Part shown: one piece after another, positions 1 to 35,116 of the stretch | Layout of the letters: each line of letters opens with the position of its first letter | Position numbering within the stretch: position 1 is the first letter of the stretch | Virus record (IMG/VR): IMGVR_UViG_3300029922_000196 | Coordinates: 1-35,116 of that record | Reading direction: 5' to 3' (one strand) | Origin: a virus | Length of the DNA stretch: 35,116 bases | The notes under the pieces: generated by a model | Seen by the model: the letters and a program-made list of their open reading frames with translations, nothing else | The model's database searches: none | What the model was told of the DNA's origin: nothing | Made by a program: the position numbers and the translations under genes

Positions 1-185
1 AACTTGCCGCTCTCCCAGTTGCTGATGGTGACGCGATTGGCGCCCACTCGCGCGGCGAACTCGAGCTGAGAAAGCCGGGCAACGTCCTTCCGGACGTGCG
101 CGATCCACTCAGCCGAAGCCGGCGCCAAAGAGGGATGGGTCTTGCTCGCCGCTGCAGGAGGGGTCGGCTTCGCGCTCTTCGCCAT
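1..185 (-). CDS. CI-like repressor, HTH_XRE family (3' end beyond left edge)
   Basis: Reading leftward from an ATG at 185, the 61 complete codons encode a Lys/Ala/Pro-rich N-terminal tail (about residues 1-24) and then a typical XRE helix-turn-helix with SQLEFAARVG and NRVTISNWESGK as scaffold and recognition helices. Proteins of this family bind operators and silence early promoters in lysogens. It is divergent from the Cro-like gene at 279, the classic immunity arrangement. The gene is cut by the window edge, so length and any dimerisation or peptidase domain are unknown. No Shine-Dalgarno lies before the ATG. It could be a small HTH-only repressor rather than a LexA-type CI. Confidence 0.8.
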   Translation of the reverse strand, partial: MAKSAKPTPPAAASKTHPSLAPASAEWIAHVRKDVARLSQLEFAARVGANRVTISNWESGK

Positions 186-278
186 GTCCGACGTGTAGTG
201 CCTCTCAAACATTAGCGAAACCGCGCTTGCGCTACATTGCGGTTGCGCTTCGTGAAGCGTATGCGCTACATTCGCGAC
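186..278. promoter_or_regulatory. Immunity operator region between repressor and Cro-like gene
   Basis: The divergent spacer holds two direct copies of TGCGCTACATT (228-238 and 262-272), an inverted pair AACCGC (219-224)/GCGGTT (239-244), and a 14-base palindrome CGCTTC-GT-GAAGCG (246-259). GCTACATT recurs in inverse orientation at 34711-34718 before the leftward operon. Shared repeats at both early promoters are what repressor and Cro operators look like; which repeat is bound by which protein is inference. Confidence 0.65.
243..272 (+). promoter_or_regulatory. pR-like early rightward promoter
   Basis: TTGCGC (243-248) and TACATT (267-272) are separated by 18 bases and resemble -35 and -10 boxes. 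The palindrome 246-259 lies over the -35 box and spacer, so a bound repressor would block polymerase. The -10 hexamer ends six bases before the ATG at 279, so transcription would begin on or next to the start codon, giving a leaderless mRNA. Confidence 0.55.
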
Positions 279-509
279 ATGAAGCTCAAGGCCATCTTGC
301 GAGAGTTGAAGCTCTCCGACGCCGCTTTTGCCTCTGAATGCGGCAAGCACCGGACGCAGATCTGGGCCTACCGCACCGGACGCTACATCCCCGACAGCGC
401 GACCGCTGCGAAGATCCTCTCCGCCCTTGAGGCGCGTGGCGTCGAGATGACGCTGGCCGACCTGATTGCCCGGCCCCGCAAGCGCCGCACGTCCCGCAAA
501 GCCGCCTGA
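279..509 (+). CDS. Cro-like HTH regulator
   Basis: A 76-residue basic protein with a helix-turn-helix in residues 1-50: the AFASECGKHRTQIWAYRTGRYIP segment (helix-turn-helix then wing/turn) is Cro/YdaS-like, followed by a helix and a basic tail RPRKRRTSRKAA that could contact DNA. It is the first rightward gene facing the repressor, the position of cro, and would shut off repressor synthesis during lytic growth. The ATG at 279 is preferred over an in-frame TTG at 237 because the TTG start would place the operator repeats and -10 box inside the gene. It lacks a Shine-Dalgarno and may be translated from a leaderless message. Confidence 0.7.
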   Translation: MKLKAILRELKLSDAAFASECGKHRTQIWAYRTGRYIPDSATAAKILSALEARGVEMTLADLIARPRKRRTSRKAA

Positions 510-517
510 TTTCTGTC

Positions 518-548
518 GCGCATGTGCCGCATTGGCCATGCGCTTTTT
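518..548 (+). terminator. Intrinsic terminator after Cro-like gene (tR1-like)
   Basis: GCGCATG (518-524) pairs with CATGCGC (537-543), and inside it GCC (526-528) pairs with GGC (534-536) around a GCATT loop, with one bulged T. Five T residues follow (544-548). Position between the Cro-like and CII-like genes matches lambda tR1, so early rightward transcription is probably regulated here; no antiterminator was recognised. Confidence 0.65.
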
Positions 549-602
549 CTTGCCTGAAGCGACCCCGAAACATCACGAAACCAAACGAGCGGGAGTGTTC
601 CA

Positions 603-1001
603 GTGCCGAATCACTCAGCAATTCAGCGCGAGCTTCCGTGGGACGAAGATCAGTCCGACCGTGAGCTCTTCGCGTCCGTTCGCGACGCGGTCGATGAGGT
701 TGGCTTCAAGGAGGTGCTGTTCACGTTGCAGAACGTGGACCGCACCACGCTGGCGAATCGCATCGCCTGCCGCGATGGTCGCGAGCCGCACGCGCGCGAG
801 CTGAAGGCGCTCATCAAGGCGCAGACCTCGGGCGAACTGCTGCGTCACCTCTGCGCTTCCGCCGGTTACGCGATGCCCGAACGCCTCGTCGAGCAGAAGC
901 CGGAAGAGAAGCTGCGAATCCTGATCGACGCGGTCCGCAAGGAGCACGGCGCCGCAGGTGAGCGCACCATCGCTAAGGCGTTCGGCGGCGGTGGCAAATG
1001 A
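603..1001 (+). CDS. CII-like phage regulatory protein
   Basis: 132 residues from a GTG start preceded by a purine-rich GGGAG. The middle of the protein (DRTTLANRIACRDG, then a helix HARELKALI) resembles the P2/Mu-type phage CII family, in which a short helix-turn-helix is followed by a helix-rich oligomerisation part. The C-terminus (AFGGGGK) is a flexible tail. Placement directly after a tR1-like terminator and before replication genes fits a lysis-lysogeny switch regulator. The assignment rests on motif resemblance and position; it could instead be an unrelated early DNA-binding protein. Its stop overlaps the next start as ATGA. Confidence 0.5.
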   Translation: MPNHSAIQRELPWDEDQSDRELFASVRDAVDEVGFKEVLFTLQNVDRTTLANRIACRDGREPHARELKALIKAQTSGELLRHLCASAGYAMPERLVEQKPEEKLRILIDAVRKEHGAAGERTIAKAFGGGGK

Positions 1002-1111
1002 GTGCGCTTATCCGCCGTGGCTGGTGCCTGCTGGCACACCACCGGAGCCACATCTACGGCGCGCACGCAATCCTCTGCCGCCGCTGCGATTTCTCGATGG
1101 TGCTGCGGTGA
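998..1111 (+). CDS. 37-residue basic Cys/His protein, unrecognised
   Basis: This small frame starts with an ATG overlapping the stop of the previous gene (ATGA at 998-1001) and ends in a TGA overlapping the GTG of the next gene (GTGA at 1108-1111). The same translational-coupling pattern joins almost every other early gene, which argues that it is real. The peptide is rich in Arg, His and Cys (CRRC near the end) and may bind a metal. Function unknown. Confidence 0.5.
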   Translation: MSALIRRGWCLLAHHRSHIYGAHAILCRRCDFSMVLR

Positions 1112-1428
1112 GCGCCGCCGGCCAGAAGCACGACCAAGGCAAGACGCCCTGGGATCTGGTGCCGTGGGCGCAGGTGGCGGACGTCGCCCGCGTCCTGCAG
1201 TACGGAGCCAAGAAGTACGCGCCGGGCGGCTGGAAGAAGGTGCCGAACGCGCGCGACCGCTACTTCGCGGCGGCGATGCGCCACATCCTCGCTTGGTACC
1301 AGGGCGAGCGCATTGACGCGGAGAGCAAGCTCCCGCACCTCGCGCACGCTGCCACGAATCTGCTCTTCCTGGCATGGTTCGACGCCGGCCTCACGCTCGC
1401 GGAAGCGCACGCGGCGGTGCGGCGATGA
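1108..1428 (+). CDS. DUF5664 (dATP/dGTP diphosphohydrolase-like) protein
   Basis: 106 residues from a GTG in a GTGA overlap. The sequence QKHDQGKTPWDLVPW, then LQYGAKKYAPGGWKKVP, then RYFAAAMRHILAWYQGE and LPHLAHAATNLLFL is the signature of phage DUF5664 proteins, often named after the N-terminal part of dATP/dGTP diphosphohydrolase. The acidic/His-rich helices are consistent with an all-alpha nucleotide-binding fold. A role in adjusting the nucleotide pool during replication is likely from the family name but not shown. A longer upstream reading is unnecessary because it would cross the 37-residue gene. Confidence 0.75.
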   Translation: MSAAGQKHDQGKTPWDLVPWAQVADVARVLQYGAKKYAPGGWKKVPNARDRYFAAAMRHILAWYQGERIDAESKLPHLAHAATNLLFLAWFDAGLTLAEAHAAVRR

Positions 1429-2021
1429 GCGATCTCTTCAGCACGCCGGCGATCGCCACGCAGCCAATCGACGGCGAAAAGGGCCGACGCGAACGAGGGG
1501 CTTTCTACACGCCCGATGCGCTCGCACGCGCGATCACGCGCTCACTCGGCAAGAACATCGCCCAGCCGCGTACGATTCTCGAGCCGGGCTGTGGTGGCGG
1601 TGCATTCTTGCGCGCCGCGCACGAGGAATGGTCGAGCGCATCTCTCCTCGGCGTGGACACGGTGCCGGCATGTGTCGGCCCAGGTCGCGTGGAGCACCGC
1701 GACCTGTTCACGGTGCACGACAAGTTCGATCTGATTGTTGGCAATCCCGACTTCGGCGTTGCTGAGCAGGTCGTCCGACACTGCATGGCGCTCCTCGAGC
1801 CGCGCGGTTGCCTCGCGCTCCTGCTGCGTATCTCGTTCCTCTGCTCGCTCTCTCGCGTCCCCCTGTATCGCGAGTTTCCGCTGCGCTTCTTTCAGCCTAT
1901 CGCCGGCCGCCCAAGCTTCACCGGCGGTGGCAGCGACACGAGCGAATACGGCCTCTTCGTGTGGAAGCCTGCCGGCTGGCTCTACGCCAGCGAAATCTTG
2001 CCGCCGCTGGAGTGGAAATGA
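1425..2021 (+). CDS. DNA adenine methyltransferase-like protein
   Basis: 198 residues from an ATG in an ATGA overlap. ERGAFYTP (about residues 24-31) matches motif X of N6-adenine methyltransferases, EPGCGGGAF (53-61) the S-adenosylmethionine-binding motif I, and NPDF (107-110) is a variant of the catalytic NPPY/F motif IV. No target-recognition domain or nuclease domain is present, so it is an orphan enzyme that may modify phage DNA against host restriction. The Asp instead of Pro in motif IV leaves activity uncertain. No partner restriction endonuclease gene is adjacent. Confidence 0.7.
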   Translation: MSDLFSTPAIATQPIDGEKGRRERGAFYTPDALARAITRSLGKNIAQPRTILEPGCGGGAFLRAAHEEWSSASLLGVDTVPACVGPGRVEHRDLFTVHDKFDLIVGNPDFGVAEQVVRHCMALLEPRGCLALLLRISFLCSLSRVPLYREFPLRFFQPIAGRPSFTGGGSDTSEYGLFVWKPAGWLYASEILPPLEWK

Positions 2022-2254
2022 GCGCGCCGGTCCTCGCCGAGCAGCTCGACACGACGCCCTACGCGCGCTGCCGCCGGCAGAGCGATGGGCTCTACGCGCC
2101 GAAGCTCTACACAGGATCGCAGCGCCCGCCGATGCCCTCGCGCCCCGATGAGCTGGGCGCGGTCTGCGTTGTCGATCACGTCTTCGGCGGGCGCTCCGCC
2201 ATCCACGCGATCTCGGGCGATCGCGAGTGGGTCCGCGTCGAGACACTGCCGTGA
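2018..2254 (+). CDS. Small early protein, unrecognised
   Basis: 78 residues with no recognised domain, beginning at an ATG in an ATGA overlap with the methyltransferase-like gene and ending in a GTGA overlap with the next. The sequence reads as a small beta-rich protein (VCVVDHVF, HAISGDREWVRVETL), similar in style to small phage modulators with an SH3-like fold, but that is only an impression. Coupling on both sides supports it as a genuine early gene. Confidence 0.6.
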   Translation: MSAPVLAEQLDTTPYARCRRQSDGLYAPKLYTGSQRPPMPSRPDELGAVCVVDHVFGGRSAIHAISGDREWVRVETLP

Positions 2255-2421
2255 ATAGCGCAATGACCCGCTGCCCATGCGGCGTGGCCTTCGAGCCGCC
2301 CCTGTCGCGTCCCGATTGGCCACGCTGCATGGCCTGCACGCTCAATCCTCCCCAGGCGATTCAGAACGAACAGCGAAAGGCTGCGCTCGCTGCGCGGCGA
2401 AAGAAGGTGCGCCGTGGGTAG
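2251..2421 (+). CDS. Zinc-ribbon-like small protein
   Basis: 56 residues from the GTG at 2251 (GTGA overlap), or 52 from an ATG at 2263. CPCG and CMAC are spaced to form one zinc knuckle pair, followed by a basic helix (RKAALAARRKKVRRG) that could bind nucleic acid. It is embedded in the coupled early operon. Function unknown. Confidence 0.55.
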   Translation: MNSAMTRCPCGVAFEPPLSRPDWPRCMACTLNPPQAIQNEQRKAALAARRKKVRRG

Positions 2422-2821
2422 CCCGACGTCTCGCAGCCTCGAGCATGCGCGCAAGCAAGGCTGGCTGCCGTGGGTGGTCGAGTTCAGCAATCCGTTCTCG
2501 CATAGGAAGACCGACCTGTTCGGGCTGTTCGACATCGTGATCGTGACGGGCGGCGAAACGATCGCGGTCCAGGCGTGCGCAGGAGCGAGCCACGCCGCCC
2601 GCCGCGCAAAGATGCTCGGCCAGCCGCAGAAGGGTGAGACGGAGGCGCAAGGCGAACTCCGTCGGGCACGTCTCGGTCTCGTGATCGCGTCCGGGTGGCG
2701 CACGGAGATCTGGAGCTGGAGCAAGCGCGGCGCACGCGGAGCACGGAAGCTCTGGACGCTGCGCGTGGAGGCGGTCACCGCTGAGGACGTGCGTCTTGCT
2801 GCAGCTCGGAGAGCTGCGTGA
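2414..2821 (+). CDS. PD-(D/E)XK/VRR-like nuclease candidate
   Basis: 135 residues from a GTG overlapping the previous stop by eight bases. The core KTDLFGLFDIVIVTGGETIAVQ resembles the RKDLFG-FDL...AVQ pattern of small phage proteins related to resolvase or VRR-type PD-(D/E)XK nucleases, where the Asp in the FDIV strand and the residue in the following beta strand form the active site. Here the second acidic position reads as Gln (AVQ), so catalysis is uncertain. It sits just before the helicase and may process replication or recombination intermediates. Confidence 0.5.
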   Translation: MGSPTSRSLEHARKQGWLPWVVEFSNPFSHRKTDLFGLFDIVIVTGGETIAVQACAGASHAARRAKMLGQPQKGETEAQGELRRARLGLVIASGWRTEIWSWSKRGARGARKLWTLRVEAVTAEDVRLAAARRAA

Positions 2822-4092
2822 ACGCGCTCGCGCAAGACCAGGTCGTGGCGGAGCTCCCGCCGCCACCGCCGCCGCTCTCGCCCATCACCGTGCGCTACCT
2901 CGGCGCACTCGCGGATGCAGAGCAGGATGAGCGGGACCCGCAGCTCTGGCGCGCCAGCTGCCCGGCCTGCGTCCTCGGCCTCGGGCAGCTCCTCGTGCGC
3001 GAAGTGGGCGGCCGGCCCATCTCGCACTGCAACCGAGGCTGCGACGAGGACGCCATCGAGTTCGCGCTGCGCCAGCCAGCGCGAGAGCCGGGCGAGGATG
3101 ACGGCGTCGAGGCGCCTGCATCGCGCCTCGGCCTGCGCTCCGCCGTCGAGCTGCTCGACAAGGAGATCCCGCCGATCGAGTGGCTGCTCGAGCCGTACAT
3201 CGAGCGCGGCTCCGTCGTCGCCGTCGTCGCGCCGCCGAACCTCGGCAAGACGCTGCTCGCGATGTGGATCATGACGCAGGTCATCCTCGCCGGCGGCCGC
3301 GTGGCCTTCATCGAGGAGGAAGGCGGCGAGCGCGGATTCCAGAAGCGCCTCTCCCGCGCGCTGCGCGCCGCTGGAGCCACGCGAGAGCAGGCCGCGAACG
3401 TTTCCTACTCGTTCAAGCCGCGCGTCTCTCTCGTGAGCCCTGGCGACGTCACCGCGATGTGCGACGAGCTCGTGGGCTTCGATCTCATCATCATCGACTC
3501 GCTCGCGCGCTGCATGCCGGGTGTCGAGGAGAACTCGAGCAAGGAGATCGGCCAGGTCGTCGCCTCGCTCGATCTCCTCCGCACCCAGACCGGCGCGGCC
3601 GTCCTCACCATCCACCACACCGCAAAGGCGAACTGGAAGCCTGGGCAGGTGCCTAGCCTGGGCGACTCGCGCGGCTCCTCTGCGCTCGAGGCTGGCGTCG
3701 ACACGGTGATCTCGCTCGCGCCCGTGCCCGTCCTCGACCAGCGCGAAGGCGTCGTCAACTTCGACCTCTGGATGACGAAGCAACGCGAGGAGGCCAAGCC
3801 CCAGGGCCACCGCTTCTCTATCGCCATGACCGGGCCCGAGGCCCTCGTCCAAGTCGATGTTCCCGGCCAGGCCGAGATGACCCGCTACGAGGCCGATCTG
3901 CGCGCCAAGATCTGGGCGGCGATCCCCGATTCGAAGGAAGCCGCGAAATCAAAGAACGGTGTTTACGAACAATCGGGAGGTAATAAGACGCACGCATTAC
4001 GAGTAATCGACGAGATGATTAGAGAAGGTCATATCGGTATATCGAACGGCCGTTTGTATCGGGCAGATCGGCAGGTCCAAAATGGGCTCTGA
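2818..4092 (+). CDS. RepA-like replicative helicase with N-terminal zinc motif
   Basis: 424 residues from a GTG in a GTGA overlap. Residues 48-75 hold C48, C51, C71 and C75 in a primase-like zinc ribbon. The AAA_25/RecA core follows: Walker A APPNLGKT (138-145), an acidic FIEEEGGE strand, Walker B LIIIDS with D227, and TIHHTAK (264-270) as sensor region, as in RSF1010 RepA-type hexameric helicases. The last 60 residues look like a winged helix. It should unwind phage DNA during replication and may load at the iteron region starting right after its stop. The last 150 bases are AT-rich and use different codons from the rest, suggesting a more recently acquired C-terminal module. Confidence 0.8.
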   Translation: MNALAQDQVVAELPPPPPPLSPITVRYLGALADAEQDERDPQLWRASCPACVLGLGQLLVREVGGRPISHCNRGCDEDAIEFALRQPAREPGEDDGVEAPASRLGLRSAVELLDKEIPPIEWLLEPYIERGSVVAVVAPPNLGKTLLAMWIMTQVILAGGRVAFIEEEGGERGFQKRLSRALRAAGATREQAANVSYSFKPRVSLVSPGDVTAMCDELVGFDLIIIDSLARCMPGVEENSSKEIGQVVASLDLLRTQTGAAVLTIHHTAKANWKPGQVPSLGDSRGSSALEAGVDTVISLAPVPVLDQREGVVNFDLWMTKQREEAKPQGHRFSIAMTGPEALVQVDVPGQAEMTRYEADLRAKIWAAIPDSKEAAKSKNGVYEQSGGNKTHALRVIDEMIREGHIGISNGRLYRADRQVQNGL

Positions 4093-4098
4093 TCGGTC

Positions 4099-4360
4099 GG
4101 TTCTGGCAGGTGGTTCCCGGTGGTTCCGCAGTGGTTCCGGAACCAGTTTGAAGACCCCGGAAAAGTGGTTCCCGGCGACCCCCTATACTGAAAGTATAGG
4201 GTCGCGGAACCACCGGGATCATGGAACCAGATCGGCGGCGAGGTGGTTCCGGGAACCGGGAACCAGTTTCGGACCGGAGGCCCAGCGCGCAGGCCGCGTG
4301 GATGCGTCGAACAAGCCAACTATCAATTTGATTGAATCAATCGCGATTCAATTAATGCGG
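4099..4360. other. Probable replication origin: inverted and direct TGGTTCC iterons
   Basis: TGGTTCC occurs five times forward (4111, 4121, 4132, 4166, 4244) and four times as GGAACCA (4139, 4206, 4223, 4259), with a GGAACCG variant at 4252, all within 155 bases. A perfect 9-base inverted repeat CCCTATACT-GAA-AGTATAGGG sits in the middle (4181-4201). An AT-rich stretch with ATTGAAT (4331-4337)/ATTCAAT (4346-4352) follows at 4319-4356 and could be the unwinding element. The position beside a RepA-type helicase, the repeat density and the lack of a convincing gene support an origin. Confidence 0.6.
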
Positions 4361-4367
4361 AGGTAAT

Positions 4368-4799
4368 ATGGGCGAAGTATTGGATATGGGCATTAAAGGT
4401 AATACACAGGACAGCGGCGCTGAGACTTTGGCAGCCTGCGCGGTGTGCAAGAGCTCGGAGCCGATCGCCGACGCCGCGGACGCGATGAAGTGGCAGGACG
4501 GTGAGGAGAAGCGCAACGCGCACGGCGCCTGCCTGCACCGCGCGCGAGCGGACGAGAGCGCGCAGCTCATCCAGCAGCTCAAGCAGCTCCTGGCCTACTC
4601 GCTCGCCGCGCAGGGCGGCACGCTGAACGTCAACGCGCCGCACGTGAAGCGCGCGCATGCGTCCGGCCTCATCGTCGACGTGTCGACCCGCCCCGGAGGC
4701 CTGCGGCTGCGCCTCGGCGACAAGCTTCCGCCGCCGCCTGCGCCCGAGGTCATCCCCGCGCCGCCGGCCGAGGCTGCTCCGGAACAGGCCGAGGTCTGA
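4368..4799 (+). CDS. Phage protein with N-terminal CxxC, unrecognised
   Basis: 143 residues with a strong Shine-Dalgarno (GGAGGT at 4359-4364). The N-terminal half has CAVC and a later C-x-H (ACLH), possibly one metal site; the middle is a Gln/Leu-rich helix (LIQQLKQLLAYSLAA) and the C-terminus is Pro/Ala-rich and probably disordered. It is the first gene after the origin-like region and thus may start a new transcript. Function unknown. Confidence 0.6.
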   Translation: MGEVLDMGIKGNTQDSGAETLAACAVCKSSEPIADAADAMKWQDGEEKRNAHGACLHRARADESAQLIQQLKQLLAYSLAAQGGTLNVNAPHVKRAHASGLIVDVSTRPGGLRLRLGDKLPPPPAPEVIPAPPAEAAPEQAEV

Positions 4800-4800
4800 C

Positions 4801-5481
4801 CTGCCCGGCTCCTGCGAGATCTCCGGCTGCGATCGGCCGCCACGAGGGCGCTACTGCCGCATGCACGCGGCACGCGCTGCTCGTGGCGCGCCGATGCACG
4901 CGCCCGTGCAGGAGCGATTGCCACCCGCCGAGCGCCTCGAGGCTGCAGCGCTCGCGTTCGCCGAGGCCGAGGACGACGACGAGTTCGCGCAGGCACGCCT
5001 GAACCTGCAGAAGGCCGCGAAGCGCTACCGCCGCCACGCAGACCTGTCGCTCGCGGCGAAAGCGCGCTGGCGCGCCTGCAAGGACCGCCAGCAGGCCGGC
5101 CGGATGCTCGCAAACCGCCGCTGGGAAAAACTGTGGCCCGAGGGAGAAATGCGTGCACGCACGCATGGTCCCGAAGACGCGTCGCCGACGCCCGCGGAAT
5201 CTGTGGCATCGCCGGCGCAGGATGCAGGGCATGAAGAACAAGCCTCCACGCACGGGCCAGTTCAAAGCGGGACAGAGCGGCAACCCGGGCGGGATGCCAA
5301 AGGGCGTGCGCGAGCTGCGGCTGCTGGCGCTGGAGCACAGCCCGGCAGCCCTCAAGCGCTTGGTCGAGCTGGTGCAGAGCCAGGACGAGCGGGTGGCAGT
5401 GCACGCGGCGGAAGCGGTGTTGGACCGAGCGGGCCTGCGCCCGTTCTCGCTGGAGCCGGACAAGATCGAGGTGACTGGTGA
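4801..5481 (+). CDS. Zinc-finger (HNH-associated type) protein, start uncertain
   Basis: The frame is open from before 4801 to a TGA at 5479-5481. CEISGCDRPPRGRYCRMH resembles the C-x4-C...C-x2-H knuckle that precedes many phage HNH endonucleases, but no HNH catalytic core follows; instead there are Ala/Arg-rich helices. No ATG precedes the knuckle, so a rare CTG at 4801 is proposed; an ATG at 4861 would remove the knuckle. Its last 250 bases overlap the DUF5681 gene in another frame, while its stop forms a GTGA overlap with the terminase start. It may end earlier in function than its frame suggests. Confidence 0.45.
   Translation: MPGSCEISGCDRPPRGRYCRMHAARAARGAPMHAPVQERLPPAERLEAAALAFAEAEDDDEFAQARLNLQKAAKRYRRHADLSLAAKARWRACKDRQQAGRMLANRRWEKLWPEGEMRARTHGPEDASPTPAESVASPAQDAGHEEQASTHGPVQSGTERQPGRDAKGRARAAAAGAGAQPGSPQALGRAGAEPGRAGGSARGGSGVGPSGPAPVLAGAGQDRGDW
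5196..5223 (+). promoter_or_regulatory. Late promoter-like element, copy A (packaging)
   Basis: GGAATCTGTGGC at 5196-5207, then 10 bases, then CAGGAT (5218-5223) as a -10-like hexamer. The ATG of the DUF5681 gene (5231) is exactly 23 bases after the 12-mer. This copy lies inside the preceding zinc-finger frame, unlike the other four. Confidence 0.6.
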
Positions 5482-5584
5482 CGGGATCGGCGCTTTCGAG
5501 AAGCTCTCTGCTCTCGTCGCTCGCCGCCTTGCCGGCGACGGACCGCGCGCAGCTCTTGGCGCAGCTGACACCACGCCAGGCTGA
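5231..5584 (+). CDS. DUF5681 protein, small-terminase candidate
   Basis: 117 residues. GQFKAGQSGNPGGMPKG (residues 9-25) is the diagnostic start of DUF5681 proteins, which commonly lie directly before large terminase genes and are thought to act as small-subunit or DNA-recognition partners. Two helical segments follow (ALEHSPAALKRLVELVQ; AVHAAEAVLDRAG). The ATG at 5231 is chosen over an ATG at 5153 because the family motif starts right there and because it is 23 bases after late element A. It overlaps the terminase gene by 107 bases and the preceding frame by about 250. Confidence 0.75.
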   Translation: MKNKPPRTGQFKAGQSGNPGGMPKGVRELRLLALEHSPAALKRLVELVQSQDERVAVHAAEAVLDRAGLRPFSLEPDKIEVTGDGIGAFEKLSALVARRLAGDGPRAALGAADTTPG

Positions 5585-6818
5585 AGAGCTCGTCCACGAC
5601 TGGCGCGTCTGGGCGCGACCCGCGCAGCTGCTGCCGGAGGGCGACTGGGACACGTGGCTCATCCTGAGCGGCCGCGGATGGGGCAAGACGCGCACCGGCG
5701 CGGAGGCTGGACGCTGGTGGGCGAAGATGCCGATCGTCCCGCGCATCGCGTTGGTGGGCCGCACCGCAGCCGACGTGCGCGACGTCATCGTCGAGGGCGA
5801 GAGCGGTATTCTGGCGATCGCGCCGAAGTGGGAGCGGCCGCTCTACGAGCCGAGCAAGCGACGCCTGACCTGGCCGAATGGTGCGATCGCGACGACGTAC
5901 TCCGCTGACGAGCCGGATCTACTCCGCGGTCCACAGCACCACTTCGCGCTCTGCGACGAGCTCGCGAGTTGGCGCTACCTCGAGGAGACGTGGAGCAATT
6001 TGATCTTTGGCCTGCGCCTCGGCGCGAACCCGCGCAAGGTCATCACGACGACTCCGCGGCCGCTCGCGATCTTGAAGCGATTGCTCAAAGATCCGCGATG
6101 CCGCGTCACACGCGGCAGCACCTACGACAACGCGGCGAACCTCGCATCGACAGCGCTCGCCGAGTTCCGCGCGAAGTACGAGGGCACGCGTCTCGGCCGG
6201 CAGGAGCTCGGCGGCGAGGTGCTTGACGACGTGCCGGGTGCGCTCTGGCAGCGAGATGCGATCGACGCGCTCCGCGTGCGCGAAGCACCTGCGCTCTCGC
6301 GCGTCGTGGTCGCGATCGATCCCGCGGTCACGAGCGGCGAGGACGCGGACGAGACCGGCATCGTGGTGGCCGCGCGCGGCGAGGATGGCGCGTTCTACGT
6401 GCTCGCCGATCGCACCTGCCGCATGTCGCCCGACGGCTGGGCGCGGCGCGCGGTGATCGCGCTCGACGAGTTCGCGGCCGATCGCATCGTCGCCGAGGTG
6501 AACAACGGCGGCGAGATGGTCGAGCACACGCTGCGAACGGTGCGCTCGAGCGCGCCCTACAAGGCCGTGCACGCGAGCCGCGGCAAGCGCGTGCGCGCGG
6601 AGCCCATCGCCGCGCTCTACGAGCAGGGCAAGGTGCACCACGTCGGCGCGCTGCCCGAGCTCGAGGACCAGATGTGTTCGTTCCTGCCCGAGGGCAATGA
6701 GAAGTCGCCCGACCGCGTCGATGCGCTCGTCTGGGCGCTCACCGAGCTGAGCGACGGCGCAGGTCTCGGCATCCTCGAGTTCTACCGGGCGCAGGCGGAG
6801 GCCAAGGCGGCAAAGTAG
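5478..6818 (+). CDS. terL: Terminase large subunit
   Basis: 446 residues, normal length for the Terminase_6 class. Walker A is SGRGWGKT (64-71); Walker B with catalytic Glu is FALCDE (D160, E161); the TTTPRP coupling motif is near 190. The RNase-H-like nuclease has D281 (VAIDPAVTSGEDAD), E340 (IVAEVNNGGE) and D412/D415 (SPDRVDALVWA). The enzyme pumps DNA into the prohead and cuts it. The GTG at 5478 keeps the family-typical N-terminus LTPRQAEELVHDWRVWARP and overlaps the DUF5681 gene in another frame. The ATP-powered packaging partner is the portal encoded two genes on. Confidence 0.95.
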   Translation: MTGSALSRSSLLSSLAALPATDRAQLLAQLTPRQAEELVHDWRVWARPAQLLPEGDWDTWLILSGRGWGKTRTGAEAGRWWAKMPIVPRIALVGRTAADVRDVIVEGESGILAIAPKWERPLYEPSKRRLTWPNGAIATTYSADEPDLLRGPQHHFALCDELASWRYLEETWSNLIFGLRLGANPRKVITTTPRPLAILKRLLKDPRCRVTRGSTYDNAANLASTALAEFRAKYEGTRLGRQELGGEVLDDVPGALWQRDAIDALRVREAPALSRVVVAIDPAVTSGEDADETGIVVAARGEDGAFYVLADRTCRMSPDGWARRAVIALDEFAADRIVAEVNNGGEMVEHTLRTVRSSAPYKAVHASRGKRVRAEPIAALYEQGKVHHVGALPELEDQMCSFLPEGNEKSPDRVDALVWALTELSDGAGLGILEFYRAQAEAKAAK

Positions 6819-6825
6819 CCGCGGC

Positions 6826-6853
6826 GGAATCTGTGGCCACCGGCCCGTAGCTT
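6826..6853 (+). promoter_or_regulatory. Late promoter-like element, copy B (head start)
   Basis: GGAATCTGTGGC at 6826-6837, then TAGCTT (6848-6853). It starts seven bases after the terminase stop. Here the next ATG (6891) is 53 bases away and has its own purine-rich GAGGGCGAAG, so this copy would give a leadered message, unlike the other four. Confidence 0.6.
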
Positions 6854-6890
6854 CATCCTCGCGCAGTTCTCACTCGCGAGGGCGAAGACC

Positions 6891-7190
6891 ATGTCCGCAA
6901 CCATCACGATGCTTGCACCCAACTCCGCCGGCGGCACGTACGTCGCCGCGGATGGAACGGTCTTCACGCCCGCGTCCGATGGCACCGTGCAGGTCCCTCA
7001 GGGCTACTTCTCGCAGCTGCAGGCGATGGGCTTCTCCGTCGTCAACGACGTCGGCATTGACCCGACCAGCGGCCGCCCCACGCTCAACCTGCTGCCCGGA
7101 CAGCCGTGGTTCGACTCCACGCTCGGCATCCCGATCTGGCGCAACGCCTCGAACACCGGCTGGATCAACGCCTCCGGAACCTCGGTCTAG
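6891..7190 (+). CDS. Small structural protein between terminase and portal
   Basis: 99 residues. The C-terminal part LLPGQPWFDSTLGIPIWRNASNTGWINASGT resembles a short beta-motif found in many phage structural proteins (PFFDTTLGKPIW-type). The N-terminus is Gly/Thr/Asp-rich and beta-like. Its position between terL and portal and behind a late promoter-like element suggests a minor head or decoration protein, but no family could be named with certainty. Confidence 0.65.
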   Translation: MSATITMLAPNSAGGTYVAADGTVFTPASDGTVQVPQGYFSQLQAMGFSVVNDVGIDPTSGRPTLNLLPGQPWFDSTLGIPIWRNASNTGWINASGTSV

Positions 7191-7193
7191 CTC

Positions 7194-8651
7194 ATGGCCG
7201 AGCGCCGCGGCACGCCCATCGACCCCGGCCTCATTGCGCGCGCCTCGCGCGCGGTGAGCGCCGCTGTCGGCGGCATGATCCGCGGCGCCTCGGAGGCCTG
7301 GTTCGGGCCGGCGCAGCCGATGGCGCCTGGCGCGCCGGATGACGTGCGCGGCCGCGCGTTCGATTACGCCGTCGGCTACAACCTCAACGGCTCCCAGCCG
7401 CGCAGCGAGCAGGGCAGCGATCAGATCACCTTCCACCAGCTGCGCGATCTTGCCGAGCCCACGCGCGGCGGCCTCGACATCCTTCGCCTCGTCATCGAGA
7501 CGCGCAAGGACCAGATGGAGGCGCAGGACTGGGACATCAAGGGCGTCGACGGCTCTGACGGCGGCGCGCGCGCGAAGGAGATCAAGGCGGCGCTGCGCAA
7601 GCCAGACGGCATCCACACCTGGTCGCAGTGGATGCGCATGATCCTCGAGGATCTGCTCGTCATCGACGCGCCCACCGTCTACCTTTCGCCCAGCGCGCTC
7701 GGCCACCTCGTGCCCGAGGTCATCGACGGCGCGACCATCAAGCCGCTGATCCGCCCCGACGGCCGGCAGCCGATCGATCCCGATCCGGCCTACCAGCAGG
7801 TGCTCAAGGGCATCCCTGCCGTCGACTACCGCGCGGCAGAGCTCGTCTACATGCCGCGCAACGTGCGCAGCCACCGCATCTACGGAATGAGCCCCGTTGA
7901 GCAGGTGGTGACGATGATCAACATCGGCATCCGCCGCGAGCTCTTCCAGCTCGAGTACTACACGGCCGGCAGTGTGCCCGACGTGCTCCTCGGTGCGCCG
8001 TCGACCTGGTCGCAGAAGCAGCTCGCGGACTTCCAGAACTACTGGGACTCGCTGCTGAGCGGCAACACCGCAGAGCGGCGCCGCGCACGGTTCGTCCCCG
8101 GCGATGTGAAGCCGTACGAACTGAAGTCTGGCGTGCTCAAGGACGAGTACGACGAGTGGATCGCGCGCATCGTCTGCTTCTGCTTCTCGATCTCGCCGCA
8201 GGCCTTCACGAAGCAGATGAACCGCGCCACCGCGGAGACCGCGAAGCAGGCAGCCGCCGAAGAGGGCCTCGAGCCTCTGAAGCGCTGGTTCCGCGACTTC
8301 ATGAACGAGGTGATCTCGCGCGCGTTTGGAGCGGACGATCTCACGCTCGTCTGGATCGACGAGGAGATCGCCGATCCAGAGGCGAAGGCGACCGTGATGT
8401 CGACTGCGCTCGGCGCCGGTGGCGGCAAGCCCTGGCTCACCGTCGACGAGGTGCGCGCCAAGTACGGCGAGCAGCCCATGACCCCCGAGCAGCGCGACGA
8501 ACTGTTCCCGCCGCCTCCGCCCGCACTCGAGCAGGGCGACGGCACCGGCGACGGACAGCCCGATGGCAGCGGTCCACCCGAGCCGCCCGCGACGAAGGTC
8601 GCCAAAGCGGCTCGGAGGTCGCTTCGACCGCGACCGCCCGCTGGTCTCTGA
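7194..8651 (+). CDS. Portal protein
   Basis: 485 residues, usual for an HK97-like portal. Recognised stretches are the TFHQLRDLAEPTRGGLDILRLVIETRKDQ region, VVDAPTVYL-like strand (VIDAPTVYLSP), RAAELVYMPRNVRSHRIYGMSPVEQV (the wing/stem landmark) and VCFCFSISPQAF before the crown helices. The Pro-rich acidic C-terminus is disordered. Portals form the dodecameric DNA channel and dock the terminase and connector. Its 3' end overlaps the MuF gene by 89 bases, a common arrangement in which portal and MuF are translated together. Confidence 0.92.
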   Translation: MAERRGTPIDPGLIARASRAVSAAVGGMIRGASEAWFGPAQPMAPGAPDDVRGRAFDYAVGYNLNGSQPRSEQGSDQITFHQLRDLAEPTRGGLDILRLVIETRKDQMEAQDWDIKGVDGSDGGARAKEIKAALRKPDGIHTWSQWMRMILEDLLVIDAPTVYLSPSALGHLVPEVIDGATIKPLIRPDGRQPIDPDPAYQQVLKGIPAVDYRAAELVYMPRNVRSHRIYGMSPVEQVVTMINIGIRRELFQLEYYTAGSVPDVLLGAPSTWSQKQLADFQNYWDSLLSGNTAERRRARFVPGDVKPYELKSGVLKDEYDEWIARIVCFCFSISPQAFTKQMNRATAETAKQAAAEEGLEPLKRWFRDFMNEVISRAFGADDLTLVWIDEEIADPEAKATVMSTALGAGGGKPWLTVDEVRAKYGEQPMTPEQRDELFPPPPPALEQGDGTGDGQPDGSGPPEPPATKVAKAARRSLRPRPPAGL

Positions 8652-9981
8652 CGCGCGCGAGCGCATTCGCGCGGCCTGCACCTCGTTCTTCGCCGCGGCG
8701 GCGCGCTCGGTCTCGCTTCGCGCGCGCGGTGGCGCGCACAAGTCTGCAACCCCCCTTCTCGCCGAACAGCAAGAGGGGGACCTTGCCAAGGCAGGCGCCG
8801 ACGACAAGGACCGCGACCACACGCCCGCAGCGGACATCGACTACGAGCCGCTGCGCGCGGAGCTCGAGCCGCAGCTGCAGCGCATCGCGCAGGATGCCGC
8901 GCGCCTGGGCCTCGAGCAGGTCGATGCCGATCTGGCCGCGCTTCTCGACCAGGCCAACGAGCAGGCGATCGCCTGGGCGCACGACCACTCCGCAGAGCTG
9001 GTGAAGGGCCTCGACGCGACCACGCGCGATCTCGTGCGCACGCTCACGCAGGAGGCGCTCGAGGAGGGCTGGAGCAACGACACGCTCGCGGACGAGCTCG
9101 AGGGCAGCGAGGCCTTCAGTGAGGCGCGCAGCGAGCGCATCGCGCGCACCGAGACCGCGTTCGCGGACGTGCAGGGCAATCTGATCGGATGGGACGAGAG
9201 CGGCGTCGTCGAGGGCAAAGAGTGGCTCACCGCGCCGGACTGCTGCGATGAGTGCCAGGCGCTGCACGGCGAGATCGTGCCGCTCGACGAGGACTTCAGC
9301 GACGGCAGCGACGGACCGCCCGCGCATCCGATGTGCCGATGCGACGTGCTGCCGGTGTTGCGCGAGGACGCCGAGAAGCTCGCGAAGTACCCGGGCCAAC
9401 CACGCAACGCGCTCGGTCAGTTCGATAGCAACGGCGGTGGTGGTGGAGGAGGGGGCGGAGACGAAGGGCCACACGCACCGAAGGAAGAGAGAAGCCCTTC
9501 GCCGCCTTGGCCCACGGACAGAAAGAAGAGAGCGCCAGGCAAGATCATTGGAACGCCTGACCATACGGTCTCAGACGAAGAGAAAGAACTCGTCGAGAGA
9601 TTAGTCGGAGAAGGCAGAAATTTTCAGTGGGCAAAGCAGGCAGATCAGGCCCCCGATACGCGCATGCCGGAGGGCTGGCTTAGCAGCGAAGAGCCTCCGC
9701 CTCGAACGGTAGCGAACTCAATCGAAATCAAGCACCTAGCCGAGAACAGCAAGGATGCAGTTCGTGCATGCCGGAGAACCATCTCTGAGTCACTAGAGGA
9801 GCATGGTCAATCTCCGAACATCATCATCGATGGAACCAGGCGCGGGCTCACAGAGGCAGACGCGGATGCTGTTGCCAGCTATTTCCGGGGCAAACGACAC
9901 CATCCGGAGAAGGAAGGTCCGTTGTGGCATTTGCGGTTCATCAACGATAATATCGACCTCGACAAGACGGTCTCGCTCTAG
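8563..9981 (+). CDS. MuF-type head morphogenesis protein fused to CdiA-like tRNase toxin domain
   Basis: 472 residues in three parts. Residues 1-276 are a Mu gpF minor head protein: RIARTE, then CCDECQALHGE and PPAHPMCRC (H255, C258, C260). Residues 277-324 form a linker with the PRNALGQF motif and nine consecutive Gly (291-299). Residues 325-472 are an AT-richer C-terminal module with EIKH (388-391), NIIIDGTRRGLTEADA (419 on) and LWHLRFIND, a pattern like BECR-fold tRNase tips of CdiA toxins. MuF proteins with polymorphic toxin tips are known from other temperate phages. The toxin might ride in the virion or act in bacterial competition. Toxicity and target are inferred; the following gene is the likely immunity factor. 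Confidence 0.8.
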   Translation: MAAVHPSRPRRRSPKRLGGRFDRDRPLVSDARERIRAACTSFFAAAARSVSLRARGGAHKSATPLLAEQQEGDLAKAGADDKDRDHTPAADIDYEPLRAELEPQLQRIAQDAARLGLEQVDADLAALLDQANEQAIAWAHDHSAELVKGLDATTRDLVRTLTQEALEEGWSNDTLADELEGSEAFSEARSERIARTETAFADVQGNLIGWDESGVVEGKEWLTAPDCCDECQALHGEIVPLDEDFSDGSDGPPAHPMCRCDVLPVLREDAEKLAKYPGQPRNALGQFDSNGGGGGGGGGDEGPHAPKEERSPSPPWPTDRKKRAPGKIIGTPDHTVSDEEKELVERLVGEGRNFQWAKQADQAPDTRMPEGWLSSEEPPPRTVANSIEIKHLAENSKDAVRACRRTISESLEEHGQSPNIIIDGTRRGLTEADADAVASYFRGKRHHPEKEGPLWHLRFINDNIDLDKTVSL

Positions 9982-9989
9982 GAGGGCTT

Positions 9990-10346
9990 GTGTCGCAAAG
10001 CATCGGCATCTTCTTTGGTGGGAAGTCGGCAACCCTGTCGGACATCGCGCAGGACATTGAAGCTGTTGCTGGCGTCAAGCGCCTCGAAAGGGACGCTACG
10101 AGAGCCTGCGGGTTCAAGCTTGACGGTCTTCTTGGGACGCTCGTCTCGAATCCACATGTGGACGACGACGAGGTCAAAGACTTCAGCGCAGAACTCATTA
10201 TCGATGGTCGTGGTGCGGACCTGGAGGCCACGGGCCGCAAGTTGTTCGAGGGTCTTCGCGGGCTGAACAAATATCAGCAGCTACTGACGCTTGATGCGGT
10301 CGAGTTGGATAGCTTCAAGCCGTCGGGTCCAAACGCGACCGCGTAA
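9990..10346 (+). CDS. Candidate immunity protein for MuF-linked toxin
   Basis: 118 residues from a GTG with GGAGGG (9981-9986) just upstream, beginning eight bases after the toxin stop. It has no head-protein signature, is acidic and mixed alpha/beta, and shares the AT-richer composition of the toxin tip rather than of its neighbours. Small proteins directly after toxin-tipped genes usually neutralise the toxin by blocking its active site. No named immunity family was recognised, so the role is inferred from position and composition. Confidence 0.6.
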   Translation: MSQSIGIFFGGKSATLSDIAQDIEAVAGVKRLERDATRACGFKLDGLLGTLVSNPHVDDDEVKDFSAELIIDGRGADLEATGRKLFEGLRGLNKYQQLLTLDAVELDSFKPSGPNATA

Positions 10347-10397
10347 GTCGCTGTGTTTCCCTCGCGCTGATGTCCTGCGCGCGATTCCCATAGCTCC

Positions 10398-10425
10398 GGA
10401 ATCTGTGGCCGCGCGAGCTGAAGCT
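10398..10425 (+). promoter_or_regulatory. Late promoter-like element, copy C (protease/capsid)
   Basis: GGAATCTGTGGC at 10398-10409, then GAAGCT (10420-10425). The ATG at 10433 is exactly 23 bases after the 12-mer and has no Shine-Dalgarno. Copies C and D also share flanks from TAGCTCC through CGCGCGAG. The remaining spacer 10347-10397 holds no recognisable gene. Confidence 0.65.
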
Positions 10426-10432
10426 GCTCGGC

Positions 10433-11680
10433 ATGGCACACGCGATCCGCGTCTACGGCTCGATCTCCAAGGTCACCAAGCAGGACGACGGCACCCTCAT
10501 CGTCGAGGGCATCGCCTCGACTGAGTCCGTCGACTCGCAGGGCGAGGTCGTCAAGGCCGACGCGATGCGCGCGGCGCTGCCCGACTTCATGAAGTTCGCC
10601 AACGTCCGCGAGATGCACCAGCCGATCGCCGCCGGCAAGGCGATCGAGTGCACCGTCGACGACGCGGGCGTCACGCACATCAGCGCGCACATCGTCGACA
10701 GCGACAGCTGCAAGAAGGTCGAGGCCGGCGTCCTGCAGGGCTTCTCGATCGGCGGCCGCGCCACCAAGCGCTCCAGCGACAACGCCAAGGTGATCGAGGG
10801 CCTCAAGCTCTCCGAGATCAGCCTCGTCGACCGCCCGGCCAATCCGGACGCGCTCATCACGCTCTTCAAGATGGACGTGGCCGAGCCCGTCGAGAAGGGC
10901 ATGTACCAAGTTGCCTGGGCCGCGCACCTGTGCGGCGAGCTGAGCGCGCTCTCCACCGACGCGCAGTTCGAGGCCGACTTCGAGGGTGACTCCTCGCCCG
11001 TTCCCGCGCGCATCAAGGCCGTGGTCGCCGAGCTGTGCTCGGTGCTGCGCGACTTGGTCGCGGAGGAGACCGCGGAGCTGGTCGGCGACGCCGGCGAAGA
11101 GGTCGACGTGGTCGGCCTCGCGGAGAAGCCGGGCGCGCTCAAGAAGAGCGAGAAGCTCGGCGCCATCGCGCGCGCGTTCATCGCCGCCGCGAAGGGCGAG
11201 CCCATCGAGAAGAAGGGCGCGAAGTTCTCGAAGGCCACGGCCGACGCGATCGCCGACATCCACAAGTGCGTGAAGGACGCGCACGAGAAGCTCGGCGCGC
11301 TCGGCTACGACAAGGACAGCTCGGACGCCGAGGACGAGAAGAAGGACGACGTCGGCATGGCCGCGCAGGTCGGCGAGCTGCAGAAGCGCGCCGCCGATTC
11401 CGAGGCCGCGCTCGCGAAGGCCGAAGAGGCCACCAAGCTCGCCGGCGACGCGCTCAAGAAGGTGCTCGCCGAGAGGGAGGCGCTCACGAAGCGCCTGTCC
11501 GCGGCCGAGATCGAGCTGAAGAAGAAAGGCTCGCTCAAGGGCGTCCCGATCTCGAAGAGCGACGACGCCGCGCGCATCGCCGCGGACGCGAAGCCGATCC
11601 CGGGCGCGACCGGCGAGGCCGCCGAAGCCGCCTCTCTCCTCAAGGCCGTCCACGCCGCGGGCGGAAACCGAATCCTCTAA
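10433..11680 (+). CDS. Prohead protease fused to scaffold
   Basis: 415 residues. Residues 1-150 match the S78/XkdF-type prohead protease: VEGIASTESVDSQGE (24-38), NVREMH with H62, GVLQGFSIGG with S106 as probable nucleophile, and EISLVDRPANP (128-138). Residues 330-400 form an Ala/Glu/Lys-rich coiled coil (EEATKLAGDALKKVLAEREALTKRL), typical of a delta/scaffold domain that fills the prohead and is removed by self-cleavage. The gene directly precedes the capsid gene. It starts behind late element C without a ribosome-binding site. Confidence 0.85.
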   Translation: MAHAIRVYGSISKVTKQDDGTLIVEGIASTESVDSQGEVVKADAMRAALPDFMKFANVREMHQPIAAGKAIECTVDDAGVTHISAHIVDSDSCKKVEAGVLQGFSIGGRATKRSSDNAKVIEGLKLSEISLVDRPANPDALITLFKMDVAEPVEKGMYQVAWAAHLCGELSALSTDAQFEADFEGDSSPVPARIKAVVAELCSVLRDLVAEETAELVGDAGEEVDVVGLAEKPGALKKSEKLGAIARAFIAAAKGEPIEKKGAKFSKATADAIADIHKCVKDAHEKLGALGYDKDSSDAEDEKKDDVGMAAQVGELQKRAADSEAALAKAEEATKLAGDALKKVLAEREALTKRLSAAEIELKKKGSLKGVPISKSDDAARIAADAKPIPGATGEAAEAASLLKAVHAAGGNRIL

Positions 11681-11724
11681 CCCCCAGCCCTCGGCCTGGC
11701 CGGGGACCCAAAGGAGCAACAGAT

Positions 11725-13260
11725 ATGGGCGCCGTAATCACCGCAGAAACTCTTGAGCTGGCGAAGGCCGCGCTCGGGACGCCGGACGACAAGATCAGCA
11801 AGTCCATCACGCAGGGCTCCGGCCTCGTCGCCTTCAACCTCGAGGCGCCGAGCAAGAAGCTGTTCCCGGTCATCACTCCGCTGCGCAACGCGATCCCTCG
11901 CGCGCAGAGCGGGAAGGGCGGCACGGCGGTCAACTGGCGCGCGGTCACCGGCATCAACACCGGCAACCTCGCGGCGGGCGTCTCGGAAGGCAACCGCTCG
12001 GGCGTCATCAGCACCGGCACCGCGTCCCTGCTCGCCAGCTACAAGGGGCTCGGCCTCGAAGACAACGTCTCGTTCGAAGCGGGGTACGCCGGCCGCACGT
12101 TCGAGGACGTGAAGGCGCTCGCCGTCACGAACCTGCTCCACTCCCTGATGATCCAGGAGGAGCACTGCATCCTCGGCGGCAACGCCTCGCTGATCGCGCT
12201 CGGCACCACGCCGACGCCGACCCTTGCGACGGCCACCACGGGCGGCTCGCTCCCGGCGACGACCACCTACTCGATGATCTGCGTCGCGTTGACGCTCGAC
12301 GGTTTCCTCAACTCCAGCCTGTCGGGCGGCGTGGTCGCGGCCATCTCTCGCACCAACGCGGACTCGACCGTCGACAACTACGGCGGCGGCTCGGGCCAGA
12401 AGTCGACGAACGCCACCCTCGCGACCGGCGCGGGCACGACCAACGTCATCAGCGCCACGGTCGCGCTGGTCAAGGGCGCGTTCGCCTACGCTTGGTACTT
12501 CGGCGTGGCCGGCTCGGAGCGCCTCGCGGCGATCACCACCATCAACTCGGTGGTCGTGGGCACGGTGCCCTCCACCACGCAGCTCGCCTCGGCGATGCCG
12601 GCGTCGGACAACAGCCAGAACGCGCTGCTCTTCGACGGCATCCTCCCGCAGACGATCGGCGCCGGCTCGCTCACCACGTACTCGACGCTCTCGAGCTGCA
12701 TCATCTTCCAGGGATCGACCGGCGGCCTGGTTACGCAGATGGCGACCGGCACCGCGGGCACGGGCACGCCGCTGACGGCGGACGGCAAGGGTGGTGTCGT
12801 CGAGATCGACGCGATGCTCAAGGCGTTCTGGGATCTCTACCGGCTCTCGCCCAGCGTCATCTGGGTGAACAGCCAGGAGGCGCAGAACATCTACATCAAG
12901 GTGCTGACTGCGACCACGAGCGGCGCGACCCGCTTCGTCGAGTCGGACCTGGCGGGGATGCGCGGCGGGTCGATGATCCGCTCGTACCTCAACAAGTTCA
13001 CGATGGGCGGCGCGGCGGAGATCCCGATCAAGATCCACCCGAACATGCCGCCCGGCACGGTGCTGTTCCAGACCGAGAGCCTGCCGTATCCGCTCTCGAA
13101 CGTCCCGGCCGTCCTCGAGATGGACATCCGGCAGGAGTACTACCAGCTCGAGTGGCAGCTCCGGACGCGCAAGTACGAGTACGGCGTCTACGTGGACGAG
13201 GTGCTCAAGCACTACTTCCCGTCGGCGTTCGGCATCATCACCAACATCGCGAACGGCTAG
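11725..13260 (+). CDS. Major capsid protein with inserted Ig/FN3-like domain
   Basis: 511 residues, preceded by AAGGAG (11711-11716). The C-terminal third (TRFVESDLAGMRGGSMIRSYLNKF; EIPIKIHPNMPPGTVLF; YYQLEWQLRTRKYEYGVYVDE) and the N-terminal GLVAFNLEAPSKKLFPVITPLRNAIPR fit a HK97-fold capsid. Residues 161-280 look inserted: TPTPTLATATTGGSLPATTTYS and AYAWYFGVAGSE resemble the FN3/Ig-like module also present in the two tail genes at 18505 and 19245. Such capsid insertions usually project from the shell and may bind surfaces. Placement after a protease-scaffold gene supports the call. Confidence 0.88.
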   Translation: MGAVITAETLELAKAALGTPDDKISKSITQGSGLVAFNLEAPSKKLFPVITPLRNAIPRAQSGKGGTAVNWRAVTGINTGNLAAGVSEGNRSGVISTGTASLLASYKGLGLEDNVSFEAGYAGRTFEDVKALAVTNLLHSLMIQEEHCILGGNASLIALGTTPTPTLATATTGGSLPATTTYSMICVALTLDGFLNSSLSGGVVAAISRTNADSTVDNYGGGSGQKSTNATLATGAGTTNVISATVALVKGAFAYAWYFGVAGSERLAAITTINSVVVGTVPSTTQLASAMPASDNSQNALLFDGILPQTIGAGSLTTYSTLSSCIIFQGSTGGLVTQMATGTAGTGTPLTADGKGGVVEIDAMLKAFWDLYRLSPSVIWVNSQEAQNIYIKVLTATTSGATRFVESDLAGMRGGSMIRSYLNKFTMGGAAEIPIKIHPNMPPGTVLFQTESLPYPLSNVPAVLEMDIRQEYYQLEWQLRTRKYEYGVYVDEVLKHYFPSAFGIITNIANG

Positions 13261-13274
13261 TTCAGCGCTCGCGC

Positions 13275-13307
13275 GCAGGAGCCCGGCCGACTGCACCGGG
13301 CTCCTGC
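13275..13307 (+). terminator. Hairpin after major capsid gene
   Basis: GCAGGAGCCCGG (13275-13286) and CCGGGCTCCTGC (13296-13307) form a perfect 12-base stem with a 9-base loop, 14 bases after the capsid stop. There is no T run, so it could be a partial terminator, an RNA-stability element or a processing site that keeps capsid output above that of downstream genes. Confidence 0.55.
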
Positions 13308-13325
13308 CTCCCTCGGAGCATCCTC

Positions 13326-13619
13326 ATGGTTCGCCTCTTTGCTCGGCACCTCCACGCGATCAGCCACGCCGGCCGCACCATCACGGCGGCTGTGGATGGC
13401 GCGTTCGAAGTGCCCGACGAGCATGCGGCCGAGCTCGCGGCCGCGTTCGGCATGAGCAAGGCGCCGCCCGGGCCGACCGAGATCGACCAGCTGCGCGCGC
13501 GCATTGCTGAGCTGGAGAGCGTGATCGAGACGGGCAAGGCGACCAACGAGCGCCAGGCTGCCCGCATCGCCGAGCTGGAAGCGCAGCCGGCCGAGGGCAA
13601 GAAGAAGCGCGGAGGCTAG
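13326..13619 (+). CDS. Small coiled-coil head protein
   Basis: 97 residues. The N-terminal half (RLFARHLHAISHAGRTITAAVDGAFEVPDEHAAELAAAFG) is a short beta/alpha unit resembling FluMu-like head proteins; the C-terminal half is a heptad coiled coil (IDQLRARIAELESVIETG...RQAARIAELEAQ) ending in KKKRGG. It lies between capsid and connector genes and is probably a head-closure or decoration factor. Family assignment is tentative. Confidence 0.6.
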   Translation: MVRLFARHLHAISHAGRTITAAVDGAFEVPDEHAAELAAAFGMSKAPPGPTEIDQLRARIAELESVIETGKATNERQAARIAELEAQPAEGKKKRGG

Positions 13620-13622
13620 CCA

Positions 13623-14204
13623 ATGGCCGCGAGCGACTTGACGACGGTTGCCGCGGTGGAGGCCTGGGGAGGCATTCCCTCTGGCTCCGGCGATGCGATC
13701 GTGCAGTCGCTCATCACCGCGGTGAGCGCGTGGATCTCGAGCTACTGCGCGCGCAGCTTCGTCGGCGTGACCGCGTACAGTGAGATCCGCAACGGCAACG
13801 GCCAGCAGGAGATGTACCTCGCCGAGGCGCCGGTGCAGGCGATCACCTCGCTGACCATCGGCTCCACGGTCATCCCCGTGCAGCCGGCAATCAACCAAGC
13901 CGGCTACTTCCTGATCCCGTCGTCCGATGCTGTTGGGTGCACGCAGCTCGCGCTCTACGGATACGAGTTCTGCCGGGGGCGTCGGAACATCTTCATCAGT
14001 TACACAGCGGGTTGGTCGTCGATCCCGCTCGAGATCACGCAGGCCTGCAACGAGCTCGTGGTCAGCGCCTATCGGCGCGGCGCGCGCGGGCCTGATCTGC
14101 GCAGCCAGGTCATTGATGCGCAAACGATCAGCTTCGACCTCAAGGCCATGCCAGTGACGGCGGCGGCGATGCTGAACAAGTACCGGAAGATCGTGCCGCT
14201 GTGA
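13623..14204 (+). CDS. Head-tail connector (gp6-like adaptor)
   Basis: 193 residues. DLTTVAAVEAWGGIPSGSGDAIVQSLITAVSAWISSYCARSF at the N-terminus is a typical connector helix pair, followed by the YLAEAPVQAITSLTIGS beta region (as LPYAPVTSVTSV in relatives) and ITQACNELVVSAYRRG, a terminal helix. Gp6/gp15-like adaptors ring the bottom of the portal after packaging. It overlaps the next gene as GTGA. Confidence 0.8.
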   Translation: MAASDLTTVAAVEAWGGIPSGSGDAIVQSLITAVSAWISSYCARSFVGVTAYSEIRNGNGQQEMYLAEAPVQAITSLTIGSTVIPVQPAINQAGYFLIPSSDAVGCTQLALYGYEFCRGRRNIFISYTAGWSSIPLEITQACNELVVSAYRRGARGPDLRSQVIDAQTISFDLKAMPVTAAAMLNKYRKIVPL

Positions 14205-14668
14205 GCGTGCTTGTGCTCTCCGGCCAGGTTGTCGGCGCAGAGAGTGTCGCGCTGAAGCTCCGCGGCGAGGCCGTGGCGCTGCGCGCGCGGATCGGCAAGA
14301 CGGTCGAGCAGCTCGGCCTCGAAACGCTGCGCGTGGTGAAGTCGCTATACCTGTCGGGCGCCGCCCTCGGCGTGCGCACTGGCCGTCTGCGGCGATCGAT
14401 CAACGAGGTCTATCAGGAGAGCGGCGACTCTCTGTCGAGCACGGTCGGTACCAACGTCGAGTACGCGCGCTTCTGGGAGCTGGGCTTCAGTGGCACAGAG
14501 AGCGTGCGCCAGCATCTGCGCCGCGCGCCGTCGGGAGTGGAGTCGCTGGTGCGCGCGCACGAGCGACGCGTGAGCGTCGAGGCGCGGCCGTTCCTGCAGC
14601 CCGCCCTCGATGACATGGGCCCACGCATTCACTCCGCCCTCGCGCGCGCGTCTGGGGCGAGCGAGTAG
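14201..14668 (+). CDS. HK97 gp10-like neck/tail completion protein
   Basis: 155 residues from a GTG in a GTGA overlap. RTGRLRRSINEVYQE, then VGTNVEYARFWELGF and ARPFLQPALDDMGPRI are landmarks of the HK97-gp10 family: the TG-RLR-SI turn, the VEYA--EFG motif and the RPFL-PAL motif. These proteins join the connector to the tail tube. The stop is four bases before the conserved flank of late element D. Confidence 0.85.
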   Translation: MSVLVLSGQVVGAESVALKLRGEAVALRARIGKTVEQLGLETLRVVKSLYLSGAALGVRTGRLRRSINEVYQESGDSLSSTVGTNVEYARFWELGFSGTESVRQHLRRAPSGVESLVRAHERRVSVEARPFLQPALDDMGPRIHSALARASGASE

Positions 14669-14672
14669 CTCC

Positions 14673-14700
14673 GGAATCTGTGGCCGCGCGAGCCGATGTT
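14673..14700 (+). promoter_or_regulatory. Late promoter-like element, copy D (tail start)
   Basis: GGAATCTGTGGC at 14673-14684, then GATGTT (14695-14700). The ATG at 14708 is exactly 23 bases after the 12-mer, which decides the start over an in-frame ATG at 14696 that would lie inside the element. No Shine-Dalgarno is present. Confidence 0.65.
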
Positions 14701-14707
14701 GCTCGGC

Positions 14708-15172
14708 ATGGCTGCATTGAACCGCGAAGCGATTTACGTCGCGCTTGAGCAGCTGCTCGCGGCCATTCCTGGCGTGAAGACGTGTTCGCGTGTGACGCGC
14801 GACCTCGGCCGCGTCGCGCCCACCGAGCAGCCGGCCGTGTTCCTTTCGGCCCACAAAGAGAGCGCGAAGAACACGAAGGGCCTGCCCACCGTCTGGACGC
14901 TGCGCGCGACGGTCCTCATCTACGCGCGCACGGACCCCGAGACGGGCAACGCGCCGAGCTCGGTCCTCAATCCAATCCTGACCGCGCTCGAGAACGCGCT
15001 GCTCTGGGTGAACGGAGATGGCGCGCCGCTCGCGCCGCAGTCACCGACGACGCTCAAGGGCCTCGTCTCGCGCGTCTGGATGGGCCCCGAGATCGACATC
15101 GGCGAGGGCGTCGAGACCGGCCAGGGCGTCGCGATCGTGCCGCTCGAGATCCTCGCCACCGGAGGCGCCTGA
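14708..15172 (+). CDS. Tail terminator-like protein
   Basis: 154 residues from the ATG at 14708. NREAIYVALEQLLAAIPGVKTCSR and the following TEQPAVFLSA, then WTLRATVLIYARTD, resemble tail-terminator/minor tail proteins of siphophages (gpU-like fold), which cap the finished tube and join it to the head. It heads the tail module and overlaps the next gene by TGATG. The call rests on fold-like pattern and position, with no strict motif. Confidence 0.65.
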   Translation: MAALNREAIYVALEQLLAAIPGVKTCSRVTRDLGRVAPTEQPAVFLSAHKESAKNTKGLPTVWTLRATVLIYARTDPETGNAPSSVLNPILTALENALLWVNGDGAPLAPQSPTTLKGLVSRVWMGPEIDIGEGVETGQGVAIVPLEILATGGA

Positions 15173-15381
15173 TGTCCGCGACCGAGACCCCGACCACGAC
15201 TACCAGCGCGCCCACGCTCGACGTGGAGCTCGTGCCGGCGCCCGCGCCGCATCCAAGCGCCGCAATCGTCGACGCCTGGTTCCTCGAGACGTTCCACGGG
15301 CTGCTGCTCTCCACCGACCTCTTCAACCGCTTCAACGCCGCTCGCGATGCGCTCAAGGCGCGCCTCGCAGCCAAGGAGTAG
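15172..15381 (+). CDS. Small protein in tail module, unrecognised
   Basis: 69 residues beginning at the ATG in a TGATG overlap. The first 25 residues are Thr/Pro/Ala-rich and probably disordered; the rest is helical (IVDAWFLETFHGLLLSTDLFNRFNAARDALKARLAAKE). Coupling to the terminator-like gene and only three bases to the tube gene support it as a tail-module member. Function unknown. Confidence 0.55.
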   Translation: MSATETPTTTTSAPTLDVELVPAPAPHPSAAIVDAWFLETFHGLLLSTDLFNRFNAARDALKARLAAKE

Positions 15382-15384
15382 CTC

Positions 15385-16128
15385 ATGCGCAATTTCGGAA
15401 TGGGGACCATCTACGCCGTGCCCAGCGGCACCACGCCGACGCCGGTCCCGATCGCGATCCTCAAAGACGCGACCGTCGACTTCAAGGTCGCGAAGAAATA
15501 CCTCAGCGGCCAGTGGAAGGTGCCGATCGACGCGGGCGAGGGTCAGGTCGACATCACGCTCAAGATCAAAAGCGCCGACTTCCGCGCCGCCACGATGGCG
15601 ATGCTGCTCGCGGGCACGACCACGACGGCGAACTCCACCACGCTCGCGGTGATGGGCGAGGCGTGGACGATCCCCGGCACTCCCTACCAGGTCACGGTCG
15701 CGCAGTCGGCGACCTGGACCGAAGACGGCGGCGTCCTCGACATCACCACGGGCCTCTGGAAGACGCGCGTCGCGAGCGGCCCGACGGCGGGCCAGTACAG
15801 CGTGGCGGCGGGCGTCTACACGTTCGCTGCGGCCGACACGACCCACAACGTGTCGATCGTCTACAGCTACACGTCGAGCACGGCGGGCTCGAACCTCGTC
15901 TATCCGAACCAGACGATGGGCCAGAGCGTGGGCTACGCCGTGCGCGTCTACGACGTCTTCAACGTCGGCGGCATGCTGAAGCCGATCGGGTTCTCCTTCC
16001 CCAACGTCCACTTCGACAACCTCAGCTATGCGCTGAAGGCCGAGGACTGGGTGGAGCAGGACCTGAGCGGCCGCGCGATCCAGTCGGCCAGCTCGACCAC
16101 CGTCTTCACCGAGTACGTGGGCGAGTAG
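15385..16128 (+). CDS. Major tail tube protein
   Basis: 247 residues of beta-rich sequence. ILKDATVDFKVAKKYLSGQWKVPIDAGEG and VDITLKIKSADFRAATMAMLL are typical of tube proteins of flexible-tailed phages with an N-terminal tube fold. WTIPGTPYQVTVAQ, YVFAAADTTHNVSIVYSYTSS-like segments and YALKAEDWVEQDLSG complete it. It polymerises around the tape measure protein. Order tube, chaperone, tape measure is fully preserved downstream. Confidence 0.85.
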   Translation: MRNFGMGTIYAVPSGTTPTPVPIAILKDATVDFKVAKKYLSGQWKVPIDAGEGQVDITLKIKSADFRAATMAMLLAGTTTTANSTTLAVMGEAWTIPGTPYQVTVAQSATWTEDGGVLDITTGLWKTRVASGPTAGQYSVAAGVYTFAAADTTHNVSIVYSYTSSTAGSNLVYPNQTMGQSVGYAVRVYDVFNVGGMLKPIGFSFPNVHFDNLSYALKAEDWVEQDLSGRAIQSASSTTVFTEYVGE

Positions 16129-16131
16129 CCA

Positions 16132-16458
16132 ATGGCCACGGTCAAGATCGGCGGGCGCGAGCTCGAGGTGCCGGAAGCGACGATGGGCTTCGTGCGCAAC
16201 GTCGCGCGCGCGGCCCACGCGGTGATGGTCACGGAGCTGAACGAGGCTGAGGCGGTCGACGGCAAGAGCGCCGACGAGGTTCGCGACGCGATCCATGACG
16301 CGCTCGCGCGCTACCTCCTCATCTTCTTCGACGGCCAGGAGGGTGTTGACCTGGCGTGGCTCACCGATGCTCTGCCGCCGCTGCCGTTCGCGCTGGTGCT
16401 GCGCGTGCAGCAGCTGGCGGGGATTGGGACCAAGCCGGGGGAAGCGGCGAGCCCGTAG
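16132..16458 (+). CDS. Tail assembly chaperone (short, G-like product)
   Basis: 108 residues. A helical protein (VRNVARAAHAVMVTELNEAEA; DEVRDAIHDALARYLLIFF; FALVLRVQQLAGIGTK) placed between tube and tape measure genes, the position of lambda gpG-like chaperones that hold the tape measure. Near its 3' end a run of five G (16437-16441) lets a GGG codon slip back one base, joining the downstream frame to give a longer gpGT-like product. Confidence 0.75.
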   Translation: MATVKIGGRELEVPEATMGFVRNVARAAHAVMVTELNEAEAVDGKSADEVRDAIHDALARYLLIFFDGQEGVDLAWLTDALPPLPFALVLRVQQLAGIGTKPGEAASP

Positions 16459-16745
16459 AGCTGTCTCGAGTCTACGGGCGGATCGTCGAGGGCACAGGCT
16501 GGACCTACGCGGAGATCGACCAGATGACGATCGCCGACGCGAACGAGCTGCTCGAGCACTGGGCAGATGAGCCGCCGCTCGCGGTCGTGGTGAAGGCCTA
16601 CCTCAACGTGAAGCCCGTTGCTCGTACGCAGCGCCGTGGCGCGCCGCGCCCGCCCGCGCAGCCGAAGGAACTCACGCCGGAGCAATTCGAGCGGATGCGC
16701 GCGATCAACCGCGCGACGGTGAACCAGTTTGGGAGTAGCCGATGA
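16440..16745 (+). CDS. Tail assembly chaperone T-like extension (-1 frame)
   Basis: 101 residues if entered by a -1 slip at CCG-GGG-GAA (16435-16443). The frame has no well-placed start of its own, and its only ATG (16356) lies deep inside the G-like gene. ELSRVYGRIVEGTGWTYAEIDQMTIADANELLEHWADEP is typical of chaperone extensions, which recruit tube protein to the tape measure. It overlaps the tape measure start as ATGA. Fused length would be about 204 residues. The exact slip codon is inferred. Confidence 0.65.
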   Translation, partial: GSGEPVELSRVYGRIVEGTGWTYAEIDQMTIADANELLEHWADEPPLAVVVKAYLNVKPVARTQRRGAPRPPAQPKELTPEQFERMRAINRATVNQFGSSR

Positions 16746-18508
16746 GTGACGACGCGATCAGCGTAAAGATCAGCGCAGATGTCGGCGGCTTGGTCGATGG
16801 CATGAAGGAAGCTGCCGGCGCCACCGAAGAGGCAACCGAGCAGATCAAGGACGACGTCGAGGGCCTCGGACACGCCGCACGCGAGGCCGGGGAGCCGATC
16901 GAGAGCCTCACCGAGAAGCTGCGCGAGTTCGCCAGCGAGCAGCGCAGCGAGGGACGCCTGGCCGGGTTCCTTGCGATGCAGGTGCAGGGCCTTGGCATCG
17001 CCTCGAAGGGCGCAGCAAAGGAGGTCACCGGGTTCATCTCAGCGTTCGCTTTCGGTGGCGGTCTCGGTGTCGCCATCGAGGGAGTGAAGTTCGCGATCGA
17101 GAAGTTCACGGAGCTGAGCCGGGAAGAGAACGTTGCGGCGGAGGCCACGGCGAAGATCGGCACCGACGGAGTGGCCGAGATCAAGGCCTTCACCAATCAA
17201 CTCACGGCGGCGAAGGAAGCCGCGGGCCTGATGGGAACCGCGCTGAAAGCCGCTGGTCTCTTGTCGCCGCATGTTCGCGAGGAGGAGGAGGCACAGAAGG
17301 CGCTCAAGGAGGCGATCGCCAAGGTCGCGGAGGAGCGCAAGAAGGGTGACGCGGCGGCCGCTGCTGCGGGCGCCGGAGTGCACCGCGACGAGAAGCATAT
17401 CGGCGAACTCGATCGCCCCGAGGCGGCAGACAACGGCGCGACGCTGGCCGCGCTGAAGGAAGAGGAAGATGCGCGCGCCAAGCTAGTTGCCATCCAGAAA
17501 GTAATGGCGGGTATCGCCGCGGCCGCGGCGCCAGATATCGCCGCCGAGAAGGCGGCAGCGGCGGCCGAGCATCAGCGTCAGGTCGAAGAGAAGCTTCTCG
17601 AGTTCAAGGACCAACAGGAGGCGAAGTCGGCGGCCCTGCGTGCGGGATACGCGCAGGCCGCGATCGACGCGAGCAACCTCCTCGCGGAGATCGAGAAGTC
17701 CAACGCTGATGCGCTCTTCGCCGCCGAGCATCCGCGCATCGCAGAGGCCGCAGAGGCCGCCAAGCAGGCAGATAAGATCGAGGAGGAAAACCAGCAGCGC
17801 CGCGTCGAGCGGCAGCAGCGCATCAGTGCCTTCGAGGATGGCGAGCGAAAGAAGGCCACCGAGGAACTAAAAAAGCAGGCGGAAGAAGAGATAGCTGCCG
17901 CAAAGAAGGTGGCCGGCCAATTTACCGGCGCGATCACGGGGATGATCGACGGAACCAAGTCCTTCAAGCAGTCGATGAAGGAGATGGCCGACGCGGCAAT
18001 CAAAGACGCGATCCGCATGACCACGGAGTTCATTGCTCAGCAGGTCCTCAAGGCGACGGGCTCTCTCGCGGCCCAGCAAGCCGGCGACGCTGCCGCGAAG
18101 GCGGCGAACGTTGCGTCGGTGACTTCGGACGCGGCGGTTGCCGGCGCTGGCGCAGCGGCCTCGATGGCGTCCATTCCATTCGTGGGCCCCGAGCTGGCGG
18201 CGGCTGCGATGGTGGCGACCTCCAGCTCGGTGCTTGGCGCAATGGGGCCGATGGCCAGCGCCGAGGGCGGCTTCGACATCGGCAATTTCAACCCGCTCAC
18301 GCAGCTGCACGCGCGCGAGATGGTTCTGCCGGCGCGCTACGCCGACATGATCCGCGGCATGGCCGCCAGATCGAGCGGCCCCGGCGGTGGCGGCGACATC
18401 CACGTCCACACACAGGACGCGCACGGCTTGGCGCGCGTGCTCAAGAACAACCAGGGCGCGCTGATCAAGACCGCGCAGCGCATCCAGAGCAACCGGCGGA
18501 CGCGATGA
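16742..18508 (+). CDS. Tape measure protein
   Basis: 588 residues. Long Ala/Glu/Lys-rich helices cover residues 1-400, a Gly/Ala-rich hydrophobic region around 430-500 (AAAKAANVASVTSDAAVAGAG; SIPFVGPELAAAAMVA) and a C-terminal DIHVHTQDAHGLARVLKNNQGALIKTAQR. The segment GMIDGTKSFKQSMKEMADAAIKDAIRMT is lambda gpH-like. Tape measures set tail length; at about 1.5 angstrom per residue this one suggests a short tail near 90 nm. Hydrophobic patches fit membrane insertion on injection. Confidence 0.88.
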   Translation: MSDDAISVKISADVGGLVDGMKEAAGATEEATEQIKDDVEGLGHAAREAGEPIESLTEKLREFASEQRSEGRLAGFLAMQVQGLGIASKGAAKEVTGFISAFAFGGGLGVAIEGVKFAIEKFTELSREENVAAEATAKIGTDGVAEIKAFTNQLTAAKEAAGLMGTALKAAGLLSPHVREEEEAQKALKEAIAKVAEERKKGDAAAAAAGAGVHRDEKHIGELDRPEAADNGATLAALKEEEDARAKLVAIQKVMAGIAAAAAPDIAAEKAAAAAEHQRQVEEKLLEFKDQQEAKSAALRAGYAQAAIDASNLLAEIEKSNADALFAAEHPRIAEAAEAAKQADKIEEENQQRRVERQQRISAFEDGERKKATEELKKQAEEEIAAAKKVAGQFTGAITGMIDGTKSFKQSMKEMADAAIKDAIRMTTEFIAQQVLKATGSLAAQQAGDAAAKAANVASVTSDAAVAGAGAAASMASIPFVGPELAAAAMVATSSSVLGAMGPMASAEGGFDIGNFNPLTQLHAREMVLPARYADMIRGMAARSSGPGGGGDIHVHTQDAHGLARVLKNNQGALIKTAQRIQSNRRTR

Positions 18509-19248
18509 GCACGCTCCTCTGGCCCACGTTCCCCGGGCAGACGCTCAGCGTGAAGCGCACGCCGCTCTGGGCGACGGACGTGCAGGAGTCGCGCTCCGGC
18601 AAGGAGCAGCGCATCGCCTACTGGGCGACGCCTCGCTACCGCTGGGATCTCGAGCTCGAGTTCGCGCGCGCGGGCGGCAACACGATCACCGTCTACAACA
18701 CCGGCGGCTCCGCGCAGTTCACGGGCAGCGAGGCAGCTGCGCTGGCGTGGTTCCAGGCCCAGATGCGCGGCAAGTGGGACTACTTCTACTTGAACGATCC
18801 GTTCGCCGTTCAGCCCGCCTATTACAACGGCGGCACTCCGGTTGTCGCGCCGACGCCGACCGCGACGCCCACGACCGGCACCGGCAGCATTCCCGCCGGC
18901 ACCTACTACTACTCGGTCACCAGCGTGACCGCGCTCGGCGAGTCGGTGCAGGCCGAGTGCACATGCACGCTCTCGGCGATCGGCGAGATCACCGTCAGCT
19001 GGTCGGCCGTCTCCGGCGCGCTCTCGTACAACGTCTACGGGCGCTCGACGACGCAGGGTAACGAGCTCTTCATCGCGAACACCGCGTCGACGAGCTACGT
19101 CGACAGCAGCACCACCATCACGCCCGCCGGGCCCATGCCGCAGCTGCGCGTGCGCTTCGACATGGACGATCTCGAGATGGAGCAGCTCGAGGACTACTCG
19201 CGCGTCTGGTCGACGAAGAGCATCACGATGATCTCGGTGCGGCGATGA
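18505..19248 (+). CDS. DUF2460-like distal tail protein with FN3-like insertion
   Basis: 247 residues starting in an ATGA overlap. WPTFPGQTLSVKRTPLWATDVQESRSGKEQR at the N-terminus and WFQAQMRGKWDYFYLNDPF are DUF2460 landmarks. Residues 115-215 hold an FN3-like module (SIPAGTYYYSVTSVTALGESV; SWSAVSGALSYNVYGRS) related to the one in the capsid and next gene. The C-terminus LRVRFDMDDLEMEQLEDYSRVWSTKSITMISVRR resumes the family domain. In GTA-like tails this protein links tube to hub. Confidence 0.82.
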   Translation: MSTLLWPTFPGQTLSVKRTPLWATDVQESRSGKEQRIAYWATPRYRWDLELEFARAGGNTITVYNTGGSAQFTGSEAAALAWFQAQMRGKWDYFYLNDPFAVQPAYYNGGTPVVAPTPTATPTTGTGSIPAGTYYYSVTSVTALGESVQAECTCTLSAIGEITVSWSAVSGALSYNVYGRSTTQGNELFIANTASTSYVDSSTTITPAGPMPQLRVRFDMDDLEMEQLEDYSRVWSTKSITMISVRR

Positions 19249-20447
19249 AGATCGCCTCGTCGTCGCTGCTCTCGCTGCTCAACACCAACCTTGGCTCGGA
19301 CGTCGAGCTGATGATGGCGCGGCTCTACACCCTCACGCTCGTCGGCGGCGGCGTCTTCCGTTGGACCGACTACGAGACGGACCTCACGCTCGCATTGCCG
19401 GTGCCGGTCAACGGTTCCTATACGGCCGGCGCAGGCACGCTCACCGCGGGGACATATTACTACCGGGTGACGGCGCTCTTCGGGCCCGCGAATGAGTCGC
19501 TGCCGTCGGCGCAGACGCCGGCGGTGATCGCGACGACGGAGGGCATCAACGTCAATTGGTCCGCCGTCAGCGGCGCCACCGGCTACCGCATCTACGGGCG
19601 CACGTCGGGCGCCGAGCTCTACTTGGGCGCGGTGGGCCCAGGCGTGCTCACCTGGCTCGACACAGGCGCGATCACGCCAAGCGGCGCGATGCCGAGCGCG
19701 GCGCCAACGTTCTCCTCGAGCGGCCCAGCGATCACGGTTGGCAAGTCGCGCCAGGTCAACGGCGTCGAGCTGTGCGATATGGAGCTCGGCCTCTACGGCG
19801 GCACCGCGCCCGGCGGGGGCGCCGGATACTCGCTTCCTGGCTACACCTCGCTGTCGCTGGCGGCACTGCAGGGTGCTTTCGACAACGCGACAATGCAGGT
19901 CGACAAGCTCTTCATGGCGTCGCCCGGCGACGTGAGCCAGCAGCCGCTCTGCTGGTTCGTCGGTCTCGTCTCGGAGGCGGCGCCGAAGAGCAGCGGCGTC
20001 GAGCTGACGTTGAAAGGCTCGACGGAGCTCCTCGCGAACCTCCAATGGCCGAAGCGCACCCTGATGCCGCAGTGCCCGTACTCGCTCTACGATGCGAACT
20101 GCACCGTGGTGAAGGCGCCGGTCACCGTCTCGGTCCAAAGCGGCGCAACGACCACGAGCGTCACCGTCAGCGGGCTCGCGCACGGCGCGTACACGCTCGG
20201 CACTATCAAGTTCGCAGACGGCGAGAGCCGCCAGATCATCGCGATGGCGAGCAGCGGCTCGAACGACGTGCTCACGCTGAACATGCCGCTCAATACCGTG
20301 CCCAGCGCCGGCACGAACAACGCGACCGTGCTGCTCGGTTGCAACAAGAGCACGACCACGCTGGGCACCGACTCGGGGAATTGCACAACGCTTGGCGGCC
20401 GCTTTGGCGGATTCCCGTTTGTCCCACGGCCGGAGTCGATCCGATGA
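19245..20447 (+). CDS. DUF2163-like baseplate hub protein with FN3-like insertion
   Basis: 400 residues starting in an ATGA overlap. The N-terminal domain (TLTLVGGGVFRWTDYETDLTL) is interrupted by an FN3-like module (residues 58-160: LTAGTYYYRVTALFGPANES, WSAVSGATGYRIYGRTSGAE), then resumes with KSRQVNGVELCDMELGLYGG. The C-terminal part carries the Cys pattern of this family (MPQCPYSLYDANC; GNCTTLGGRFGGFPFVP) that probably binds an iron-sulfur or metal centre. A beta domain VTVSGLAHGAYTLGTIKFADGESR here is duplicated in the tip gene at 20896. Confidence 0.82.
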   Translation: MKIASSSLLSLLNTNLGSDVELMMARLYTLTLVGGGVFRWTDYETDLTLALPVPVNGSYTAGAGTLTAGTYYYRVTALFGPANESLPSAQTPAVIATTEGINVNWSAVSGATGYRIYGRTSGAELYLGAVGPGVLTWLDTGAITPSGAMPSAAPTFSSSGPAITVGKSRQVNGVELCDMELGLYGGTAPGGGAGYSLPGYTSLSLAALQGAFDNATMQVDKLFMASPGDVSQQPLCWFVGLVSEAAPKSSGVELTLKGSTELLANLQWPKRTLMPQCPYSLYDANCTVVKAPVTVSVQSGATTTSVTVSGLAHGAYTLGTIKFADGESRQIIAMASSGSNDVLTLNMPLNTVPSAGTNNATVLLGCNKSTTTLGTDSGNCTTLGGRFGGFPFVPRPESIR

Positions 20448-20896
20448 GCGAGCAAGAGCAGCGCGCGGCGGTGGTCGCGGAGGCGCGGACCTGGTTGGGG
20501 ACGCGATGGATCCACGAGGCACGCGTCAGGGGCGCGGGCGTTGACTGCGGGCAATTGCTGGCGGCGGTCTATGAGGCGTGCGGGATCATCGGGTCGGTCA
20601 CGATCGAGAGCTATCCTCGCGCGTGGGCGCACCACCGAGGCGAGGAGAAGTTCCTCGGTTACGTCGAGCAGATGGCCGCGCGGGTGACCGACCGAGAGCC
20701 GCTGCCGGGCGACATCGTGCTGTTCCGGTACGGGCGCTCCCTCTCGCACGCCGGCATCGTCGTCGAGTGGCCGGTGATCGTGCACGCCTATGCTGACGTT
20801 GGCCAGGTCACTCTCGACAACGTCGATCACCGATTCGACCTGCGCGCTCGGTATGCCGGCGCGTGGGACCCGTGGGCTCGTCGGGGGGACAAATAA
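20444..20896 (+). CDS. NlpC/P60 tail peptidase
   Basis: 150 residues from an ATG in an ATGA overlap. AGVDCGQLLAAVYEACG places the nucleophile at C35, GDIVLFRYGRSLSHAGIVV gives H102, and IVHAYADVGQV gives H114 as third polar residue. These enzymes cleave peptidoglycan peptides so the tail can pass the wall. The order DUF2460, DUF2163, NlpC/P60, tip protein is a conserved tail-tip cassette. It ends in a TAATG overlap with the tip gene. Confidence 0.9.
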   Translation: MSEQEQRAAVVAEARTWLGTRWIHEARVRGAGVDCGQLLAAVYEACGIIGSVTIESYPRAWAHHRGEEKFLGYVEQMAARVTDREPLPGDIVLFRYGRSLSHAGIVVEWPVIVHAYADVGQVTLDNVDHRFDLRARYAGAWDPWARRGDK

Positions 20897-23800
20897 TGGC
20901 CGGCGCAACGACGACGGGTGGTCATAGCATTGGCGGTCTGAACAACGATCAGCTGCCGCCGGTAGAAACAGCCTCATACGGAAAGTGCTTGCCCGTCGTT
21001 TACGGCACCAACCGGATCGCCGCGTCGATCATCTGCATGCCGCCCGAGCTGTGGATCAGCGGCGCGGGGAATGGTGGTGGCAAGGGCGGCGGCAGCGCTG
21101 GTAGCGGCTACTATCAGGGCGTCTGGATCGCCATCGCCGAGGGACTCAGCGGGTGCTCGACCGGTCGCATGTGGGTCGATAAGGACGTCTTCCCGACGAC
21201 GACCACGAACATCGACGGCAACTCGAGCGACGGCTCGAAGCCGTTCGAGTTTCTGCCTGGCTCTCGTCCGCAGAGCCCGCCGGCGGACTGGACGAACACG
21301 GGCGGCGCGACATCGCCCATCAGCGTGACCATCACGGGCACGCCCACCACCACCACGGTCACGGTATCGGGACTCGCGCACAACACGACGGGCTATCTGT
21401 TCGGGACCATCTATTTCCAGGACGGCGAGAGCCGCGCGATCATGGGGATGGCCGCGAGCGGCGGCAATGACGTGCTCACATTCGCGGTCGCGCTCACCAC
21501 GGCGCCCACGTCTGGCGCGCTCGCGGTTGTGGTCGCGTCGGTTCCGAGCAACATCCAGAACTATCGATGCGTCAACGCGGCCGTCCCCGCAGCTGGGCCG
21601 TTCACACTGAGCGTTACCGCGCCAGGAGGGAACGGCACAGATCAGTCGTGGACACAGGATGCGAACGTTGCCTCGCCGGTGCGCAGCATGATCGAGGCGA
21701 CGGTATTCCCGAACGCGCCAAAATACCTCGTCTCCGGTCCCATCGCTGCCCTCTCTGGTGCGACGTGGGTTGGCTCGGTCAGCGGAACAGTGCTCACGGT
21801 CACTTCGGTTCTGCGCGGCACGATCGCTGTCGGGATGACGCTCTTTGATGAGGGCAACAACTTCACCGGCGGGAACACGCAGATCACTTCACTGGGGACC
21901 GGCACCGGCGGAACTGGCACCTACAACCTGAACCTCGGAGGAAGCGTCTCCAGCGAGACGATGAGCGGCGGCGCGGATTACAACGCGACAGCCGGCGTCT
22001 ACACATTCAACGGAGCGACTTTCACTGGGACAATCAGCAACGGCAGCGGCGGCGCCGGCAACACGCTCACGGTCTCTTCGGTGTCGAGCGGCGTGCTCGC
22101 GGTCGGAATGCAGATCGTGAACCTCGGCGGGAGTGGTGTTCCTGCGAACACATGGATCAGCGCTCTCGGCACAGGAACGGGCGGCGCGGGCACCTATGCT
22201 CTCAGTACCTCCGCAAACGTTGCCAGCGTATTGATGGGCGCCGGCCAGTGCGGCGCGCCGGTCGCGATCTCGTATTACATCAGCACCGATATCGGGAAGT
22301 ATTCACTCGGATATAGCGGCACGGCGGTGCTCGCGTCGAAGTCGCTCTCGCTGGGCACCTCGAATGCGATGAAGAACTTCTCCATCGAGTTCAATGGGCT
22401 GCTCACGAACGGCACCGCGGGAGATGTCAACCCCGCCCTGATCCTCGTCGACATGCTTACCAACACGCAGTACGGCATGGGCTTCCCCGCCTCTGCGGTG
22501 AACGCGCTCTATGGTCCCGATGGGACGACCGCGACGGGGCTGCAGACCTACTGCGCGCAGGCGGGCATTCTGTTGTCGCCGATCTTCGACGAGCAGAAGA
22601 GCGCTCTGGAGCACATCGACTGGATCCTCGACGCCTGCAACGCCGAATGCATCTGGTCTCAGGGGCGCCTGAATATCTATCCCGTCGGCGACGCGAATAT
22701 CGGTAGCTATACGGCATATACCGTTGCGCAATACTCGCTCAACGAAGACAACATGTTGGCGAGCGACGGCAAAGACATGATCGAGTTCACTCGCATCAGC
22801 GCGCAGGAGACATACAACTGCTGCCCGATCGAGTTCGTTGACTCCCAGACGCCGGACCAGAACTCGCAATATCAGATCAGCACCGTGCAGGACTTCGAGC
22901 AGCCTGACGTCGATGCCTCGGGCGGCATCGTGCGCAAGAAGGGCGCGAAGTCGCTCAAGTGCATCACGAAGCAGGCGATCGCCCAAGTGCTATCTCGGAT
23001 GATGGCGCAGCGGAGCGTCTACGTCCGCAACAGCTACAAGTTCAAGCTGCCGCAGCAGTTCTGCCTGCTCGAGCCGTTCGACCTGCTGCAGATCAGCGAC
23101 TCCACCGTCGGGTTGGTCAACCAGGTCGTGCGCATCCTCTCGATCGAGGAAGACGAGCACGGCGAGTTCGATGTCGACGCGGAGGACGCAGCGATCGGGC
23201 GCGCGTCCTCGGTCGCCTACGGCACCGGCTCCGCACAGGGCGGTGGCCACGTCGTCAACACAGTGCCGTTTCCTCCGAGCACGCCGATCTTCTATATGCC
23301 TCCGCTGCCCGCAACGGGCGCGGGCAGGCCGCCTGGCGGGTTCGGCGTCGGCGGCTGGACTGGACCCTATCCGGTCCACAACTCGAAGCCGGTTGGGCCC
23401 CAGGCGATCACGCCCGAGATCTGGGTGTCCGTCGCTAGCAACGGAAAAGACTGGGGCGGGGCTCAGGTTTATATGAGCTTCGACGGCACCAATTACACAT
23501 ATCAGGGAGATATCGGCGCCGCGACGACGGGCGTGATCGCCAGCTCGGGATTCCCTGCCGGCTCTCCGCTCGACACCACGAACTCACTGATTGTCAGCGT
23601 CGCATCCTCGAACGGAACGATCTCCCCTGTGCAGGCAGCCGACCGAGATGCGTTCTCCTCGATGGCGCTCGTGGATACGGGCGCCGCAGCCGAGTTGATC
23701 GCCTATCAGGGATCCACCCTGTCCGGGACCAATCAATACACTCTGACCAATCACCGACGTGGACTCTACGGGACGCCGGTCGGCAGCCATGCAGTGGGCG

Positions 23801-24843
23801 CGCAGTTCACGATCATCGACCAGAACGTCCTCAAGATTCCGATCGACTCGAGCCGCGTGGCGGCCGGCAACGTCGTCTATTTCAAGCTGGCCAGCTACAA
23901 CCTCGCGCGCACGCAGTCGATGGCGCTCTCTCTCTGCCCGGTCTTCACGTACACGATGGCGGGACCCGGCGCCGCGGGCGTGCAGCTCCTGCCCGCCATC
24001 GAGTCTCTGCCGCTGCGCATCTCGTTCGACACCTACGACGCCACGCAATGGGATTTCCCGGTTAACGGTCCGGGCATCCTCTCGATAAAGCAGAACACCG
24101 ACTCGCACGGTAGCGGGAAGAGCGCGACGCCGGTCGTCGGCGGCCATATGCTCGAGTGCTCGGCTGGCCAGGTGATGATGGTCCACCGGGCGCTGATCCC
24201 GTATGACCCCACGAAGGTCTATCGGATCCAGGCTGCCGTGAAGCAGCGCAGCGGCGCTACCGCGCGCAGCATGTACGTCGGATTCGTCGCGGTAGGAAAT
24301 GACGGCGTCACCCAATACGACGTGAACGGCGTCACCACCAACGGCAGCAATCCGGCCGTGCAGCATTGCGCGGTTTATCCTGGCTATGCCGGTGGAAGCG
24401 GATGGGTGAACCTCAACGCCTATTATAGCAATCTGTTCGGGACGGGCACGACGCCGGGCTCCGCGAGCGGCGCGACGCCCTCACCAGCATATGCCGGCAC
24501 TTGTTATATGCGTATGTTTGTCGCATTCAATTTCACGGGTGCGGCCGTGATGGATATCAGCACGCTGCAGGTGTCGGAGGTTGCGACCGCTGGCGCGCTA
24601 GCGGGACAACTCAGCGAGAACATCACCGCGAGCGTCTCGACGACCTACAACACGAACGACACCTATACGACGGCCAACCCGCCCGCGGCCGGGACGGTTC
24701 CATCGGTCTACGTCGGGGGCGTGCTACAGCCGACGACCAACTATCAGATTGATCCAATGAGCACCGGGACCGGGGCCTACGTCTTCGGAGCGAATTATAT
24801 CCCCTCGGGCGAACAGGTGGTGGTGATCTATGCATCGGTATAA
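20896..24843 (+). CDS. Tail tip / host-specificity protein
   Basis: 1315 residues, start at the ATG in a TAATG overlap. The N-terminal hub part (VVYGTNRIAASIICMPPELW; GVWIAIAEGLSGCS) and the long central region (TNTQYGMGFPASAVNALYG; PIFDEQKSALEHIDWILDACNAECIWSQGRLNIYP) match gpJ-like/GTA-type tips. Residues 190-460 contain beta inserts with repeated units ending LGTGTGGTGTY and LGTGTGGAGTY. The C-terminal 300 residues look like a carbohydrate-binding or receptor-binding fold with STTYNTNDTYTTANPP. It sets host range and joins the fibre-like protein encoded next. Confidence 0.85.
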   Translation: MAGATTTGGHSIGGLNNDQLPPVETASYGKCLPVVYGTNRIAASIICMPPELWISGAGNGGGKGGGSAGSGYYQGVWIAIAEGLSGCSTGRMWVDKDVFPTTTTNIDGNSSDGSKPFEFLPGSRPQSPPADWTNTGGATSPISVTITGTPTTTTVTVSGLAHNTTGYLFGTIYFQDGESRAIMGMAASGGNDVLTFAVALTTAPTSGALAVVVASVPSNIQNYRCVNAAVPAAGPFTLSVTAPGGNGTDQSWTQDANVASPVRSMIEATVFPNAPKYLVSGPIAALSGATWVGSVSGTVLTVTSVLRGTIAVGMTLFDEGNNFTGGNTQITSLGTGTGGTGTYNLNLGGSVSSETMSGGADYNATAGVYTFNGATFTGTISNGSGGAGNTLTVSSVSSGVLAVGMQIVNLGGSGVPANTWISALGTGTGGAGTYALSTSANVASVLMGAGQCGAPVAISYYISTDIGKYSLGYSGTAVLASKSLSLGTSNAMKNFSIEFNGLLTNGTAGDVNPALILVDMLTNTQYGMGFPASAVNALYGPDGTTATGLQTYCAQAGILLSPIFDEQKSALEHIDWILDACNAECIWSQGRLNIYPVGDANIGSYTAYTVAQYSLNEDNMLASDGKDMIEFTRISAQETYNCCPIEFVDSQTPDQNSQYQISTVQDFEQPDVDASGGIVRKKGAKSLKCITKQAIAQVLSRMMAQRSVYVRNSYKFKLPQQFCLLEPFDLLQISDSTVGLVNQVVRILSIEEDEHGEFDVDAEDAAIGRASSVAYGTGSAQGGGHVVNTVPFPPSTPIFYMPPLPATGAGRPPGGFGVGGWTGPYPVHNSKPVGPQAITPEIWVSVASNGKDWGGAQVYMSFDGTNYTYQGDIGAATTGVIASSGFPAGSPLDTTNSLIVSVASSNGTISPVQAADRDAFSSMALVDTGAAAELIAYQGSTLSGTNQYTLTNHRRGLYGTPVGSHAVGAQFTIIDQNVLKIPIDSSRVAAGNVVYFKLASYNLARTQSMALSLCPVFTYTMAGPGAAGVQLLPAIESLPLRISFDTYDATQWDFPVNGPGILSIKQNTDSHGSGKSATPVVGGHMLECSAGQVMMVHRALIPYDPTKVYRIQAAVKQRSGATARSMYVGFVAVGNDGVTQYDVNGVTTNGSNPAVQHCAVYPGYAGGSGWVNLNAYYSNLFGTGTTPGSASGATPSPAYAGTCYMRMFVAFNFTGAAVMDISTLQVSEVATAGALAGQLSENITASVSTTYNTNDTYTTANPPAAGTVPSVYVGGVLQPTTNYQIDPMSTGTGAYVFGANYIPSGEQVVVIYASV

Positions 24844-25888
24844 ATCAATCGTTGCCGCGATTCTCTGTGTCTCTCTTTCTGTTAGCGCTGCCGATATCGC
24901 CGGAGGGACGCAGCTAAAACAAAGCGCTGCCGGATCGACGCCTGCGCTCTGCGGCGTATACCTGGGATCGTCGACATATCAGGCATGTCTATTCGCTGCG
25001 CTCGGCTCGCTCAACTACAACCCGATCGTGCAAGCGAACGACAGCGGGATCATATTCAACTCCGGCGGCATCGGGACAGGCGCGTTTGTTCTTGCGCCAC
25101 ATTCCTCGAGCAGCATAGGCCTGCGAATGACGAACAGCGGGACGACGCTCAGTGGGGCATTCACGTTGCCGAGCACGACGGGCCTCTATCTTGGGAGCAC
25201 GAGCGGCGGCCAGCTGTGGTGGGACGGGTCGGGACTCAACCTGTCCTCGATTGGCTCGGGGGCCTACATGATTGTGAGCGGCGGCCCGGGAGGAACCAGC
25301 ACGGTCTTTGTGCGGCCGACGCAGGGGTCGACGACCGGCCAAACACTATTCACCAACACGCTAACGACGTTCAATACGCCGCTGACGATCAATGGAAACC
25401 AGATAACCCTCTCCAATGGAAGCACGGGAACCCTCAGTATGGGCCCGTCTTCAAACGGATTGATTCAGTGGGATGGTTCAGAAACGGTTTTCTCTTCCAC
25501 GGCCACTATGTACCTCGAGGGGAGCTCTACTGGCTCGTCGATTGTATTCCAGCCTCAGCGCGGGGCCACCGTGGGATCGTTCACGACGAATGGCCTGGTT
25601 ATTGGCGCCAGCGGAACAGCAATCGGCACCTGCTATATGGCGTCAGCGAGCGAAACCCCGGGAGCCATCCCTGGTAATAACTGTTCCGACTCTGCCGCGA
25701 TCACCGTGACTGGCGTTGTGGCCGGTGATGCGTGTGTCGTTGGCGTCCCATCAACCGGAGCCGGAACGGCGATCAGCGCGACTTGCTACGTGAGCGCGGC
25801 GAACGCGGTCAAGATCCGCTGGTGCGATTCGAGCGCGAGCGCGAACACCGGCACGAGCGGCACTTACACCGTCCGCACCTTCCACTAG
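24830..25888 (+). CDS. Fibre-like protein with N-terminal signal peptide
   Basis: 352 residues, overlapping the tip gene by 14 bases. The N-terminus MHRYKSIVAAILCVSLSVSA (cleavage likely after residue 20) is a good Sec signal peptide, unusual for a virion protein. The rest is Gly/Ser/Thr-rich repeated beta, like tail fibres. The C-terminus (VTGVVAGDACVVGVPS; ISATCYVSAANAVKIRWC; SGTYTVRTFH) is a small domain common at phage fibre ends. Codon use and GC are lower than in head genes. It could be a fibre or an exported cell-surface protein. Confidence 0.65.
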   Translation: MHRYKSIVAAILCVSLSVSAADIAGGTQLKQSAAGSTPALCGVYLGSSTYQACLFAALGSLNYNPIVQANDSGIIFNSGGIGTGAFVLAPHSSSSIGLRMTNSGTTLSGAFTLPSTTGLYLGSTSGGQLWWDGSGLNLSSIGSGAYMIVSGGPGGTSTVFVRPTQGSTTGQTLFTNTLTTFNTPLTINGNQITLSNGSTGTLSMGPSSNGLIQWDGSETVFSSTATMYLEGSSTGSSIVFQPQRGATVGSFTTNGLVIGASGTAIGTCYMASASETPGAIPGNNCSDSAAITVTGVVAGDACVVGVPSTGAGTAISATCYVSAANAVKIRWCDSSASANTGTSGTYTVRTFH

Positions 25889-25892
25889 GCCC

Positions 25893-25920
25893 GGAATCTG
25901 TGGCCGTCGGGCGGCACGCT
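25893..25920 (+). promoter_or_regulatory. Late promoter-like element, copy E (lysis)
   Basis: GGAATCTGTGGC at 25893-25904, then CACGCT (25915-25920). The endolysin ATG (25928) is exactly 23 bases after the 12-mer, with no Shine-Dalgarno. It starts five bases after the stop of the fibre-like gene. Confidence 0.65.
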
Positions 25921-25927
25921 CTGCGGC

Positions 25928-26569
25928 ATGAGCGACACCGACAGCATCGGCCTCTCGCGGCTGGCCTACGTCTTCCACCGCGTGCGCCCGTCGCAGCTGA
26001 TGCCGCACGTCGACGCGATCAACGCGGCCGCGGTGGAGGCGCAGATCAACACGGTCGACCGCTGGTCGATGTGGCTCGCGCAGCTCGGCCACGAGAGCGA
26101 GCAGTTCACGGTTTTCGAGGAGCGCCTGAGCTACAGTGCCGAGGCGCTGCTCAAGACCTGGCCAACGCACTTCGATGCGGCCGCCGCGCAGGGCTACCAG
26201 CACCAGCCGGAGCGCATCGCGAATCGCGCCTACGCCGGGCGCCTCGGCAACGGCGACGAGGAGAGCGGGGACGGGTGGAAGTATCGCGGTCGCGGCGCCA
26301 TCCAGCTCACCGGGTTCAGCAACTACCTCGCCTGCGGCGTCTACCTCGGCGTCGACCTGGTCGGCCATCCCGAGTACGCGGCCGGGCTCGACCGCTTCCG
26401 CGTCGCGGCCTGGTTCTGGCGCACGCACGGGCTCAATCACTGGGCGGACACGCGCAACGTCGAGGACGCGACCAAGGCGATCAACGGCGGGCTCAACGGC
26501 CTCGCCGAGCGCAAGGAGTTGTTCGAGCGCGCGCAAGACGTGCTCTCGCCGGCGGGAGGTTCGCCGTAA
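25928..26569 (+). CDS. Endolysin, glycoside hydrolase family 19
   Basis: 213 residues. QLGHESEQFTVFEE (H55, E56, E65) holds the catalytic glutamate pair region, and GWKYRGRGAIQLTGFSNY (116-133) is the hallmark of chitinase-class GH19 endolysins. FRVAAWFWRTHGLNHWAD and ATKAINGGLNGLAERKELF follow, as in phage lysozymes of this group. It cuts peptidoglycan glycan strands at the end of infection. There is no signal peptide, so it needs a holin for export; the next two genes are candidates. Confidence 0.92.
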   Translation: MSDTDSIGLSRLAYVFHRVRPSQLMPHVDAINAAAVEAQINTVDRWSMWLAQLGHESEQFTVFEERLSYSAEALLKTWPTHFDAAAAQGYQHQPERIANRAYAGRLGNGDEESGDGWKYRGRGAIQLTGFSNYLACGVYLGVDLVGHPEYAAGLDRFRVAAWFWRTHGLNHWADTRNVEDATKAINGGLNGLAERKELFERAQDVLSPAGGSP

Positions 26570-26826
26570 TGCAGATCGACATCGCGCACATCGTGCTGAT
26601 GGCCGCAGCCGGGTTCCTCTCGGTCGTGATGAGCCTTCTCGCGTGGGCGATGAAGGGACTCATTGACGACGCGAAAGGCAAGATCGGCACCCACGACCGG
26701 AAGCTCGAGGAGCACGCCGATCGCCTCAATGAGCATGGCCGGAAGATCGCCGTGCTCGAGGTCCGCACCGACTCGCACCAGAGCGCGATCCTCGAGCACC
26801 AGCGCGAGCTCAATCACCGCACCTGA
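26569..26826 (+). CDS. XhlA-like membrane/coiled-coil lysis protein
   Basis: 85 residues from an ATG in a TAATG overlap with the endolysin. One membrane segment (IVLMAAAGFLSVVMSLLAWAM, residues 8-28) is followed by a charged coiled coil (THDRKLEEHADRLNEHGRKIAVLEVR). This resembles XhlA/holin-accessory or i-spanin-like proteins. It probably takes part in making holes or in late envelope rupture. Confidence 0.65.
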   Translation: MQIDIAHIVLMAAAGFLSVVMSLLAWAMKGLIDDAKGKIGTHDRKLEEHADRLNEHGRKIAVLEVRTDSHQSAILEHQRELNHRT

Positions 26827-26850
26827 TCCCCCAACAACCGGAGCACCGTC

Positions 26851-27513
26851 ATGTCCTCGCAGCTCACCACCGGCATTCCCTGGGTCGACCGCGCGCTCGC
26901 CATCATCGCGGGCGCGATCACCCTCTGCAGCTTCCTCTCGCACTACATCCCGCCGACCAGCGTCCTCGGGAAGCTGGTCAGCTACATCGCGCTCAATGGC
27001 GGGAAGCTGCTCGTCAAGCAGGACCCGGCCAGCCTGCCGGCGCCCAAGGGATTCGCTCGCGTGGGCGCGCTCCTGGCGCTCTGCGCGCTCACTCTCTGTG
27101 CCGCCTGCGTGGCCGGCTGGCAGGCCGCCGTGAAGGCGGCGCCGGCCTGCTACGGCCTGACCGCCGCGAACGTCTCCACCATCGTCTCGGAGGGCAAGGC
27201 GATCGCGCTCGACGCCGCGCAGTGCGCCACCATCGCGGGCTGCCCGGCTGCGGTCGAGGCGGCGCTGGGGACCTACCTCGCCAACCAGGCGCTCGACGAT
27301 CAGGCCTATGACTGCGTGACCGAGGCCATCAAGCTCGAGATCAAGTACCCGCACGGCGGCGAGGCACCCTACACGCCCGATGCCGGGCCCGAGGAGGCGC
27401 CCAGCGCGCTGCAGGCGGCGGTCGCGATGTCGGCACAGCAGATCACCGCGCTGGAGGGCATCGAGTCGCTGCAGGCCCACGTGCGCGCCGCGCGGGCGCC
27501 GCTGAAGCACTGA
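26851..27513 (+). CDS. Two-span membrane protein of lysis cassette (holin candidate)
   Basis: 220 residues with two hydrophobic segments: residues 15-33 (RALAIIAGAITLCSFLSHY) and 70-90 (VGALLALCALTLCAACVAGW). The second contains an LCAAC lipobox-like site (C86) inside the chain. The remaining 130 residues are Ala-rich, soluble and contain several Cys. Final gene of the late operon, just before attP. Holin function is inferred from position and membrane spans; it may instead be a fused holin and o-spanin-like lipoprotein. Confidence 0.6.
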   Translation: MSSQLTTGIPWVDRALAIIAGAITLCSFLSHYIPPTSVLGKLVSYIALNGGKLLVKQDPASLPAPKGFARVGALLALCALTLCAACVAGWQAAVKAAPACYGLTAANVSTIVSEGKAIALDAAQCATIAGCPAAVEAALGTYLANQALDDQAYDCVTEAIKLEIKYPHGGEAPYTPDAGPEEAPSALQAAVAMSAQQITALEGIESLQAHVRAARAPLKH

Positions 27514-27520
27514 CGGGACG

Positions 27521-27540
27521 GGGCCCAGAAAGGGCCCAGA
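27521..27540. repeat. GGGCCCAGA arm-type repeats, left of attP
   Basis: GGGCCCAGA occurs at 27521-27529 and 27532-27540, one DNA turn apart. Related GGGGCCC, GGGGCCCCA and GGGCCCCA copies lie at 27602, 27692 and 27704. Direct repeats on both sides of a core are typical integrase arm-binding sites. The same bases can fold into a 6-base hairpin but no T run follows. Confidence 0.45.
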
Positions 27541-27613
27541 TAGGCGGTCTTCGACGCGGCCTCTCGAGTGAACACGAGGGACGCGTCAAAACCCGTCCAG
27601 AGGGGCCCGCGCC

Positions 27614-27658
27614 CTCATAATCCGCAGGTACGTGGTTCGAGTCCACGCACCGCCACCA
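27614..27658 (+). other. attP core: tRNA 3' half (CAT anticodon)
   Basis: These 45 bases are exactly the 3' half of a tRNA: anticodon loop CTCATAA, stem half TCCGC, variable AGGTA, T arm with TTCGAGT between CGTGG and CCACG, acceptor CACCGCC, discriminator A and CCA. The 5' half is missing: the upstream bases do not pair. CAT fits elongator tRNA-Met or tRNA-Ile2. Such a fragment beside an integrase is a phage attachment core that restores the host tRNA on integration. Phage genes on both sides argue for attP rather than attL or attR. Confidence 0.8.
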
Positions 27659-27691
27659 TTTTACAAGTCTTTTTCGCAAGGCGACCTGAGC

Positions 27692-27711
27692 GGGGCCCCA
27701 GTTGGGCCCCA
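27692..27711. repeat. GGGGCCC arm-type repeats, right of attP
   Basis: GGGGCCC (27692-27698), CAGTT, GGGCCCC (27704-27710) form a perfect 7-base inverted repeat that is also a pair of direct GGGCCCCA-type repeats. It lies two bases past the integrase stop. It could be an arm-binding pair or a hairpin ending integrase transcription. Confidence 0.4.
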
Positions 27712-27712
27712 C

Positions 27713-28852
27713 TCAGAGTCTCCTCGAGGCACGCCGGCCGGCCTTGACCGTCGGGTGCAGGTAGCGGGCGGCCATGTCCGGGCTGCGCCACCGGGCCATG
27801 GCCATCAGCTCCTCGAGCGTCGTGCCGCGCTTGCCGGCGGCGATCGTCGCCGAGCTGTGCCGCGTGACGTGGTGGGCGGTCAGGCCGTCGAAGTCGACGG
27901 TGCCGTCGGAGCGCAACTTGACGATCTTCGCGCGGAGGCACGCCCGGCCGAAGATGCCGCCCTGCAGGTCGGGCGTGTTGGCCTGGTGGTAGTCGAACCG
28001 GCCGAAGACAGGATCGTCCGGTTGCAGCTTCCCGCGGGCTTTCAGCTCGCCGCGGATCGCGCGCGCGACCTCGGGGTGCAGGTCGATCTCCTCCTGTTCG
28101 CCGCTCTTCGCGTGCTCTGCCGGCAGACGGATCACTTGCTCTTTCCAATCCACCCAGCGCAGCGTGAGCGCCTCGAGCTCGCCCTTGCGCAACAACGAAT
28201 AGAAGAGCGCTCGATATACGCGGGAGGCTCGGTGCTCCTTCATTGACGTGAGCGCGCGCAGGAAGCGATCGCGCTGCCCCGCATCCATCGCCGCGCGGCC
28301 GCGCTGCTCCGAGCGCTGGTCCTTGCTCTTCGGTGATTCGATCTCGGGCACGGTCTGCACCACGCCGCGCTCGCGGGCCCAGCGCAGGAAATGTCGCAAC
28401 GTGTTCGCCAGGTGCGCGATCGATCGCGCGCCAAGCGGACCGCCGGCCGCCTTGTGCAGCGCGCCGCGCGCCTCGAGCCAGGCATCGGTGGTGATCTCCT
28501 CAGCCCGCCTCCAGCGAGGAGCGATGTAGCGCATCAGGTCCGTCTTGATACGGCCGTGGTGCCTGCCATCGTGGCCGCGATAGAGCTCTTCTTCGTGCTC
28601 GAGGTACTGCGCGATCAGGTCGACGAGCTCGAGCTGCTCGGAGACCGACGCGGGAACTGCACCAGCTCGCCCGCCGGCTTGGCTGGCGTCGATGTAGAGC
28701 GCTGCAGCTCGTCGCGCAGCTGCGCCGCGATCTCCTTCCAGCGGGATGCCCGTCGAGGCTTCCCATCGTCTGCCGCTTGGGAGCGTGGCGCGGGCGTACC
28801 AGAAGCGCTTGCCGGGCTTGCGACGGAGCTTGATTCCCTCGGGGTGACGCAC
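27713..28852 (-). CDS. int: Tyrosine recombinase (integrase)
   Basis: 379 residues from a GTG with GAGG upstream. N-terminal arm-binding domain (residues 1-60), core-binding helices (70-170), catalytic domain with R222 (RKGEL), K249 (HAKSG), H328/R331 (HHVTRHS), W355 at the H/W position (ARWRSPDM) and nucleophile Y364 (RYLHP). Trp at the H/W position is known in this family. It recombines attP with a tRNA-embedded attB. It points at attP from the right, overlapping the excisionase-like gene by 238 bases. Confidence 0.93.
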   Translation of the reverse strand: MRHPEGIKLRRKPGKRFWYARATLPSGRRWEASTGIPLEGDRGAAARRAAALYIDASQAGGRAGAVPASVSEQLELVDLIAQYLEHEEELYRGHDGRHHGRIKTDLMRYIAPRWRRAEEITTDAWLEARGALHKAAGGPLGARSIAHLANTLRHFLRWARERGVVQTVPEIESPKSKDQRSEQRGRAAMDAGQRDRFLRALTSMKEHRASRVYRALFYSLLRKGELEALTLRWVDWKEQVIRLPAEHAKSGEQEEIDLHPEVARAIRGELKARGKLQPDDPVFGRFDYHQANTPDLQGGIFGRACLRAKIVKLRSDGTVDFDGLTAHHVTRHSSATIAAGKRGTTLEELMAMARWRSPDMAARYLHPTVKAGRRASRRL

Positions 28853-29076
28853 TCTGGAACCTCGCGATGGGCGCGCTGCCAGGCGCGCAGATCGTCGATC
28901 AAGAACGTCACCTTGCCCCCGACGCGCACGATGGGCAACGTCGGACGCACCTGTGCGTCAAACCAAGTCGGGCAGCCGCCGAGGAACGCGGCCGCGCACG
29001 CACGGCAGAGACCCTCGGCCTGTCGCAGCCGGCAGGTCCCCGGCTCGTGCACGCGCTTGGCGGCAGCCGAGGTCAC
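28615..29076 (-). CDS. Excisionase-like HTH protein, long overlap with integrase
   Basis: 153 residues from a GTG in a GTGA overlap. The first 80 residues contain a Cys-rich part (GTCRLRQAEGLCRACAAAFLGGCPTW) and RPTLPIVRVGGKVTFLIDDLRAWQRAHRE, which resembles the AlpA/Xis-type winged HTH end where an FxxxDLxAW pattern is typical. The remaining 75 residues run inside the integrase gene in another frame and look low-complexity. Likely helps excision or controls int. The Cys-rich N-terminus may bind a metal. Confidence 0.6.
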   Translation of the reverse strand: MTSAAAKRVHEPGTCRLRQAEGLCRACAAAFLGGCPTWFDAQVRPTLPIVRVGGKVTFLIDDLRAWQRAHREVPECVTPRESSSVASPASASGTPAPRSQAADDGKPRRASRWKEIAAQLRDELQRSTSTPAKPAGELVQFPRRSPSSSSSST

Positions 29077-29372
29077 GGCACGATCCATTTCACGCACGCG
29101 GGCCAGCGCACGCGGATGTCGGTCGCCGGGCCGCCACCAGGAGTCAGAGCGCACTTGTACCAATGCCTAGAGTAGCCGCCGAGATCTTCACGTTTGTGGC
29201 CGCAATCGCCGCAGGTGTGACCCGAGGCAGCCAGCAGCGGCAGGCCGTTGTGCGGGTGAACCCCGCGCGCCTGCCTCGCGGCAACCATGGCCTTGCGCGA
29301 GGTGGGCCGCTTCTGCTTCTTCATCGCGAGAGCCTGCTCCTCGGTGATCTCGACCCCGAACATGTCTTTCAC
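29073..29372 (-). CDS. Zinc-ribbon phage protein
   Basis: 99 residues from a GTG at 29372 (GTGA overlap with the preceding gene). TCGDCGHKREDLGGYSRHWYKC is a zinc knuckle seen in many small early phage proteins, followed by ATDIRVRWPACVKW, which is also typical of that group. The N-terminal part has a basic stretch (KKQKRPTSRKAMVAARQARG). An upstream ATG at 29402 is possible but breaks the coupling pattern. Function unknown. Confidence 0.65.
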   Translation of the reverse strand: MKDMFGVEITEEQALAMKKQKRPTSRKAMVAARQARGVHPHNGLPLLAASGHTCGDCGHKREDLGGYSRHWYKCALTPGGGPATDIRVRWPACVKWIVP

Positions 29373-29617
29373 GGCGCACCCGCCAGCAGGCACGCGATGC
29401 ACGTCGGCTCGGGCGTGCGCAGCAGGTAGACGTGGCTGCGGCGATGAAACACGGCGCAGATGATGCGGCGGAGGCGGGTCACGGCGTCGCTCCGAGCAGG
29501 CGCAGGGCCTCGAATAATGGGCCTCTCACGCACCTCGCAGAGAGGTGCCCGGTCCCTCCCGCCATGCATACGGCCAGTGACCCCCCAATACAGCGCGTCG
29601 AGAATGAAACGGATCAC
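29369..29617 (-). CDS. Small basic protein, unrecognised
   Basis: 82 residues from a GTG in a GTGA overlap with the repeat-protein gene; the upstream extension of this frame is not needed. Contains a basic helix (RSDAVTRLRRIICAVFHRRSH) and a terminal CIACLLAG. The coupling on both sides suggests translation as part of the leftward operon. Function unknown. Confidence 0.5.
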   Translation of the reverse strand: MIRFILDALYWGVTGRMHGGRDRAPLCEVRERPIIRGPAPARSDAVTRLRRIICAVFHRRSHVYLLRTPEPTCIACLLAGAP

Positions 29618-30375
29618 GGCTTCACCTCGACGAGCTTGCCGCTCTCGACGCGGTACTTCACGTTCGCCTTGATTCCGTCGATGCCGACCTCTCCCAGGCA
29701 GGCGCGGTAGCGGCCGGTGCTGCCGTCCCACCACTTGAGGAGCAGAGATCCGCCGTCGCCCGCCGTCGCCGTGCCGCCGTCGCCCGCCGTCGCCGTGCCG
29801 CGGTCGCCCGCCGTCGCCGTGCCGCCTTCGCCCGCCGTCGCCGTGCCGCCGTCGCCCGCCGTCGCCGTGCCGCGGGGGCCCGCCGTCGCGGTGCCGCGGT
29901 AGCCCGCCGTCGCCGTGCCGCCGTCGCCCGCCGTCGCCGTGCCGCGGTCGCCCGCCGTCGCCGTGCCGCCGGTGATCGCGCGGCCCTCAGCACCGTGAGC
30001 AGCGAGATATTCCGTCGCGCTCTTCTGGTTGCCGCAATGGACGACCACGCACGAGGGGAACTTCACCTTGCCATCGAGGTCGATGATCTTGTCCTTCTCC
30101 ACCTCGACCACCAGCCAGGCCGCGTCCACAGCCCAGCTCAACACATCCCCGTTGCCCTCGCCCCAGAGCAGGCCGTGCAGGCCGGCGCCGCACTCCTTCG
30201 TCGGCTTCCAGTCCGGCGCGCTGATCGGCCCGCTCTTCGGCCAGATGAATCCGCCGTGCGCGGACATATCCGCGGCGCACGTGCGGAGCACGAGCACCTT
30301 CCCGGGCGCAAGCGCTGTGGTGGTCTTCTTCTTCGGAGCGAGCTTCTTGGCGGTCTTCTTCGTCTTGGTGGTCAT
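29614..30375 (-). CDS. DUF7666-like protein with nine GTATAGxx octapeptide repeats
   Basis: 253 residues. A Lys-rich N-terminus (1-25) precedes a globular domain (VLRTCAADMSAHGGFIWP; GLHGLLWGEGNGDVLSWAVDAAWLVVEVE; VVHCGNQKSATEYLAAHG) typical of DUF7666 phage proteins. Residues 137-208 are nine perfect-length octads of GTATAG plus two variable residues, likely a beta-solenoid, then a C-terminal WWDGSTGRYRACLGEVGIDGIK. Related phage proteins carry the same repeat. Possible interaction platform; function unknown. It overlaps the macro-like gene as TAATG. Confidence 0.7.
   Translation of the reverse strand: MTTKTKKTAKKLAPKKKTTTALAPGKVLVLRTCAADMSAHGGFIWPKSGPISAPDWKPTKECGAGLHGLLWGEGNGDVLSWAVDAAWLVVEVEKDKIIDLDGKVKFPSCVVVHCGNQKSATEYLAAHGAEGRAITGGTATAGDRGTATAGDGGTATAGYRGTATAGPRGTATAGDGGTATAGEGGTATAGDRGTATAGDGGTATAGDGGSLLLKWWDGSTGRYRACLGEVGIDGIKANVKYRVESGKLVEVKP
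29752..29967 (-). repeat. 24-base tandem repeat encoding the octapeptides
   Basis: Nine 24-base units (216 bases) in frame within the repeat-protein gene. Units differ at the codons for the last two residues (DR, DG, YR, PR, EG). Such arrays expand and contract by slippage, so copy number may vary between isolates. Confidence 0.85.
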
Positions 30376-30716
30376 TACCAGCCCTCGGGCAAATCGCAGT
30401 TGGTGGGAGCGTCAGCAAAGAGCGGCGCGACTTGCGCCTCGGTGAAGCCGGCGATGCCGCAGCCGATCTTGGTGACCTCGAATCGCAGCTGCGGATTGGC
30501 GCGCGCGTAGTCGAGGAAGATAGCGACGTGCTGGGCAAGGAACTCGCGCCCGTGCATCGTGGGAATGGCGTAGCTCTGGCCGTGGTGGCCGATGCCCTCG
30601 CCGTACACAGCGCCGCGGTGCTCGAGCGCGAATGCCGCCGCGCCAGCGCCGTGCGCGCCCTGCAGATTGCTGCCGAAGACAAAGACGCGGCCGTCGTTAT
30701 TGGCGGAAGTCGCCAT
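30375..30716 (-). CDS. Macro-like phage protein (A1S_2505 type)
   Basis: 113 residues. RVFVFGSNLQGAHGAGAAAFAL, then GAVYGEGIGHHGQSYAIPTM and FEVTKIGCGIAGFTEAQVAPLF form the FGSN-GxHGxGAA...SYAIPT...T-IGCGIAG pattern of phage A1S_2505-type proteins, which look like compact macro domains binding ADP-ribose-type ligands. Catalysis is unproven. It may act on host NAD-linked signals. It ends in a TAATG overlap; its promoter region contains repeated GATT and no clear Shine-Dalgarno. Confidence 0.65.
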   Translation of the reverse strand: MATSANNDGRVFVFGSNLQGAHGAGAAAFALEHRGAVYGEGIGHHGQSYAIPTMHGREFLAQHVAIFLDYARANPQLRFEVTKIGCGIAGFTEAQVAPLFADAPTNCDLPEGW

Positions 30717-30748
30717 ATCGATTCTCGATTGATTGATTGAAAAGAATC

Positions 30749-30803
30749 CGGTTCCGGCGCCCGCGTCGGCGATGGGGAGGCGCGTCAGCGGGCGCCGGAA
30801 CCG
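30749..30803 (-). terminator. Large hairpin closing the leftward recombination operon
   Basis: A perfect 16-base inverted repeat (30749-30764 and 30788-30803) surrounds a 23-base loop, seven bases after the stop of the gene at 30810. On the minus strand the right side continues into ATTCTTTTC. It probably ends or attenuates leftward transcription before the macro-like gene. The arms contain GGTTCC, the same core as the origin iterons. Confidence 0.6.
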
Positions 30804-30809
30804 AAAGGG

Positions 30810-31277
30810 TTAGAAGGGCTGCACTGCCGCTCCCCGCTTCGCCGCGCGCTCGGCATTCGCCGCATCCGCCGCGCGGACCTTCTCCTTCATCAACTCCGCG
30901 AAGCTGCGCGCGGCGTCGTGACTGAGTGGCTCGCGCGGAGTGCGGTCCTTCCACGGATTGATGAACTTCACCTTGAGCCGGACCTTGCCCTCGTATTCCT
31001 CTTCGCCGAGGACGGCCTCGACGTCGGGCGAGGTGTCGACCGAGATCATCGACATGTCGCTGAGGTCGTCGCCGGTCCAGCCGCAGGTGCGCAGCGTCTC
31101 GATTGCGCGGTCGAACGCCACCGGCGAGAAATAGACCCACGCGCTGCGCTCGACATGGCTCAGCTCCGAGCCGTCGTAGAACGCGAGGACGATTTCGCAC
31201 GAGTCTTTGCCCGTGCTCGTCTTCCTGAGAATCGCCGACACCGGCTTCGCCTTGAACACTCCTTCGGTCAGTTTCAC
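30810..31277 (-). CDS. ssDNA-binding candidate of recombination module
   Basis: 155 residues from a GTG in a GTGA overlap. Beta-rich N-terminal two-thirds (KPVSAILRKTSTGKDSCEIVLAFYDGSEL; EEYEGKVRLKVKFINPW) and an Ala/Lys/Glu helix at the C-terminus. Similar in layout to DUF669-type proteins that accompany phage recombinases as ssDNA-binding partners. The assignment rests on fold impression and on its place after exonuclease and Sak4-like genes. Confidence 0.5.
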   Translation of the reverse strand: MKLTEGVFKAKPVSAILRKTSTGKDSCEIVLAFYDGSELSHVERSAWVYFSPVAFDRAIETLRTCGWTGDDLSDMSMISVDTSPDVEAVLGEEEYEGKVRLKVKFINPWKDRTPREPLSHDAARSFAELMKEKVRAADAANAERAAKRGAAVQPF

Positions 31278-32407
31278 TTGGTCTTCTCCCTGTGCTTCGT
31301 GATTGCTTCGGTGGTCTTCGAGAGGAAGGCGCCGACGTCGCGCAGGCGACCGAACACCTCCTTCTTCCGCTCCGCGTGCCCGTGCTTCGCGATGGCGCGC
31401 TCGATCGCGGCCTTGCTCGTCTTCGCCTCAATGGCGTCCGCCGCGACCTGGCTGCCCAGCTCAAGCAGCACCGGCCATGCGACGCTCGCGTCGACCTGCT
31501 CGCGGGTCGTCGAGACGGGGCCGAACACCTGGCCGTCAGGCAGGGCGATCGGGTTCTCGCGCGCGTAGGCATAGAGCTGCGCGCGGATGGTCTTCATCGC
31601 CTCCTCTGCCGCCTCATAGGCGGCGAGGGCCTGCGCGGGCGCCTCGCCGAGCAGCGCCTCGAACTTCTGCGAGAGGCCGCCAGGTGTGCGCAGCTGCACC
31701 AGGGCGCTGACCTTGGCCGGGCACGCGAGCTTCGCCGGGCACCAGCGGCAGTGCTCGCCCTCGACGACGTTGGGCGTGCCGCCAGCGCGGACGATGCGCT
31801 GCGCGGTGCGGACGTGCTTCAGGATTTCGCGCAGCTCGGACTCGATGCCGGCCAGGTCGAACGCATCTAGCTCGTGTTCGTTGTCGATGAACTCGCCCGA
31901 CTCGGTGATCTTGCGAATGCGCACCAGCACCGCGGAGACGTCCGCGACCTTCGCCACGCACATCGCCAGCGCGCCGAGCTGCAGGTTCGTGCGCGCTGGC
32001 TCGACGTCGAGGAATCCGGCCTTGTAGTCGGTCACCTCTGCGCGGGCGGCGTTGCAGTCGATGCCGACCAGGTCGGCAGTGCCGGCGATCTCGCCCTCCT
32101 CGAGCTTGTAGTCGCGGCCGATGTCCTCGCCGAGCACGCGCACCGCGCCCGTCTCGTAGTTCCATGCGAACGCCATCTCCGCAGTGCCGGGCGACACCTC
32201 CGGCAGCGCCGCGCAGAGGTCACGCCACTCGAGCGGCACAGCCGCGAGCGCGTCCGCCTTCAACGCGCCCTGGCTCCGCTTGCAGAGGTAAGCGTGGATT
32301 GCGTTGCCGCGATCGGCGTGCTCGCTCGGCGGCGAGAACACCTGCGGCAACGCCTCAGACGCCGCGCACGCGCGCAGACGCGCGAGCTTAGAGAAGGTGA
32401 TGCTCAC
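31274..32407 (-). CDS. RecB/Cas4-type PD-(D/E)XK exonuclease
   Basis: 377 residues from a GTG in a GTGA overlap. Motifs: RGNAIHAYL (His36 or 38 region), GTADLVGID with D112, EVTDYKAG with D127 and K129, and NLQLGALA with Q143. C14 plus C220, C223 and C229 (EHCRWCPAKLACPAK) match the split four-Cys iron-sulfur site of Cas4/AddB-like nucleases. It probably resects duplex DNA ends for annealing. The C-terminal 140 residues are helical. Confidence 0.82.
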   Translation of the reverse strand: MSITFSKLARLRACAASEALPQVFSPPSEHADRGNAIHAYLCKRSQGALKADALAAVPLEWRDLCAALPEVSPGTAEMAFAWNYETGAVRVLGEDIGRDYKLEEGEIAGTADLVGIDCNAARAEVTDYKAGFLDVEPARTNLQLGALAMCVAKVADVSAVLVRIRKITESGEFIDNEHELDAFDLAGIESELREILKHVRTAQRIVRAGGTPNVVEGEHCRWCPAKLACPAKVSALVQLRTPGGLSQKFEALLGEAPAQALAAYEAAEEAMKTIRAQLYAYARENPIALPDGQVFGPVSTTREQVDASVAWPVLLELGSQVAADAIEAKTSKAAIERAIAKHGHAERKKEVFGRLRDVGAFLSKTTEAITKHREKTK

Positions 32408-32706
32408 GGCGCACTCCGGAGCGTCAGCTTCTCGAGCCAGTAGGTAGTGCCCGTGTAGTCACACTGGATGCTGTCGTCTTCCGACTTGGCCGCCTCCAGC
32501 GCCTTCGTCCACCAAGTGTGCGCGGGGGTGCCGACGTCATCGTATTGGCCGTCTCGCACTTCAAAAACCGCCGCCGCGAGCTCGGTGCAGCGCCTAACGC
32601 AATGCTCTGCTTCGCCTTCGTCCTCGTAAGCGCGCACCCGCCACTCGTTGGCGTCGCTGTACTCGCCGGTTCGGCCGCACACCAAGTAGACAATGCGCGT
32701 GCTCAT
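32404..32706 (-). CDS. Small early protein between exonuclease and ATPase genes
   Basis: 100 residues. RIVYLVCGRTGEYSDANEWRVRAYEDEGEAEHCVRRC resembles a small alpha/beta family seen beside phage recombination genes, followed by YDDVGTPAHTWW. It overlaps both neighbours (GTGA and ATGA types). Function unknown. Confidence 0.55.
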   Translation of the reverse strand: MSTRIVYLVCGRTGEYSDANEWRVRAYEDEGEAEHCVRRCTELAAAVFEVRDGQYDDVGTPAHTWWTKALEAAKSEDDSIQCDYTGTTYWLEKLTLRSAP

Positions 32707-33728
32707 GCCGCCCTCGAGGCGACGGCGTTGTTTCGCTGCGTGTAGAGCGCGAGGAGCTGCTTGCGCTCGGCCGCGTCGACCTTGCCGCTCTTCACCGCAG
32801 CCGCGATCTTGTCGACCACCTTGTCGAGCGCCGGCTTGTCGTCAGCCGCGCTCAGCTCCTTTGCGAGGATGACCGCGTCGCGCTCAGCGGTCGCCGACTG
32901 ACTCTCCCCAGTCTTGCTCGCAGGCGCAGTCGCTTCCGGCGCCGCGGCAGAACGGACAGACGGGCTCGCCGTAGTCGTGGTCGCCGGAGCCGCCTCTGAT
33001 GCCGGCGTGGCTGTCGACACGATCACGGCCTCGCCGCTCTCCAGCCAGACACGCAGCACCGCGCCGAGCTGCTCGGTGATGAGCGGGATCACCTGCTCGT
33101 CGAGGAGCTTGCAGCGCGTCTTGCTGACCACCGCCTTGTGGTCGGCGTTGAGCGTGAGGCAGACGTCGTACTCGTACTCGGCGCCCTCGCGCGCGACCGG
33201 CGCCATGCCGATCTTGCGCGGCACCTTCTGGCCCTTCTCGTTCTCCTCGAGCACGTACTCAGACTTGCTTCTCATCGTCGTGATGACGTGCGCCTTGCTC
33301 TTCAAGATCGCGTCGACGAGCGCGTTGTGCTCGGGCGTCGCCGCGCGCCAGCCCTCGTTGAATGCGTTCTTGGAGCGGCTCGCTTCCGTCTTGCGGTCGA
33401 CGAGCTCGAGCGTGCCGCGCCAGGCGTGCGAGAGGCTGTCGACGATGATGACGTCGAAGCCGGCCTCCTCCGCGTCATGGATGCCGCTCGTGAACTCGCG
33501 CGGCCGCATGTCGCCCGTGAGCGGCGCCACCTCGTAGCCTCCGGCGATCTCCGCGGCGTAGAGGCTCGCGCTGTTGTTCTCGGTATCGAGCACCGCGATG
33601 CGGCCGGTGGGCGACAGGCCGCGCGCGATGCGCAGCGCGCCGAGCGTCTTCCCGCTGCCGCTGATGCCGTCGATGTTGAGCCGGAGCTTCTTCTGCTGAC
33701 GAGCAGCCTTCTTGAACTGGAGTGCCAT
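32703..33728 (-). CDS. Sak4-like RecA-fold ATPase (AAA_24)
   Basis: 341 residues. Walker A GISGSGKT (21-28), Walker B VIIVDS (93-98), and the VITTMRSKSEYVLEENEKGQKVPRKIG region is typical of AAA_24/Sak4 phage ATPases that help ssDNA annealing. The last 100 residues are Ala/Thr-rich and disordered, then helical. AGAGGCG precedes the start. With the exonuclease and ssDNA-binding candidate it forms a recombination set. Confidence 0.85.
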   Translation of the reverse strand: MALQFKKAARQQKKLRLNIDGISGSGKTLGALRIARGLSPTGRIAVLDTENNSASLYAAEIAGGYEVAPLTGDMRPREFTSGIHDAEEAGFDVIIVDSLSHAWRGTLELVDRKTEASRSKNAFNEGWRAATPEHNALVDAILKSKAHVITTMRSKSEYVLEENEKGQKVPRKIGMAPVAREGAEYEYDVCLTLNADHKAVVSKTRCKLLDEQVIPLITEQLGAVLRVWLESGEAVIVSTATPASEAAPATTTTASPSVRSAAAPEATAPASKTGESQSATAERDAVILAKELSAADDKPALDKVVDKIAAAVKSGKVDAAERKQLLALYTQRNNAVASRAA

Positions 33729-33764
33729 TGTTCGCCTCTGGGTTTTGGTTGGAAGGGATTGGGT

Positions 33765-34238
33765 TCAGCGCACGAGCGCCAGGCGCGGGAGCTTCCCGGC
33801 GCACGCGACGCGCGGCTGCGGACGACCGAGGAGGTTCGCAAGCGAGATCCACGGCACCGACGCCTCAAGCTGACGCTCGAGCGGGAGCTGATCGACGATC
33901 GGCTGCAGCACCGCGCCGAGCTGCTCGACCAGCGCAGCCGCACGCGCCTCGCGCTGCTCCAGTTCGGCTACGCGAGCCTCGAGCCGGTTCGCGCGCTCAA
34001 GCGCATCCGCGCGACCGATGCGCAGGTCCGTGATGATGAGGTCCTTCTCGGCGAGCGCGATGCGCTGGGCGAGGATGGTCGTCTCGGGCGCGGTGAGTTC
34101 CTGCTTGCGCGGCACCGCCGCGTCGACCGGGATGTCGCCGCAGTCGTCGCAGGTCCAGCGGCCGCCGCAGATCTGCATCTCATCCAGCGGGCGGACCTGC
34201 GCGCACTCGGCGCACTGCCGCGTTTCGACGGCGCTCAC
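33765..34238 (-). CDS. Zinc-ribbon plus coiled-coil protein
   Basis: 157 residues from a GTG in a GTGA overlap. CAEC...CDDC (residues 9-33) with DEMQICGGRWTCDDC, a zinc ribbon closely like that of the gene at 34456, followed by a coiled coil (AQRIALAEKDLIITDLRIGRADALERANRLEARVAELEQ) and a short basic tail. Probably an early regulatory or replication accessory factor; no family recognised. Confidence 0.55.
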   Translation of the reverse strand: MSAVETRQCAECAQVRPLDEMQICGGRWTCDDCGDIPVDAAVPRKQELTAPETTILAQRIALAEKDLIITDLRIGRADALERANRLEARVAELEQREARAAALVEQLGAVLQPIVDQLPLERQLEASVPWISLANLLGRPQPRVACAGKLPRLALVR

Positions 34239-34453
34239 GCCGCCACCGCCTGTGGATCCAGCGCAGCCAGCTTCGCGCGCGCCTCAAGCAGCGCGGCCTC
34301 GCGCTTCGCGGCGTGCAGACGGGCGTTGCGCAGCGCCTCCTCGGCGTCGCTCACGGCCTGGCGCGCGTACCGCGCCTCCTCGAGGTTGAAGTCGAGGGAA
34401 TCGAGCGCCGCGGTGTACGCGCGCAGCTTGTCGGCCAGCAGGAAGGTCCGCAT
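34235..34453 (-). CDS. Small coiled-coil protein
   Basis: 72 residues starting with ATG two bases after the previous stop. Almost entirely helical (LRAYTAALDSLDFNLEEARYARQAVSDAEEALRNARLHAAKREAALLEARAKLAAL). Overlaps the next gene by GTGA. No family recognised; may pair with the neighbouring coiled-coil protein. Confidence 0.55.
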   Translation of the reverse strand: MRTFLLADKLRAYTAALDSLDFNLEEARYARQAVSDAEEALRNARLHAAKREAALLEARAKLAALDPQAVAA

Positions 34454-34455
34454 GG

Positions 34456-34662
34456 CTACGCGGCCTCGTCGACGGCGCCGTGCTCGCGCTCATCCGCGCA
34501 GTCGTCGCAGATCCAAACCGGCGCCCCGCTCGCGCGGGTCTGCAGCTCGCCGTCGATCTGCATCTGCTGCATGTCCGTCACGAACAGCAGCGCGCGGCAG
34601 TCGTCGCAACGAGCGCTCTCGCGGTCGTCGTCGTAATCTACGTCGTCAGTCTCGAAGTCCAT
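34456..34662 (-). CDS. First gene of leftward operon, acidic zinc-ribbon protein
   Basis: 68 residues. The ATG at 34662 is chosen because GGGAAGG lies just before it; an ATG at 34677 has no ribosome-binding site. An acidic N-terminus (MDFETDDVDYDDDRE) leads to CDDC...WICDDC, spaced like the ribbon in the gene at 33765. Promoter-proximal position after the pL-like promoter suggests an early regulator. Function unknown. Confidence 0.55.
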   Translation of the reverse strand: MDFETDDVDYDDDRESARCDDCRALLFVTDMQQMQIDGELQTRASGAPVWICDDCADEREHGAVDEAA

Positions 34663-34710
34663 GTTCGCCTTCCCCATGCGCCGTGAAGTGGCGCCCTGAA
34701 AGCGAGATGG

Positions 34711-34739
34711 AATGTAGCAAAAGACGAACGGTCTGGCAA
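34711..34739 (-). promoter_or_regulatory. pL-like leftward promoter with operator motif
   Basis: On the minus strand TTGCCA (34739-34734) and TACATT (34716-34711) are exactly 17 bases apart, a near-consensus pair. The box TACATT lies in GCTACATT, which is also found twice before the Cro-like gene, so the same regulator may bind all three. Start would be near 34704, giving a 40-base leader. Confidence 0.65.
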
Positions 34740-34831
34740 GTGCAGAATGTTCTATTTTTTGCAACATGGCTTTGGGGTTGATCTTTTTTCTGGGTCGCGG
34801 CACCTTTGCGGCCCACCGGGAGGGGACGACG

Positions 34832-35116
34832 ATGCGGAACGCGTGCGCGTTGATAGTGGCGATGCTGGTTGTTTCGTGTGCGGGGTTGTTGCCGCGAACG
34901 ATGCCCTCTGAAGCGCGAGTCGACACTGGCGCTCTACGTGTTCGCGATGGTGCGTGCGTTCAGGCCACCGCAGCAGCCGGCGCTCTGTTGCCGACCAAGA
35001 TCGTCACCTGTGCTACGAGCGGCATGCCTGGAATGCTCCACGACGATGGCGTTATCCCGCTCGTTCATTCGCACTTCTCGAGTCGCACATTTGGATTCGC
35101 AAACCCGGGAAGCTGG
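34832..35116 (+). CDS. Phage lipoprotein, truncated by right edge
   Basis: 95 codons without stop, from an ATG with GGGAGGGG upstream. MRNACALIVAMLVVSC is a short hydrophobic signal with a lipobox-like VVSC (C16). The rest is compact and contains two further Cys (ACVQATAAAG; VTCATSG). It lies between the leftward operon and the repressor, where lysogenic genes such as superinfection-exclusion factors often sit. Function is inferred from position and membrane anchoring. Confidence 0.6.
   Translation, partial: MRNACALIVAMLVVSCAGLLPRTMPSEARVDTGALRVRDGACVQATAAAGALLPTKIVTCATSGMPGMLHDDGVIPLVHSHFSSRTFGFANPGSW

Follow-up and report, generated by a model that had tools for sequence, protein, structure and literature searches.

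What function is served by a dense cluster of short repeats placed directly behind a helicase gene, and which protein would recognize it? The locus lies in a viral contig, an IMG/VR record, that was analyzed over its whole length of 35,116 nucleotides (the window). Judging from its sequence and from analogy to characterized elements, we consider the cluster to be, with a probability of about 0.85, a phage replication origin whose iterons are recognized by a RepA-like helicase through its winged-helix tail. The locus contains the following features:

2818-4092, + strand: RepA-like (SF4, AAA_25) helicase, the proposed initiator, assigned from Pfam, PDB and fold matches
3868-4065, + strand: C-terminal winged-helix domain of the helicase, aa 351-416, in an AlphaFold model
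4099-4270, both strands: iteron array with nine exact TGGTTCC copies and ten GGTTCC cores
4111, 4121, 4132, 4166 and 4244, + strand: starts of exact TGGTTCC copies
4139, 4206, 4223 and 4259, - strand: starts of exact TGGTTCC copies
4166-4212: cruciform-capable element, with inverted iterons on either side of the palindrome
4181-4201: palindrome, CCCTATACT-gaa-AGTATAGGG, perfect 9-bp arms
4310-4369: AT-rich stretch, 32-34% GC in a contig of ~66% GC
4368-4799, + strand: gene of 143 aa outside the proposed origin, no family found

The sequence-only reading had described nine exact copies of TGGTTCC or its complement in 155 bases, a perfect palindrome with 9-base arms among them and an AT-rich stretch behind, and all three are borne out; the copies occupy 4111-4265, five on the + and four on the - strand. 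The heptamer occurs six more times across the remaining 35 kb, 2.1 copies are expected per whole window from shuffles, and no 7-mer exceeded five copies per 155 bp in 20 second-order Markov simulations of the window. A tenth GGTTCC core is present at 4252 on the - strand, and a degenerate copy, GGTTCT, is found at 4099. The unit had been taken to be 7 bases long, but comparison across loci lengthens it to 8 bp, (G/C)TGGTTCC, with C or G preferred as the next base. The first exact unit follows the helicase stop codon by 18 nt, and the array at 4099-4270 shows one hallmark of an iteron origin, namely many copies of a short unit beside the gene of the proposed initiator. A change in GC skew had been proposed as a check, but no clear switch is seen at the array within the window.

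Iterons are present on both sides of the palindrome at 4181-4201, and because they are inverted relative to one another, the segment from 4166 to 4212 folds as a single stem of ~20 bp (DNA fold of -16.5 kcal/mol, z = -5.9). This iteron-palindrome-iteron plan is also found in relatives, and inverted iterons flank the stem in many unrelated loci; a strict test recovers a centred palindrome with inverted iterons on its two sides in 29 of 93 distinct arrays, making it frequent, not universal. The core CCCT[AT]nAGGG was detected in 15 of 46 arrays as compared to 3 of 259 control ends, and it also occurs in arrays whose iterons differ, while enterobacterial VapE arrays carry a (TA)n run in place of the palindrome. 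The AT-rich stretch, which holds an imperfect inverted repeat at 4328-4355, is a candidate for the unwinding region or for an operator ahead of the next gene.

The helicase matches Pfam AAA_25 (1.8e-29) and DnaB_C (1.1e-6) as well as RSF1010 RepA in the PDB (1g8y, 1.5e-7), and its top fold match is 1olo (1.1e-13), a RepA-like fold that places it in the RSF1010 RepA helicase family. Toward its N-terminus, Cys/His pairs suggest a CHC2-like zinc finger and show a weak alignment to that of L014 and L066. In the AlphaFold model, the C-terminal winged helix comprises helices 351-368, 379-386 and 390-402 followed by strands 406-409 and 413-416, with pLDDT values of about 80-90 over most of the domain, and we propose residues 390-402 as the recognition helix. 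The sequence suggests that the helicase itself is probably the origin-binding initiator, acting through this domain. The window also contains a large terminase gene at 5478 and, by eye, apparent portal and capsid genes, and so represents a phage and not a PICI; at the nucleotide level, the contig matched no annotated phage.

By comparison with known initiators, replication would begin when the upstream-encoded helicase binds the GTGGTTCC iterons via its C-terminal winged helix, bringing helicase hexamers to either side of the central palindrome. As suggested by the SaPI/PICI and SCCmec initiators, the palindrome or the adjoining AT-rich stretch would then open, and the helicases would load on the single strands and depart in both directions. 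RSF1010 (IncQ) uses a helicase of the same family (1g8y, 1nlf, 1olo), but its long iterons are bound by a separate protein, RepC, whereas the helicase of the window carries its own predicted DNA-binding domain and the iterons are 8 bp long. In SaPIs and PICIs, the origin is located directly 3' of the gene for an initiator-helicase whose C-terminal domain binds DNA, and two iteron sets flank a central presumed melting site (PMC6092414; SaPI: PMC7581432); the PICI rep gene plus ori replicates in E. coli, and the layout was described as shared by PICIs and by no other known bacterial elements (PMC6092414). The array in the window resembles these origins, as it lies just 3' of the helicase gene with two iteron sets around a central element, but it differs in that its helicase is an SF4 RepA-like enzyme and its centre is a GC-rich palindrome, whereas theirs is plain AT-rich. 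The window is also no phage-inducible satellite; it would work like a PICI, but is itself a full phage. The SCCmec protein Cch2 similarly binds, through its C-terminal domain, iterons downstream of its own gene, where short direct repeats adjoin inverted repeats, although it is a helicase of another type with three AAGTG iterons (PMC7581432). Finally, the Prim-Pol/PrimQH proteins of mobile elements join a primase, an ATPase and a winged helix, and origin recognition was suggested for them without iterons being named (PMC5862659); the present arrays are what their winged-helix tails would be predicted to recognize.

How widely such arrays occur was examined with a scan of DNA for two-strand GTGGTTCC patterns that was blind to proteins. 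An initial pattern, three copies of GTGGTTCC, was discarded in favor of the two-strand form because many of its matches were one-strand tandem repeats that are apparently coding. The two-strand scan returned 53 viral and 30 cellular-genome stretches, and the same scan with the reversed motif returned none. Of the 53 viral stretches, 47 have the array at the 3' terminus of a gene for a replicative helicase (35 AAA_25-type, 11 VapE and 1 DnaB-like), either 3-45 nt past the stop codon or overlapping the gene end, as happens in about half of the loci. The cellular set contained six AAA_25-type and two VapE cases; the remaining 22 were not accounted for, some possibly because the gene is cut off by the stored flank. 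The GTGGTTCC-associated AAA_25-type helicases that were collected fall into 26 clusters when grouped at 50% identity, and their N-terminal parts vary (Prim-Pol, CHC2/Toprim, PriCT_1 and DnaB-N). Shared ancestry of the AAA_25 and VapE winged helices was considered and set aside, as hhalign gave it a probability of 0.6% with shallow profiles. A literature search with the letters GTGGTTCC yielded unrelated papers only, among the matches listed. In Streptomyces durocortorensis, a GTGGTTCC array (L161:1904-2036) lies within a 1254-aa open frame that has no AAA match by the profile used, and in Microbacterium mitrae (L142, L144) repeated GTGGTTCC units adjoin genes that seem unrelated to replication.

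Scans that started from helicase proteins yielded 108 helicases with enough 3' sequence, 14 of which were already known by motif. An array, defined as four or more copies of one 8-mer, is present at the 3' end in 32 of the 94 newly seen helicases, as compared to 2 of 84 helicase 5' ends and 12 of 228 3' ends of other genes (Fisher, 2e-8 and 1e-10, respectively, for loci that are not independent); L131, counted among the 32, stays within the range of its own shuffles, and the other 62 helicases lack an array by this test. When all 108 are clustered, arrays are found in 16 of 34 clusters at 70% identity or 8 of 20 at 50%, a rate that should not be carried over to AAA_25 proteins in general, as the queries came from array-bearing helicases. 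The units vary by lineage and include TGCGTCGG, GTGCTAGT, TATCGGGG, GGAGTACTCC, TTACTGGAGCA and GGTGCTACC, among others. Annotated VapE phages follow this layout with other units:

Yersinia YeP4 (VapE): TAGGTTGTC
APSE-1 (VapE): GGTTGTTAC
Caulobacter Jess A (VapE): GTGGTTAC
Acidovorax ACF1 (VapE): GTTCCTAC
E. coli IAI1 prophage (VapE): GTGGTTCCA

A peptide pattern of the window protein alone retrieved no close relatives. The sole close relative found (L169/L207, 48% identity) has the same array with a palindrome between inverted iterons, and the absence of the repeats in relatives sharing the helicase, which was to have spoken against the origin, is thus not what is seen. No GGTTCC array was found at nine helicases of annotated phages with ~26-29% identity (NBR1, Minerva, Sour, Ligma, Shagrat, Ixel, Schimmels22, KYD2 and MW202711), and numerous members of the broader family have no array, while unrelated helicases bear one at the same place. 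Arrays at the 3' ends of relatives' helicase genes thus support the earlier proposal of a helicase-linked iteron origin, but not its description as an unusual type, as such arrays recur behind unrelated helicases and are widespread.

In some close pairs of loci the iteron has switched. The proteins of L239 and L240 share 97.6% identity. Of the 18 residues that differ, 15 fall within the last ~136 aa, and two adjacent changes (AT to QV) lie in the helix predicted to recognize DNA; the main iterons change from GTGTGTCC to GTGCTACC, while the array geometry and the palindrome CATCCCTTTAGGGGGATT stay the same. In the Prim-Pol family, altered helix residues accompany GTGGTACC (L265, L277), ACGGTTCC (L290) and GTGTCCC (L293), and the palindrome of L264, ACCGTACCGATAGGTACGG, is retained in L293 and L265. 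A counter-example is the pair L227 and L229, in which two helix residues differ and the iteron is the same. The DNA word and the domain predicted to read it thus appear, from these alignments, to have changed together in evolution, in a handful of pairs that were compared by eye rather than by a formal covariation test and for which shared ancestry is in part a confounder; in proteins other than that of the window, the recognition helix was likewise assigned by eye. As a second search word, GTGCTACC was unproductive: of six stretches, just two, both known contigs, lie at a helicase, and the others adjoin integrase-like genes or are unexplained. The GTGCTACC repeats at L330:2321-2810 and L332:10337-10387 adjoin integrase-like ORFs, indicating that short two-strand arrays alone are no mark of an origin.

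These findings raise a broader reading, to which we give even odds, namely that a modular class of origins is widespread in phages. In such origins an 8-bp iteron at the 3' end of the helicase gene, free to be exchanged, would be recognized by the winged-helix tail of the encoded SF4, DnaB-like or VapE helicase. GTGGTTCC would have been adopted repeatedly by winged helices that are not detectably homologous (AAA_25-type and VapE), and the separate palindrome, often CCCTWWAGGG, would have a reader or function of its own, as it stays fixed when the iteron switches. The layout is already known; new here are its presence in full phages with SF4 helicases, the use of GTGGTTCC across unrelated initiators and the conserved palindrome.

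Other functions for the repeats were weighed against an origin. They could serve mainly as an operator through which the helicase or another phage protein regulates the helicase or downstream genes, as iteron arrays often double as autoregulatory sites and an inverted repeat lies in the AT-rich stretch ahead of the gene at 4368. We consider this unlikely, as the array is located 3' of the helicase gene on both strands, overlaps the gene end in about half of the loci, and has no sigma-70-like promoter that we could find in 3900-4600; the two roles are in any case not mutually exclusive. A packaging site for the small terminase subunit is suggested by the terminase genes that lie nearby in the window, Caulobacter phage Jess A and Rhodoferax phage P26218, yet it is very improbable: Q, holin and lysozyme-like genes separate the small terminase from the array, which is at VapE, in the E. 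coli IAI1 prophage, and array placement tracks the helicase just as iteron changes track its residues.

Harder still to credit is a reading in which the repeats are incidental and the palindrome terminates transcription. A perfect stem-loop does lie 3' of the helicase gene, but neither a T-run nor a terminator-like site was found, and inverted iterons flank the stem in locus after unrelated locus. An origin read by the helicase remains the preferred reading. The PICI-type layout (PMC6092414) would then also hold for complete phages whose helicase belongs to another superfamily, and a simple rule follows for finding origins in uncultivated phages, namely to look for short inverted or direct repeats just 3' of the gene for the replicative helicase. 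Loci such as L239/L240, where the iteron switched in nature, provide material on DNA reading by winged-helix initiators, and the palindrome that stays the same would point to a second origin element with a testable role.

Elsewhere in the window, a dATP/dGTP diphosphohydrolase-like protein is encoded at 958-1428 (PF18909, 7.8e-33), and behind it lies a DNA methyltransferase-like gene at 1374-2021; no PurZ-type or adenylosuccinate-synthetase-like gene was found in the contig. A GC-rich tandem repeat (CCGTCGCCCGCCGTCGCCGTGCCG...) at 29747-29968 overlaps an ORF on the - strand (29614-30375) and contains up to ten CGACGGCG-like 8-mers.

Follow-up and report, generated by a model that had tools for sequence, protein, structure and literature searches.

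The window, the whole stretch of 35,116 nucleotides of viral DNA analyzed here, carries five elements that we judge fairly probable to be the late promoters of an uncultured temperate phage. Each would combine a sigma70-type −10 element with a box for a phage factor in place of the −35 element, and four would give rise to leaderless transcripts. The box is an invariant 13-base word, CGGAATCTGTGGC, which includes the 12-mer GGAATCTGTGGC. This word, its spacing, a downstream A/T pair, a fixed ATG register, and the weaker Shine–Dalgarno (SD) pairing of four starts as a group can be read from the DNA itself. The features concerned are listed below.

5195 to 5207, plus strand: box copy 1 (terminase block), exact match
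5218 to 5223, plus strand: −10-like CAGGAT of copy 1, with the invariant A and T columns
5231 to 5584, plus strand: small-terminase-like gene (Pfam DUF5681, E 7.5e-9), ATG 23 bases past the 12-mer
6825 to 6837, plus strand: box copy 2 (head block), exact match, the sole copy without an ATG at +23
6848 to 6853, plus strand: −10-like TAGCTT of copy 2, with the invariant A and T columns
6891 to 7190, plus strand: first gene past copy 2, SD-like GAGGG upstream (SD energy −6.4 kcal/mol), portal gene next
10397 to 10409, plus strand: box copy 3 (protease/capsid block), exact match
10420 to 10425, plus strand: −10-like GAAGCT of copy 3, with the invariant A and T columns
10433 to 11680, plus strand: prohead protease gene (PHROG and Pfam matches), ATG at +23 from the 12-mer
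14672 to 14684, plus strand: box copy 4 (tail block), exact match
14695 to 14700, plus strand: −10-like GATGTT of copy 4, with the invariant A and T columns
14708 to 15172, plus strand: tail-region gene without assigned function (phrog_8150 match), ATG at +23 from the 12-mer
25892 to 25904, plus strand: box copy 5 (lysis block), exact match
25915 to 25920, plus strand: −10-like CACGCT of copy 5, with the invariant A and T columns
25928 to 26569, plus strand: endolysin gene (GH19; PHROG endolysin, E 7e-73; Pfam Glyco_hydro_19), ATG at +23 from the 12-mer
267 to 272, plus strand: TACATT, 6 bases 5′ of the start codon (ATG at 279) in a Cro-like gene with an HTH match

An earlier note on this DNA had reported five identical repeats, without a copy elsewhere and always ahead of a module. 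This observation holds and is stronger than first noted. Exact copies of the 12-mer start at 5196, 6826, 10398, 14673, and 25893, all on the plus strand, and neither strand of the window has an exact match beyond these five. The preceding base is a C in every copy, which extends the repeat to 13 bases. Against the 13-mer, the plus strand holds five sites with zero mismatches, none with one or two, and two with three, and the minus strand holds one site with two mismatches and six with three. By chance, 0.01 copies of the 12-mer are expected, and none of 100 shuffled sequences reached five. Random occurrence, which the same note had named as grounds for giving up the idea, is rejected by the chance expectation, the shuffles, and the mismatch spectrum. 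The blocks downstream of the copies are, in order, packaging (terminase), head, protease/capsid, tail, and lysis. Copy 1 lies within an open frame (4657–5481) that may be partly coding.

Two of the copies are closely related. Positions 10391 to 10437 and 14666 to 14712, surrounding copies 3 and 4, form a 47-base pair that is 94% alike, a relationship absent from the earlier note, and the five copies therefore represent about four independent ones. Among non-sister copies, the 23-base spacers between box and start position are identical at only 7 to 13 of 23 positions, whereas the box itself is constant. The gaps from 14668 to 14708 and from 25888 to 25928 contain 39 bases made up of the 13-mer, the 23-base spacer, and three others, and nothing else. 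A terminator scan of positions 4200 to 24000 found seven candidates versus 9.2 in shuffles, with a weak stem at 10335 to 10351, shortly upstream of copy 3.

Downstream of the box, an A at spacer position 12 and a T at position 16 are invariant in all five copies. This bears out the prior description of a NANNNT hexamer at normal spacing, as 17 bases lie between it and the opening hexamer of the 13-mer in one common register. The only further invariant columns within the 50 downstream bases are a C at 23 and a G at 26. With the sister copies counted once, the analytic chance of an A/T pair four apart in any of 19 registers is approximately 1e-5, and the pair arose in none of 200,000 random four-site draws. 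In four copies no other register gives a NANNNT, and the 6826 copy has a second one. The two invariant bases are A−11 and T−7 of sigma70-type −10 elements. Measured against the sigma70 class, the elements conserve these two bases and replace TTGACA by another conserved word (CGGAAT matches it at two of six positions, and 13 of 13 box bases are conserved in place of the hexamer), but they lack a good match to TATAAT, and the leading T is absent in four of five. Because the −10-like hexamers match only two to three of six positions, we describe the elements as working like activator-box promoters of the sigma70 type rather than as proven members. A sigma70 consensus scan of positions 4200 to 24000, which hold four of the five elements, returned a single match (9924–9951; 1.3 in shuffles) and none at the elements.

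In four of the five copies, an ATG follows the 12-mer at a distance of exactly 23 bases (5231, 10433, 14708, and 25928), a feature that had not been noted before and whose approximate chance is 3e-4 with the sisters counted once. The full register is thus box, 10 bases, NANNNT, 7 bases, ATG. For each of these four genes, either the identity or the N terminus is supported. The gene at 5231, which belongs to a family whose members we take to be small terminases, extends past the start of the large terminase ORF at 5478. Among PHROGs, the 10433 product is matched best by a family without assigned function (1e-59), followed by several head maturation protease families (best 4e-17), with Pfam Peptidase_S78 and S78_2 at 2e-5. 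The 14708 gene has an alternative in-frame ATG at 14696, and position 1 of the phrog_8150 profile (unknown function) aligns to residue 8 of the 14696 ORF, which is residue 4 from 14708.

If the A/T pair serves as a −10 element, then the box would span −35 to −23 and RNA synthesis would begin at the start codon (strict numbering puts the A of the ATG at +2), producing a leaderless mRNA. The fixed ATG points to leaderless transcripts. The hexamer ends 7 bases before the start codon in these four copies, within the spacing of about 6 to 7 bases expected of such genes. Leaderless bacterial genes carry TANNNT about 12 bp upstream of the start, and in high-GC groups its middle three bases are low in information, according to the relevant part of PMC3160421; in Deinococcus, PMC12340547 places the motif 6 to 7 bp ahead of the ORF. 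PMC5312081 remarks in passing that phage transcripts are often leaderless. The TACATT ahead of the Cro-like gene is an independent hint of a leaderless promoter.

In SD pairing, the box-linked starts differ modestly from other late starts. Their median SD energy, over four starts, is −3.65 kcal/mol; at the 20 late starts used for comparison it is −6.35 kcal/mol (p 0.015, one-sided), and at random positions −2.7. The ranges overlap, in that the endolysin (−5.5) is near ordinary and four of the 20 are at −4.1 or weaker. One of the 20 comparison starts hinges on the choice of start, for which 20896 (−9.1) was used rather than 20863 (−3.1). Copy 2, which has no ATG at +23, precedes a gene led by an SD sequence. 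At the protease orthologues of six scored relatives, SD energies range from −4.0 to −11.4, compared with −3.5 plus the box in this phage; the scored set excludes L009, whose start is too near the contig end, as well as L240 and four loci with protease matches (L011, L016, L241, and L242).

Leaderless starts have been described or predicted for other phages. Most middle and late mRNAs of phiYS40, a phage that infects Thermus, lack a leader, and the relevant portion of PMC3594737 mentions no repeated 13-base −35 box. Some predicted SigA promoters of cluster O mycobacteriophages put +1 on the first nucleotide of the start codon, but these are SigA-like promoters, and the repeated word of these phages is a separate 17-base dyad, as described in sections of PMC4351075.

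In geometry, the elements read as counterparts of the MotA-box promoters of phage T4, with the −35 contact replaced by a phage-specific box. At T4 middle promoters, a phage word likewise supplants the −35 element ahead of a sigma70-type −10 (PMC2988021 and PMC7403470, in the portions that treat it), and the MotA box, which spans −35 to −26 where 13 bp separate it from the −10, overlaps the present box in position (PMC2988021). There are differences as well. The word here is a different one and is invariant next to a poor −10, whereas MotA tolerates changes in its box and an excellent −10 is required at nearly all T4 middle promoters (PMC2988021). Moreover, Pfam and PHROGs recognized no phage activator, whether MotA-like, AsiA-like, or other, among the proteins scanned, and the genes concerned here are late ones with probable leaderless starts. 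A candidate activator gene at 4368 to 4799 has no Pfam or PHROG match, yields a poor single-sequence model (pLDDT 49.9), and has no relatives in the phages and viral_contigs collections. The gene at 958 to 1428 carries the PHROG label 'endolysin; inhibits RNA polymerase', but its top match is a dATP/dGTP pyrophosphohydrolase, and it was therefore set aside as a regulator.

It is unlikely that these promoters are read by a sigma factor of the phage's own, ECF-like or not, for which the 13-base box would itself be the −35 element. Direct recognition would suit a long fixed word in the −35 region joined to a poor sigma70-type −10, and GGAAT resembles the −35 words of ECF promoters, whose −10 words are CGTT, CGTC, and GTT. 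In the 15-base stretch searched, however, no copy has CGTT or CGTC and GTT occurs only in the 14673 copy, which leaves four of five copies without a common ECF −10 word, whereas the A/T pair that the copies do share is of the sigma70 type. No sigma factor was recognized by Pfam or PHROGs among the proteins scanned, a set that covered part of the ORFs and included several small proteins without matches. Thus, of the late promoter proposed in the earlier note, the phage-specific, one-directional promoter-like element ahead of the blocks and its normally spaced −10-like pair have support from the sequence, but the ECF-like sigma has none. In copy 5, a CGTC is located directly 3′ of the box, outside the 15-base stretch. 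A sigma54-type promoter was also rejected, as alignment by eye reveals no common GC at the −12 position.

We regard it as improbable that the box acts in the mRNA, as a translation-start sequence at a set distance before the start codon. The start-associated sequences (SAS) of cluster K mycobacteriophages are similarly 13-base asymmetric words ahead of an ATG, typically in one orientation, but they typically lie 3 to 7 bases from the start, carry AGGAG, number 11 to 19 copies, and are confined to genome halves with non-structural genes, as far as the relevant passages of PMC3203893 describe them. The present box lies 23 bases from the start at a constant distance and has no AGGAG. Although in three copies the end of the box is base-paired, in the minimum-energy fold, to the bases immediately 5′ of the ATG, folds of the five 39-base elements are no better than those of shuffled sequences (z −0.90 to +0.65). 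Furthermore, the 6826 copy lacks a start codon at the set distance and nonetheless keeps the A/T pair.

Slightly less probable still is a repressor or stoperator-like site that silences the late modules in the prophage rather than activating them. The phage has the genes of a temperate phage, namely an integrase and a Cro-like gene, and stoperator-like sites are one-directional. Against this reading, every copy precedes a late block, its distance from the −10-like pair is constant, as is that from the ATG in four of them, and no exact copy occurs elsewhere, the repressor/Cro region included. Finally, we give very little credence to short boundary homology that aids module recombination, or to a recently copied cassette without function, because, despite the position of the copies at module borders and the extended likeness of copies 3 and 4, the other flanks show no relationship although all 13 bases of the box persist, and the fixed spacing to the A, the T, and the ATG is left unexplained.

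The search for the motif in relatives, as recommended earlier, turned up no virus beyond the phage's own population that has the repeated box (302 loci, mostly fragments). Pattern scans of viral_contigs with the word plus the A/T pair hit many contigs among the matches listed, and with the word plus the ATG hit 44 stretches. Among 147 loci (L091–L237), 10 have two or more matches when up to one mismatch is permitted (GC 0.42 to 0.60), and none has more than one exact copy. The contigs L006, L007, L008, L144, L199, and L235 belong to the same virus population and are nearly identical to the window; the copies that they cover are unchanged, and copy 1 is covered by none. A scan for any exact 10-mer with at least three copies at one distance from an ATG was run on the 302 other loci (3.62 Mb; terminase or capsid relatives plus pattern-hit contigs, many of them fragments). 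After rows with a downstream similarity of 0.55 or more were dropped, 19 loci were left, and no comparable element was seen in the five inspected (L117, L264, L265, L287, and L316), whose rows were judged to be chance words, repeats (coding or tandem), or, in L287, an intergenic repeat. An 8-mer scan gave chance rows in many loci; of the six viewed, two (L066 and L088) turned out to have repeats inside coding sequence.

A host was sought with the 41-base 3′ half of a tRNA adjoining the integrase, allowing up to three mismatches. This query matched none of 13 genomes holding relatives, none of 289 in the class of G001, none of 148 in the phylum of G010, and none of 59 in the phylum of G006, a set that shares genomes with the G010 phylum. 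It matched one of 149 in the phylum of G003, with three mismatches, and one of 121 in the class of G532, which is the same match in sets that share some genomes.

In the late-promoter model that we favor, host RNA polymerase with a sigma70-type factor would read a minimal −10 (NANNNT, with A at −11 and T at −7), and the box at −35 to −23 would substitute for the usual −35 contact. The phage itself would make the factor that binds the box, and would do so late; an activator is the most likely candidate, a sigma factor a less likely one. RNA would start at the ATG, or within a base of it, in four of the five copies, so that the small-terminase-like gene, the protease, the first tail-region gene, and the endolysin would be the first cistrons of leaderless mRNAs. 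The 6826 copy would instead produce a short leader carrying an SD sequence, and the inner genes of each block would be translated from SD sites or by overlap. Promoter status, RNA start site, binding factor, and late timing are the parts of this model that we infer. Its fullest form, in which five −35-replacing boxes read by a candidate phage factor control the virion and lysis blocks and four of these blocks open with a gene on a leaderless mRNA, is one that we advance tentatively, with slightly less than even confidence.

If this is true, late control would act jointly on transcription and translation, because a start codon at the 5′ end would be present only on messages initiated at the boxes, and late protein synthesis at the heads of the blocks would be independent of SD sites. 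The elements would then constitute a new class of phage late promoter, with a long invariant box in place of the −35 element and a start codon that doubles as the transcription start, and would imply a phage activator of an undescribed kind.

The viral record (35,116 bases, GC 0.67) looks like the genome of a temperate tailed phage, a reading based on its gene set together with an integrase gene and the tRNA 3′ half that adjoins it. The features that bear on the analysis are as follows.

1–200, minus strand: repressor-like gene, recognized by eye and divergent from the Cro-like gene
237–509, plus strand: Cro-like gene, ATG at 279, protein with a helix-turn-helix (HTH) match
27614–27658: 45-base copy of a tRNA 3′ half, from the CAT anticodon loop to CCA, adjoining the integrase gene
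27713–28852, minus strand: integrase
29614–30375, minus strand: phrog_18079 (DUF7666) gene, holding a 24-base repeat array at 29702–30019 reported as 10 overlapping 102-base copies in 24-base steps
Also encoded: DnaB-like helicase; DUF5681 protein in the small-terminase position; large terminase; portal; prohead protease; probable major capsid protein, named from the annotation of distant phage relatives; tail proteins; GH19 endolysin

The first 41 bases of the tRNA copy are identical at 38 of 41 positions to one genome locus, where ARAGORN reports tRNA-Met(CAT), and 27614–27658 is probably an attP in a tRNA-Met gene. When the large terminase was compared with a phage collection, Brevundimonas phages ranked at the top (52.8% identity, 95% covered) and a Microcystis phage third (55.4% identity, 90% covered).

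The earlier note had described five identical late promoter-like elements, and the word GGAATCTGTGGC is indeed present exactly at 5196, 6826, 10398, 14673, and 25893, on the plus strand only. Because a C precedes it in all five copies, the repeat is better described as 13 bases, CGGAATCTGTGGC, for which the plus strand holds five perfect copies and two that differ at three positions, with nothing at one or two mismatches. Four times, this one 12-base word stands at a single fixed distance from an ATG; among 30 Markov-simulated sequences, no 12-base word did so more than twice. Conservation is concentrated in the word itself (13/13), as non-sister copies are identical at 7 to 13 of the 23 spacer positions and at 3 to 9 of the 20 bases upstream. 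Copies 3 and 4 are sisters, 94% alike over 47 bases from a TAG to just past the ATG. This TAG serves as stop codon for the upstream neighbor of copy 4 but does not end the gene listed ahead of copy 3, a difference suggesting that copy 3 derives from copy 4. Between the minor head protein and protease genes lies a small gene (9990–10346) with a low coding score and no significant family matches, which may be an insertion. Copy 1 is located within an open frame (4657–5481) that may be partly coding.

An A at position 12 and a T at position 16 after the 12-mer are invariant in all five copies, as had been claimed, and are consistent with A-11 and T-7 in a −10 hexamer of the sigma70 type. If the T is taken as −7, the word spans −35 to −23, and its first six bases are separated from the hexamer by 17 bases. 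In four copies an ATG (5231, 10433, 14708, and 25928) follows 7 bases past the hexamer, its A being +2 in strict numbering or +1 given a 7-base discriminator. Copy 2 (6826) carries GCG where the others have ATG, and the gene after it starts at 6891, preceded by an SD-like GAGGG. Counting against a promoter is the agreement of the hexamers with TATAAT, at only two to three of six positions.

Leaderless starts are likely at the four genes with an ATG in this register, judging from the register and from their Shine-Dalgarno (SD) energies (−3.8, −3.5, −2.2, and −5.5 kcal/mol; median −3.65). As a group these are weaker than at 20 other late starts (median −6.35; one-sided Mann-Whitney p 0.015), for one of which 20896 (−9.1) was used in preference to 20863 (−3.1), but four of the 20 are at −4.1 or weaker. 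At random positions the median is −2.7, one quarter of them reaching −5, so −5.5 alone says little. Six relatives had their protease orthologues scored, with values from −4.0 to −11.4. Excerpts of published work put TANNNT some 12 bases upstream of the start in leaderless bacterial genes, its middle three bases holding little information in high-GC groups (PMC3160421), and give 6 to 7 bases between motif and ORF in Deinococcus (PMC12340547). The hexamers at the four late ATGs are NANNNT, lacking the leading T. Among 31 starts checked, a full TANNNT occurs in the last 20 bases only at the Cro-like gene, where TACATT stands 6 bases ahead of the ATG; GCGCTACATT is found twice just upstream of this gene.

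On these grounds, the best reading of the elements is a late promoter, which retains that part of the earlier proposal; its ECF-like component is unsupported, the A/T pair fitting a sigma70-type −10 instead. Host polymerase with a sigma70-type factor would act with a phage activator bound at the 13-base box, RNA would begin at the ATG of a block's first gene, and downstream genes within the block would be translated via SD sites or overlaps. No regulator gene was recognized among the proteins scanned. Ahead of gene 4368–4799, the final clear gene upstream of the small-terminase-like one, lies an AT-rich segment (4328–4367) with an inverted repeat seen by eye (TTGAATC/GATTCAA) and a strong SD; it is a possible site of late-regulator control.

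Searches beyond this population turned up no virus with the repeated box: each of 147 loci examined has at most one exact copy, and nothing comparable appeared among the rows inspected in a 302-locus scan. In contigs of the same population, copies 2 to 5 are unchanged wherever covered and copy 1 is covered by none, which is weak evidence because these contigs are nearly identical to the window. Differences between the contigs of this virus are concentrated at 14000–14500 and 16500–17000 (L006) and at 18000–18500 (L006, L144, and L235), in the vicinity of the adaptor and tape-measure genes. Confidence in the model as a whole is moderate, slightly reduced by the dependence of the SD contrast on a single choice of start and by a scan for the box elsewhere whose rows were inspected in part.

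The nearest mechanism by analogy would be the T4 middle promoter, where the MotA box takes the place of the −35 element before a sigma70-type −10, acting with sigma70 and, at a distance of 13 bp from that −10, occupying −35 to −26 (PMC2988021). The proposed leaderless starts would be shared with Thermus phage phiYS40, in which the majority of middle and late mRNAs are described as leaderless (PMC3594737, excerpt), and with predicted Cluster O mycobacteriophage promoters that put the start codon at +1 (PMC4351075, excerpt); leaderless phage transcripts have been called frequent (PMC5312081, excerpt). Our limited literature search, covering parts of the sources, found no description of a box combined with start-codon register. 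Leaderless mRNA is already known from phages; what looks new in this one is the invariant −35-region box held in register with the start codon.
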